From NCBI GenBank assembly GCA_004335835.1, contig RWJK01000354.1, positions 1 through 63,724 of the forward strand: a DNA stretch of 63,724 nt, in the 5' to 3' direction. The DNA comes from Scenedesmus sp. ARA3 (lineage: Eukaryota; Chlorophyta; Chlorophyceae; Sphaeropleales; Scenedesmaceae). This document shows positions 1 through 63,724 of this stretch, in pieces. The notes under the pieces were generated by a model. That model searched no databases and was not told the origin of the DNA. It saw nothing but the letters and a program-made list of their open reading frames with translations. The translations under genes and the position numbers were made by a program. The stretch's first letter is position 1; every line of letters begins with the position of its first letter.

Positions 1-1
1 C

Positions 2-76
2 CGCACCCTGGCTGACTACAACATCCAGAAGGAGTCCACGCTGCACCTGGTGCTGCGCCTGCGTGGCGGCTGCTGA
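2..76 (+). CDS. UBQ: Ubiquitin C-terminal end (partial, 5' cut by window)
   Basis: The frame from base 2 encodes the last 24 residues of ubiquitin, including the LRLRGG tail, then one extra Cys and a TGA stop. Ubiquitin is the 76-residue protein modifier. Precursors usually end in one or a few residues after Gly-Gly that are removed by deubiquitinases, so this is the last repeat of a polyubiquitin or a monoubiquitin gene. A ribosomal-protein fusion is excluded because the frame stops right after the tail. The 5' part lies outside the window. Confidence 0.95.
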   Translation, partial: RTLADYNIQKESTLHLVLRLRGGC

Positions 77-825
77 GCTATCCTGGTGCCGTGCCTGTGC
101 TTTTTCAGCATGCCTGCTCGAGTGCTGGGTGTGCTGATTGTTGCACAGGGAGCTTGTACAGTACAGTGTACCATTTGTTATGAGACCTGGCGCGATTGTT
201 CGTGAGGGTCGCTGTGTAACAGATCACTGTGTCATATTAACTGGGTTTGCAGCAGAGGAGTGCTGTAGAAAATGCTGATATGTGTGGTTCAACAAGTTGC
301 AGAGCGGAGCAGTACAGTTTCAACATTGTGCATGCAAAGGAACCACGTCATGAAGCGATGACCGGCGTAGCTCTAGTGGGCAGCTTCACCTTCAAGGTGA
401 AGTGCAAAATGTACATCAGGTCTTCTGGCGCAGCTTTGCTTGCATGATTTTGTATCCAATGCAGTCCGGGAGGAGTCAGTGGATGTGTAAACTCGTTCTT
501 ATACATCATTGGCAAGGTTGGCAAACCGATACTTAGGCCTGCTTAGGCCTGCCACACCCACTGACGCCTGCTTAATGTTGTTCCTGCAACTCCAAATGCC
601 GTTGATGAGATGGTCGTGATCAGGGCGGTCTCCAGTGTCGCAGCAGGTGACCTGGTACTGAACATCTGTTAGTGTCACTCACACACATGCTTGTGCTCAC
701 CATGGCGACACTATAATGCGTCTTCGGCGGCTTGTTGATAGTAATTGTTGTCATGATCATCGGCAGTTGTCGTTGTTGACGTGGGGAGCGTCCCGCACGC
801 AAAGTAATCGTTGAACTGTTTCACC
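77..825. other. Intergenic: ubiquitin 3' region and UTP25 upstream region
   Basis: No supportable coding exon is seen. A TGTAA motif, the usual green-algal polyadenylation signal, lies at 486-490 and could end the ubiquitin transcript. The rest would hold the UTP25 promoter; no clear TATA element was recognised. Confidence 0.5.
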
Positions 826-2010
826 ATGAGCAGCAAGCTCGCGTTGCTGTTGAGAAAGAAGACGCCGAGCAGTGGAACTGGGACCACTAATAACAATGGG
901 CCTCCTGCAAAGCGGCAAAAGCAGGCAGCAGCCAGCAAGCCTCGCGCCGAGCACCAGCAGCAGCAGCAAGGCCGGCAGCAGCATCAGGACAAATCTGCCC
1001 TGCAGCGTGCGCCTGCTGCAGGACAAACAGCATCACACGATGATGGCATAGACAAGGACGACGAAGACGATTCTGCCCAGCCTGCTGCTGCAGAGGCTTA
1101 CTCACAGCTTGTAGGGCTGCTGTCCAGCCAGCGCACAGCACTAGGTGCTGCTCTGAAGCAGCGGCAGTTGCAGGAGCTTGAAGGTGCTAGCGAAGAGGGC
1201 GAATCTGAGTCGGATGGCGATGGAGAAGACACACAGGTTGGTGCTGCGCTGCGCCATCACTGCGACTATGCTATCACTATGTGGGGATCCTTTGCATGCA
1301 GTGCCATTATTAATCATGGCCGGTGCTGCCAGAACTTCTTATCAGCAGTACAGCTGCTAGCAAAGGAGACAATGTGCTTCAAAGGATACGCCACGCTGTT
1401 TTGTAGCAGGTCAGCAGTTGCATCAGCACTGTGATAGGCTGGCTGGCTCCGGTTGCTGCGCATCAGGCCAGCCTGGCACCACACAGCGCAGCGCTGCAGG
1501 GCCTCCTGCAAGCAGCACTGCAGCTAGGCAGCTTCCTGCAAGCTTCCTGCAAGCAGCACTGCAGCAGTTTGTGACACTGAGTGACATGCGGTCAGCTGGT
1601 TCTGCAGCAGAGTACACACCGCGCTGTGCGGCCTTTACAAATCTAGACCATCCTCTTGCACTGACATGCTTCCTGGCAGAGTAATCGGAGCACGGACAGG
1701 CATGACAGGTTCAACCACGTTGCCTCCCTGCGTGATCAGTAAATCACATCAGCTCAGCTGCGCTTGCTGAAGTCACTTCTGCCCTTGTCTGCTGCAGGGC
1801 TCAGATGAAGATGCTGGCAGCAGCGATAGCGAAAGTGAACAAGCAGCAGCAGCAGCGGCAGAGGTAGCAGATGCTGCCGGCGCCAGCAGCAGCGGCAGCG
1901 AAGACGAAGCAGCTGGTGAGGAGCAGCAGCAGGCAGCTGGCAGGCAGCATGCCAAGCGCAGCAAAGAGCAGCAGCATGCAGCTGATGCAAGAGACGCAGA
2001 CGCAGAAGAA

Positions 2011-2042
<32 letters not shown>

Positions 2043-3856
2043 GGCAGATGCGCAGGAAGACAATGCAGGTGGTATAGATCTCAGCGGCAGCAACGGCACC
2101 GCGGCAGCAGCAGCAGCAGCAGTGGCGACAAACTGGGAGGCCTTCATGTCGCGTGAGCTGAGTGATGCTGAGGTGGCAGCGCTGCGCTCAGGCAAGGCTG
2201 CCTGGCAGGACCCGCCAGCAGGCCAAGACCCTTCTGAGGGGCTGTGGAAGCGTGCAAAGTGAGTGGCGTGATCACGCTGGTTATGTTGAGTGTACTGTTC
2301 GAGTGTACTGTTGCAAGGGGGCATGCGCATCAGCATCAGCATCAGGCTGGTTAGTGGGTAGTGATAGCAAGCGCAGTGCTGTGCTGCGGGGAAAACATCA
2401 ACAACATGACTTGATGCAGCAACTGTCTTTTCAGGACCCTCACTCAGCATCACCTGATGTCTCCTTTCATCTACCACATATTGTCTGTGCTGAGCCCCAC
2501 TGACGATGTGGCTGCTGGTTTCTGCTGCTGTCGCTTGTAACTTTTTGTGTCACTTCCAGGTGGCAGCTGGCGGGCCGTGACAGCATGCCGCCTGCACCTG
2601 CCAGCCTGGCTGGCTATGGTGTCAAGGAGCGGCTCATTGCACGCTGGCACGAGGTGCACCAGGTGGGTGGGCTGCTTGCAGCCAGTGCTGTATCACCTTA
2701 CTGTTTGGATTCGGGTGGTCTAGGGACTTGGCTCCGTTTAGTTTGAGCAGAGAGCGTGGAGCGCAAGTGCTAGCGAACGCATGCAGGCCGAACGCGCCAC
2801 TGCTACTTTGCCCTGCTGCCTGCCACCACAGCTTCCAACGTTGCAATGCCGACATGACTGCTGCTGTTGCTGTTGCTGTTGCTGTTGCACCCACAGGCTG
2901 ATGCAGAACGGCTTGCTAGCCACGCAGCAGCAAGCACCAGCGGCGGCAGCAGCAGCAGCAGCAGGGCCAAGCCCCTGAAGCCTGGCTCGCAGGACTTTGT
3001 CAGCCAACAGCAGCGGCTGCTGTTCTCGCTTTGTGACAGTTACGCTGATGTGTTATATGCTGCTAAGCCCTACCCTGGCGGCCCCGGCTGGTCACCAAAC
3101 GAGCCAGATGAGGCGATGGACGCGGTTTTGCTGCATGTGCTAAACCACTGCGCCAAAACCTCTGATGTCATCAAGCGCAACAATGACAAGCTGAAAGCGC
3201 AGGGGCCAGGTGAGGGGTCGGATAGGCCGTGCTGTGGCTGCGGGTAGTGCATTGCGCTCCAGGTGCTGCCAACTGCAGGATCATTCATTGCTGCTTGCGT
3301 TCGAAGCTGCTGCCTTGCATGTAGTGGCAGGTGGCCTTTCAGCAATAGCCCGCCCTGACACGCACATCCTTGAAGTGGGGCACTTTGCTTCGGAGTACGA
3401 CACTTGCTGCCACTGCAAGGCCTGCACTTTGGCATGCAGCCAAAAGCTGAATTCACCTGAGCATCTCATACAAAGCATTGGCTGTGCTGGTGTGCTGCCT
3501 CAGCAACCCTACAAAACCTTCTGTGCCGTTGACGTCATCTGTCATGCCTGTCATTGCATTCAAATGCAGGCGGCGACGTCTCAGGTGTCCCCCGGGACCA
3601 GGGCTTCACCCGGCCCAAGGCGCTCATCCTGCTGCCCATGCGCAACATGGCCTACGACCTAGTGCGCCGGCTGGCGGCGCTGGCTCAGAAAGAGACGCGT
3701 GCAGACTCTGTGCAGGTGAGAGTGCGAGTCTGCTGCTGTGGATTGTGTGCACGCCGAACAGTACACACAGTGCACTGTTTGCATGCCTGGAGGGTAAGTG
3801 GTGCAAGCAACAGTGGTGCTGCAAGTATGGTTGCTGCTTCAGCGTCTGGTGCATTA

Positions 3857-3908
<52 letters not shown>

Positions 3909-6900
3909 AGGGCAAGGAGAAGTTCCTGGAGCAGTTTGTAGGGGAGGACGACGACGACAGCCAGCAGCAGCAGGAGCACGATGCTGCAGCAGCAGCAGGG
4001 ACCAAGAGCAAGAAGGGACCACAGAAGCCTGCTGAGCACAGGGCGCTGTTTAGGGGCAACCTGGATGACCACTTCAGGTTGGTGTGGTGACATGCCGGAT
4101 GGGTTTGCTGACATGTCAGACGTTGTGATGACACGTTATCATTGCTTGTGCAGCTGTTCCGCTAGATGGTATGATGACCTGCTGCAGCTTAGCTGTAGTC
4201 CTGCACATGCATCAACCTCTCCTGCTGTGTTACTTCTGCTCGCCTGTCCCCCCCCCCAGGCTAGATATCCTGCGCGTTCATCGACTCCTGCTGCTGTGCC
4301 ATCCCTGCTCTTTTTTTCTCTCCATCTTTCACCAGGCTGGGCATCCGCATCACTCGGGGCCACATGAGCCGCCTCAGCCTGCTGCGGTCCTGGTTTGAGT
4401 CGGCACGTGCTGTGACCTCCGCTGCTGTGCCACTTTTGCCCTACACCTGTTTGTCTCGCTCAGGCTATGCATCCTGCACATACATCAACCTCTGCTGCTG
4501 TGCCATTTGTATTTTCTCTCATCCCCTCATTCCCTCACCAGGCTGGGCATCCGCATCACTCGGGGCCAGATCAAGCTCTTTGCAGACTTCCTGCAGTCAG
4601 ACATCATCGTGGCATCACCCGTGGCGCTTGCCACCAAGCTAGCTGAAGATGCAGCAGCAGCAGCCGAGCGGGCAGCAGCCGGCAGCAGCAGGGGCCCTGG
4701 AGGCAGGGGCAAGGGGAAGGGCGGCCACGGCGCTGCTGCTGCTGCTGCTGCCGGTGGTGCGAGTGGGGCGGCAGGCGAAGCAGACTTCCTGTCGAGTATA
4801 GAAATGTGTGTGGTGGAGCGCGCGGATGTGATGCTGATGCAGAACTGGCAGCACGTGGTGACTGGTGGGTGACATGAGTGACACAAGTAGTGCTAGTGGC
4901 GCTGGCAACAATATAGTGACCACCTGACGTTTGGCACATGACAGCTTGCAGTATATGAGGCATGTGGTGGCCTGACTGTGCTTTCCTTTGCAACTGCTGT
5001 GCGCTGTTGCGTTACCGCCGCACCCGTGGCTGCGGCCACCAACAGCAGCAGGATGCGTGCACCTTGCTTGAGCAAGCTTCCCAACTCGACCATCTGCCAT
5101 TGCCGCGGCTGCTGCTGCCGCGGCTGCTGCTGCTGCTGCCGCCGCCTGCAGTGCTGGCGGCGCTGAACCAGTTGCCCAGGCAGCAGCACGGCACCGACAT
5201 CATGCTCTGCTTTCGCTCACCCCCTTCTGCTGCTGCTGCTGCTGCTGCCGCTTGCAGTGCTGGAGGCGCTGAACCAGCTGCCCCGGCAGCAGCACGGCAC
5301 AGATATCATGCGCGTGCGGCTGCACCTGCTGGCCTCTCAGGGGCAGCTGTACAGGCAGACCATCATGAGCAGCAGCTTTGCCTCGCCGCAGCTGAATGCC
5401 GCCTTCAGCAGCCTGTGCTGCAGCCATGCCGGCAAGTTCCGGCTGGTGGCTCAGCCCAGTGGGGTGCTGGGGCAGGTGGTGCCGCAGGTGAGGCTACTGC
5501 TGCTGCTGCGCCGGCTGCCTGTTGTTGCTGCTGCTGCTGCGGCGGCGGCGGTGGCGGCGGCTGCTGCTGCTGCTGCTGCTGCTGCCCCTGTTGTGGCTAT
5601 TTTCAGGGAGGGGAGATGGGGAAGAAACAAAAGGGAGGGTGAGAGGCAGGCAGATAGTATGGCTGCTGTTAGAAATAGTGACACACAATGGCAGTGTGGT
5701 GTTGTGGGTAATATATCACCTGCTGAGCCAGGTCGTGATGCAAGCAGCGCATTGCTCACAGCTGGTGTCCTTTGATCCGCTTTGCGCTGGCACGAAATCA
5801 GTCTGCTGGCGGTTGGAAAAGCAATGCTCTTCTGCAGCTGCATCTATTCAAAATGTCAGCAGCACACAGCACTGTTATTGTCAGCGACCACCAATGAGCC
5901 AACACAACACCTGCACGCTCACCCCGCCGCCCTACCACGCGATATAATACTGCTGCCGCCATCCCTGGCCGCCTTGCTGCCGTCTGCCTGCCTGTCTACT
6001 GCAGGTGCGCCAGCTGTTTGAGCGCTTTGCTGCGCCCTCGTCTGCTGCTGCCGCCGATGCGCGCTTTGAGTTCTTCAAGGCCTCGCTGTGGCCGCGCCTG
6101 GCTGAGGCGGGTGGTGGCGGGCTGCTGCTGGTGGTGCCCAGCTACTTCGACTTTGTGCGACTGCGGTGAGCAAAGATATACATCCTCTTGCTTTTTGTGA
6201 ACCCCGTTTGCCAGGCTGCTGCTGCTGGTGGTGCCCAGCTACTTCGCCTTTGTGCGGCTGCAGTGAGCGCTGTTCCCTTCAATAACTCATCAACATATTT
6301 CATTGCCAGGCTGCTGTCAGATAGTGCCGCAAAGCCGACAAGTACTCCATGTGCATGTGCGTGCTGTGCCCAGCTACTTTGACTTTGTGCGTGTGCGGTG
6401 AGACCCGGGACAGCAACGACTGTGATCCTCTGTCTTGTCAGGTTGCTGCCAATGAGCGTGCGCGTGCGGCTGTCATCAAGTAATCCATATATGTGCAAGT
6501 GTTGTGCTCTTCAGTCAAGTTGTGGTCAGCAGTAGCCGTGCGCAATGTTGTTGTTGGGGTGGCTGCGCAGCTGTTCGCCTTGTGTGTGGGCCTGTGCTCC
6601 ATGCCAACACCATGCGAACATGCACACATCCTCACGCCTCTTTTCTCGCCTGTTCCTTACTTCTTCACACCCGTCTTCCCACCAGGAACTTCCTGAAGGC
6701 CCAGGAGGCCGAGTTTGCGGTGCTGAGCGAGTACTGCAGCTTTGCCGCGGTCACGCGCGCGCGGGCACTGTTCTTCCAGCGGCGCGTGCGGCTGATGCTG
6801 TACACGGAGCGCGCACACTTCTACCACCGCTACCGCATCCGCGGCATCCAGGTGCGCCTGCATGACACGCAGTTGCTGCGGTATGATATTGCGTTGTTGC

Positions 6901-7319
6901 TTGTGAGGTATCGCTGTGGCCGCGTACGAGCCCACTTCTACCACTGCTACCACACCCGCAGCACCCGGGTGACTGCATGCCACTGCGGCGTTGTGTTGCT
7001 TGTGCGCACGTTTGTCGAGTGGAGCATGTAATGTGACATACCTTGCTGCTCCTTTGCTGAGTGGAGCACGCCCTGCTGCTCTGGCTGTTGAGCTGTTTGC
7101 CAATGCACATCTCCGGCCGCTGCTGCTGTGTTTTACAAGATGCCCCCTGCTAGCCACCACTGTAGATGATCTGCTGCAGCAGCTTGCCGTGCCGTAAAAC
7201 ATCATGCTGTACATCTTCTTGCAGAACATCGTGTTCTACGGCCTGCCCAAGCACGCACACTTGTAGCCATCATGCACATTATGAGCTGTTGCACTGTCAT
7301 GCTGTCACTCACTCACTCA

Positions 7320-7380
<61 letters not shown>

Positions 7381-7632
7381 TGCCGCATCACCTTGCAGGA
7401 CATCATGTTCTATGGCCTGCCCGAGCACGCGCACTTCTACTCAGAGCTGGTCAACCTGGTGCAGTCAGGGGGGCCAGGCGGCGGCGCTGGCGCTGCTGCA
7501 GGGGGCCACCACGCCACCATCACTGCACTGTTCTGCCAGTTTGATGCGCTGGCGCTGAGCCGTGTGGTGGGGCAGGGCAGGGCAGCCAAGATGCTGGCGG
7601 CTGGCAGCACCCCCACGTTTGTGTTCTGCTGA
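826..7632 (+). CDS. UTP25: U3 snoRNA-associated protein 25 (UTP25), 11 exons
   Basis: UTP25 (Digestive organ expansion factor family) is a nucleolar SSU-processome component needed for 18S pre-rRNA processing; it resembles DEAD-box helicases but is thought inactive. Exons: 826-1236, 1798-2258, 2560-2662, 2897-3209, 3570-3715, 3911-4077, 4542-4864, 5258-5487, 6005-6165, 6686-6851, 7399-7632; phases join to 904 codons plus TGA. The N-terminal third is acidic and low-complexity (Glu/Asp, Gln, Ala runs). From about residue 534 the family signature begins: LGIRITRGQIKLF, then IIVASPVALATKL, ERADVMLMQNW, YTERAHFYHRY, FYGLPEHAHFY. The first in-frame ATG is 826; a codon at 811 in the same frame is only TTG. 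Introns 6 to 10 contain partial copies of neighbouring exons, listed separately. Family assignment is firm; some exon edges are by eye. Confidence 0.88.
3859..3908 (+). repeat. (CTG)n run abutting UTP25 exon 6 acceptor
   Basis: About 16 CTG/GCT units run directly into the CAG acceptor of exon 6 (exon starts 3911), so the microsatellite is itself the 3' intron end. Confidence 0.9.
4253..4570 (+). repeat. UTP25: 206-bp tandem duplication spanning UTP25 exon 7 acceptor
   Basis: The last roughly 100 bp of intron 6 plus the first roughly 27 bp of exon 7 occur twice, 206 bp apart. The upstream copy has an acceptor at 4335 followed by LGIRITRGH; the real exon starts at 4542 with LGIRITRGQ. Only the downstream copy continues into the conserved domain. 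Confidence 0.85.
5141..5320 (+). repeat. UTP25: Echo of UTP25 exon 8 start
   Basis: An acceptor at 5151 is followed by about 52 bp nearly identical to the start of exon 8 (5258), giving LAALNQLPRQQHGTDIM against LEALNQLPRQQHGTDIM. The copy then runs into intron-like (CTG)n. Period 106 bp. Confidence 0.88.
6109..6405 (+). repeat. UTP25: Echoes of UTP25 exon 9 end (donor side)
   Basis: The exon 9 end encoding LLLVVPSYFDFVRLR with its GTGAGC donor (6109-6171) is followed by two decayed copies at about 6209-6266 and 6309-6402. Each again ends in a GTGAG donor-like site. Confidence 0.8.
6920..6976 (+). repeat. UTP25: Echo of UTP25 exon 10 end
   Basis: About 45 bp inside intron 10 resemble the end of exon 10 (AHFYHRYRIRGIQ), reading roughly AHFYHCYHTRSTR, followed by a gtgact donor-like site. 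Confidence 0.7.
7213..7266 (+). repeat. UTP25: Echo of UTP25 exon 11 start, ending in a stop
   Basis: After an acceptor-like cttgcag at 7218-7224, 42 bp copy the start of exon 11 (NIVFYGLPKHAHL against DIMFYGLPEHAHF) and end in an in-frame TAG. Splicing to this site would truncate the protein by about 65 residues. Confidence 0.85.
7321..7378 (+). repeat. (CTG)19 run in UTP25 intron 10
   Basis: About 19 uninterrupted CTG units lie just upstream of the exon 11 acceptor at 7398, on the sense strand of the gene. Confidence 0.9.
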
Positions 7633-8176
7633 GTAGCGGGGTTCTGCTGAGTAGCGGCGTGCGTGTGTTGGTGATGTCAGCGGCATGCTGAGCGGCGTTG
7701 GCTGCGGTTGCGAGCTACTAGCATAGTGTGAAGTGGGCCTGCTTGGTGTGGCTGCTGCCTCGTGCGCAGGTGGGCCGGAGTGCTTGAATGCTATGTTTTT
7801 TCTGCAGCAGAAGCTGTGGCACGGCCGACCTGCATTACAACGGGCAGTGTGATACGTGGTGCGTGAGTTTGGTATGTTTGGCTCCAGAGCAATGCTGTGC
7901 AGGTCGTTTCTGGCAGCAGCTGTCCACACTCTTGTGACGTGTCTTCAGCCCTGAACCACCCTAGGGTTTGGGGCTGCGTGTGCCGGCTCGCCAATTGTTT
8001 CGCCGTCTGATACGTACGTGCCGTGGTCTGGCATTGATGCCTGATTCTGGCTCGTGCTACTCCAAGCTCATACAGCAGTACACACCTGTAAGTTCACGTA
8101 CAATACTTCCTAAGTGATCTAGCTGCAGTCGTACGCACCTTTGAAATAAAACAAATCCCAATCAACTTGTGTTGCA
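7633..8176. other. Intergenic UTP25 / WD40 gene
   Basis: No coding exon is seen. A short direct repeat (gtagcgg.gt) follows the UTP25 stop, and a TGTAA motif lies at about 8090, a possible poly(A) signal. Confidence 0.45.
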
Positions 8177-9517
8177 ATGGTAACTAGCGTATTTGCTGCC
8201 CCGGCGGAGACCTGCTTTGGCCACACTGGGCGGGTGTTCGGCCTTGCATACCACCCGAGTAGTCACCAGGTGTTGGCGTCCGCTTCAGAAGACGAAACAG
8301 TTCGAGTATGGTCTAGATCTACACCCTCGGGCAGCTGGCAGCAGGTATGGACATTTAATTTGCCACAGCAGCAGCATGTGCTACAGCAGCAGTAGCACTG
8401 CTCCAGCTGCCTGACAAGTAATGCATCTACATTTGGCTGTCAGGCCAGCTGCTGCAGGGGCCACTCGGCCGAAGTGTTGAGGGTGGCATGGAGCCCAGAT
8501 GGCAAAATCCTGGCGTCAGGTAACTGAGCAGTTGCCAGCAGTTGTGGCACCTCGCAGCATGCCTGCCTTGCACCTTCAACTGAGCGCAGTTCCGTTCGCT
8601 TGCCTGCCTGCTTCGGTAGAAAATAAAAGCAGCCATACTTCCACATGTGCGATTTGCATGCTGTTGTGCCATACTTGCAGGCAGTGCAGACCACACAGTC
8701 AGGCTGTGGCAAGTGGGCACAGAAGGCAGCCACTCCTACTCAGGTGCGCTGCAAACGCTGCTGCAGCACTTGCCAGCTGCTGCTGCAGGGCTTGCCAGCT
8801 GCTGCTGCACCTGGGCTGACAAGCAACAGGCAGAGCAGATGCCTTCATGCCATCTGCAGCAGTCTTGCGCATGCTGATGCCTTTGTGCGTGCCTATCTGT
8901 TATGACTGCTGCCAACACTGCTTCTGTACACAACCTACCCTGCTTCTGTTGTTTACTGTGTCAAGCGCTCTTAGCAGTGACAGTCTATGCTGATACGGCA
9001 TGCCATAGTTGGTCAAATCATCGACTCGTGTGCTGCCTTGCCTGTGCTTGCAGGAGTGGAGCTAGCCGTGCTGTCAGGCCACCCTGAAGAGGTGTATGGC
9101 CTCAAGTTCATTGGCATCAGCACAGCAGGCAGCACCACAGCAGCAGCAGCAGCGCAACAGCAGCATGCAGGCCAACCCTCGGCCCAGCAGTTCAGCAGCA
9201 GCAGCAGCGATGGCGGCGTTAGTAACACGGTAGTAACAGCCAGTGGCGAGTCACTTTTCCTGTGGGACTTGGCGACTGGACGCATGCTGCAGGAGTGTGC
9301 GCCAGTGCCGCTGACAGGTTTAGCTGGGCTCAATGTGAATGGTGGCAGTAGATCCAGCCAGCGAAGAAAGGATGCAAACGGGAGCAGCAGGCAGCAGCAG
9401 GCCGTTGCAGCAGCAGGTGGCAGCAGGCCTCCTGCTGGGCAGAGAGCAGCAGCAGTGCAGCAGCAGCAGCAGCAGAGGACAGAGCAGCATGACAGTGCCA
9501 ACGCACTCCAAGAAACT

Positions 9518-9549
<32 letters not shown>

Positions 9550-12345
9550 CGCATTCCTGGGCCCAGACGAAACAGAAGATGATAATAACGAGGATGAGGA
9601 GGAAGAAGAGAGTGACGAAGAACCAAGTGGTCCCCCAATGCTGTCATACATCTTCAGCCTGGCTGCTGCCGAGGGCACCGCCTGGCTGGCGGGGTCCTGT
9701 GCTGACGGCATGCTGCGGCTGTGGGACGCTGGGCAGGGCGCGCTACAGGAGGTGGCGGCGGTGCAGGTGGGCCCACCCCATGTGATTGCGTGTACAACAA
9801 ATTAGGTGTGTTGGATGCAAGGCGTGTAGGCTGGTGTGATGTGGGGAGTGGTGCTGGGCTGGGCAGGGCGCGCTGCAGGAGGTGGCCGCGGTGCATGTGG
9901 GCATGTGGCTGCTGCTGCAACAAATGTAGGCAAGGTATGCAGCAGTGCGGCTGTGGGATGCTGGGCAGGACGTGCTGCAGGAGGTGGCCGCAGTGCACAT
10001 GGGCATGTGGCTGCTGCTGGGGCAACAGATTTGTACGGTGCGTGGTGAAGTGATGCTGTGTGCTGGGGAGAAGCATATACAGGGACTTCGCGGCAAAGTG
10101 TAGTGTGACAAGTGGGGTTTGGAGTGATGCTGTGTGCTACTGCGACCAGTAAGTAAAAGAGTGAACACCAAAGAACAACATAGAACACGATGCAGTTATT
10201 TGCTGCTGTGTGTGCTGTGTGCTGTCGACAGAGAGTTTGCATTTGTGCTGTGTGTTGTGTGCTCCTTCGCAGGTCCATGTAGGCGACATGGGCAGCGTGA
10301 ACACCACAACACCACAAAACACCATGGACACAACACATCTGTCACTTTGCTGCTGTGTGTGCTGTGTGCTGCTGCGCAGGTGCACGTGTGTTACTTTGTG
10401 CCGCAGCAGCCATGGCTGGTCCTCACCACCAGCAAGTCCAGAAAGTACAAGAGTGAACACTGCAAAACACCATAGGCACAACAATTCTGTCACTTTGCTG
10501 CTGTGTGTGCTGTGTGCTGCTGCGCAGGTGCACGTGGGCGACATGGGCAGTGTATGTTCCTTTGTGCCGCAGCAGCCGTGGCTGGTGCTCACCATCAGCA
10601 AATCAGGGCAGCTGGTGCTGCAGGATATACGGCTGCTGGGTCAGGCGCTGCTGGCGCAGCAGCTGCAGGGGCCAGTATATGACATGGCTTGGACAATGCA
10701 GCAGCAGCAGCAGCAGGACCCGCAGGTGGTGCCAGGGACTGCTGCTGCTGCTGCTGCTGCTGCTGGTGGTGGTGGTGGCGGCGGTGATGGCGGAGCTGGT
10801 GCTGGCCTGCAGCTGTGTGTGGTGGGCAGGGACAGCTGCGTAAGGCAGTACGCATTCAGCAGGGAGGCTTTGCTGGCAGGTGATCACTGGTGGGCTGTTG
10901 AATGGTGTGTGTCCATGTGCTGCAACTTTTGTCCGGCAGACTCTCACTTACATGTGCGGGCGGCGCTATGCTTTCAGCAGAGTGGTGCTGCTGGTATGTA
11001 AAAACTGTTGCATGCTAATCGGAGTGTGTGTGATGTAAAGTCTGCCGTTCTTGTGTTGAACTTACAACTGTGAATGCACTTCTGCTGCGGGCATATGAAC
11101 AAGTAACTGTTGGCTGCTTTATCTATCTTGGCTGATTAGCCAGGCAAAAAGATGCCATGACTGAGCTACATAGCGCCATAGCAGCTAGCAGCTCACCCTT
11201 GTGTGAATAGCTGATGCTGCATGTCTGTGATGGGGCCCCAACACATGTTTAGGTGCAAGTGCTGTGCAACAGCATGGAGTGGCTGTGTTGTTGCTCTCTT
11301 TGTCTCATTGAGAATAATTGCACTCGCCTGTTGTTCTGTGTGCTTCCAGGCCACCTGTCGGAGCCTCAGCAGCAGGCAATGCCGGAAGCGTACAGCGGCA
11401 GGCTGCTGGCACTGGCAGCAACAGCGGACGGCAGCACACTTGCTGCTGCTGGGGAGGCTGTGCCTGCCAGCACACTAAGGCCTGCCAGGCCCCAGCAGCA
11501 GCAGCAGCAGGATGCGTCAGCAGGCCTAAGCAATGCAGGTGATGGCTTAGGTTTCAAGCCTGCTGCAAGCTCTGCTGCTGTTCCTGCAGAGACTGCTACA
11601 GGTGCAGCTGTCACTGCACAGCAAGCGTCAGGTGCTGCTGTGGCTGCTGCAGCTGCTGCTCCAGCTGTGGTTTCTAGGAGGCGCAAAGGTCGCAGCGCAC
11701 GGCCTGCTGCTGGTGCTGCTGCTGGTGCTGCAGTTGACCTTTTCAACATGACAGGTGAGGGTGGTGCCATTGTGAGGCGTGTGGCGGGCCAGCGTAGCAT
11801 GAGCATGGGCGCTTCAATTTGTGTTTCTTGAAGCTTGAAGCAGTCGCAGCAACAGCTGTTGCTTTCAGGCACATCACTACTGAAGGTGTCAGAGCACAGG
11901 CTGGTTGATAGTGTCATTGTGGTGTGGTGTGTTGTGCATGGTGACGGCCGACTGCTGCAGTTGCTGCTGCTGCTTCCTCTAGCTCCCTGCAGCTGCTTTG
12001 GCTTAGGTTCCTCTTGCTGTGTGCTGCTGCCCTGCATGTTGCGATCACCTCGCAGACGATGCAGGTGCTGATGACGCTGACGCAGCACAAATGCAACAGC
12101 AGCGGCAGCAGCAGAAGCAGCAGCACCAATCACTAGCAGTGGGTCAGCAACAAGCAGCAGCAGGCAGCAGCAGCAGCACGCAGCAGGGTAGTGTGGCACA
12201 GCCGGAGAACGCTGCTAGTGCATCAGCAGCCACAGCAGCAGCTGCTGTTGCTGCTGCTGCCGAGGAAGTTCAACTGCCTGCCTGTGCTGCTGCTGCAGCT
12301 GGCATACTGATGAGGGCGCCTCTCTTCACATGGAGTGCCAGTTGA
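8177..12345 (+). CDS. WD40-repeat protein, 7 exons
   Basis: Exons 8177-8344, 8444-8519, 8681-8743, 9054-9766, 10528-10879, 11350-11754 and 12056-12345 join in phase to 688 codons plus stop. WD repeats are clear: GHTGRVFGLAYHP...VRVW, GHSAEVLRVAWSPDGK...VRLWQV, GHPEEVYGLKF...LFLWDL, and LAGSCADGMLRLWD; further blades follow around TISKSGQLVLQD and CVVGRDSCVRQY. A Gln/Ser/acidic insert splits the middle of exon 4, and the C-terminal 200 residues are Ala/Gln-rich. WD40 propellers are protein-interaction scaffolds; I do not recognise the orthologue and assign no pathway. The last exon rests on phase and splice signals only and is the least certain part. Confidence 0.75.
9713..10015 (+). repeat. 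Echoes of WD40 gene exon 4 end
   Basis: The exon 4 end encoding LRLWDAGQGALQEVAAVQ (to 9766) recurs in intron 4 at about 9851-9900 and 9945-10012. The later copies share an extra intronic block (gggcatgtggctgctgctg). Confidence 0.85.
10255..10580 (+). repeat. Echoes of WD40 gene exon 5 start
   Basis: The sequence before and after the exon 5 acceptor (10527) occurs twice upstream, at about 10255-10300 and 10355-10440. Each has a tgcgcag/ttcgcag acceptor; the first reads VHVGDMGSV and the second carries the VPQQPWLVLT segment. Confidence 0.85.
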
Positions 12346-15300
12346 TGGCTGACACGTTGTCAGCGTCACAGTGCAGTGCAGAATTGACCGTCAAGTTCTC
12401 TGGATTTGCCCACAGTGTTAACTATACATCAGCCTGTTAGGCATGTGTGTTAGGTCAACATCAAGTGCCTGGAAGCACATGCTCTATATGATGTAACAAG
12501 CAAATGTCATGGTGCACAGCACGGCGTTCCTGCTGCGCTGGGGTGATCGTCCGGCGTTGCAGTGGTTTTCTCCCATCAGCCAGGGCTGCAATGATACCTG
12601 CGCACATTGAAGCAGGTTCAGCGCTTGTGTTTGAGCTGTTAACGATCTTGCCCCGTTCTAAACAGATGTGTAGGGCAACGCGACATCTCACATCGATGTG
12701 CAGATATCTGCACTGACCACTGGTGGCATGGCTTGGGCTGTGGCAGTCGCTGCCAAGACGGTCTGTGGCTGTTCTGCTCATGCGCAGCTGCATGTCAGTC
12801 TGGAGGCAACGTCTTGCAGCATCGAAGGGAAATGTTACTACATGTAGTACATGGTCACTGTGCAGTGCTCCTGCACAACAAAGCACCCAAGGACCAGCTG
12901 TCTGTCACGTCGACAGTACACTATCAGGTACCCAGGCCAGCCTCAAGCTGTGATTCAGCAGTGCTGCTCGCAGCCTACATACATGCCATGCTCCAATGGA
13001 CAGCCCCACGGTGTTTTGTCGAGCACACCGTCTGGGAGTTGAGGCACAGCATTTACAATGCATGCAACAGGATTGCCAAACATAACGCCCGCCGGCTAAA
13101 CTGCGCCCCAGCTGGTGACCAGCCACATAGTTTACCACAAATGTTGGAAACTTCCCGACTAAGCGAAGCCCACCAACCGTGTCACGCAGTCAAAGGTGGT
13201 TTGCAATGCGCAGTGAACCAGGCCACGACAAGTGAAGAAACACCAATGCTTTATTTCCAGGGACACAGAGACGAGTACAACACAGACAGATCTTTGCTCG
13301 CAGTGCGTGAGCCGGCACACCATATCCTTCATTGAAGGATGTGAGCCACTTTGCTGCCTGTGTGCTGGCAGCCGCTGCGGCGGCCCCACAGACTAGTGCT
13401 GCCAGGAAGTGCCTCACGGTGCTGTGAACAGAACTCAGCACCAGCACAACAGGCCGGTAACCATCCATCAAAGTACACAATGCTGCCAGATCTCGATGCA
13501 ACCAAATACCACCGTCAGCCTGCCACACTACATGCCAACGCAACACTGACGCGCGCACACACATTGAGCCCCGCCCAGAGCCAACATGTTACACAGCAGC
13601 CGTCTCAACAGGCTGCTGTACTGCAGCACAGACGCGGAGGCTGGCCGACTGGCATGTCTTAGGTGAGGCAGCTGCATGCTGGCGTGCTGCACGCAGCTCC
13701 TATACAGCTCACACATGCATGTTTGAGCAGCAGGACTGGCAGGTGCACTTGCCGAGGCACCTGAGCAGGGCACGCATGCAGCAAATGCCTCCTAAACGAG
13801 CCAGAATGCATGGCGTCCACAGCAACAAGCCAGCACGCCGGTGTGAGTATCCACAAGGGGCCCAGGCACCAGCGTAGCTCAGCATGCGTTGAGGCAGGTG
13901 GCACGCGCGTTTCAGCAGCTGCCGCTTTGCTTCCAGCATGCGTAGCCAGGGTCAAAAGGTAGGAGAGGAACAGAAGACGATCGCCACAGCAGTCAGCATG
14001 CCCAGACCCACCAGCCACTCAAGCAAACAGCATCACTCAAGCTGGCAACCTGGCCTATCTGCATATGCACTGTATCTGAACACACACCAGCGCTACTGAA
14101 CCACAAGTAGCAAATGCAACAGTCCTGCTGATGATACTGAATATGGGTTACGCACTCTGCCTGCCGCCTGCTTGCAATAACAGTACCACAAGCTTGCGAG
14201 TGCGGAGTACCTGACATGCAAAGTATGTATTGCTGCAGCTGCAGCCACCATCCTGGTTCTAATGCACGCCGGAATGGCATTCTGCAACCAAGACTGCTGC
14301 AGCCACCTGTGTTTCAGTAACCAACCTGCAGAGCATTGCAATACCACCCAGGCACCACACAACACAGCACAACTCACACACAAACAGAGCATGGCCCTCA
14401 TGTAACAAAATCCTCCCATGGTGCAGCGCTGTCCAGCAGGCTGTCACTGCCAATGCACAGGACGATGCAGGGGGACGCTATTTTGCTGTTCAGTCAGATG
14501 AGGTTTAAAGACGAGAGCAAAGGCCATCTGTGATTGGTTGTGCTGCTTGGCAGGCGGTACCTGAAAGCGCAGCAGGCTGCTGTAACCGAAACAAAATCGC
14601 AAACTGACGTATGACGTGACGTTTAGCCAAGCCAGACGCACAAAATGCTGTGCACGCAGCAGCATTGCGCAGGAAATCAGGTACTATGTATATACATCAT
14701 GACAAGATGTAAAACGATACATCTTGTCATGTAAAATGAAAGCGGACAGCGGGGACAAACAGAAGGCTGAAGACTGCAGGGACCTGAGAACCGAAAGTCA
14801 CAACGGGCACACAAGCTGCGCATAGGATACCCTCAACAATCCATCAGGAGTGGCGGCAGGTGACACTCCTGAGACTGCAGCTGCTCAGGATGCTACAAAT
14901 AATCCCAGGAACCACATGAGACCTGCAAGCATGTGATGCATGCACTAGATGGAAAGTAGAGAGGGGCGCTGAGCAGCCGAGTCCAAAGGTGCACTGAATA
15001 GTACAACGCGCATGCAACACAGCATTCAAACTTTCATTGAGCACAAGCGAACCATGGATCCGGCAAAACTGTCAAGTGCACCCAGTAAATCAGTGCCCAC
15101 CTACCGCAGTACTTGAGACGTGTCTGCAGCCGTAGCGCGTCCAGATGCAATTTGTGCACGGTTCCCTGCAGAAGCACATATCCCATGCAAGCAAGGGGGT
15201 ACAAAACCCAAACAGAAAATGCTCCAACCAGAGTAACTGGTCAAGCAGAAGGAACTGTGTGTGAATGTAGCACTGAAGCATGGCCTGACATCATGAATTC

Positions 15301-16105
15301 CAGCATGGATTGCATGCAAAACTCACTCGTCACACTGCGCGCCGGTGGCACAGCACGCAGCAGCAGACCAGACCAGTACAAACAACAAGCCAGGATATGC
15401 TGGGGCGGGGAACGTACGCTTTGCGCTGTGTAATGCTGGACATGCATGCATCGATGATTGAGGCGTGCTATGAGATGTGAGTGTAAATGCGCAGTCAGTT
15501 GTGCTGTGCTGCAGACAGGCATGGTGCATGTGTGACAATCAGCTGAGCTTGCCAACACCATCAGCTGTGTGCAGAAACAAGCGACAGCCACCTGTGATCA
15601 GAGGCCGTTCGCAAAGCAGACGTCACCATATGCAAACCCCAGCACAGCAGCAGACATATTTGCAGCTATAGAGAGCATCATCTTGAGGTGACGCAGCCAC
15701 AGTGAGTGCTGCCAGTACCAGTGAGCTGCTCTGCCATATGCATGCACGTTACGCAAGTGCCAGATGTGCATCGAGGCTGCGTTTCTGTACAGTTTCTGGC
15801 GCTGCTGGTGCAAGCAAGACAACAAGTGCCAAGGCAGTTCACAGCATGCACTGTGCGGGGCGTCACCCTGTGTCCTGCATGGCAACAACACACCAGCAGG
15901 GATCCCACAGCCCGCTCAACCCTTCAAACCAACAAGCAACCTCCGATTGACAACACACAAGCAGCAGCTGCTGCTGTGCTGCACATCACAGCTAGCCACA
16001 ACAGCAAACGCCGCAAGCTGCCTCGCTATTCCTTGCACGACTCCCCTGACAACAAGCTTGCTGTGCTTGCATTATGGTACCATATCAACATGAAAGTAGA
16101 AGGCA
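12346..16105. other. 3.8 kb without a supportable gene
   Basis: Reading frames here are short, overlap on both strands and show no recognisable domain, splice-linked exon chain or CAG-rich coding style. Part may be 3' untranslated sequence of the minus-strand gene that ends at 16106. The region has a perfect 14-bp hairpin at 14698-14731 and a palindrome at about 13323-13339. Confidence 0.5.
14698..14731. repeat. Perfect 14-bp hairpin, 6-nt loop
   Basis: Arms catgacaagatgta and tacatcttgtcatg flank loop aaacga. Its role is unknown; it could be a transposon relic or an RNA hairpin. Confidence 0.85.
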
Positions 16106-17218
16106 TCATGCCAGCAGCAGCTTGCGGCCCGCATTGCTGCCGTTGAGCTGCTGCTGGCTGTCCCTGCCAAGGCTCATCTCCCAAGCCCGTGCCCTGCCCT
16201 GCTGGCGCGCCGTAACAGCCGACATGACGTCCATGTCCCCATTCACGGCTCTGCTGATCATGCTCGAGATCGCTGCATCAGCCTTGCGCTGCTCAATCGA
16301 CTCTGTGATTTCGCGCATGTTGATCAGCCTGCCGCCGTTGCCGCTGGCTGCCCCGAAGCCACCACCCAGGCTGCCAATGCCCCCAGCCTGCAGCAGCACT
16401 CGCTGCAGGCGCGGCTTGACACCTTCCAGGTGCCGGCGCGCACCCGCTGCTGCTAGCACGGCCTCTGCAGAGATGTCTGTCGCTTGTGCCTCGTCGCCTG
16501 CCTCTGCTTTCACAGCGATTGCGCGGATGCGGTCTGCTGTGGTGCCGCCAAGCAGGGTACTCCTGTATGAAACTGCCAGTCCAAGGTTGTTGAGTGTGCC
16601 GCCCTTGCCGCCGCCGTTTCCTGCAAGCCGGCGGTTGGGCTGCTGCTGCAGCAGCTCCAGCGCGGTGAGGGTGGCGGCTGCATATGCAGACTGTGGCTCA
16701 TGATCAAAGTGGCGGGCGCTTGCATCAATCGCACGGATGCGGTCTGCTGTGGTGCCACCAAGCAGGCTGCTCTTGGAGGAGATGACAAGGCCTAGGCTGT
16801 TGGGTGTGCCGCCCTTGCCGCCGCCGTTTCCTGCAAGCCGGCGGTTGGGCTGCTGCTGCAGCAGCTCCAGAGCGGTGGGGGTTGCGCCGGCCGACAGTGC
16901 GCCTTCATGGTCATAGTGGCGGGCGCTTGCATCAATCGCACGGATGCGATCGACAGTTGAGCTGCCAAGGATGCTGCTTTTGGAGGAGATGACAAGGCCT
17001 AGGCTGTTGAGTGTGCCGCCCTTGCCGCCTCCATTTCCTGCAAGCCTGCGCCCCTGCAGCGGACTGCCCCCTGCAGCCTGAGTGCTGCTGGCTGAGAGCT
17101 GCCTGACCGAGGTGCCAGCTGGGAGCAGGCCAGGTGAAAGCAGGCAACAGCAGCAAGAGCAGGTGCAACAACGCCAGGGAGCGGTCAGGTTGCCTGAAGG
17201 TAGCCTGGTGACACCATG
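16106..17218 (-). CDS. Tandem-repeat protein of unknown function (5' end unresolved)
   Basis: The minus-strand frame is open from a stop near 17219 down to the stop at 16106 without any clear ATG, so the first exon probably lies upstream and the N-terminus is undetermined. The frame holds two full and one partial copies of a 69-70 residue unit (207-210 bp on DNA). Each unit contains DRIRAIDASARHxDHE, ALELLQQQPNRRLAGNGGG and TLNSLGLVISSKSSLL in order. After the last unit comes a non-repeated charged tail with INMREITESIEQRKADAAI. I recognise no family and propose no function. A Leu-rich, signal-peptide-like stretch lies in another frame at about 17130-17171 and could belong to an upstream exon. 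Confidence 0.5.
   Translation of the reverse strand, partial: HGVTRLPSGNLTAPWRCCTCSCCCCLLSPGLLPAGTSVRQLSASSTQAAGGSPLQGRRLAGNGGGKGGTLNSLGLVISSKSSILGSSTVDRIRAIDASARHYDHEGALSAGATPTALELLQQQPNRRLAGNGGGKGGTPNSLGLVISSKSSLLGGTTADRIRAIDASARHFDHEPQSAYAAATLTALELLQQQPNRRLAGNGGGKGGTLNNLGLAVSYRSTLLGGTTADRIRAIAVKAEAGDEAQATDISAEAVLAAAGARRHLEGVKPRLQRVLLQAGGIGSLGGGFGAASGNGGRLINMREITESIEQRKADAAISSMISRAVNGDMDVMSAVTARQQGRARAWEMSLGRDSQQQLNGSNAGRKLLLA
16517..17050 (-). repeat. In-frame 207-210 bp tandem repeats
   Basis: Equivalent points start at 16517, 16727 and 16934, giving periods of 210 and 207 bp, both whole codons. Copies are highly similar and lie within the minus-strand coding frame. Confidence 0.9.
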
Positions 17219-18938
17219 CTACTGGTTTCGGAGGACCATCGGAGCAGCAAAACAGCAGCCGTCACTGCTCCGCTCAAAGTGATTTGGTACGTACGAAGAT
17301 TTCACTAGCAGCCGCATGCAGCCAGAGTGAGCGCCACGGCGATAGTAGTGGGTTATGTGCGTGTGAGCTTCCGAGCGCTGATTTGCCTCAGCCAAAGCAA
17401 CGCCTGCCAACAAAATGCACGTCTGCATCAACCTAGGAATACGCAGGCCAGCGCACGGCCTAGTGTGGGACTGCATGTCCACCTGCTCTTGCCAGCTGCT
17501 AGATGTATCGCCTAAGCCGTCCATCACTCACCGGCAAGGCCCACTAAAAGCAACAAAACTGTCAGTTGAAGCCGCATAGCAACGTTGCAGGCTGTTGCGT
17601 TAGAAGTGCTAACTTGATGGACTGTGAACTCGCTGTCACAGCTGGACGTGGGTTGTATACGCACTGAAAGGTGTTTAGAAGGACTGTAAATTACAGTCTT
17701 GGAATGAAAATATTGTGGCGTAGACCGGAGCTGATAGGCACTTTAGGGGCAGTGACGAGCTTCTTGAGTCATGGCCACCTGGCGTGTCATCACCAACACT
17801 GTAACAGCCATCAGCTTTCGAAAAATCATGCTTAATTAAACCATCTTTATTTGTACGTAGACCAGCGGTTTGAGGGATCGTCACGTGCTGCAACGTTGAT
17901 GATGAACTGGACACCCAGTAGCCGAAGTCCATGCATGCAGGGTATGCCGGGCTTTTGCACGGTTACTGCTGAACACTCTCGCATTTGTGCACAGAAGCCC
18001 GGGAAGAGCACTCTCTACGGTCACTCAGCATCATCCTGCTACATGTATTCAGCACTCTTCATTGAAGAGTCTTCAGCCTATGGTCAGGGTATCATACCCT
18101 GCATAGTATGCAGTGCCACCAGGTTTGCCTGAAGCCCGACACCCTGAGCTTGTTGCAACCAAAATGGTACATGTAGTTGGCTGATGTTACAGGATGTGCA
18201 ACTACAGTGTGTGATTCAGGTGCTTTGAAGCAGGAATGCATGTGTCTGCTTCTGTAGTGCCACTTTCAGCGTCTTTCTTTCTTTTAACGTCCTCCCGCTC
18301 GTTTTTGTGCATGCTTCACAGTGTAACTGTATTTATTGACAATGTTTTTGTGCGTGGTTTTACTGTAGTTGGCTGCCTGCCGCATGCGTGATCAGTAATC
18401 ACTGCAGCCTGCAGTCTGCAGGGGTGTCACTGTGGTTGGCAGGGCATACTACTGCGGGTAGTACCCACAGTTCTGTCCACTTTGGCTGGCGTTTATCAGG
18501 GTGGACCAGCATTTAAGACAGGGCACAGATGTCTTGTTACTAGAGTAGTTGTTTACCTGTGGGAGACAGTCACATCTGCACATCAACGAAAAGGGTCAAA
18601 GCGGCAACGGAGGTGACTTGACAGCTGTGCGTGCGCCTTCTCCCCACAGCGCCTATGCATTGCTGATACGCACTCAAAATGTAAGTATTACAATACACGC
18701 GCAAGATTAAACAGCCTTCGCGGAAAACAGACAGCACCACAATAACAATAACAGTGGCGTGGTGGCAGTCGTGCTATAATGAGCTGTGGCACGCTCACGA
18801 TCGGCCTCCCCTCAAGGAGGGGTTGATCAAGAGTTCAAGGTGAGATTGAGCAGCACGCCATGCCGACTGGGTGATTTAACCTGGCTGCTGCACCCACCGA
18901 TACAACACAGCAGCCCTAGAGAGCTCGATCGCAGCATT
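17219..18938. other. Divergent intergenic region upstream of the purine synthase gene
   Basis: No plus-strand coding exon is supportable. It should contain the promoter of the purine synthase gene and possibly first exon(s) of the minus-strand repeat protein; one minus frame at 17219-17527 has a hydrophobic stretch but no proven link. Small inverted repeats lie at about 18046-18062 and 18807-18822. Confidence 0.4.
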
Positions 18939-21900
18939 ATGCAGCTCCGCAGCCACCTGGCCAGCCGCGGGCTGACCAGATGCGTAGCTGGAGTTCGCGT
19001 GGGCCTGCCAGCAAGGTGGGCGCCTCCCTTTCGCCGACACACATGCCTGTTGTTGCTGCTGCTGTCCGCTCACAGCCCGTCCTTGCTACAGGCGCCGCGT
19101 GCTCACGCACAGCCACACCAGCAGATGCGGCCTGAGCCAGCGCAGCCACTGCAGTGGAGGTGAGTGGGCGCTTTTTGAGCTGTGTTCGATCTGCGCCGGC
19201 CATTCGCTTGGTTTGCTGACCCCTGGTTGCCTGTCTGCAGTTCCGAGTGCCTCCACCTGCGCAAAGCATTTATTGCGCGGCTCTGTGCGCTGCAATGTGG
19301 CCTCCCAGCCACGCGAGGTGAGCGGCAGCTGTGCTTGCTGCTGCTGATGTGCTATTGCTGCTGTCATAAAACATCCAGTCCTCTTGGCAATAGGCCTTGC
19401 AGCAGCTATCGCCAAGCTTTCGAAGAGGCCGACCTGGTTCCTGCAGCAATGTTTTTGTGCTGCTCCCTGTCGTGCGACTGTTCCACTCAGCAGTGGCAGT
19501 GACCCTGCGCAAGCAGTGCTGTCCGCCTCCTGTGCCGTGCCTTCTGCGCAACCACTTGCTGCTTTTTCACCACATCCCTGTTTCCGCAATCGTGTTTCCT
19601 GCAGGCTGTGGCCACCTTTGATGTGTCAGCCAAGCTGGGCAGCAGCGCTGAGGTCATCCAGCTGTACAGGTACCCAGGCATCAGCTCCACCTCCGCCGCG
19701 ACGCTGCTGCACAAGGTGAGCACAGCTCAGATTGATGGCAGCACCTTCTGCTGCTGCTGCTGCTGCTCCTGCTGCTGCCAGTCACACACAGCAGATGCAG
19801 CCAACCATGCTCAATTTTGAGCCAGGTTGCTGCAGGTGTGCAGCTGCCTAGTCGCTGCTGCTCTTGCATGCACTACATCACTCGTATCCTCACACTGCCA
19901 CCGCTGCTGCTGCTGCTGCTGCTAGGCCCAGCACAAGGTCAGCGAGGTCATCACCTCCATTGATGGCGAGCTGTGCTACAACGTGGGCCTGGCTGCGCCC
20001 CTGGACCCCAGCGAAGCCGAAAAGATGGCCTGGCTGCTGCGCGAGACATTCGAGCCGCAGCAGCTCACCGCAGCTAGCATCTTTGATGGCAGCGCACCCA
20101 ACCAGTGTGTTGTGGAGGTGGGCCCCCGCACCAACTTCTCGACCGCGTTCTCTACAAACGCCACGAGCATCACGCGCAGCGTGGGACTGGACAAGGTCAC
20201 GCGCCTGGAGCCCAGCAGGCGCTACTTGCTTACCAGCACACGGTGCGTTGCTGCAGCGTGATTCGTTGCGGGCTGGGTTGTGCAGTGCGCGTGTGTGCTG
20301 TGATGTGTGCATGTGCTTCGCATTGTATTTGTTACAAGGGGCCCAGCCCGCGCACATGGATTGCACGTGTAGTTTGCATCGTGCACCGCGTGTGGTGGTG
20401 CACAGGACCAAGCAGCAGCCAACTGCGCTGGCCAGGTCGCCTGTGAAACAAGGGTTGCGATCAATGATGTGTTTTCTCCTCGGCAGCCGCGATCTCCTGG
20501 CTGGCCCCGTGTTGCAGTCTCCCGCTGCTCCTGCTGCCTCTCTGGGATGTGTCACACCTTGCCTGCCGTCTCCCTGCAGTGCACTCTTTTCAAAACGAAG
20601 GCTGCGTCAGATGCAAGCTCTTCTTATATAAGAAGACAAGACAGGCAGTGACGCAGCCTCCTCCTTTCAAAACAGTGCACTGCAGGGAGGCGGCAGGCAA
20701 GGTGTAGCACAACCCAGAGAGGCAGCTGGAAGACCCTTCCTCACCAGCCCTGCACCTGTCTCCCACTGCTCCTGCTGTGTATCTTCTTTGCAGTGCGCTG
20801 CCTCACAATCCCTGCACCTGTCTCCCACTGCTCCTGCTGTGTATCTCCTTTGCAGTGCGCTGACTCCAGAGGAGAAGGCCGCGTTTGCCTCTATGGTGCA
20901 CGACCGCATGACAGAGCAGGTGTACGAGGCTCCTGCTGCCAGCTTCAAGGTTGATGCTGTGCCTGCGCCTGTCTTCACTGTGCCAGTGATGCAGCAGGGC
21001 CGGGCCGCCCTGGAGGCCATCAACGAGGTGAGCCGTGTTACGTGTTACTTTACTGTTACTTTTGTGTTATGTGTGTGTTACATTTGCTGAATGTGATTTG
21101 GGAGGTGTGGTGAGCTGCAGTAGAGAGGAGTGGGTTGCTGGTGCTGGTGTGGAGGGTGCTGTGGTGGGCTGGGTGCCGATGATTTTACACCAAACACAAC
21201 GCACGTATTACCTGAGCAAACACCTTGCTGAGCTGTACTGCTGAGGCTTCCCTCTGCATGCATAGGCAGCGCTCATGAGTAGCGTGTGCTGTGTTTGTGT
21301 GTGTCTGTGGTGCGATGCTGGTGCTTAGGTGACTGTTTGCATGGTCGTGTGCACTGAGTGTGTTTGTGGTCTGCGGAGACTCTGCTATGTTGCCAAGCGC
21401 CCGAAGATGATACCAACTGATGCATCTTGTCAGAACAACCTCTGTTGATAATCTTTTGGAGACCTGAACTGAGGGCTGCTGTTGCTTTGGTGCATTGTTG
21501 CGTGCTTTGCTGTCCATCATGTGGCTGTTGTGCTGTTTTAGAACTGGGGACAGGCAACGATGACCTAACAGCTAATCCCAGCTCTCTGTAGCTGTGAGCA
21601 ACGGCATTGCTTGCAGTGTTGAGGACTATCTATGACGGTAACTGAGCCTTTACCCCGGGAACTTTGATCTGTAGCTGGATACTTCCACCTGTTTTGCAGC
21701 TCACTGGGTATTGCTTGCACATTGCTATGAGAACTGTTCGCGTGTGCCCTGTATGCTACAGCTATTTGTGTTGAAGCAGTGCTGGGCAGAGTTGTGTTGT
21801 GCATGTGCACAGAGTGAGTGAGGTGGTGATGACCTAACAGCTAATCCCAGCTCTCTGCAGCTGTGAGCAACGGCATTGCTTGCAGTGTTGAGGACGAACT

Positions 21901-24900
21901 ATGACGGTAGCTGAACCTTGCAACTCAGGACTTGTTGTAGCGTGTGATGTGCGTGACAGTTGTGGTTTGCTGGTGTGCAGTGTGCTCTGCTGTGAATGAT
22001 CTGCTTTGCATTCTGCGGAGTTTACTAGTGAGGTGGTGATGACCTAACAGCTAATCCCAGCTCTCTGCAGCTGCAGGCAACGGCATTGCTTGCAGCGTTG
22101 AGGACGAACTATGACGGTAGCTGAACCTTCCAACTCCTTTGTGTGTGCATGTATATCGCAACAGTTTCCTCAGCAGTTGATCCATTACTTATCCACCTAG
22201 TGCCTTTGATGTCAGCCAGTGTGCTCACACCTTTCATGCAAAGGACAAAACACTTGTTACACTTGTTACATAACACATTTTGAATTCAAACTTGCAGGAG
22301 ATGGGCCTGGCCTTTGATGAGTGGGACCTGGACTACTACACCAAGCTGTTCAAGGACATGGGCAGGGACCCCACCAACGTGGAGCTCTTTGACATCGCGC
22401 AGTCCAACAGCGAGCACAGCAGGCACTGGTTCTTCAAGGGAGAGCTGGTCATCGACGGAGACAAGAAGCCACACAACCTCATGGAGATCGTCACAGAGCC
22501 GCTGAACGTGAGCGCCAACTTGCTGCTGCTGATGATGATGATGTCGGTATTTCCATTGCACTGATAGGCAGATGCAAAACGGCTTGCTCATTGCAGCTGG
22601 CTGCTGTGCTGCACTAACTGCGGTGGCCAAGCTGATTACGCATGCGCCAGTCCACCGCGCGTTTCCATGCAGGAAGTCATCTGATTATTACTGCCGCCTG
22701 CCGCCTGCCTTGCTGCATCCATCTGCACGCTCGCCCCGACAACAACAGCGCGGCGGCTTTCAAAGACGACAGCAGCGCCATTTGCTCACATAACACCCAC
22801 ATTGTGCTCTCTCCGCCGCATGCGTTTGCAGGCGCGCCCCGACAACAACAGCGTGGTGGCCTTCAAGGACAACAGCAGCGCCATCCGCGGCTTTGAGGTG
22901 ACCCCCATGCTGCCACGCAACCCGGGAGGCCCCAGCGCCCTGGCCCCTCAGAAGCGCGACTGGGACCTGCTGCTGACAGCAGAGACACACAACTTCCCCT
23001 GCGCCGTGGCTCCCTACCCAGGTGGGTTTTATGTAACATGCTACATGACATGTTTGTATTGTCACAGTATTGGGTGACGTATGTTACAAAGTTGTTACAT
23101 GACGATGTGTCCGCCAGGCGTATCTGGGCGGCTGGAGGCGCCTGCCCTGCAGGGGCCGCTGAGATCTGCCTTCGAAGCCCTGGCCACAGCGATACGCCCT
23201 GCTTGCGACGTGCGGCGCTGCCCCCCATCAGCATCAGCACTACTTTTTGCCAGGCACATGCTGCTCACTGCTTTCATATATCATACAGTTATGCATGGCA
23301 TCAGGATACGCATTATGCTGGCATGCTGACCGCTGCTGCTGCTGCTGCCGTTTTTTGCGGATGCTGCCGCTGCTGCATGTGTCCACCAAAACAGGTGCCG
23401 AGACGGGCGCTGGCGGCCGCATGCGCGACACTCACGCCACAGGCACTGGCTCCATCATGGGCGCAGGCACGGCTGGCTACTGCGTGGGCAACCTGCACCT
23501 GGACGGTGCCACACTGCCGCACGAGGACCCCGACTTTGTGAGTGACAAGATTAGTGTCAGCGTTCTGGTGTGAGTGACATTGTTAGTGTCAGCGTTTTGG
23601 TGTGGTGCGTTGTGGCTGCTCAAATCATCTGTTGCACTATGAGTCGGGCTTAATTGCGGGCTTGCGTCCCTCACCACTGCAGCATGGTCCAGGACTGGCA
23701 CAGCTCCCCAGGCGCATGTTTTGACAGTCCCTCAACCACAATCTCTGACACTTTTGCCTGTTGTGTTACGGCATGTTACGTGGCATCTGTCCAGGTGTAC
23801 CCGGATAACCTGGCGCCGCCGCAGCAGATTCTGATCGACGCCTCCAACGGCGCCAGCGACTACGGCAACAAGTTTGGCGAGCCGCTGGTGGCGGGGTACA
23901 CGCGCACCTTTGGCCAGCGCCTGCCCAACGGCGAGCGCCGCGAGTGGCTCAAGCCCATCATGTTCAGGTGCGCATGTGAAGTGTGGCTGCGACACATACA
24001 GGCCGTTGTAGCCGCTGTTGCTTCGTTGTTGCCAAGGACAGCAGAGACGTCCAGCTCCAGGTGGATGCGGAACTAAAAGCGGAGCCAGATGCAATCCCTC
24101 CCTGCTGCCCCTGGGTAGTCAGTTCGGACTGTCAACAGAAGTACACCAATGACAATTGTCACGTTCAACCAACGCCACGTTTGCTGCGCTGTCTTCATGT
24201 CACCTGCAGCGGCGGTGTGGGCCAGATCGACCACAGGCACCTGGAGAAGGCCTAGATTCAAAACTTAATAGTCATTCTTATTATTATTTGCCCCTTTTTC
24301 CTGTGCTGCAGTGGCGGCGTGGGCCAGATCGACCACAGGCACCTGGAGAAGCATTAGGCTTAAAAACTCACCAGTCAACCTTATTATTCTGTGTGCCCCG
24401 TTTTCCTGTGCTGCAGTGGTGGTGTGGGCCAGATCGACCACAGGCACCTGGAGAAGGCTGATGGCGAGGTGGGCATGCTGGTGGTCAAGATCGGCGGCCC
24501 AGCCTACCGCATTGGCATGGGTGGCGGCGCCGCCAGCAGCGTGCCCTCCGGCAGCAACAAGGCAGACCTGGACTTCAACGCGGTGCAGGTGCGCGCTGCT
24601 CTGCTCTGTTTGCTGTTTCTTGCTCCAGCTTGGACTGCTGTTCATGATACATTTCCAGTTACTGTTGTCAACGTGGTCGGTTTGCAGCGAAGTCGGCGGC
24701 TGCAGTTTGTGCTGCACAAATTGGCTGTCTATCAGCGTCAGCCCGGTGCCATTCTCAAGTGAGCTCGGAGCTGCACACTGACAATCACACATGCTCTGCC
24801 TCCTTTTTCTTTATCATTCTTCATTTGTCGCAAACAGCGTGGTGATGCGGAGATGAGCAACAAGCTGTGGCGCGTGGTGCGCAGCTGCGTGGAGCTGGGG

Positions 24901-27900
24901 GGTGACAACCCGCTGGTGCAGATCCACGACCAGGGTGCGGGAGGCAACTGCAATGTGGTCAAGGAGATTATCTACCCCCTGGGTGGCGAGATCGACGTGC
25001 GCGCTGTCAAGGTGGGTTCACAAGCTAGTGATGATGTGTGAGGATGACGTCTCCAGACAGATGGAGGCATGCTTAGGCATGCTGACGTGTTCGGCGTAAG
25101 CTGTATTAAGTGCACATAGCTCAGTGCAGCGATGCGGGGGTGCATGCCTGGCAGCCCCAGGTGCATGCTTGCCGGATTCTCTCGGGTCTGCTCCTGTTTC
25201 CTTTCCGATCCAATTAAGTCGCTTTGCCGCCGCTGGATGTTGATCCTGACTGATGCTGTGATGTTTGCACGTCTTGTAGCTGACGCTGTGTATTTGATAC
25301 CCGCACCTCACAGGTCGGTGATGAGACGATGAGCGTGCTGGAGATTTGGGGCGCAGAGTACCAGGAGAACGACTGCCTGCTGATCAAGCCGGAGAGCAGG
25401 GGGCTGCTGGAGGCCATCTGCGAGCGCGAGCGCTGCCTCATGCAGGTGGGCTGACTGCTGCTGCCGCTGCGTGCCTTGCGGCGCTTGTGGTGTGCTGTGT
25501 GTTGTGCAGCACATGGCTTGTATGTGTACCACTTGCCTCGTGTTGTGCTGTGAAGCCCGTAGTGTGTCGTCCTGTGCCCAGCTGTAGGCACACTGGGCTA
25601 ATGGCTTGTTAGCCTCAGTAAGCCACTGTGAAGTTGAGGATGTGCGTATTACAGTGTGATCCGTGCATGTCTGTGTATGGTTATGGTGCGCCAAGAACAT
25701 TGCAGGTGTGCTGCCGGCTTGCTGTGATGCTTTCACAAAATATACATGTTAGACTACCGACCGGCTTCGGCTGGGCTGAGTTAAACTTTATTCCGTGACT
25801 GAGCAAGTGCTGGCAGCAGCAGGCGTGAATTGGCAGACGTTTCTTTTGTCTTGTGCTGTGTGTGCTGCGGCTTGATAACTCAAGCCACTTCTGTGTGCAT
25901 GTGCAATGCTAGTCTGCTGGACTGCTTGGGTCCGGCCGTAATGTGCTCTGTGTGTGAGGCAGCAGAACAATCTGTTGTTTGCTGAGCTGTGTGCTGCTGG
26001 CGCTGATGATTTCAACCATTTATGCAGAACCACGGTTATGACTGCAGAAAATTAGACTACAATTCTCTGAGCCATGCACCACACAGCACACTCTGCCTTC
26101 ACCCCTGTCTCTGCCGGTTACCACCCACGTGCATTGTCAACGACTCAACCTGCTTCCAGTTGCTCACCTCGCTGCTGCTGCTGCTGCTGCTGCTTGTCAT
26201 CTGGCGCCTTGGTGTCCTTGCTGCTGCAGGTGATCGGCACCATTGACGGCTCAGGGCGTGTGACGCTGGTTGACAAGCTGGCGGAGCCAGGCACACCCAC
26301 ACCAGTGGACCTCAACTTGGACCAGGTGGGTTAGAATAACATTCATACAGCAGCAAAACTCTTAATGATGTAGGTGGGTGATGCTTGCTGGTTTTGGGGG
26401 ACCACTGGACGAGCGGGGCGTGCATATCAGTCGCATCATTGTTCCTGCAGTGTGGTCGCTGCTGGTGCTAGTCGCTGACCCCTTCCCCTGCATGCACATC
26501 GCCTCTTTGCGCAGAGCAGTGCAGCTGTCGCTAGCTGTCACCGCTGAAGTCTGATAAGGAAACCGCTGAGGTCTGATTGTTAAATGTGGTCAATGTATTC
26601 TTTGTGGCCGCAGGTGCTAGGCAAGATGCCCAACAAGACCTTCACCTTCAACACCGCCACCCCGCAGCTGCAGCCGCTGGCGCTGCCTGCAGGCACCAGC
26701 CCTCAGGCTGCGCTGGAGCGTGTGCTGCGGCTGCCCAGCGTGGGCAGCAAGCGCTTCCTCACCACTAAGGTGGACCGCCACGTCACAGGTGAGGCCACAG
26801 GTCATCAATGGGTGTTTGTTATCAATGGGTGTTTGTTGAAGAGTTATGGTTGATTGGGTCAATGCGGGGCTGTATCTTATCGATTGTGTGACCCAGACAG
26901 ATGCGGGACGTATGTTTGGATCTGCTGGTAGGTGTGTAATTCTGTAGCGTTGAGTGCGGTGGCGTGTGTGCTGGCGCTTTGTAAGTTCTGGTGTGTGTGG
27001 CAGCGGCTGCGGGCTTTCCGAGGATGTCACAATTCCATGCTAATTCTTAGGCCCTCGGGCCGTGCAGAGAACTCTTTCAACCAAGATCTGCACTGAGGAA
27101 AGCCACCTTGCCAGAGCCTCTCGTCTTTTTTGTATAATTTAGCAGCACTTGTGTCGTATGGCATGCATTGGCATGTGCCACTCAAAGCATAACCTGTGTT
27201 TGGCATCGCTGCCAGACATCTTCCCTCACCCACAACACACCTCCCTTGCTTGCTCCCCACCCACAGGCCTCGTGGCTCAGCAGCAGTGCGTGGGCCCTCT
27301 GCAGCTGCCCATCTCTGATGTGGCAGTCTTTGCACAGTCCCACCAAGACCACACAGGCCTGGCCACATCCATTGGAGAGCAGCCACTTAAGGGCCTGCTA
27401 GACCCTGCAGTCATGGCAAGGATGTCAATGGGTGAAGCGCTGACTAACCTGTGCTGGGCTGCTGCCACGAGCCTTGCTGATGTGAAGGCGAGTGTGAACT
27501 GGATGTATGCGGCCAAGATGAAGAGCGAGGGCGCTGCCATGTACGAGGCTGCCTGCGCGCTGAGGTGAGGCGGCTGACAGAGAGACGTTTATTGAAAGGT
27601 TTTGGGGTTGGCTGGTATCTGGCTTGCCAAGCGTGGTGCAGGTTGTGTATTTGTTGTGGTGAACGTGCTGACCGTTGCATACATATTGTGCATGATGTTT
27701 TGCATGTAAATAGGTCCGCGTGCATGCGCCTAGCTGCGCGTGTTTTTGTGCCATATGTGTCGGTGCGGCTGCCGTGGGCCGCGGTGTGTGCTGTGATGAT
27801 CTACCCCAATCATGCCAGTTCTGCTGCTGAGAACACAGTGCTGATAACCTTGGGTAATCGCAAAGTCTGAGCACACTTTTAGTTGGTGTTGGTGTTAGCA

Positions 27901-30900
27901 AGGTGTTGGTAAAGTTGACTCAGCAGGCTCCTCAATGTTTACTTGTAGTGACAAACTGACATCGATGCATCAGCTTACTTACTAGTGTTTGTTAGTTGTG
28001 ATGGCATGGGTGCTGCCGCTGATGAGACTACACAACTATTCATGCGTGTCAGTTGAGGCACGCCGTGGGCTTCCCACGGCAACGCCGCTGATATAACCCT
28101 AATCTTCTCTCTGAGGCAAACAACCAAGCATTGCATTTGCACCCTTATATGCGGTGCCTGCACGTCTATAGCTGTTGCTGTGGCAGTCGCCTGCCTTTTT
28201 TGTGGTTACACTGCATGTGTGCCTGCAGCCTCTGCAGGTGTGTGCTGGGTGCAGGGTGTGGGTGCCTCATAGCCGGCTGATGATGCAGATTCTTATATTT
28301 GCTACTCTTGAGTTACTCAATGACGATATTTTCACCAAGATCTCTGAGGCCGGCCAGCAGCAGCAGCACGCATGTTGGATCTCCGCATGTTCCGCACAAC
28401 AGCAGCACCTGCTGCATTTTTTGTGTGGACTACTTTGCTCATAACGCAGCATCCTGTCAGCCGTCCGCTTTGCTGCTCTCGGCAGCAACCTACAACACCT
28501 CTATTCAAATATTTCTATATTTGATCATCTCCACTCTGCAGGGACGCCATGATTGAGCTGGAGTGCGCCTGCGATGGCGGCAAGGACAGCCTCTCCATGG
28601 CAGCAGCAGCAGGCGGAGAGACAGTCATGGCACCAGGCAACCTGGTCGTCTCAGCCTACGTGGGCTGCCCAGACATCACCAAGGTCGTCACACCTGATCT
28701 GAAGCTGGCGGCGGCTGGCGGCGTGCTGCTGCATGTTGACCTGGCATCAGTGCCAGGGGCCCGGCGGCTGGGTGGCAGCGCGCTTGCGCAGGCGTACAAT
28801 CAGATCGGTGACGACTGCCCGGATGTGCAGCCAGGGCAGCTGAAGGCTGCGTGGGGTGCTGTGCAGTCGCTGATCGACCAGGGGCTGGTGTCGGCAGGGC
28901 ATGACATCAGTGACGGCGGCATTGCCACAACGCTGCTGGAGATGGCCTTTGCAGGTAGGTTGGTGTTGTGGATGTATTTGTGGCTTGTTCTGTGCAAGTT
29001 GATAGCAGCCATGTCACTGTGTGGCAATCAGGCGCTGCAGCGTACTCGACACTCGCGCAGGGCAGCAGGAAGAGCCAACTGGTACTGTGTGCTGTGTTTT
29101 GTATGTTTGTGTGTTGCACCCACCAGGTGCAGCCTGTTGATGGTCTGGTCTGGCGGACACCTAGAGTCACTCGCATGTCAATACCCGTGGCATGACGCAG
29201 CGCTTACTCCCGCCTAGAGCACAGCTGTCGCGTTTGGGGGCAGCAGTCGGCTGCAGCACACACGCCTGCAGCCGCTGCCCCCAGCGCTGCCATACCTTGT
29301 TTTGGTCCTCGCACAGTTGCCCTGTTGCAATGTGGCCCCGGTTACTTCGTTGCTGGTCTGTGCATGGCTGCCAGCCGCAACTACAGCTGGCCGGCATGGA
29401 AGCGTCCCTTCGCCTGTTGGCTGTACACATGCTGTTGCTGCTGCCTCTGCTGATCACTCCACTGTCACCATGCCTTGCCACCCTCACTTGCCTTGCCTAC
29501 TTGGCTGCTGCTGCTGCATCATCATGTCACAATACATCAGGCAACTGCAGCATCAGCGTGGACTCGCCTACCCCAGCAGCATCCCTCGACTCTGCTGACT
29601 CCCCTATTCTTCCCCGCTTTGCTGCTGCTGCTGCTGCTGCTTCACATCAGGCAACTGCGGCATCAGCGTGGACCTGCCAACCCCAGCAGCAGCAGCATCC
29701 CCGGAGCTGGCTCCCTTTGCTGCTCTCTTTGCCGAGGAGCTGGGCCTTGTCCTTGAGGTGTCACCAGACAATGCAGCACTGGCCAGCAGCCTGTTCAACC
29801 AGGCAGGCGTGCCCTGCAGCATCATTGGAAAGGTGCTGCCAGAGCAGACTGTGGAGCTGCATGTGGGCGGCGGGGCGGTGCTGGGCGGCAACACGGCTGC
29901 GCTGCGCGACGTGTGGGAGGAGACCAGCTTCGCACTGGAGCGGCTGCAGGTGCGGCTCTTGTGTTTGTTTGAGTCTGTAAAAGCGTTTGCTGTGATGAGC
30001 TGTGGGTCAGTCAGTAGCTGCTGCCTGTCCTACGCAGCGTTGTCTGGTATCATGGACACAGCAGCTCCTGCAGCATCTATGTTCGGTTCAATCGCTGCAC
30101 CAGGGTTTTGAGCCAGAGATGTGCGTTGACAATCTGTCATTGCTGCTGCTGCAGGCTGCTGAGGAGTGCGTTGACGAGGAGCAGTCTGGACTTAAGGGCA
30201 GGACCGCGCCCAAGTGGACGCTGCCCTTTACTCCCAGCTTCACCCCCGCTGACAAGATGAGCAGCGCAGACAAGGTGGGCCTGCAGCGCTGTGCTGTCAT
30301 GCAGCTGGGGCTCTGCCACTGCTGCTGGTGCTGGTCCTGTTGTGTAGCAAGCAGCAGCCGGTCTGCAGCATCCTGGTTGCCACTGGAGGCAGCCTCGGTG
30401 CTTGCAATCAGTTCCCCGTGCAGCGGCTGTTAAATATTGTTGCAGTTTCTGACTTTTACTGCTGCTTATGCTGCCGCGCAGGTGCGCGTGGCGGTCATCC
30501 GTGAGGAGGGCAGCAACGGCGACCGTGAGATGGCTGCTGCCGTGTATGCAGCTGGCATGGAGCCGTGGGACATCACCATGAGTGACCTCATTGCAGGTGA
30601 GCAGAGCTCAGCCGACATTGGGTTGGTGGTTGGCGGTGAAGGATTGTCTTCAATCAGAGGTGGATAGGTGACAGGTGTCTTCTGGTGCTGACCGCAGCCT
30701 TGTACACGACTCGGCCATCAACGGCTGCAACCATAAATCCTGCTATGAGCGCCGCGTCGCTTTCAAGCTGTTCCATACAAACGCAAAGAACATGTCACTC
30801 AACATCTGTTGACCTTTTGCTGTCTCCTGCAGGCCGCGCACAGCTGGACAGCTTCCGTGGCATCATCTTTGTGGGCGGCTTCTCCTACGCTGACGTGCTG

Positions 30901-33557
30901 GACAGCGCCAAGGGCTGGGCGGGCACCATCCGCTTCAACGACAAGGTGCTGCAGCAGTTCCAGGACTTCTACAACAGGTGGGTGCGCTGCTGCGGGTGCT
31001 GCGCTGCATGCTCTAGGTGTGCTCTGTTGATGGTGTGGATCTGCGGCGTGTTGCTGGGTTGGCGAGTGAGGCACATGATACGTCAGGCACGTCCTGTGCT
31101 GCTGCATGCTTCACCAGCCTCGACAAATGCACAGCCTTGAGCCTGTGCATGCTGCAAACAGCTGCTGACATGTATGCTGCCCGCTGTGCTATGTTTGAAT
31201 GTCACCACATCGCAGGCCTGACACCTTCAGCCTGGGCATCTGCAACGGCTGCCAGCTGATGGCGCTGCTGGGCTGGGTGCCCGCCACAGCAGCCAAGGAG
31301 GGAGGCGTGGCGGCACAGCTGCAGGACCTGCAGCAGCCGCGCTTCGTGCACAACAAGTCCGGCAGGTGAGGCGGCACACAACGCTGCAGCGGCCGCAAGT
31401 AGTTAGCCAGTTGCCATGTAGCTTCAGCCTCCTTGCATCCTGCCTTCCGCTCACGTGTGATCTGGGCAGGTGAGGTTGGTGCATATGTAGGGCTGCAGCA
31501 GCACAAACCAGCTAGCTTGCACAAACTAGCTAGCTTGCACTCTTGCCTTGATCTCTCGCACCTGTTTGTTGTTTCATGCGCGTGCGCTAAACCTTACATG
31601 TATCCTGGTGTGGTGCGCCGCAGGTTTGAGAGCCGCTGGATCAACGTGCAGATCGCTGACGACTCTCCCAGCCTGTGGCTGGCTGGCATGGGTGGCTCCA
31701 CCATTGGCGTGTGGGCTGCACACGGAGAGGGCCAGGTGCTGTTCCCTGAGCCTGCAGTGCAGGCAGCAGTGCTGGACAAGAAGCTGGCTCCTATCAGGTG
31801 AGGGACAGTCGCCAGTGGTTGTTTCTGTGTGTTTATGTATGCGACTTTGGTGTACTTGCTGCTGTTACCGCTGGGTTTGGTCGGTGAAATGTCGTGTGCT
31901 GTTGACATGTTGCAGGAAGAGCTTGGAGTGTTGAGTGGTCTTGGGGGGCATGGTGTGGTTACCCTTGTGGCGCGGTTGATTGACCTGGAATCTGTGTGCT
32001 GCTCTTGCAGCAGGTCCAGCAGCTTGCATGCAGGAGGTCATGCGCAGCATAGTCAGCGATGACCTGTGCTAGCCTGACCTCCTGCTGGTAAGCTGGTGGG
32101 GCGCAGCCTACTGCTCTCTCATTGTATATCGATGCTGCTTGCTTCGCATCAGTGGTGGTGACTGTGTTGGATGTTACCTAGGTCGCACGCTTTGTTTTGC
32201 GCACTGGCTGGGCATGCAGCAGCTTGCCTGCAGAGGGTTGGGATGTAGGGGGAAGGGTCCACGTGCAACAGCGCAACCCCTGATGTGGGATGTGGTTGCA
32301 GGCCTGGTGTAGCCCAGGCACCCCAGCAGAGCCAGCTGATCGGCAGTGGACGGCTTGTTGCTGGGCTGGCTTGTGTAACACTGGTTGAGTTTTGCTGCAG
32401 CACATCCTGAAGTGATCTTGTTGCCTGCAATGGCGACAAGGACGCTTAAGAGTGTGCTGCAGCAAAGATCAACCAGTGCTACACCAGCCAGCCCAGCAAG
32501 AGGCCCTTGTCCTGGAGCACTTGGCGTTGCTTGCCCGTCGCCATGTTTTCCTTGTTGCCATGCTGGTTGCTGAAACTCTTTGAGCAGAGGAGCCTGGCGA
32601 AAGTCACAGCGCTTGCCTTGCTGTTTGCTTCGCATCAACTGTGTTTGCTATGTTGTTCGTTACCTAGGCCGCATACTGTGTAGAGCACCCTGCTGGGCGT
32701 TCAGCAGCTTGAATGCAGAGGGTTGCTGCTCTGGCGAGAACCCTGCCTGGGGACTTCACCTGCAGCAGCCCAACCCTCTGCCTGCAAGCTGATGCAATGC
32801 ATGCTTTTTTTGGCTGGGTAGGATCTGCTGCGTGAAACAGCCTGGCCGTGTGGTTCATTGTGAGTTGTGCATGCCTGGTGTCCGGTTCACCAGCTGACAT
32901 TTGTGCATGTGTGTTGTGTGGGTTGAGCTGTGCTGCCCATCAGGAAAGTGCAGCTGCTGCATGTGAACATGCAGTTTGCAGAGGTTTTAGCATGTGCTAG
33001 TGCATCTGAGCCACCTCGCCTGGCTGCTGCCTGCCTGTGAGGAACAACCCAATCGTTGTTGAGAGCTGAGCCGGCTGGCGGCATGGGAGTGCCGCCTGCT
33101 GCTGACAGACACAACTGGTTCGCTCGACTGAGGCACGGCAGCAGCGGCGTGGCACCATCTTCCATACACAATGATAGCAGCAACACCGCTGCCCACCCTA
33201 TCAATCGCACCATGCTTGCTCACTATCCCTGCCCTGTGCATGTCCCCGTCTGTGCTCTCCTTCCCTGTCCTTTTCTGCTGCTGCAGGTATGTTGACGCGC
33301 AGGGCACACCCACAGAGGCCTACCCCTTCAACCCCAACGGCTCCCCTCTGGGCATTGCAGCGCTGTGCAGTGCAGACGGCCGCCACCTGGCAATGATGCC
33401 CCACCCTGAGCGCTGCTTCCTCACATGGCAGCTGCCATACTACCCTCAGGACATTGGCCTGGAGCCAAAGGGCCCTGCGCCTTGGCTCAAGCTGTTCCAG
33501 AATGCACGGGAGTGGGCGGAGAGCCACGCGGCTGCCGACTCGCAGGAGGAGTTCTGA
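18939..33557 (+). CDS. PURL: Phosphoribosylformylglycinamidine synthase (FGAM synthase), 24 exons
   Basis: This enzyme converts FGAR, glutamine and ATP to FGAM, step 4 of de novo purine synthesis; in plants it is organellar. Exons: 18939-19015, 19092-19159, 19241-19317, 19605-19715, 19926-20242, 20856-21027, 22298-22507, 22832-23021, 23395-23537, 23795-23967, 24417-24588, 24838-25011, 25314-25445, 26230-26325, 26614-26788, 27267-27564, 28542-28954, 29651-29949, 30155-30274, 30482-30596, 30833-30977, 31216-31365, 31624-31797, 33287-33557. They sum to exactly 1423 codons plus stop, the usual large PurL size. The first roughly 70 residues are Arg/Ser-rich, fitting a transit peptide; ATG 18939 is the only Met in its frame. 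Landmarks: IAQSNSEHSRHWFF, TAETHNFPCAVAPYPG, DASNGASDYGNKFGEP, IHDQGAGGNCNVVKE, GGKDSLSM, and a class I glutaminase with GICNGCQ (nucleophile near Cys1235) and HPE (near 1373-1375). Four introns carry snoRNA candidates. Confidence 0.95.
20545..20722. repeat. Long imperfect inverted repeat (fold-back) in intron 5
   Basis: Two arms of about 85 nt (20545-20630 and 20632-20720) are near-complementary around a tata centre, sharing acaccttgcctgccg, tccctgcagtgcact and ggctgcgtca blocks. It looks like a fold-back or MITE-like insertion. It lies just before a duplicated exon 6 acceptor. Confidence 0.85.
20752..20880 (+). repeat. PURL: Duplicated exon 6 acceptor region of PURL
   Basis: The block tgcacctgtctcccactgct...tttgcagtgcgctg occurs twice, 66 bp apart. 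The first acceptor (20789) is followed by non-coding sequence; the second (20855) by the real exon 6, ALTPEEKAAF. Confidence 0.85.
21399..21476 (+). ncRNA. Candidate C/D-box snoRNA in PURL intron 6
   Basis: Terminal stem GCCC (21399-21402) pairs with GGGC (21473-21476). C-like box AAGATGA is at 21404-21410 (one mismatch to RTGATGA) and D box CTGA at 21469-21472. The 12-13 nt before the D box (ttggagacctgaa) are complementary to an LSU rRNA segment that I recall as TTCAGGTCTCCAAGG. The 4-bp stem plus one spacer base before box C is shared with the other candidates here. Confidence 0.65.
21552..21649 (+). ncRNA. Candidate C/D-box snoRNA, repeat copy 1 (PURL intron 6)
   Basis: First of three copies of a 98-nt unit. 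Stem AGGC (21552-21555) pairs with GCCT (21646-21649). C-like box ACGATGA is at 21557-21563 and D box CTGA at 21642-21645. The conserved core ctaatcccagctc, followed by a D'-like tCTG, is complementary with one mismatch to LSU rRNA GAGCTGGGTTTAG. Its stem differs from copies 2 and 3 by a paired change (C/G to T/A), which supports a folded RNA. Confidence 0.7.
21821..21918 (+). ncRNA. Candidate C/D-box snoRNA, repeat copy 2 (PURL intron 6)
   Basis: Stem AGGT (21821-21824) pairs with ACCT (21915-21918). C box GTGATGA at 21826-21832 matches consensus; D box CTGA is at 21911-21914. The core and D'-like guide are the same as in copy 1. Confidence 0.75.
22031..22128 (+). ncRNA. Candidate C/D-box snoRNA, repeat copy 3 (PURL intron 6)
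   Basis: Stem AGGT (22031-22034) pairs with ACCT (22125-22128). C box GTGATGA is at 22036-22042 and D box CTGA at 22121-22124. It is nearly identical to copy 2, 210 bp downstream of it. Confidence 0.75.
22725..22790 (+). repeat. PURL: Echo of PURL exon 8 start
   Basis: Sequence around 22731-22785 (cgccccgacaacaacagcg..., then gactttcaaagac-like) repeats the start of exon 8 at 22832 with substitutions, about 100 bp upstream of it, inside intron 7. Confidence 0.85.
24201..24460 (+). repeat. PURL: Triplicated exon 11 acceptor unit in PURL
   Basis: Three units each carry a pyrimidine-rich tract, ctgcag acceptor and GGVGQIDHRHLEK coding (exon starts 24210, 24312, 24417; periods 102 and 105 bp). 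The first copy reaches TAG after AAGGCC; the second diverges after AAG. Only the third continues to ADGEVGMLVVKIGG. Phase from exon 10 fits all three acceptors. Confidence 0.93.
25729..25806 (+). ncRNA. Possible C/D-box snoRNA in PURL intron 13 (upstream of the pair)
   Basis: Stem TTGC (25729-25732) pairs with GCAA (25803-25806). C-like box GTGATGC (25734-25740) has one mismatch; D box CTGA is at 25799-25802. No rRNA complementarity was recognised, so this is weaker. Confidence 0.45.
25998..26074 (+). ncRNA. Candidate C/D-box snoRNA in PURL intron 13
   Basis: Stem TGGC (25998-26001) pairs with GCCA (26071-26074). C-like box CTGATGA is at 26003-26009 and D box CTGA at 26067-26070. Bases 26054-26065 (agactacaattc) are complementary over 12 nt to GAATTGTAGTCT near the 5' end of plant/algal 25S rRNA, one nt before the D box, a standard geometry for 2'-O-methylation guiding. 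Confidence 0.78.
27012..27104 (+). ncRNA. Candidate C/D-box snoRNA in PURL intron 15
   Basis: A perfect 8-bp terminal stem GGCTTTCC (27012-27019) / GGAAAGCC (27097-27104) encloses a weak C box AGGATGT (27021-27027) and D box CTGA (27093-27096). The sequence before the D box (accaagatctg, then ca) is complementary to LSU rRNA (TG)CAGATCTTGGT, next to the target of the candidate at 28273. The C box is the weak point. Confidence 0.6.
28014..28118 (+). ncRNA. Candidate C/D-box snoRNA in PURL intron 16 (first)
   Basis: Stem TGCC (28014-28017) pairs with GGCA (28115-28118). C-like box CTGATGA is at 28019-28025 and D box CTGA at 28111-28114. An internal hairpin gccgtggg-cttc-cccacggc-like lies at about 28060-28080. 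The pre-D region (aaccctaat) matches SSU rRNA ATTAGGGTT only with a bulge, so the target is uncertain. Confidence 0.55.
28273..28353 (+). ncRNA. Candidate C/D-box snoRNA in PURL intron 16 (second)
   Basis: Stem CCGGC (28273-28277) pairs with GCCGG (28349-28353). C-like box CTGATGA is at 28277-28283 and D box CTGA at 28344-28347. Bases 28333-28343 (caccaagatct) directly abut the D box and are complementary over 11 nt to the conserved LSU rRNA segment AGATCTTGGTG. Confidence 0.75.
29530..29720 (+). repeat. PURL: Echo of PURL exon 18 start
   Basis: acatcaggcaactgc(a/g)gcatcagcgtgga occurs before (acceptor 29540) and at the real exon 18 (29651), 110 bp apart. The copy reads NCSISVDSPTPAASL and runs into TGA. 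Confidence 0.9.
32164..32790. repeat. Diverged duplicate blocks flanking the intron 23 hairpin
   Basis: A block at about 32170-32245 (ttacctagg-cgca...agcagcttg-ctgcagagggttg) recurs at about 32650-32730 on either side of the hairpin. An inverted copy of the last part lies at about 32763-32790. This fits a composite or nested repeat insertion that lengthened intron 23 to 1489 bp. Confidence 0.6.
32358..32500. repeat. Long inverted repeat in PURL intron 23
   Basis: Arms of about 68 nt beginning ttgctgggctggct... and ending ...agccagcccagcaa fold around a 6-nt loop (tgcaat) with roughly 80-85% pairing. This is a hairpin of fold-back element or miRNA-precursor type; no coding content. Confidence 0.85.
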
Positions 33558-35002
33558 GCAGCGGCAGCAGGCGGTTTGACCAGGGTTTGACCAGCAGCTG
33601 GAAGCGTTGCTGCTGCTGGGAGAAGCTGGTGTGACTGCAGGGCTGCTTTTTGTGCAATGCAGAGCCCGCTGGCGCTTGTGAGGTGCTGATTGTGGCATTT
33701 TCAGGCACGGGGTTTGGGGAGGGTGGGTAGATAGGCGGGTCTGGCGGGTGGGGAGTGTTGTGGACTGCATGTGCATGTTTCGTATGCGCGCACGCATGAG
33801 CGGGCAGGCTTGGGGTGTTGCTGCAGCTGGCTGCCGCTGGCAGCAGCGCTTGTGGTTTTGCTGTTCACATGCGTAATCTGGTTGATTTATGTGCAGAATT
33901 TGGTCCTCTGTTTTTCCAGTTCAACTTGTCCATGTGTCAAGCGAACGTCCAGCGGGCTGCTGGTGTGTACAATATCTAGCAGACGTGACACGATACACAT
34001 TGTACATGCCGTGCGCGACAAACACTACAGATCACAACAAGTGGCAGCTGCTTTACCTTTGTTTGGGAAGTCAGCCGATGTGTGGCCTCGTTGCTAAGCG
34101 TGTAGGGTGAGCTGGAATGCTCCCGGTTCTATGTTTTGTTGGGCTGGCGTCGCTCGTTCCAGCCAGCTGATTGCTGGTCATGAACTGCAGCTGGCTGTCA
34201 TGATTTTGCAAAACTGCAGGCTGCCAAGACCTCGCGCGTGAGGTGCCCTTGGTGACAGCTCATGGTGATGTGTCACGACAGTGGCGGCTGCACTTTTGTG
34301 GGGGCACAGGCGCAGGGTTCACTCACCGCTGGTGCGGTGGCTTTTGTGCAGCATCATTGGAATGTGTTCTAACCCCGGGCTAGCTGGATTTGACTGCTGG
34401 TCAGCATGTCTAGTGTGCTTTGTGACCTGCAACTCTTTATCATGCTTTCTCAGCATGGTGCAGGGCGGTGGTAACCTTTGCGCTGTCAGTGTGTCTTCAA
34501 TGGGCTATCTCCAGTGCCAGACATGTTAGTGAACAATATGCTGGATTTTGTTGTTACAAAGTGTGCTTCCTGCAACTCTTTACAGAGCTGGCCTGCGCGG
34601 CCCGTCCTGTGCGTGCCACATGCTAGTACGACTGAGTTGGCAACACACGGTCGTGCCCAGCGTCAAGACAGGCCAGGAGGCCATCCAGAGCCATCCAGAG
34701 CCTAAATCAAGGTTGAAGTAACAACTCCTGCACATCTGTTCTTTGTCACTCAAAGCGCCAGTGCGGGATCTCTAGTCCGCCGTTCAAACTTTCGTTGGTA
34801 AGGGTTGTGCGCTCAGCATGACTCTGCCTGGCTAGTCGCGCAAACACTAAGCTGGTTGTATTCAACTTGTAAAAGCGCTGCATCTCACGTGCATCACCTC
34901 TGTAGTAGCAGTGCGTGGCACTCGTTCGTGTATGCTTGCTTGTTTAGCTCGTAAAGCATACAATCGTTTTTCTACAAGTCAAATAACCAACTACTAAGCA
35001 GC
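33558..35002. other. Intergenic PURL / LPA3-like gene
   Basis: No coding exon is seen on either strand. TGTAA-type motifs occur (for example about 34867), but the purine synthase 3' end cannot be fixed. A short tandem agagccatcc duplication lies near 34680-34700. Confidence 0.45.
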
Positions 35003-38000
35003 ATGAACACCATGCAGCTGCAGCGGTGTCACTGCCCTACAGCAGCAGTGAGAGTGCATAGCAAAGCAGGCAACCGTTTCGCAGTGGCAGCAACCAAACG
35101 CCAAGCCGGATCTGCAACACTACTGGTGGGTTTCAGCTGCAGTTGCATAATGCTTGGTGCTGCTTCCCACGTGCAAGCCAGCAGTGTGTCATCTGCGGCA
35201 GTGTTGCCAGCATGCACCAGCTGAATGTATGCAATGGTGTTGGTTTGTGAAGCAGTCAAGCAACATTTGCCTGAAACTGACACCTTGTATCCCAGCACTC
35301 CCAGCAGATCCTAGCAACAAGCAGCTGATGCACATGCGCATTTCTATTCCATCAGGCTAAACCAGCACAGCCACTGCACAGCATGGGCACCCACACAGCA
35401 CTCACACACGCGCCCCCTCCTCCCTTCGCATGCCACGCCCCTGCACCATCAAATGACGTATCAGTATGTGTATCACTGCGCCTTGCCTTGCAGGAGTTTC
35501 CCTCAGAGTATGACACAGCCATTCGGCAGGCGCAGCTGGCCACCAAGGCTGCGCTGGCAGATGGCCTCAAGCTGCTGGAGGTGGAGTTCCCTGTCTCAGG
35601 GCTGGCAGCATCACAGGGTGAGGCGCAGCACAGGGAGCAGCTGTAAGCACGGGCAGTGGTAAGCACTGAACTAACTATGTTTCAGGAAGTTCAGCCAGCA
35701 AGTGTCACTGCTGGCCTCAGTCAGGAGGTGCAGCGGATGTTTTCAGTGTTGCAGTTGTGCGCAATGCAGCAGCTGGCATGCCTTAAGCTGTATCGCAGTA
35801 TTCCAAATTGACAGCACAGCATTGTGTATAGTGTATCAATGCAGTGCTGTGTGCGGCATGTGCAGCGACACAGGCCAAGGCGGCCTCAGCCCAACTCACC
35901 ACACCAGCTCCCTGCCCTACACCGCATGCACTGCCATGCTGCTGCAGGCGATGGTGACGGCCAGACAGAGATGAACGAGTGCATGGCCTACCTGCGCAAG
36001 TTCATGAACGGCTTTGCAGACCAGGCGCAGGCCACACGCGTGTTCTTCCCCGACAATGTGGTGCGCTGCTAGTGCTTGCGACAGCTCAGCAGCTCAGGCA
36101 GGCAGCAGCAGCAGCAGTCTGAACAGCAGCAGCAGCAGCACACCAGCAGCCCCAGTAGACGGCACAGCCACGCGCATGTTATGTCACGCCGACGTGGTGC
36201 GCTGTGGCTGCAGCAGCAGCATCGCATTTTGGATAAGCTCCGTGGCACTTTTGCTGCCGCCACCGCAGCAACAGAAACACCAGCAGACGACAGCATTATC
36301 AGCACAAGGTGTGTGTTTGAGCTGGCAAAGGCCAGGCGCATGCTATAATGCATCGGCGGGCTGATACAATAGTGTTTCGACCGCAGCAGGCGTGCCAGCA
36401 GCAGCAGGCTGCAGCAGCAGCGCTGCCAGTAGCTCACCACCGCATGCTGCCACAGTCAAACGAACAGCATGCACCACGCCACACCACCTCACACCTGCCA
36501 CTGCTGCCGTCATGCTCATGCACCTTTGCGTCATGTTGCACTGCTGGGTCCCCTTGCAATGGCCTCCTCGTGGCATTTTGCGCCGCCGCCTGCAGGAGCT
36601 GGCCATTGCGCGCTCCGGGCAGACCAGCGACCCGTCAGCGGGCAGGCGCGCCATGGACGCCACCTTTGGCAGCGACTGCGACTTCCGCATGGGCTACCTC
36701 ACCAAGCAGAGCGCCGCCTGGGCTGTGCTGGTGAGCAGTGGGTTTGTTCGTTTTCTTCGTGTTTGTTGTTGGTCTAGCTTGTTCAGCCAGCTTCACTCTT
36801 CCTGCTGCTTTGCCCCCTCACAACACTATGCCATTGCAGCCATCTGTGTGCGCTGCTGCAGCTTTGTTTGTGTGGAGGCATCCACCTTGCCGCTTTGCAG
36901 CCCTCAACACCGCAATCAGCTTTGGCTGCTGCTGCAACTTCTGTTGTGCGCAGGGCATGAACTTTGGCAACACCTTCCAGCCGAGCGACCTGGTGAAGCC
37001 GGATGACGCCATGTTCGTGGTGGCCTACCCCAGCTTCAACCCACGAGGTGCGCAGTGCTGCTGCGTGGCGAGCTGTTGTATGTAAACTCACATCATAGTG
37101 TGTATATCGGAGCCAAGGTTGGCGGCATTTGATGACCTTGTGAGACCTGGGAAGGGCTTGGTGACACACCCATGTATGTTGCCCTGCTGCAGCTATGCTC
37201 TCTGTGCACACTCTCATTTGAGCAAGCTGGTGCAGCTGATAAGCAAAATTTTTGCCGCTGCTGCTGCTGCTGCTGCAGAGGAGCTGTCGGCCACGCGGCA
37301 GCTGTGGGATGCAGCAGCAGCACCAGCAGACCGCCCGCTCATCATCTTCAATGGGGAGCTGGACAGGCTGCGTGGTGGCTACTACCCAGGTGGGGGAGAC
37401 ACACCGGCACACACTACAACCTCCTCGACGTAAACATGTTACAGTTGTCAGACCAGCCACAGTAACAATGACAATGCCAATTCCTGCTGGCAGCCAACAG
37501 GCGCGGTGGTGCCGTGCAATCCGTGGTGCGGTGAGGAATCCCTACCCTGCAGCAGCTAGCGTGTAGGCAGCTTGTGCGCGCTCGTAAGGTGCACATGTGT
37601 GTGAGACAGCTGCTACTGTTGAAAGCGTCCTAGTTCACGCATCACGCCATCCCTGCTGCTGCTGCTGCTGCCGCTGCGTCCAGGGCTGTTCTTCCCCGAG
37701 CTGGCCAAGCTCACTGCTGAGTTCCTGCCCAAGGTGGAGGCGGCCTACTACATTCACAACTTCAAGGGCACGCGCCCAGGTGCGTACAACAAGCAACGTA
37801 CTTTGTGCAGCCAAGAACATGTTCCTGCTGCGTATGTTGCAGCCTGCTGCATCCACACCCACATGAGCACGCTGTCAGGTGTGTGGCACCTCATGCATAT
37901 GCGCGACAATGCCGTACTCATCATCTTGAGCTACTGCTGCTGCTGCTGCTGCTGTATGTTGGTGTGGCTTTCCGTTGCTGCTGCTACACCAGGTGTGTTG

Positions 38001-38135
38001 TTCAGGGCGTACCCTGGTCCCTGGCAGGTGCTGCGGCGCAGCCCCATCGACCCTGACGCCACGCAGTGCGTGTGGAGCAGCGACACGCGGCCCTCACTCA
38101 AGGAGGTGTCACTTGAGATCCTGCCCAATGCGTGA
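35003..38135 (+). CDS. LPA3: LOW PSII ACCUMULATION 3-like protein (DUF1995), 8 exons
   Basis: Plant LPA3 is a plastid factor that helps assemble photosystem II, reported to act on CP43 with LPA2. Exons 35003-35125, 35494-35617, 35948-36060, 36596-36730, 36954-37047, 37279-37389, 37684-37779 and 37993-38135 join in phase to 312 codons plus stop. The first roughly 41 residues lack acidic residues and are rich in Ala, Arg and Gln, fitting a chloroplast transit peptide. The DUF1995 domain follows: EFPSEYDTAIRQA, LLEVEFPVSGL, AMFVVAYPSFNP, IIFNGELDRLRGGYYP, AYYIHNFKGT, VLFRAYPGPWQVLRR and SLKEVSLEILPNA at the C-terminus. These match the LPA3 branch rather than the adenylate-kinase fusions that share DUF1995. 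The start is the first ATG; a second at 35012 is possible. Confidence 0.87.
36040..36215 (+). repeat. LPA3: Short echo of LPA3 exon 3 donor
   Basis: The exon 3 end cgacaatgtg|gtgcgctgc (donor at 36061) has a decayed copy, cgacgtggtgcgctgtggc, at about 36190-36210 in intron 3. Confidence 0.5.
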
Positions 38136-39343
38136 GAGGGCTGCTGGATGCGAGATGCTGTTTGTACAAGGACGAATCTATACGGTTGCAGGATCCCAGT
38201 GTGTTTGTATGCTGTTGTGTGCATGCCGTGTTTACAATGCATAGAGAGAGCTCCCTCTCAAGGTAATCACACGTGGGAGCTAAGACATGGACGTGTTGTT
38301 GTGGTTGTGTTGAGTTGAGTCTGGATGAGGGCTGGATTTTCACACTGACCTTGAGTGCTTTGCAGCAAGCGCATGCACCATGAACAGCCAGTACACCTTG
38401 GTGCAGGCCTTGCCAGATTCATCACGATGTTCATGTACAGCCTTCGACAGGGTTTGCTTGCTTGGGTGTTCGTGTGAGGTCAGCCGGTGTGTCAGCCATT
38501 TAGCTGCAGCATCATGTACGCTGGACAAGTCAGCATGTGCGAAGGTCTGAGAGAGAGGAGAAATGGCGCTTGCACTGCACGTGCAGGCTACACCGTGGTG
38601 GGCGTGTGGTCTGGCACAGTGCTGCGGATGTATGGTCATTGCATGGTGTATTGTATGGTCATTGCTGGTAGTGCTGGCAGTAATGTAGCTGAGAGCGTAC
38701 AGGCTGAGCCAGAGTTGAGTGCCGCGTCTTCAGCATATTCTCCTATTTGAACTTCGGTCTGCACACATGCATCCCTCAGGCACATATGATCTTGCGGTGT
38801 TGGGACTTGAGCACCTGCTGTTCAGCCCTCCCAGAGTCATAGACTGTCATTTTAATGTCGTGAAGGTCTCATACAAGGGTGTGTCAGCTGTGCTTCTGGT
38901 GTGTGCGAGGTGCTATTGCACCAGCAACACCACCGTCTGCAATGGTACTGCTTGATCGTCCGGACCCGAATTTCCCTACATATTGTTCATGTTGGTACTG
39001 TCCTGTAACTGGTTCAATCATTGGCTGTGAGCTGCTCCATGCTGCCTTTTCCATGGGGTGCCACGTGATCACACGTGGCGTGACAAGGCCGCAGCGATAG
39101 CGATATCGCGTAACCCGGCATGACCTGCCTATAATTTCACAGAACTCTGCAGTATAATCCCTATTCGCGCAAGCATCATCATTGTATACCATGCGTTCCG
39201 TCACCGTGGTGTCATACCGTTGTGAACAGGTGTTTTCGATTGCGACAGCTTGGCCACGACAAACCCTCAGCCGCACCGAATTCTGAGTGCAGCATTAACA
39301 ACAAGGGCAGGAAACCCCCACTGGTGCCTTTTGCCAACGATTC
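38136..39343. other. Intergenic LPA3 / nucleotidyltransferase A
   Basis: No supportable coding exon is present. It contains a CACGTG inverted pair at 39060-39079 and a gcgatatcgc palindrome at about 39098-39107, possible promoter sites of gene A. Confidence 0.45.
39060..39079. promoter_or_regulatory. Inverted G-box pair upstream of nucleotidyltransferase A
   Basis: Arms gccacgtg and cacgtggc around atca put two CACGTG G-box cores in a 20-bp palindrome, about 265 bp before the gene A start. G-box cores bind bZIP/bHLH factors in plants; use here is inference. Confidence 0.4.
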
Positions 39344-40667
39344 ATGGAGCAGGGAGATGTATGCAGCCCAAGGCTGCAGCCAGTGCTGCGTTGCCTTGAC
39401 CTGGTGAGAAGGCATCTGCACATGTGTACAACTACTTGCTTGATTGCTTCCTTCCGTAAACAACCTGCTTTAAGTCCGTAACATAGTTTTTTTTTTCACA
39501 TCTTGTATCGTATAGCAAGCACAGTGTGCTCGCACTCTCTAATGATGCTAAGGGCCTTGTGGTACCGCCTGCAGCCATCATCGTTTGCTGCATTGGGCTC
39601 CAGACAAGCAGCTCATTAGCATGCACTTTGCCTTTTGATTATTGCAGGCTGTCAAAACTGTATTTGGAGACAGCCATGTCTTGCTGCACAACAGCTGCAG
39701 CAGCACGGTACCCAGCATTGCAGGAGCCATGGTGATCGACTGCTGCAGCAGCTGCAAGGACCCTGCAAGCACCACCACAACCAGCAGCCACGCCCACCCT
39801 GCTGTGGAGGCCGTTCCATGCGGTGTTGTTGAGACACCAACAGATTCAACGTATTTAATGGATTCCAGCCACACGGCAGCCCTGCTGGAGCAGCTGCACC
39901 ATGAGCTAGCAACAGCAGGCATTACCTACACGGCTGTAGCAGCACCCACCTCACCTCGCTGCGCTGAATCAAGCCCGGCATGTGACGGGTGCGTCAGCGA
40001 TGGCTGTGATGCGTACAAGCTGGACAGCAGCTGGAGCGGTACAGCCAGTTTCAGCAGGGCAGACAGCACGGACAGCCTCGGCAGTACCAGCAGCATCAGC
40101 GGTACCAACAGCATTGGCAGCAGCAGCAGTAACTGCAGCAGGCGCAGCCTTGATGGTGCTGCAAGCTGCATGATCAGGCTGGTTGATGGCAGTGATGCAT
40201 GTGGGGTGCTGCCTGCAGTCAAACTGCTGCTGGGGGGCTGTGACACTGCTGTGCCCGCAGGGTATGACAGCACACAGCTCTGGCGGCATGCTCAGCAGGC
40301 AGCAAATGATGGGTCACAGCACTGCAATCATGCACAGGAGGTAGCAATTGGGCCAGCAGGAGGCGGCGGGTACCCTGCTGCTGTGGAGGCGCCACTGAGC
40401 TACACTGCACAGCAGGTGAGCATGCTGACTGTGGTCTGCTGTGCAGGCAGGGCTGCGACGATGAAGTTTTTGAGCAGCTGTGCCACAAGCAGGCTTGCTG
40501 CTGTGTTCTATTGCATGCTGCCAGCATTTTAAAGTCTACATGTACTGAGTACCTGTTTCACCAGGTGTGTCAAGATGGCGAATGGTCAAGGGAGCAATTT
40601 TCGTATTCCATAGCATTACCATTGCCGCAATGACTCAGGCTGACTCCTTTGCCTGCCTGCCTGCCCG

Positions 40668-40713
<46 letters not shown>

Positions 40714-41160
40714 TGTGTTCACCAGGTGCTGCTATACCTTGAAGCGCTGCCCTGCTGCCTGGGTGACCTCCCCAGGCCATCAGCGCTGCCCCGCCTCATC
40801 TCAGCGGTCAACAGCCAGCTGTGCAGCAACTCTGCAGGGCAGCTGCTGGGGGCTGCTGCTTTTGACAAGCTGCTGACAGCTACGCTGCAGGCAATAGCAG
40901 AGTCTGCAGCTGGCTTTCACACTGGAAGCATCCAACAAGGTGTAGATGGCTGCCTGCAGGGCGACACACCCAGCTGCAGAAAGAGCTCTCTGCCAGGACA
41001 GCAGCAGCAGCAGCAAGCGGAAGGTGTGGCGTTACAGGTGCTGCTGCAGCAAGCTGGGGTGGGTGGGCATGAGTGGCAACGTGCTGCGCGTGCTGTGTTA
41101 AGCATGAGGGAGCTGGGCTGGGGCTGGTGGCAGATTGTGGAATGCGTGGTGGCAGCCTGA
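39344..41160 (+). CDS. Nucleotidyltransferase-fold paralogue A, active site lost
   Basis: Exons 39344-39403, 39648-40415 and 40726-41160 join in phase 0 to 420 codons plus stop. ATG 39344 is the first after an in-frame TAA. Intron positions match paralogues B and C exactly: one after the short first exon (PRLQPVLRCLDL against PRLRSVKRCCDE in C), one after an AQQ motif. Aligned blocks include LEQLHHELATAGITYT (C: SQLQAQLSGAGITYR), IRLVDGSDACGVLP (C: IRLFEGRDAQGPLP), and a C-terminal EWQRAARAVLSM. The catalytic region has changed: where B and C read GS...SDWD, A reads NSCSSTVPS...MVID, and the third Asp position is Lys-Leu. A Ser/Gly-rich insert of about 60 residues splits the domain. I infer a pseudoenzyme or a decaying copy; no stop interrupts it. 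Confidence 0.7.
40651..40711 (+). repeat. (CTGC)n tetranucleotide run in gene A intron 2
   Basis: About 15 CTGC units, with one cccg variant, end 14 bp before the exon 3 acceptor. Confidence 0.92.
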
Positions 41161-42665
41161 GGCGCTACGGGCAGCTCAGTCGAGGACTTTGATTTGTACA
41201 ATTTGTTGAAATGGGAGCTTGCATGACGACTGAGGATCAAGTCGCGCTGAAGTACACAAGTATGCTGCTTGGGGGTTTCAGAATATGTATACAATGTGCA
41301 GCTTTGAATGCAGCTGCATGCTCTTGCGGTTGATGTTATGATCATCATGTGCTTTGGTGGCATTGCACTGCTTTTGAAGTGGGCGTTTGAGCTTATGATT
41401 TGGTTTTTCGTCACAGGGGTCTGCCTTACTTGAGACGCACGTCTCGGGACAGGGGGTTTGTTGTGTTTAGTGCTGAATTTGCCGTGGGTATGTGTGTGGC
41501 ATTGGTATCTTCCACAGTTCTGCCCTGCATACTGTCGCAAACGCTGCTGCTGGCAGCTCGTAGCTTATAGTGACGCATCCTCTGACAGTGTTGTTACTTC
41601 AGCCTCGAATGCTTCCCTATTTCTGCAGAAACGTGTTGTCACAATCGACCTGGCTGTCCCTGGCACAAAAAGCTGGTTGAGCATGCCTCCTCATGTTATT
41701 GTCGCTCCCATTGATATCAATCGATGTGCCCTTGTTGTCAGCGGACTGCACTCGCTGCACTGCACACTTGTACTGCACTTCATGTTTTGCACAGTTATCA
41801 GCAGACTGCACTCGAATGAACTGCAATGTTGTCAGTAGACTGCACTTGTTGAGCTTGGATGAGGACACAACACATGGGCCTGGCGCTTTTCAACAAACCG
41901 TCACAGCACCATAACACCAGCTGGTGATGGTGGTGCTGCTGCTCCGCCAAATTCATCCATGCTGCTGAAAGGATGCAATGCCAGGCAAGGCTGCGGCAGT
42001 GCACGGCTGGGCTGGTCTGCCTGCAGGCTGTGCAGCATGTGAGACGGGCGCAGCCACGGCTGGCAAGCCTTGCCGTGACAGCTGTTTAAGGCCTGCTGCA
42101 CTTCACGACGGTGGTACTGCACACCATGTATCATGCTGAACGACTTTTAACTGCATCCTTTGTGTTCGATGCTGTTGCATGCCAATGCTGAGGCTGGCAC
42201 ACCAGAGACGGTCTCTGACTCGGTGCATCTGTCAAGGCAGGCGTCGTACTACAGCAGTGGTTGTGCCCGACCATCGCGTGAGCGCAAACAGCTGCCATGC
42301 CGTCAGATGCATTTGCACACATGGCCCTGACTCGTAGTGTGCGTTTGTCAACCTGTGATGGCTGCAGTTCATGGTTTGACGCTGTGCGAGGAGTAGCAAA
42401 GTAACACAGTAACATTGCTGACCTAGCTACGGCATTTCATCAGCCAGCTGTGGATAGACTGCGGTGGAAAGCCAGGGCTGATGGTCTGCCTGACCCGTTG
42501 CCCAAAGATTTGCAGCACTGGACACGCCGACGATGTGCTTATCCAGGACTTGTGAAACCATTACCATGTGGCACTCTGCACTATGTTACCACATGATGTT
42601 ACAACAGCCGGCAGGCTAATCAAACACACGCATTGCCTGTGCAAGCTCATTTAGCAGGGGCAGCT
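41161..42665. other. Convergent intergenic A / B
   Basis: Genes A and B end towards each other here. No coding exon is seen. A 20-bp sequence is present three times at 41735-41848. Confidence 0.5.
41735..41848 (+). repeat. 20-bp motif repeated three times
   Basis: TTgTCAGcgGACTGCACTCG-like units start at 41735, 41795 and 41829, with 2-4 differences between copies and irregular spacing (60 and 34 bp). Function unknown. Confidence 0.8.
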
Positions 42666-44469
42666 TCACACAATCAGCCAGCGATTAAAGACACCTTGCC
42701 GCAGCACAAACTTTGCCGCATCCCTCCACTCCTTGCTGTCTACCTTGGCGTCCACCAAGGCCTGTGCAAGTCCTGCTGCACCTTCCAAGCCTGCAATTGC
42801 CTTCAGCGCTGCAATCAGAAGCATTTCAAAGCCATCTTCACCTGCTGGAAGCCCGTCCCCAAACTGCCGCTGCTCCTGCAGTTGCAGCGCCAGCAATTCC
42901 ACCATGAATGAGTTGGGCTCAGACAAGTTTGTGAAGTGCACTCGCAGGCGCTTGATGTACTTGACCACCTGACAGCAGCAGAGTGGCAGCGGCAGCGGCA
43001 GCAGCCCCTAGGGTCAGTGCATGACAGCAACTGCACAGCTGCAAGTTCACTGCATGCTGCTACTTGTGAAGAAGCAGTTGTTGCCGGGTTGCAGCTGCAG
43101 GAAACCACAGTTACACTCCTTTTTGAGGGAAAGTTGTCATGCGCAACAAGGGTTCAGTGCCAAGAAAAGACACCGCAGATGATGCACTGGATCAGGGGTG
43201 CCACACCCGGCCAGGCCTGCTGCATGTGGTCAAGAGATTTGCAATGTTTCATGCTGATGCTGCCTAGCCTGCTGAATCACAGATACAATCAAGTACGTGG
43301 ACTGCAAGAGCGAGCCACTTGCCCTGGCACAGGTGTTGCCATGCTGTGATGGAGCTTTGCCTTTCATCACATATACAGTAGATGCAGAACATGTCACCGC
43401 CAGCTTGCTGCATCACCTGCTGCGCCTCTGGGCTGCCTGCCATTGCCCTGCTGTCTGGTCGCACGAGGTCGCGGCCCTTGAAGCTCTGAAACACCAAGTC
43501 GACGTTTGGCAGCGGGCCACAGCTATCTCTGCCGTCGTACATGTGCACTCTGTGCTCGCCGCAGCGTATGTTGTAGGAAATGCCGCCAGCTGACAGCAAC
43601 TGACCCAGCCGATTTGCGATAGCCATGCGCCGAAATTGAGTCACTGTGTTGGTGGCAGCGCCCAGGTGCACAAAGAAGTCCCAGTCGCTGCTGCCCTGCA
43701 GGCCAGTGCCTTTGCGGCTGCTGCCCTGGTCCTCCACAGTGGTTTGTGTCCTGATTACATCATTCAAAGCCTGCGGCGGCAGATTGCAATGGCAGCAGCG
43801 GCGGTGGCAGCAGCAGCAGCAGCAGCAGCAGCGGCGGCGGCAGCAACGTGCACCGAGGTGCTCAAGGGATGCAGCAGAGCACAATCAGGGCCGCGCAGCG
43901 CATATACACACTTGGAGCATGGCTGTTGGTGTGAGGTTGCAGGCCTGCAGCATTTCAAGCTGGTGCCTGTCCTGCTCTTGAGCAAGGACAACAGCCCACC
44001 AGTAACACATACTGACAGTACACATATGTGTGCGCCCAGGATGACACAGTGAGGACCAGGCCGGCTGTGTACATAGAGGTGATGGTGACATGTGGGTCCC
44101 CGGCACAGCTTAACGGCATGACTTTGTCATGGACAGAGGCCGTCGCATGCACACTGCAGGTTGCGCACGGGCGACTGTCCGGCGCTGCAAGGATACCGTA
44201 TTCTTGGGGACGCAGGTGGTGAGCTGAATAGTCAAAAGCAGTTTGCAGCTGTGCCTTACCTGGTGAATGCAGTCTTTCACACGCTGCTTTCTTGGGTCGT
44301 TTCTCTCAAGGCTTGTCTGGTTCAAATGCCACATGACCTGCCCTGCTGTGCCGTATTGAGCTGCTGTCCTGGTGCTGCTGCGACTGGTGGCAGCAGTTGA
44401 TGCAACTGGCAAGCGTCGACCCTGGCTGGGCGCTGCTGTGGCAAAAGAGCGGACATGCAGGCTATGCAT
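42666..44469 (-). CDS. Nucleotidyltransferase-fold protein B (OAS/CD-NTase-like)
   Basis: Minus-strand exons 44469-44260, 43770-43417 and 42968-42666 join in phase 0. The product is 288 residues from ATG 44469, or 243 from ATG 44334, which lines up with gene C. Numbered from the shorter start, the pol-beta-type motif is GS41-42...SDWD with Asp54 and Asp56, and the third acidic residue is Asp116 in LPNVDLVF. Exon 3 has VVKYIKRL and EPNSFMVELLALQ, resembling the Lys and P-S/Y-x-x-E-L-L helix of OAS/cGAS/CD-NTase proteins. Such enzymes make 2'-5' or cyclic oligonucleotides, or add nucleotides to RNA; the substrate here cannot be told. The second exon is 354 nt in both B and C. Exon 2 is preceded, in gene orientation, by a (CTG)n and Cys-codon-like tract that is intron. 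Confidence 0.75.
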
Positions 44470-45240
44470 AATGAGATGTGGTTGAAGCACGAAGACAGGG
44501 TGAGTACGGGCACAAGCAGAGAATATGGGGTAGCAGGTGATGGTGGGGCACAAGGCCTGAGATGTGGTTCTTGATCCAGCACAAGGGCCGAGAACTAAGA
44601 TGGATCTCAACGTATGCCACTGGGCAGCTGCATATCAACTTCTTGATAGAGCCTAGCCACATGATCGACTTACTGATTTGGAAGTCGACGACACCTCCAC
44701 CCGGCGGTCACTGCCACGCGTACGCGTGGCTAGTGGGCGTACGGTGGCAGTTCTTAGTTCGATAGCGTTGGTCAGGAACTGCCTTTACTGGTTGACTTGG
44801 TCTCTTTTAACTCATTATGATCACAGTATCCAGCACTTTTGCTGGGAGGCCTCGCACCCTCTCACGTTGCCGCAGATGTGATGTTCGGCATGGCAGCAGT
44901 ACAACGAGAGGGCGGGAACCGAGAATGGCGACAGGAGGACGACAAATTGATCTTAAATAATGATCACATTCAACATAAGCTTGATAGAGCACAGCCTTGG
45001 TTGAACTCGCTGGATGTCACCGGGCTGCGCTTCAGGTTCCAGCCTTTGAACCGTCGATGGCAGTTGTTTCTGCTTCGTGCGGGGCTGGCCTTCATCGTTC
45101 TCACCCCGGTCGATACTGATGACCTACGCAGCGGTTCTGCGACTTCACAACCACGATCTCACGACTTAGCAGCAGGTATAATGTTCGGCATGGCAGCAGT
45201 ACAGAGTGCCAGGGCCCCCTTTGCCAGCCCAGGCGCCGCT
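44470..45240. promoter_or_regulatory. Head-to-head promoter region of genes B and C
   Basis: B and C diverge from this stretch of about 770 bp, so it should hold a bidirectional promoter. It includes the 16-bp palindrome ccacgcgtacgcgtgg at 44714-44729, within wider ctgccac/gtggcag arms (44711-44750), and a 36-bp direct repeat. A frame open from 44839 joins C exon 1, so a longer C product cannot be excluded. Confidence 0.45.
44872..45207 (+). repeat. 36-bp direct repeat 300 bp apart upstream of gene C
   Basis: gcag.t.taatgttcggcatggc and following agcagtaca occur at 44872-44907 and 45172-45207, both in the same frame (MFGMAAVQ). The second copy lies just before the gene C start, so this looks like an echo of a 5' gene end. 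Confidence 0.8.
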
Positions 45241-46484
45241 ATGCTGGCTCTTAACAGCCGTGGAATGAGCAAGAACGACCCAAGGTTGCGGTCTGTAAAG
45301 CGCTGCTGTGATGAGGTACGGCGCTGCAGCACAGATCATCCGATGATGCAGGGTGGCACCCTGCAAGTCACAGCACAGCCAGCCTGCTTTGCAGCGCTGC
45401 ATTCACTGTGAAACTTGCAAAATAGTTCTACTTCATGTGTCGTGCTGCTTATTGTTTGGCAATGCACGGGTGCATGCTTTTTCCTGAAGGCATGCACATC
45501 ACCAGTTGGCAGTGCAACCGCACCTAGTGGCTGTGCCTGTGTCTGCTACTGTCTTCAGGTTGTGCAGCAAATCTTCCAAGGCCACGCGACAGTGCAGCTG
45601 CAGGGCAGCACTGCCAAGGGCACCAGCCTGCTGCACACCAGCGACTGGGACTTTTTTGTACGCCTGAATGACAACATCACTACAGTCACACATGCACAGC
45701 GCATGGCAGTGTACAGCCAGTTGCAGGCACAGTTGTCTGGTGCAGGCATCACATACCGCATGCAGGCTGGGGAGAACCGCATCCGGTTGTTTGAAGGCAG
45801 AGACGCGCAGGGTCCGCTGCCTGACTGCGATGTCGTGTTTCAGCGCTTCAAGAGTGACGTGCGGGTGCCACCCAACAGCAAGGCCCTCGCAAGCAGTCAC
45901 GCTGCGCAGCAGGCGAGTGCAGGTCCAGGACGAGCGTTGAATGCGTTACATGCTGGTTTCTGCCATGTTTGGATCGCGAAGCGCATCAAAAGTGGTTTTA
46001 AACGCAGCTTCCTCACGCGATATTCGCGCGTGACGTGATGGGTTGTGCCGCACGCCGGCGGCCCTGCCAGGGCCTAGGCTGGGCCTGCAGCTAGCAAGCG
46101 ACGCTATGGCTTATCAATGTTGCTGCTACTGCTGCTGCTGCTGCTGTTGCCTGCACTTGCGCACTGCAGGTGGTGAGGTACATGAAGCTGCTGCCAGGGC
46201 GCTACACCATTGCGCCACAGCTCAAGTCTTCCATGCTGGAGCGGGCAGTGATGCAGCTGGACACCCACATGCGCTGCCAGTGCGGCATGAAGAGCGCAGA
46301 TATGCAGGGAGCAGCAGGTTTGGACAGGCTGCTCTCTGCATCACTGCAGGCAGTGGCAGGTGGTAGCGGTCTGAAGGGGGTGCAGGACAGCTTGCAGATG
46401 GCTGGCGTGAATGGGGAGTGGAGGTCTGTGGCGCAGCGGGTGCTCAACCACAAGGCAGCACACGGCGGCTGGCCGCAAGTGTGA
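45241..46484 (+). CDS. Nucleotidyltransferase-fold protein C (OAS/CD-NTase-like)
   Basis: Exons 45241-45315, 45559-45912 and 46170-46484 join in phase 0 to 247 codons plus stop; starts at 45181 (+20 residues) or 45268 are possible. The active-site signature is GS41-42 TAKGT...SDWD (Asp54, Asp56) and LPDCDVVF (Asp116), at the same positions as in B. Exon 3 carries VVRYMKLLPG and a C-terminal EWRSVAQRVLNH like B (EWRDAAKFVL). The exon 2 donor is CAG|GCGAGT, a GC-AG intron; the equivalent in B and A is GT, and the equal 354-nt exon length supports it. Pol-beta-fold transferase activity is a strong inference; the OAS/CD-NTase affiliation is moderate. No cyclic-nucleotide effector gene lies nearby. 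Confidence 0.78.
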
Positions 46485-47227
46485 GAGGACGCAGCAGCTG
46501 TGCTGCAGTGCTGGATGCATGCATATGAGTGTCGTCGGTGAGAGCATGCTCTCACTGAAAACAGTGCAGTGCGCACTGCATTGTTGCGTGCACTGCACTG
46601 CTTAGTATGGTGTACTGTGGAGCCCTACTGAGGGCCTGTACGTCATGTGTCGAGCTTGGCGCCAAGCACGGAGTCTAAGCACTTTTGGTAGCACTGCAAG
46701 ATGATGCATTGTGCAGGGATTCTATCCTGTTGTTACCCATACACTATACAGCTGCGACCAGCTCAGCGGGATTCAGCCAAGCATTGGACACCATTGTCCT
46801 GCCCATGCATTCAGTTCCAATTTGGGCTGTCTTCTGGGTGTCAAGCTGCAGCACGATGCACTGCTTAATGATGAGTTAAGTTACGTGTCCTGCACACTCT
46901 GCAGCGTTGTAACCTGTACCGCTGCGTGTCATGTCCAACCCCAGGAAAAACCCTAGCGGCCAATCCCTAAGTGGCATGAAACAACCAGCAGCAGGCAGCA
47001 TGCCTCAATGATCAGTCGATGCTTTGGAAGTGAGTGGATAGGTAGCAAGAGCCCCACGTTGGTTGCACCACCAGTTCCTCTACACACAAAGTCCAGAGCT
47101 GAGTGCGGAACTTCCTGATTGCCAACCCCGCTCTTTGTGAACGGGGCAGGCAGCGTGCCTGCCAATGAACGCTGTAACCTCCATCTACATTATGTAGCAC
47201 GCAGCAAAACGATCTTGGGGCAACGGG
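46485..47227. other. Intergenic gene C / SEC5
   Basis: No coding exon is seen. Contains gtgcactgca-type short palindromes near 46565-46600, just after the gene C stop, and a cttaatgatgagttaag inverted repeat at about 46862-46878. Confidence 0.45.
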
Positions 47228-48339
47228 ATGAACGAAGACAGCGATGACATTTCTTTCGTGGAGGAAGAGGAGGAGGAGGACGTAGTCTCGCAGCTGCGGA
47301 GGACATCACGCCCTTCTGACAACACAGATGCCAGTGCCGAGGGCGCTGATCCGCTGCTCAGCGGCATCAACATCTCAGGGGCCAACTCCTGGCAGGTAAC
47401 TGCTGCAGCAGAAGCAGACAACGCTGGGTCCGGCAAGGATTGCCTGATCCAAAGCATACCGCAACGCAAATCCATAAAGTCAACAACATGCTCGCTTGTA
47501 AGGTGGTCCAGGCAGCCAGCCGGTGCAGGCCAGGTGGTACTGCTGCTGCATATGTGTATTGCCGCTGCCTCGTACTCCCCTCGAGTACTCCATCAGGTAG
47601 CAGCAGTTGCAGCTGCTGTTGTTGCAGCAGCAATAACATTGCCAAGGCCGCAGCACAGCTCAGTTCATAATGTGCAAGCAGCTTGATTGCAGCATCAACT
47701 TCACTTGTGCTCCACTGTAGTGATGCTGTGGTGCGGGTGCTGGTGCTGGTGCTGGTGCTGCCGCTGCTGCAGAAGCAGTGACCGCCAGCAGATGTTGCTG
47801 GCTACGCTACAGGCAGTCAGCTATTACCCGCCCAAACAAACTGCTACCATTCCTCTGCATCTGCCTTTGCTTGCAGGATGTTGACCGCGCGCAGCTGTCG
47901 TCAACCGTTTTGAAACTGATCAGCAGCGTCGCGTCAACAGCGCCCACGGATGACAAGAGCAGGGATGCAGTGTGGCACCCGACCGTCACTTTCACGATCA
48001 GCCAGGATCAGTACCAGGACCCCCTGGGCTTTGGCACAATTGACCTGCTAAACATGAAGCTGGTGAGCTCGGGTTTGAATGTGGATGCAGCTGCTGCCTT
48101 TTTGCACGCTGCGGGCTGTGCTGTGCTGCTCAGTGCTGCGCTGATTGCCGCACGCACAGGAGTCCCACCTCTCCAAGCAGGTTGTGTACAGCACTGCATG
48201 TGTACACACCAGCTTGTGCAGCATCATGCATTGGGCTCACCACTTGCTTCTCCTGTATGTATAGTGCTCCGCTGTTCGCTGTGTTGCCCGTGGTGCTTTT
48301 GTTCACTCAGTTCTCATCCCACTGCTGCTGCTGCTGCTG

Positions 48340-48374
<35 letters not shown>

Positions 48375-49532
48375 CAGGAGCGGCCTGGTGGTGAGGAGCC
48401 TCAGGAGGAGCAGCAGCAGCCGCACATGACGCCCTCGGGCCAGGCCATGGCAGCAGCAGTGTCGGGCAAGCGCGGCAAGCGCGGTGGGCAGGTGCGGCAG
48501 CAGCAGCAGCAGCTTCCAGCGGGCTGGGCAGGCTTGGCTGTGTAGCGCTGCTGCTGAGCATCCGCAGCTGCTGCAGGATGCAACCTTCTGTACTGGAGCA
48601 GGACAATCTTGCAGCTAGCGGTGTTTGTTTCTGTTAGTAAGAGTCGACTGGTGGCTGTACACTGTGCAGCCAGCACGCATGCAACTCAGTGCGCGCACAC
48701 ACAGCACACCCATGAACTCCCTACCTTTGTTTGATTCTGTCTGCGCAGAGCAAGGGTGCTGTGGGTCGCTTCTTCTCCGAGCTCACTCGCCAGGGCTCTG
48801 CCTCTGAGTTCAGCCGCCGAGCTGAGCTGGCGAGGCAGCCCAGCATCAGCGCAGCGCTGGCAGCAGCAGGCATGGCGGGCGCAGGGCAGGGCCGCAGCAG
48901 CAGGGGCAAGGCTAGCAGCAGTGGAGCTGGCGCAGGCAGGGAGGCGCAGTCGGCTGCAGGCTTTGCTGGAGGGCTGAAGCAGGTGTGTCTGTGGCGGGGT
49001 GGGTATTGCAGCAGCTCGACTGCATCAGGTGGCAGCACATGGCGTAGTGTAGACAGGGTAGTGCGTTGTACTTACACCTGGCCCCGTACAGACAGGGCAG
49101 TGCCTGGTGTATGTGACATTACATCCATCCAACCGTATCCGTTCAACAGCACACAGACATGTATGCTGTAGGTGAAGCAGCTGCTTGTTGAAGAGGGCTT
49201 CAGCCTCGCCTGCTGCTGCTGCTGCTGCTGCTGTGCGCCTGCTTTCGTCAGGTGAAGCTGCTGCCAAGTGAGGAGGGCTTTGACCCCGAGGCCTACCTGG
49301 CCATCTCATGTTATGCCGCTGCTGCTGCTGCTGCTGCTGCTGTGCGCCTGCTTCCGTTGGGTGAAGCTGCTGCCGGCCGAGGAGGGCTTTGACCCTGAGG
49401 CCTACTCGCCCATCTCATGTTTTGCCGCTGCTGCTGCTGCTCTGCATTTGCATTCTGTTTGTGCCAGGTGAAGCTGCTGCTAAGTGAGGAGGGCTTTGAC
49501 CCTGAGGCCTACCTGGCCATCTCATGTTTTGC

Positions 49533-49568
<36 letters not shown>

Positions 49569-52500
49569 GCGCCTGCTTCTGTTCAGGTGAAGCTGCTGCC
49601 GAGCGAGGAAGGCTTTGACCCCGAGGCCTACCTGGCCATCTTCCACGAGGCCAGCAGCGCCCCACAGCTGGCTCAAGGGCTGCGCGTGCTGGAGCACGAG
49701 CTTGGGGAGCGCACCGGGCAGCTCAAGCAGCTGGTCAAGCAGAACTTTGAGCGCTTCATCAGCTGCAAGACCACCATTGATGATATATACGTGAAGCTGC
49801 GCCGCATCGAGTCCACCTCCACAGGGGTCAGCACCGAGGTGCTGTACAGCGCCATACAGCAGGTGCGCGGGTGAGAGGATGGTGCTGCAGGCAATGTTGC
49901 ACAGCAAGTGCAGCCCATGCGTCACACACACTGCGTGTTGCCTGCATAAGGACCACAAGCTTTGCAGAGTGCGCGCGCACACGCATGGACTTTCTGCAGC
50001 ACGCCCAGCTCCCAACAATGGTATGCTGTGTTGTTCCTGCAAACTTGTGTGCGCGTGCATGTGCAGGTGCAGGATGGCGCGAGCGAGGTGTTTGGGCCCA
50101 TCCTGGAGCGCAGCGCGCTTGCGTTCTTTACTGTCTGCTGCACCCCCAGCTGACAACAATCGTAATCCCTGTGTTTTCTGCAAATCGTGCATGAGCGCAG
50201 GTGCAGGATGGCGCGAGCGAGGTGTATGGGCCCATCCTGGAGCGCAGCGCCAAGGCGGAGCGCATCCGCAGCGTGCAGCTGCTGCTGAGGCGCTTCCAGG
50301 GCCTGTTCAGCGCGCCGCAGCGCATCAGCGCACACGCGGCAGCACGCGACTTCGAGCAGGTGCGTGTTTTTTTTTTGGAGGCGTGGTGTGGTTTGCGAGG
50401 GCATTGTAGCTGGGCAGCAGGCAATTGAAGCTGGTTGTGTTGCTGCAGTAAGCAAAATATGGGCTGAGATATCCATGCGGGCGACGTGCAGCCTGTTGTA
50501 ACTTATGAGCTGCTCTTGTGGCTGCTGCTGCTGCTGCACCCCTGTGCCTCGCTGCTGGCAGCACCTGACACCCTGCTGTTGCTGCTGCTGCAGGTGACTG
50601 CCGAGTTCAAGCGCGCCAACGGGCTCATTAAGCCAGGGCCCAAGACTATCAAGGTCTGGGCGGCGCTCTACGCTGAGATAGAAAAGGTGCGCGGCATCAG
50701 TGAATTGAAAGTAGGCGTGCAGCAGGCGGGCTCGCAGATGGAGGAGCATGCCCGCAGGTTATGAGCTGGGCCTGCAGCACTACCTGTGTGTTGCAGCGCA
50801 ATACGCACACACATACATCCAAGCATCACTACATGTCACACCATCTGCTTGCTTCTCACCGTGTTCCCTGCGCATTGCACCACATACTCCACCTACATTA
50901 CGAAAGCGCGCTGCAGCCACCAACAACTCCTGCCGCTGCGCTTACGTCTGCACCCCATTCACCCCATTTTACTTTTTCCACACGTGCAGCGCGTGTCAGA
51001 GGTGTACCAGCAGCTGCAGGGTGAGATCCAGGACCCCCGCCTGCCAGCAGCATCAGCCAGTGAGCTGGTACAGCACATGCTGGCGCTGCAAGCAGAAGGC
51101 CTGCCAGCAGCACAGGGTCAGGATCCTCTGGCGCTGCTGCTGGCTGCCCGTGAGGCAAGGTTTGCAGCAGCGATGCAGGCGGTGGCGGCTGACCATGAGC
51201 GGGCTGTGGGGAGGCTGCGGGCTGCCATGGCTGCAGCAGCAGCAGATGAGAAGATGCAGGTGGGTGGTGCAGCTGTAAGGCGTGCCTGGTAGCGTAGGTT
51301 TAGCTTCTGAGCTAGTGCAGCACATGCTGCAGATAGGCCTGCCAGCAGCACAGGGTCAGGACCCCCTGGCGCTGCTGCTGGCTGCAAGGGAGGCCAGGTT
51401 TGCAGCAGCAATGCAGGCGGTGGCTGCGGATCACGAGCGGGCTGTGGGGAGGCTGCGGAGCGCCATGGCTGCAGCAGCAGCAGATGAGAAGCTTCAGGTG
51501 GGTGGTGCAGCTGTGGCGCGCACCAGCCGCGTTAGTTCGCATTGAAACACGTGTCGTATACTGTTCTAACATCTGCTTGTCTTTGGCTGTGCAGGACCCA
51601 GCAGCTATATCAGAGGCCCAGCTGCTCAAGTGGCGAGGCAGCTGGGACGGCAGCAGCAGCAGCAGCACGATGCAACCAGGCCTGCCAGCAGCAGCAGCTG
51701 TGGGCGGCAGCAGCGCTGTCTTCGCGCGCAGCATTGCAGGCTACCGCGGCAGCAGCGCAGCAGCAGCAGCAGCAGCTGGCGCTGCAGGGCCAGATCTGCT
51801 GGGGTCGATCATTGGTGCTGCTGGCATCAGCGATCTGGGTTTAGGGCTCAGGAGCTTTGCGGGTGGGGTTTTGGGTGGCGGTTTACCGGGCAGCAAGCAC
51901 TTGTCCGAGGTCGCGCCGCTGTCTGGGCTGCAGCCGCCGGCCCCCAGGTCCCGGCTAGTGCAGGACACCCGCTGTACTGCTGGGCAGCTGCTGTACCTCA
52001 AGTGAGCGTGTGATCAGGATTGCCCAGTAGCTTCCTGTGCTGCCTGTACTGCTCACACATGATGTACTGCCAGTGGTGCCAGACATTTTGTACCGCTTGT
52101 ACTGCTCATGCAGCTTGCAGCTGCCAGCATGCCCTTGCTGTCGGCATCCACTTGGGACATGTCGTGTTACATGCGTAGCTGCCCATCACCAACACCACAA
52201 GCTTATCTTTCAAGTCATGTGCTGCGTCGCTGCTTCAGGAACCTGCAGCGCCACTCAGAGGTGTTGCTGGAGTGCCTGCCGGGCCTGTGGCAGGCTGCTG
52301 GCACCAGCAAGCTGCAGCTGCCCCTCAACCTGCCCGCATCAGCAGCAGCCAAGCTGCAGCAGACGCTGGCAGGGGCAGCAGGCATCCTGCAGCGCTTGGT
52401 CAGCAGCTACTGCAAGGAGGTTGGCGCGCTGGCAGCTGCGCTGGCTGGGGTGGGGCCACTGAGGGAGGCGCTGCTGGCTGCTGCTGAGGTGCGCTGTGCT

Positions 52501-52996
52501 ATTGTCCTGCCATTGCGGTGTTGCTGCGTTGTGCGCTGTGGTACATGGCTGTGCGCAAGCATGTTTGTGCATGGCGGGTGGTTGTTAATGTGCACCAGCT
52601 GCGTCTGATGGCTCCGCTGCGGTTTTGTGTTTGCGGCGTTGTGCTGGGGTGTTCAGCTGTGCTCAAGTGCTGGTTTGAGGTGGGGTGGTGCTGGCTGGGG
52701 CGCTGGCTGGCTGCTGCGGAGGTGCAGCAGGCATCCTGCAGCGCCTGGTCAGCAGCTACTGCAAGGAGGTTGGGGCGCTGGCGGCTGCACTGGCTGGTGT
52801 GGGGCCGCTAAGGGAGGCGCTGCTGGCTGCTGCCGAGGTGCGGCGCAGCTGCGCTTGGCTGATGTTTTGTGTTGCGATGTTTGAGCATTGTGTGCTGTGA
52901 TGTATGACTGTGCTTGTGTCAGGCGGCGGCGGATGATCAGGCCAAGGGCAGGGCATGGCGGGCCAAGCTGGTGGCTGCTACTGCGCCAGCACTATA

Positions 52997-53029
<33 letters not shown>

Positions 53030-56000
53030 ACTGCGCGCTGCCAGCTGTTGCTTGTGCGCAACACATCGCCTGCTAACAACCAGCAGCCTGCTGCGTATAT
53101 CACCCTGCGTTGTGCCTGCAGGAGCTGGCGTACACCATCCAGCAGCTAGAGGCACAGGAAGCACCCGGCCCTGCCCTCGAATCAGTGCAGGGCCTGCTAG
53201 GCCAGCTGGTGGCGTCTGGCGTGCAGCAGCTGGCTGGCCACCTGCATGGCGTGCCTGCCTGGCTCATTGCAAGGGAGGGCTGGCAGCTCAGCGTGACACA
53301 CAGCGGCAGCCAGCCCATCACCATGATGCCTGAGCAGCTGCAGGTGGGCGCAGTGATTTGTCAATGGTGGTTGGGATGGTTGATGTTGTGCTTGCAAGCT
53401 GCTGTGTTGCTGTGTTGCTGGTCGGCAGCCCATCACCAAGATGCCTAAGCAGCTGCAGGTGGACGGCTGGGCAAGGTTTTGCGGCATGTCTGCTGCTTTG
53501 TTGATGTGGTGCTGTTCTGATGTGGTGCTGTGCTGCTGTGTTGCTGTGCTGCTTCGTGGCGTTCCATCACTATAATGCCGCAGTAGCTGCAGGTGCGCAG
53601 GCATAGGCTGCAGTTATCCACACTGCCTTTCAGACTGGCGTTGACTAGCAGTTGCTCGAGCGCTGCCGCAACTTCACCACACCTGCGCTGCATGCATGCG
53701 CCTGCCTCCGCATGCTGCTGACGACCAAGTAGTGCCTGTCTTTTGTCTGTCTGTTTGCAGGAGGAGGTGACTGTGGCGATGCAGTACTACCAGCAGCTGC
53801 TGGGCTGCAGCACCGGCAGCAGCACCGGCAGCCTCAGCAGCAGCACCTCAGCAGCCCGCGGCATCACAGCAGATGTGACCACCAAGCCTATCCGTGATGC
53901 CTACTTCACGTGCTTGGAAGACACCATCAAAACGTGTAAGGCAGCAGCAGAGGAGCTGCGACCAGCAGCAACAGGCGCAGCAGCAGCAGCAGCAGCAAAG
54001 GAGGCTAGCAGCAGCAGAGCGACTGGCTCGTCTCCCACCAAAGACAGCGGCAGGGAGTCGAGTCCAGTGCGGCGGCCTGGGCTCTCAGCGGCAGCTGCAG
54101 CAGCAGTCCTCGGCCAGGACATACTGTTCGATGGCAGCGAAGGTGATACTGCAGCAGCCGCTGCAGGTGCTGCTGCCGGGGATGCTGCTGCTGCTGCTGC
54201 TGCTGGCGGGCTGAGCTTTGCGCTGGGCCTGCCAGGCAGTGTGCTGGGTGCTGTGCTGTCTGACGATGTGCGGCTGCTGCTGATGAGCAGCAACCTGAGC
54301 TTCATGCGGGAGCGGCTTGTGGGCAGCCTCACGCAGCGCTTCCTGCTGGTGCTGACAGGTGGGCGGTTCTGCAGGACACCGTGCATCATATAGTCATTGT
54401 TTTCATAGAAGCAGTTGGGAGGACAGTTGTAAAATTGTAGCTGGACAGCTGCGGCACATGATGAACAAGTGCTGCTGGTTGCAAGGGCCTTGCGCGCATA
54501 TAGCAGTGCAGCAGCTGCAGCTGTGTGGGTCAAGTTGCGAGGGAAGGGATGCAAGAGTCCTATCAAAGCGCGCAGCTGCGCTACAGCGAGCAGCACCTAT
54601 CGACGCGCGCAGCTGCGCTACAGTGAGCGTTGCGCAGGCTGTTTGATATCAGCTGCTGCTGCAGGTGCTTTTGCACAGGATTGCCTGGAGTTTGAAGCAG
54701 TTCTGCTGCCACGTGCGCATAATCAGTGTGCAGCATGGCACCATTGTGTGTTTGTCACAGCTGCATCACTTGCTGCTGTTGCTGCTGCTGCCGCCAGGCG
54801 AGGTGGCCGCTGAGGTGGAGCGCTGCTCACGCTACGTGGTGAAGCTGGCAGGGCGCCTGGACTCAACCATACAGGTGCGGCCTGGGATGCGTGTTCCAGA
54901 GATGTTCTCAGACCTGCTGCCGCTGCGGCAGCGCCGGCGGCGGCGCACGTATGGCAGCAAATACAGTCGTCTTGGATTTTTGCTGTGTGCATGTATGTTA
55001 GTACGCCCTGCTTTGCTGTCTGGCGGCTGCAGCTAAAGTTCAAGAACTGCGCACTGTTGGTCTGGGCGCTGACGCGCATGCCTCCGGCTGTACACTGCTT
55101 GGCGGGCGCACCATCCGGCGCATCGCCGCAACCTTCAGCAGCAGTTGGCTGGCACAGCTCAGAGCCAGTGCACCACATGCATGGCCCCCCTCACCTGCTT
55201 GAGTGTTTGCCGTGTTTTAGCCATTTCAAACAAGCTGCACCGTGTGTGCTTTCTCCATCAACCGCAGGCTGTGCATGGCGTGTACTTGGAGCGCAAGCGG
55301 CGCAGCATTGACCGGCTGCTGGGCAGCTACATAAAGCCAGACGGCCAGCCTGTGGGCGTGCCGCCTGACCTGCGGGAGGTGTCGCCGCATGCGCAGCAGC
55401 TGGTGCAGCTGGTGGCTGGCATTCAGTCGGAGACGTTCACATATGCCAGGTGGGGGCGGTGCTGGGTAGTGCAGTGTGTTGAATAGTGTATCGAACAGTG
55501 TATTGAACAGTGTGTTGAACAGTGGGTCGGACAGTGGAACGGACAGTGTGTTGCAGGGTTGCAATGCAGGGCTGCTATGGGTTATGGGGAGGGCGTGTTG
55601 AAGTGTGCATGTGCTGTCCGTGCGTGAGGACCCAAATCTGCACACACGCATGTGCTGTAGCGCATGCAGTTGTGCGTTGCCGGAGCTGTTGCTGCTTGAA
55701 TGTATCTTGTGCTGCCAGACCTGCTTTGCTGCCAGTTGTGACCTGATTTTGCAGCGTTCTTACCCTGATGTGAGTGTTGATTTTCAGTGCAATGGATGCT
55801 CATTGTGTTGCTGCTTCCGTGTGTGCGCTGCATCCTTGCGCTGCACCCCTGCAGGCTGTTCATGCAGCAGCTGCTGCATGCTGCTCTGGAGCACTTGGGC
55901 AGTGCACTGTCATCAGCGTTCGCAAGCCTGCCGAATGCTGGAGCTGCTGCTGCTGGTGGTGCTGGTGGTGCTAGTGCTGCTGCTGCTGGCTGCCCTGTAG

Positions 56001-56702
56001 AAGCCTTGGGCCAATACTTCATGGACCTAGTGTACCTGGATGCAGTGCTCAGCAAAGCAGGTGAGTGTTGGGTGTCTGCAGTACTGTTCAGCTGCTGCGT
56101 ATCTGGATGCAGTTCTCAGCAAAGCAGGTGGGCATTCATTGTTTGAAGTGCTTCATGGTTGGTGTATTTGGATGCAGTGCTCAGCAAAGCAGGTGGGCTG
56201 TGCAGCGCGCACAAACTGTGTGAGTGCACGCGTGGCGCAACAGATGTTTGCAGTGCTGTACCAAGGAGTACGCGTTCAACTTCTGCGGTATGTCGCTGCT
56301 GTTAGGACCAGGTTCAAACTGGACATGTTGCCCCAGGTACTTGCCATGGCATGTTTGTGAAATGTGAAGCACGAGAATCTGCTTTCGTCCTGGGCGCTTA
56401 CAGTGTGCAGGTAGTGTTCACTCCTACAGCAGCATCCACAGAAAGTCGTTTTTTGTGACCTGGACTTTGCCGCAGTGCACTTGCTGCTGCTCCAACGCAC
56501 CACATCTTTGTGTGTTGCTGCAGGCCCGCAGAGCTTGTCTGTTGACATGGCAGCTGCCTACCAGCTGCTGTCGGCACGCATGTGCGCTGGCGCTGGCGGC
56601 AGTGCTGCTGCTGGGTCGCGCGCTGCTGCCGCTGCTGCTGAGACACCGCTTGCGCGCAGCCTGCTGACCATAAAGGATCCACAGGAGCTTATCAAGAAGT
56701 GA
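47228..56702 (+). CDS. SEC5: Exocyst complex subunit SEC5 (EXOC2), 17 exons
   Basis: SEC5 is one of eight exocyst subunits that tether secretory vesicles to the plasma membrane. Exons: 47228-47395, 47877-48062, 48378-48491, 48749-48982, 49587-49862, 50201-50359, 50594-50686, 50990-51259, 51595-52001, 52239-52488, 52923-52970, 53122-53343, 53761-54358, 54798-54874, 55268-55449, 55855-56060, 56524-56702; they sum to 1222 codons plus stop. The N-terminus is acidic (DDISFVEEEEEED). The family core spans exons 5 to 8: EEGFDPEAYLAIFHE, QLKQLVKQNFERFISCKTT, IDDIYVKLRRIE, AERIRSVQLLLRRFQ, AEIEKRVSEVYQQLQ. Exon 15 holds IDRLLGSYI and AGIQSETFTYA of the C-terminal part. Algal Ala/Ser/Gln inserts enlarge it relative to plant SEC5. 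Four to six of its introns carry exon echoes. The last two junctions are the least sure. Confidence 0.85.
48322..48376 (+). repeat. (CTG)n-(CTGC)n run abutting SEC5 exon 3 acceptor
   Basis: About 7 CTG units change into about 8 CTGC units that run into the ctgcag acceptor at 48377. Confidence 0.9.
49168..49640 (+). repeat. SEC5: Five-copy tandem array of SEC5 exon 5 start
   Basis: gtgaagctgctgcc-gaggagggctttgaccc recurs at about 49171, 49253, 49361, 49469 and 49587 (real exon). The last four are 108-118 bp apart. Each unit contains the exon start (VKLLPSEEGFDPEAYLA), an intron-like (CTG)n and a gcgcctgcttnngt-cag acceptor. Identity rises towards the real exon; the first copy is most decayed. 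Confidence 0.94.
49533..49567 (+). repeat. (CTG)n in the last SEC5 echo unit
   Basis: About 11 CTG units; earlier units of the same array carry 4 to 8, so the length varies between copies. Confidence 0.88.
50056..50235 (+). repeat. SEC5: Echo of SEC5 exon 6 start
   Basis: gtgcaggatggcgcgagcgaggtgt(t/a)tgggcccatcct occurs at 50067 and at the real exon (50201), 134 bp apart, each after a gcag acceptor. The copy runs into a TGA after a few codons. Confidence 0.9.
51300..51497 (+). repeat. SEC5: Near-complete second copy of SEC5 exon 8 (possible cassette exon)
   Basis: The last two-thirds of exon 8 (GLPAAQGQDPLALLLAAREA to ADEKMQ) is repeated with about 95% identity after a ctgcag acceptor at 51332 and before a CAG|GTGGGT donor at 51498. 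From 51333 to 51497 is 165 bp, open and in phase 0, so inclusion would add 55 residues without a frame change. Confidence 0.85.
52716..52837 (+). repeat. SEC5: Second copy of SEC5 exon 10 3' half (possible cassette exon)
   Basis: RLVSSYCKEVGALAAALAGVGPLREALLAAAE is encoded again at 52742-52837 after a ctgcag acceptor and before a GAG|GTGCGG donor, 96 bp in phase 0 (32 residues). Confidence 0.85.
53310..53600 (+). repeat. SEC5: Donor-side echoes of SEC5 exon 12
   Basis: The exon 12 end (SQPITMMPEQLQ with gtgggc donor at 53344) recurs at about 53427-53462 (SPSPRCLSSCR frame-shifted; cagcccatcaccaagatgcctaagcagctgcag) and, more decayed, at about 53562-53594. Confidence 0.85.
56035..56195 (+). 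repeat. SEC5: Donor-side echoes of SEC5 exon 16
   Basis: ctggatgcagtgctcagcaaagcag|gtg occurs three times: the exon end at 56060, then copies ending at about 56128 and 56194, each again followed by a gtg donor. Spacing is 66-68 bp. Confidence 0.92.
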
Positions 56703-57388
56703 GCGGGGTAGAATAAAAGTTTGTAGGCTGCTTAGGTGCCGACAGACATACGTGCGCGTAAGCTTGAGCACGGAGCCTGTGCCATGGCGTGTGGGAGGTC
56801 ACCATACATGTTGCTGCTGTTGCTGCTGCTACCAGCATTACTGTAAGAGCTCAGCTGCGCACAGCTGTTCATCCGCCTTCGCCGACAATTGCCAGGTTTT
56901 GAAAGAGTGTGCCGCGCCGCTGCTGCCACTGCTGCTGCAACCCGCAACTGTTTGCTTACTGCGCACACTGCATGTTGTGCAACAGGCTGCAGGTGACTTG
57001 CAGGAAGGCACTGAAAGACGTGCTGGAGCGCTCTGCCTTTTCTGTGCGCTGCCTGCTGGGGCCTGCTGCTGGTGCTGGCGCTGGCGCTGCAGCTGCTGGC
57101 GGTGGCAGGGCAAGCTGAGCCTGCATGGCGTACCGTAATCATCTTCTCAATGCAGTGACAGGCTGCTGGGTTGCGTTGCTTTGTCCTTTGGGCAAGGAGC
57201 TTGGCAGTTGAACCGCTGTGGTTTATCAGCAGGGCACAGGTCTCAGGCAGTACCTGCTGTCAAAATGGTGTGATGTACAAAGAATGTGCAGCGCTACGGT
57301 GTTCGTCAGCTGTGGGCTGCCAGGGGTAACGGGCCCGGTTGCTTGAAGTTTGCCTGGCTGTGAACCTTGCTAGGAAGTGGTGGATCAG
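56703..57388. other. Intergenic SEC5 / CRTISO-like gene
   Basis: No supportable exon. A TGTAA at about 56843 could be the SEC5 poly(A) signal. A short Leu/Cys/Trp-rich frame at 56909-57118 has no family resemblance. Confidence 0.4.
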
Positions 57389-60054
57389 ATGCTGCAGACG
57401 CGGCAGCTCAGGCCTCAGCTGAGTGCCAACAAATGCAGTGGCATACGCCCGTTTCCTGCAAGCCCTGCTGTCACTGCAAGGCACCACGCAAATAGGCCGA
57501 GTGCCAGCAACTCACTCACTCCACGAGCTCCGAGCCCTAGTGGCGCCCGAAGGGACTTCACGCTTTGCCAAGCAGCCAGCACCATAGATACTGATGTAGG
57601 AGTGCCTACAAAGCTTACTGGCGAGGCGCGGTCGCACGAAACGGATGTTGTGATCATTGGTAAGGACAGCCAGGCAACAGAGGCAGCAGCAGGCCAGACA
57701 TGCAGTCAGTAACTGAGCCATTCAGAGCCAAATTGACATTTGAAGCCCAATTCTACTGTATCAGGATCTGGCATAGGCGGCCTGTGCTGTGGAGCACTGC
57801 TGGCCAAGTATGGAGTCAAGGTGGGCATGTTCAGGGGCACGCTGCTGCTGCAGCAGTGGTGTGATGTCACTGCTGGCCACTAGCTCTGACAGGTGTTCCA
57901 TTTGGATCCCATGGCACTCATGGTCAAGCAGCATAAAGCCCCTTCCTTCACACTGACAAGTGGCTCTATACCTACCCACACTGCGCACACAGCAAGCACA
58001 TGTGTGGCAGTAACTGACATGCCTTGCAGCATGTTAGCGTGCGAACATTATTGCAAACTGCAGCACTGCAGTCCTGCGATTATCACTTGGCACAACATGC
58101 CTTGATTATTACAGCTTATGTACATCAAATAAAGCTTTCACCCACAGCTCAGATGTCTGCCACCGCTGCTGCAGGTCACTGTGGTGGAGAGCCACAGCGA
58201 GCCAGGGGGCGCAGCACACACCTGGCAGCGCGGCGGCTACCACTTTGAATCAGGGCCCAGCCTCTACAGCGGCATGAACGGTGCGGCTCACCACCACCAG
58301 CAGCAGCAGCAGCAGCAGCTGCAGCAGCTGCAGCACACAGTACAGCTGTCCTCAGGCTATGCCAGCAGCTACCCTTGCAGTGCCTCCTGGTGCTGGTGGT
58401 GCTGCTTTCTGGGTAGCTGGCAGTATGCTTGCGGCCATTGCAGCAGCAGCAGCAGTAAATAACAGCAGCAGGGCAGCTATAAGGGAGCGAGTCAGCGCAA
58501 CTACAGCTTGAATCAACAGCAGCAGAAAAGAATGTGAATCTGCAAGGACCAGAACATCTGCCACCAGCAATGCTATGGCACATGCATGGTCAGGAAGGCT
58601 GTGCCTGTTCGTCAGCCTGCCAGCAGGCTCTGCTGTGTCCTGGGCTGAAGGCCGGCTGGCCATGTTATTGAGACTGAGGTTGCTACTTCCGGCTGCCTTG
58701 CTTGTTGGCTTCCATGTGTGCCTGTTGCGCCCCATGCCGTACACCCGCCCCAACCACTGCTACTGTCGCTGCTGCCGCCACTGCTGCTGCCGCCGCTGCT
58801 GCAGCGCGGGGCAAGGATGCCAACCCGCTGGCGCACGTGCTGCAGGCCATTGGGGAGCCGCTGGAGTGTGTGCAGTACAACACCTGGAACGTGCTGGTGC
58901 CTGAGGGGCAGTTCCTGACAAGGGTGCGAAAGCGCGCTGGCAGCGCCAGCACTGCTGTAAACCTGCTGCACTACGTTGCACTACATTGATGTATGTACAC
59001 TCGAGCAATTTTAGGCCGCTTGTCGCTTGTCGCTGAGCATTGACACGGACTGGCTACCAGCGTCTATCTGGTGGCTGTGCTGCACTGCTAGCCATTTCAG
59101 CTGCAATCTGCAGGTTATTCGCATCTCCCTGGCTTGCAGCTGCCGGATGTTACGGCATCACACCATGACAACACACATTTTATTCTTCATCAGCGCGGCC
59201 ACGCTCCTAGTCACCTCAGATGTGTGCCATCTTCCACCACTCGCAGATCGACAATGACAACTTCCTGGACGTGCTGAGCCAGGTTTGCGTCAACCTTTGA
59301 TTTCAGATTGTGCGCAGCGCAACTACCTCTGACAGCTGCCTGTTCGCTGCCACTACTCGCAGATCGGCAATGACAACTTCCTGGACGTGCTGAGCCAGAT
59401 CCGCGGGCCTGGCTCGCCAGCCATTGCGGAGTGGCGGCGGCTGCAGGAGGTGATGCGGCCCCTGGCCAAGGCGGCGGTGCTGCTGCCACCAGTGGCCTTC
59501 AGGTGGGTGCGGCGCGCAGAGCAGCAACACCAGCAGCAGCAGCAGGAAACAGAGCCCCTCATCCGACGTCTAAATGCCTACAAATTGAAGTGATTGGGAT
59601 TGGGTTCTGGCCTTCTTGTGAATAAGGTTGTCACACCGCCTCAATTCTGCACTGCCCCGCAGGTACGACCCTGGGGTGCTGCTGTCGGCCATTGGGCGCT
59701 ACCTGCCTGCCCTGGCCACTGGCGGCACTGACGCCATGAAGCTCACTGGACCCTTCTCAAAGGTGATGCAGTGAAAAGGCAGATTCAAAGCATGGTACAT
59801 GCACAAATGCGCACCTGCAAGCAATGCTGGACTAGAAGCCTCCTTGTCCAAAGGCTCCTGGCTCTCGGAGTGGGCTGATGCAGTGCATTGGATGGGTGTG
59901 TGGAGGTGTGTGGTGTTAATTGGATGTGAGCGGGTGGGGCGGCAAATGATTATGAACAGTGCACCAATTGGTGTCACTGCTTTACTCATGTATGTCTACA
60001 CCTCCACCTGAAGCCGACACACACACTTTGTTGGTGTCCTGCCGCTGCCGTTGC

Positions 60055-60102
<48 letters not shown>

Positions 60103-62204
60103 GGTGCTAATCAGGTGCTGGATGGCGTGGTGGCTGACCCCTTCATCCGCAACTGGCTGGACCTGCTCTCCTTCCTGCTGTCGGGGCTGCCAGCCAACGG
60201 CACCATTGCAGCTGAAGTCGCCTTCATGGTGCGGGCAGCAAAAAGGCATGAGTGGTGCACTGTGTTTCCCAGCTGCATGCTGCGCCAGCGGATAGTATGG
60301 TAGCAGCTCTACTAGAGCGCAAGTCGTAGTACGACTGGGCTGCTGGTGCGGCTGCTGCCATAATTCTACACACTCGCTGCAGCTCAGCAAGCAACATGGT
60401 GCAGGCGCATGCACGGTAGGCGATGCCCTGCTAGTGTTTTGCCTGCTCAGGCACCTTAAGGTCATGCATACGTAATTGCAGGGGGGTTTACGAGGGCATT
60501 TATCACTTTATCTAGCCACCGCACGCCACTTTAGCGGGTTTTAGGGTACTATATACAAACACTATGACCACTTCCCATCGAGCAAGGAGCCCCGTGCGGT
60601 GTGTTGACAGTGCACAAGGGGTCGTTTTGAACGTCATGAGGCGGTGATGTGACCTTGCCAGACATGCGTTGTTGCCCTACGCTGCAACGAGTTACACAGT
60701 CCAGGCCCTCTTTAAAACTTGTTTAAGCCAAGCAAGCGTACTAGCACCGACGTATGTGGCCCTGCACTCATGTTTTGACCAGCCAGGCCAGGTCAGACTG
60801 GGGCATTACACATGCTGTCAATGTTATCCAGAATCATAAAATGGGGATCCTGACATCCTAGCACCCCATAGGTCCAACTAGCCAACCCCAGGGTTTAACA
60901 CACCAGCTGCCCTAAACCCTAGGGCCCACTGTACGGGCGTCTTTTGACGTGGTGTTTCCACCCCAGCCCCTGTCCACCCAAAGTGGGTGGCAGGTGTGCT
61001 CAAACCATACCCCCCAATAATTACGTATGCATGACCTTAAGAGGCATGCTGACCAACACCTGCTGCTGCCGCTGTGCTGTGCGCTGCCTGCTGTCTGCTG
61101 GTGCAGTTTAACGAGTGGTACCGGCCGGACTGCATGCTGGACTTCCCTGTTGGTGGCAGCCAGGCCATGGTTCAGGCGCTCATCAGGTGCGGCTGCAGGA
61201 AATGCTCCGCTGCTTTGATGTGCTGCAACACCATGCAGTCAAGCACGCATGCGCCTTTTCATACATCCTGCAGGTGCAGGTGCGCAACACACCTGGCATA
61301 TACAGGTGTACTGCACATTTGTCAACGTTCATGTTATGTTATGTTATTGCTTGCTTGCTGCGTTCACCGCAGGGGCCTGGAGAAGCGTGGAGGCAGGCTG
61401 CTGCTCAACAGCCACGTGGAGCGCATACAGCTGGACAGTAGCGGCAGGGCCACGGGCGTGGCGCTGCGCGGCAACGGCAGCATCAAAGCGCGCAAGGCAG
61501 TGGTCAGCAACGCCAGCGTGTGGGATACAGTGCGCCTGCTGCCGCCAGACGCGCCCGCGGCGCAGGCTGCAGTCAGCAACTTCAACAGGTGCGTGCAACG
61601 CAGCTGTAGAGTGCGTTGTTGATGAGCAGCAGGGCGGCCAGTATGTGATGGAAGTGTATTACGACTAATTGTGTTGTGCAGTGGTGGGTATGTTTGCATT
61701 AGTGGTGCTAGCAGCTGTGCAAGCCGTCATGTCGTGCAAGAAGGATGTTGGGTAGTACTAACTGTGCTGAACAATGCATGTGGCTGCCTGTTTTGCGACT
61801 GCTGCAGGGAGGCGGAGCAGACGCCCAATTGCCCCAGCTTCATGCACCTGCACATCGGCTTCGACAAGACAGGTGGGCGCTACATGCCGATATATAACCA
61901 CATATTTGCACGTACACGGAATAGAGGGGCATACTAGCTGTGCATTGGTCGTGGCGCCAGCACACTGCTCAAGTCGTGCACAGGGTGCCGGTGCTTGCCA
62001 GAGGGCAGTGCGCTGGCACATCTTGCAGGCACCTGTGCTGCACGCCAGCAGCAGCACTGCCAGACGGATCCTCCGCGGTTTCCTCAACAGCACTCACTGC
62101 GCTGCTCGCCTTGCGTTGGACAAGCTGCGGCCGTCAAACCCTTCAGCGCTGCTTGCACAGCCTCCTTGCTCAGTCCAATGTTATGGCTGCTGTCGTGTCC
62201 ATTG

Positions 62205-62245
<41 letters not shown>

Positions 62246-63724
62246 GCTCAGGCCTGCCTGACGACCTGGAGCTGCACCACATCATCGTCAACGACTGGTC
62301 GAGGGGCGTGGATGCGGAGCAGAATGTGGTGCTCATCTCCATCCCCTCAGTGAAGGACCCCAGCATGGCCCCAGCAGGCAAGCACTGCCTGCACGCCTAC
62401 CTGCCAGCCACGGAGCCCTACCACCTGTGGAAGGGCCTGGACAGGAAGAGGTGGGCTGCAATTAATAACAGCTGTGCAGTGGATTGAAATGCACAGCTGC
62501 GTGCAGAGGTAGTGCAGCCACTGATATGTAGGCTTTTTGCTGCTGTAGCAGAGGCAGCAGGGCACAGCTATCTGTTTGGCGACACGGAATGAGCCTACGA
62601 ATGCCACACTGATGCTGCGTAGCAATTGACACACCCTTGGTGCTGTGCTCGCCACGCGCCGTCTGTGTGTCCTACTGTGGCGCGTGCACACCCTTCACCT
62701 GCAGCCCTGATTATGCCAAGCTCAAGGAGGAGCGTTCTCAGGTGCTGTGGAAGGGCGTTGAAAAGATCATCCCAGACATACGCAGCAGGGCAGAGGTGAG
62801 CCATATTGCTGCTGCACATATGCCGCAAATGTTTTAAAAACACCTCCATCCGCACTTGCTGCAAAACATGTACAAGCTGCTTCACAGAGTTGGGGACCTC
62901 TGTTGCTAGCAGGAGTTAGAAGCTGAGCCGCACTCTGCATTGCACGGCATGTGATCCCTGAGCCCTGCACCAGATCAGATGACTTGCTGCCGGATAAATG
63001 CGCCTGCATGACAGCCCAATTGGAACACCAGGAGACTTTGCGCGGTGTTCTCCTGGTCCAGTTTTGCTTGGAGGTGCGCAGCTTTGCAGTACTGTGTAAA
63101 ATCAACTAATCAACTAATTACATGCTCTGCCGCGCGTGCAGGTGAGCTTTGTGGGCACGCCGCTGACGCATGAGCGCTACCTGCGGCGCGCCAGGGGCAG
63201 CTACGGCCCCGCCTTCAAGGCTGGCGAGGCGCTGTTCCCAGGTGAGTAATGCGGCGGGTGGATTACGCCCTGCTTTCAAGCCTGGCGAGGCGCGTTTTCC
63301 GGGTGCATAATTGTACGCAAGGGCTAGCCTCCACTGCTGCCAGCCGCTATGGGCTGGGGATGGCGGCAGGCACTGTGCTAGTGCGTGACGGGGTGCTGAG
63401 CAAGTGCAGGGGCTTACCATGTACGTGGATAACACCTGTATGGGGAGAGAGGTCCAGGATAACACCTGTATGGGTGCGGGGTGCCAGCCAGACCTGTGGG
63501 GGGCAGATGTGCTGAGGGGCCGCGGCAGCAGCAGCAAAACCTTTGCTCTCACACCTGAAGAAGAGGGGTTACACGGTGTGCACAGGCACCTACGTTGCAA
63601 CAAACACCCGAAAACCTGGAACGTCGCAGATGACTCAGCAAAACAGGCTGTCACTCAAGGCGACTCACCCCAGAAAGTCTCTCTGTGTGTGTAACTTGAC
63701 ATATGGCCTTGCAGGCAAAGCCGT
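57389..63724 (+). CDS. CRTISO-like FAD-dependent oxidoreductase (3' end outside window)
   Basis: Closest family in memory is the plant plastid carotenoid-isomerase-like flavoprotein (Arabidopsis At1g57770 type), related to prolycopene isomerase CRTISO and phytoene desaturases; its substrate is not settled. Exons: 57389-57659, 57765-57820, 58175-58280, 58805-58923, 59363-59502, 59663-59762, 60115-60228, 61107-61186, 61373-61588, 61808-61872, 62252-62450, 62705-62795, 63142-63241, 63715-end, giving about 555 residues so far. Residues 1-80 look like a transit peptide. The FAD dinucleotide motif VVIIGSGIGGLCCGALLAKYG lies at about residues 87-107, split by intron 1. Other landmarks are ESHSEPGGAAHTW, DPFIRNWLDLLSFLLSG, DFPVGGSQAM, KAVVSNASVWDT, IIVNDWSRGVDAEQNVVLIS and FVGTPLTHERYLRRARG. 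The C-terminal GDS...PG FAD-contact region is missing because the window ends. Confidence 0.85.
59238..59284 (+). repeat. Echo of CRTISO-like exon 5 start with its own donor
   Basis: After a ctcgcag acceptor (59246), 36 bp encode IDNDNFLDVLSQ, a near copy of exon 5 start INGDNFLDVLSQ-type sequence at 59363, followed by a gtttgc donor. The 36-bp block is in phase 0, so it could act as a microexon. Confidence 0.85.
60057..60101 (+). repeat. (CTG)n run before CRTISO-like exon 7
   Basis: About 15 CTG units lie 13 bp before the exon 7 acceptor (60114). Confidence 0.9.
60456..61040. mobile_element. TTAA-flanked MITE-like element in CRTISO-like intron 7
   Basis: Perfect 18-bp terminal inverted repeats (GGTCATGCATACGTAATT, 60460-60477, and its complement 61019-61036) are each bordered by TTAA (60456-60459 and 61037-61040). 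Inside the ends both sides have a G6/C6 run. The element is 577 bp without the TTAA, has no coding frame, and its composition lacks the CTG/CAG bias of its surroundings. TTAA target duplication is typical of piggyBac-type transposons; the terminal sequence does not start with the usual CCC, so superfamily is uncertain. It contains a telomere-like ttttaggg (60539-60546) and ccctaaaccctaggg. Confidence 0.85.
62206..62244 (+). repeat. (CTG)13 run before CRTISO-like exon 11
   Basis: Thirteen CTG units end 7 bp before the tcag acceptor at 62251. Confidence 0.9.
63250..63308 (+). repeat. Donor-side echo of CRTISO-like exon 13
   Basis: The exon 13 end (ccgccttcaaggctggcgaggcgctgttccca|ggtgagtaatg, to 63241) is followed by a copy at about 63265-63305 (ccctgctttcaagcctggcgaggcgcgttttccgggtgcataa). 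Confidence 0.85.

Follow-up and report, generated by a model that had tools for sequence, protein, structure and literature searches.

Exon-edge echoes in Scenedesmus sp. ARA3, probably for the most part relics of recurrent small tandem duplications

Exon-edge echoes are extra partial copies of an exon edge together with its adjacent intron sequence, and they are confirmed as a real feature of the DNA analyzed here, a stretch of 63,724 nucleotides from Scenedesmus sp. ARA3 contig RWJK01000354.1 (the window). The echoes are local, direct, genome-wide, arrayed and tandem where traceable, and on average constraint acts on one of the copies, the other being near neutral. They are mostly, with a probability of roughly 0.7, the leftovers of recurrent small tandem duplications. 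Exon tandem duplication is a known kind of event, and what is new here is its density and spacing.

Exon-edge echoes in the window

Self-BLAST of the window (E ≤ 1e-3) returned 36 pairs, 33 direct and 3 inverted. All 33 direct pairs are <500 bp apart, and no direct pair >500 bp apart was found by this search. An edge-by-edge test, built on a home-made gene model with a threshold of p ≤ 0.01 and 100 null draws for each edge, found an echo at 21 of 189 exon edges, where about 2 to 4 were expected; its reverse-complement control found none at the same 189 window edges. The copies are thus of one orientation, as an earlier sequence-only reading of this DNA had reported, and they are adjacent, as in local tandem (internal gene) duplication. 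That reading had counted at least 19 places in six genes. Each edge it listed does have a same-strand copy (Table 1), but the list amounts to 18 edges in five genes, for which the evidence combines the edge test with the BLAST pairs and exon numbers are matched by position alone. It had also placed the copies always in the intron beside an exon edge, which is too strong as a rule, because 39 intron-intron and 11 intergenic cases occur among the 170 segments of the wider scan described below. Elsewhere in the window, the three intronic copies at 21559-22136 are snoRNA-like, and a predicted coding sequence contains a repeat at 16518-17050.

Table 1. Exon-edge echoes in the window, with the evidence for each.
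Feature	Position	Strand	Evidence
UTP25 acceptor-spanning pair 4215-4365 / 4415-4571, exon start near 4542	4215..4571	+	BLAST 72.6%; edge test 55 vs null 16.3
UTP25 acceptor-spanning pair 5123-5205 / 5229-5311	5123..5311	+	BLAST 91.6%; edge 5293 score 28 vs 19.8
UTP25 donor 6165, two downstream echoes 6218-6268, 6366-6402	6121..6402	+	BLAST 94.1%, 91.9%; edge test 78 vs 22.4
UTP25 donor 6851, echo 6927-6983	6810..6983	+	BLAST 79.7%; edge test 45 vs 15.8
UTP25 acceptor 7399, echo in preceding intron	7189..7399	+	edge test 55 vs null 14.5
WD40 gene array, donor 9766 / acceptor 9981; pairs 9714-9772 / 9946-10004, 9728-9917 / 9858-10019	9714..10019	+	BLAST; edge test, both edges
PURL tandem 62-bp pair across acceptor, predicted exon start 20856	20736..20866	+	TRF period 62; BLAST 92.8% (of BLAST and edge test, BLAST only)
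PURL acceptor-spanning pair, exon start 22832	22712..22884	+	BLAST 84.3%; edge test 76 vs 16.5
PURL acceptor and exon start, three times (24204, 24306, exon 24417)	24204..24458	+	TRF period 105
PURL acceptor-spanning pair 29492-29581 / 29609-29691, acceptor near 29667	29492..29691	+	BLAST 76.7%; BLAST-only support
SEC5 acceptor and exon start, ~4 tandem copies, period 109, acceptors near 49258/49593	49210..49641	+	TRF 3.9 copies; BLAST; edges 49341, 49593
SEC5 acceptor-spanning pair, exon 50207	49989..50250	+	BLAST 79.2%
SEC5 donor-spanning pair 51061-51276 / 51308-51514	51061..51514	+	BLAST 86.6%; edge 51259
SEC5 donor-spanning pair 52371-52493 / 52720-52842, donor 52495	52371..52842	+	both copies apparently constrained
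SEC5 donor 53343 pair, absent from the earlier list	53311..53595	+	BLAST 70%; edge test 56 vs 16.2
SEC5 donor 56060, tandem echoes	56017..56198	+	BLAST; edge test 57 vs 16.9
CRTISO-like gene acceptor-spanning pair; exon in use most likely from 59363	59231..59398	+	BLAST 94.2%; retrained gene model; edge test 67 vs 16.3
CRTISO-like exon 63142-63241, donor echo in next intron 63242-63369 (63308 end taken from the earlier reading)	63142..63308	+	edge test 42 vs null 14.0

Extent across the genome

The suggestion that echoes are a genome-wide feature was upheld: 263 kb of sequence taken from 23 sources held 168 direct pairs. Predicted exon edges carried an echo in 96 of 682 cases, about one in seven, against 13 in the reversed control. 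A gap-free scan of the same 263 kb gave 170 direct segments (128 exon-touching and 42 exon-free), and a comparison with shuffled sequence gave 0 in one block-shuffled copy. With the window left out, 134 segments of the scan were direct and a single line was inverted. Arrays numbered 95 in the 263 kb. Loci L001, L002, L013 and L023 were left out of the counts, and L024-L030, chosen by similarity to a SEC5 stretch, served in gene-model training only and lie outside them. Exon labels beyond Pfam- or PDB-matched stretches come from an unsupervised gene model. Removal of 33 pairs that were redundant or trinucleotide-like (>0.55) reduced the 168 to 135, and those with at least 8 codons number 102.

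Tandem copies and exon borders

Arrays and the spread of identities support recurrent local duplication in the same orientation with varied decay, as had been proposed. A further copy lies one period off in 27 of 70 first-order pairs, and a hidden middle copy is present in 14 of the 33 pairs of the second spacing peak; repeated rounds have thus left arrays, the SEC5 array of ~4 copies among them. In 42 of 91 pairs the intervening sequence is similar to one of the two flanks (p ≤ 0.05), where ~9 would be so by chance. Among pairs offset by 96-160 whose copies are separated by no less than 15 bp, such likeness was seen in 20 of 48 (z ≥ 2, better of the two sides). The other 49 of the 91 pairs showed no tandem homology beyond the core, perhaps through decay. 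Cores of 95-100% identity often adjoin unrecognizable flanks, a pattern that relics of tandem duplication would produce only where a core had survived by luck. Young duplicates are scarce, which counts against the relic account: among 43 pairs that are intron-only or intergenic, 3 have an identity of at least 92%, and two of these 3 are taken to be a snoRNA cluster.

The tie to exon-intron borders holds in part. Edge-spanning pairs account for 110 of the 135, whereas random placement in the same loci gave a mean of 73.8 (sd 5.8, highest 88 in 200 runs). This excess is partly one of survival, because a selected exon copy keeps an old pair recognizable. Just 1 pair lies entirely inside one exon. 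A possible process, the copying or conversion of the core only, limited to exons, was suggested by sharp edges at donors and was set aside as unnecessary, because flanks are often homologous and the last few bases can be put down to the donor/acceptor consensus.

Copy spacing

The distance between copies clusters near 124 bp and near 244 bp, with few values below 96 bp. The unit near 124 bp could be set by a mutational ruler, for instance lesions where positioned nucleosomes end or flaps of Okazaki size, and this account has perhaps one chance in four. It is favored by the 80 of 170 segments at 85-165 bp, of which the exon-touching share (64/128) does not differ from the exon-free share (16/42, p = 0.21), and edge-spanning pairs above random placement are also in its favor. 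Direct-repeat-mediated insertions are moreover common in RAD27-lacking yeast, for which the available part of one source quotes an earlier range of 5-108 bp (PMC5677150). Against it, the cluster is absent from exon-free segments lying >200 bp from any exon-touching pair (4/25 at 96-160 bp, against 63/128 exon-touching; p = 0.002), although this p value is too small because 17 of the 25 distant segments come from two loci. A ruler confined to exons was considered and not adopted, the difference emerging only with that distant subset; the spacing may belong to exons or to all DNA.

Short units are rarer at exons. Below 85 bp there were 4 of 128 exon-touching against 6 of 42 exon-free segments (p = 0.016), and a limit of 96 bp gave 4 of 128, compared with 4 of 25 distant exon-free ones (p = 0.025); with the other gene model the latter comparison became 5/132 against 3/25 (p = 0.116). 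The median length of introns near an echo, 336 bp by one gene model and 251.5 bp by the other, exceeds the usual period. Quantized intron lengths were unsupported by a periodogram under six settings (best p = 0.10). Plain slippage does not predict the spacing.

Substitution pattern and constraint

Substitution rates were compared in pairs with at least 25 exon and at least 25 intron columns, using columns exon-labeled in one copy only. Codon positions 1, 2 and 3 differ at rates of 0.082, 0.066 and 0.186, against 0.181 in intron (34 pairs); the first gene model gave 0.105, 0.087 and 0.178 against 0.175 (35 pairs). Third positions thus change at about the intron rate and first and second positions at about half of it, which indicates one constrained and one drifting copy. 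Single pairs show the same contrast between exon and intron parts, with 1/30 against 36/121 differences in the UTP25 pair at 4215..4571 and 1 of 44-47 against 15 of 72-75 in the SEC5 pair at 49989..50250.

The non-synonymous share of changes is expected to be 0.58-0.62 for a neutral echo and 0.21 to 0.35 if both copies are constrained (omega 0.1 to 0.2). It was 0.46 over all 102 pairs, between these values, and 0.515 (129/250) in the 47 pairs whose partner is <10% exon-labeled, which is below the neutral value beyond sampling error (z about -2.7). It was 0.37 in the 26 pairs where exon labels cover half or more of each copy. Because all three shares fall below the neutral value, part of the pairs appear constrained on both sides; double constraint is not the rule, as the 0.515 of the 47 pairs lies above the both-constrained range, and may be kept in a minority. 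A dN/dS of 0.24 over the 102 pairs had suggested coding constraint on echoes in general, a view rejected on the neutral expectation and on the exon-versus-intron columns. Two pairs stand out against mostly neutral relics among the 56 tested: SEC5 52371, with 9 synonymous and 0 non-synonymous changes (p = 0.0002 under a neutral echo), and L022 1716 (/1934), with 12 and 0 (p = 0.00002). The SEC5 51061 pair has 6 synonymous and 3 non-synonymous changes.

Many echoes could instead be working alternative exons or exon edges, both used and giving the same protein, a rather improbable account that draws on these same two pairs and on the nearness of 0.37 to the 0.35 expected at omega 0.2. The latter class is, however, inflated, because exon labels on partners favor coding-like copies, and pairs with unlabeled partners are closer to the neutral expectation. 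An internal AG|GT is shared in 3 of 4 pairs with at least 5 synonymous and 0 non-synonymous changes, a remark made after the fact; by its sequence, either copy of SEC5 52371/52720, which shares such a site, might be spliced in. Overall, sharing AG|GT has no effect on the share (0.43 with, 0.46 without; Fisher p = 0.64), and it was rejected as the cause of double constraint. Where no splice site was predicted in the partner, 49 of 71 donors still have GT and 56 of 71 acceptors still have AG, so that a fifth to a third of partner sites have decayed. Both PURL echoes also meet a stop at once in the exon frame, 24204 after EKA (translated) and 24306 after EKH (read by eye), and were counted in favor of relics. 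The PURL exon stretch at 24417 aligns once with an FGAM synthase of known structure.

An assembly artifact, in which two diverged haplotypes or strains are interleaved and the echo is the other allele's exon edge, is quite unlikely. Local, same-strand copies would suit it, as would pairs such as SEC5 52371 and L022 1716 that differ at synonymous sites alone. Two alleles should nevertheless both be constrained, whereas the observed shares exceed 0.35, and three- or four-copy arrays with a broad spread of identities misfit two alleles. A search of the alga's own genome with one 1951-base SEC5 query (51000-52950) gave at least 41 matches (40 of 89 candidates scored); among the matches listed, the query itself was full length and the 40 others were ≤180 bases, with no second allele elsewhere. 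A mobile element or introner carrying exon edges has regular spacing as the sole point in its favor and is very improbable, since the window holds no direct copy >500 bp from its partner, the other matches listed for the SEC5 query fall mostly in the stretch near 51630-51800, and dispersed similar introns across genes were seen neither among the window pairs nor among those matches.

Proposed origin and significance

Under recurrent small tandem duplication, a stretch, most often of ~100-150 bp, would be copied head to tail. Where the duplication runs over an exon edge, only one of the copies would remain in the message after splicing and its partner would land in the intron, lengthening it by one unit per event; more rounds would yield three or four copies. 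The intronic copy would drift at or near the neutral rate and the exon copy would be kept by selection, because of which the exon part would be recognizable long after the intron part blurs. The DNA event was most likely the repair of a staggered break by fill-in and joining, or replication slippage. As for the spacing, units too short for removal by splicing were possibly lost by selection near exons.

A more novel and tentative reading is that splicing acts as a size filter. Survival of an edge duplication would depend chiefly on a unit of sufficient length for excision as a one-period intron, with the donor joining the AG|GT of the next copy in a manner like recursive splicing, and rare pairs (SEC5 52371/52720, L022 1716/1934) would use both copies for the same protein. 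If true, the spacing would have its lower limit at about 100 bp, its mode at about 124 bp and a harmonic at about 244 bp, and introns would grow in units. The paucity of short units at exons could be used to test whether the persistence of DNA duplications depends on filtering by the splicing machinery. Echoes also form a dense, datable record of possible intron lengthening, each with its own internal control, since constraint acts on the exon copy and mostly not on the echo. With roughly one in seven predicted exon edges carrying an echo, duplication would rank among the main sources of intron DNA here.

Relation to known systems

The sequence-only reading knew of no named description of such a feature, which does not stand for the underlying event: intron origin by tandem genomic duplication, including that of exon segments, has been reviewed (PMC3443670) and is reported in Drosophila (PMC2891723). 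No account of exon-edge echoes as a genome-wide feature of algae appeared in searches of open-licence PubMed Central. The review's references include work by Gao and Lynch from 2009 on tandem genomic duplication as an intron source.

In the system of that review, as far as its available part describes it, a segment with coding sequence is likewise copied and the extra copy spliced out, with AG|GT sites allowing the copies to be spliced (PMC3443670). The new intron there arises within an exon, whereas existing introns here seem to grow at their edges and with a preferred spacing. A shared internal AG|GT occurs in only 13 of the 102 pairs; a one-period new intron at AG|GT is not the general case, and L022 1716 and SEC5 52371 could be single instances. 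The Drosophila study, in the portion available, attributes novel intron positions to tandem duplication and intron sliding, similarly with duplicated exonic sequence beside introns and one copy intronized; 5 of its 31 near intron pairs probably arose by tandem duplication (PMC2891723), compared with the array count given above for 263 kb.

Fill-in and end joining yield small tandem duplications in mouse and human cells, and these are also short, direct and head to tail (PMC8355091). They follow induced breaks, and the available text gives no 124-bp preference. Direct repeats near splice sites are a further likeness in lying near intron borders; those described in the accessible part of that source measure 4-30 bp and relate the two borders of one intron (PMC11782384), whereas the echoes, tens to hundreds of bp long, each repeat a single edge.

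Distribution of exon echoes

The window, at 57.1% GC, is one entire contig (63,724 bases) of an assembly of 87.3 Mb in 1567 contigs. The genome is without annotation, and exon labels come from an unsupervised gene finder, written for the purpose, whose training set was the window together with loci fetched from elsewhere in the genome; retraining it with introns required to be at least 100 bp long gave a second gene model. The PURL protein, pieced together manually from the two gene models, could be aligned with a solved FGAM synthase across 1285 residues; exons outside this alignment are predictions, some of them surely wrong.

Self-BLAST of the window returned 33 direct pairs, every one less than 500 bp apart, and 3 inverted; 20 other places (170 kb) yielded 125 direct pairs, 119 of them less than 500 bp apart, and likewise 3 inverted. 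Across 23 sources (263 kb), 168 direct pairs fell within 1.5 kb, leaving 135 after removal of redundant or trinucleotide-like pairs. A separate gap-free scan detected 170 direct segments, with 134 direct segments outside the window against one inverted line, and none in one block-shuffled copy. A test of exon edges looked for echoes, the extra partial same-strand copies of an exon edge and its adjoining intron sequence. Within the window, 21 of 189 edges had one, against 0 of 189 in the reverse-complement control; outside the window the figures were 75 of 493 and 13 of 493. Donors (49/335) and acceptors (47/347) carried echoes at similar frequency. Every exon edge for which the sequence-only reading had listed copies was matched, by the window self-BLAST or by this test. 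Of the 135 pairs, 110 span an exon edge, where random placement predicts 73.8; part of this excess arises because the exon copy decays more slowly, which does not explain the spacing.

The 135 pairs are unevenly spread, with a maximum of 14 per 10 kb and none in 4 of the 23 sources. These four loci, L009, L018, L019 and L033 (10, 10, 5.7 and 10 kb), have predicted genic shares of 90, 65, 37 and 64%, respectively; L009 holds one direct and one inverted pair, more widely spaced.

Genes and individual features of the window, with one pair from the fetched locus L022
Feature	Position	Observation
UTP25 gene		PF22916, PF06862
WD40 gene		
FGAM synthase gene		PURL of the sequence-only reading
SEC5 gene		PF15469
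FAD amine-oxidase-like protein gene		CRTISO-like only as a label of the sequence-only reading
SEC5 pair	52371/52720	9 synonymous, 0 non-synonymous
L022 pair	1716-1808 / 1934-2026	12 synonymous, 0 non-synonymous
Triple repeat, PURL intron	21550-22136	Copies 92-110 bp long, sharing 90-95% identity
SNORD24 snoRNA, PURL intron	28275-28351	50.7 bits, gathering 41
Direct repeats, ~108 bp (77%)	32133-32725	Either side of the hairpin-like stretch
Long hairpin-like stretch	32351-32506	MIR856 precursor model, 45 bits, E 2.6e-9; gathering score 297
Two predicted related-looking genes, opposite orientations	42666-46484	Inverted match 43408-43728 / 45922-45601, 67%
Tandem repeat, ~207-210 bp	16106-17317 (minus)	Inside a repeat-rich predicted protein

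Tandem structure and spacing

In 42 of 91 cases, the stretch separating the two copies looks like the flank that tandem duplication would have left there (p<=0.05 on one side or the other, where chance alone would give about 9). Of 70 first-order pairs, 27 are accompanied by a further copy one period off, and 14 of 33 second-peak pairs conceal a middle one. In PURL, an acceptor and exon start are present as three copies in a row; in frame with the exon, the first echo translates as EKA*, ending in a stop, and the second, by visual inspection, as EKH*, and this stretch of exon aligns once with the solved FGAM synthase.

Offsets of the 170 segments number 10 below 85 bp, 80 at 85-165 bp (mean 124.6, sd 15.3), 10 at 166-199 bp, 46 at 200-300 bp (mean 244.0) and 24 above 300 bp; the smallest offset in each of 95 arrays gives 10, 60, 7, 17 and 1 in the same classes. 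Among exon-touching segments the offsets are 29, 32, 62 and 84 bp, and then 102 bp and up. The 36-bp scan window costs some power at short units, a loss judged too small to account for this gap. The 85-165 bp class holds 16 of 42 exon-free and 64 of 128 exon-touching segments, a lack of difference (p=0.21) that speaks against a ruler specific to exons. In favor of such a ruler are the broader offsets of exon-free segments more than 200 bp from exon-touching ones, with only 4 of 25 at 96-160 bp against 63 of 128 (p=0.002), although two loci supply 17 of these 25. The preferred, though unproven, explanation is that selection removes short units that splicing fails to cut out.

Constraint and drift of the copies

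Substitutions were compared in those pairs whose alignment holds 25 or more columns of each kind, exon and intron; codon positions were scored in columns labelled exon in one copy only. Introns differ at 0.181 per site and codon positions 1, 2 and 3 at 0.082, 0.066 and 0.186 (34 pairs); the first gene model gave 0.175 and 0.105, 0.087 and 0.178 (35 pairs). With one copy drifting and one constrained, third positions should equal intron and first and second positions about half of it.

Using a mutation spectrum measured from non-coding pairs, the expected non-synonymous share is 0.58-0.62 for a neutral echo, and 0.21 (omega 0.1) or 0.35 (omega 0.2) for two constrained copies. The observed share was 0.515 in 47 pairs whose partner lacks an exon label, 0.486 in 29 intermediate pairs and 0.372 in 26 pairs labelled exon in both copies; thus, the 102 pairs of at least 8 codons, at 0.458 overall, form a mixture. 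Pairs with an unlabelled partner are closer to the neutral value, yet fall under it by more than sampling error. Among 56 pairs with at least 5 changes, 6 were too synonymous at p<0.01 and none too non-synonymous. The two extreme pairs lie in SEC5 and L022. The L022 copies encode an identical 31 residues, including DTTGAGDAF, which we take to be a PfkB-type motif, share the site AAG|GTGGAT, and are candidates for exchangeable twin exons.

Proposed origin and intron growth

A local break or slip would probably duplicate some 100-150 bp head to tail. Fill-in with end joining is described as a well documented route to small tandem duplications (PMC8355091), and replication slippage as an alternative (PMC5677150). 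One copy would then probably be thrown out by splicing, and the intron would lengthen. Median introns are 336 bp near echoes against 236 bp without in one gene model and 251.5 against 223 bp in the other, with 269 against 233 bp in the exon-edge test, a difference that is partly length bias. Tetradesmus obliquus, for which 57% GC and a mean intron of 462 bp are printed (PMC5966456), resembles the window in base composition, a likeness that serves as a lead only; the corresponding intron means in that source are 270 bp for Chlamydomonas and 230, 284 and 302 bp for three further algae of the sphaeroplealean group.

Other repeated elements

Two of the three copies of the PURL intron repeat match snoR69Y over a guide-like stretch (20.5 and 19.8 bits, E 0.6-0.9), far under the gathering score of 45. 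The copies carry motifs presumed to be C-box and D-box-like, and the triple is probably a C/D snoRNA cluster rather than an exon echo. The direct repeats and the hairpin-like stretch between them perhaps represent a small mobile element.
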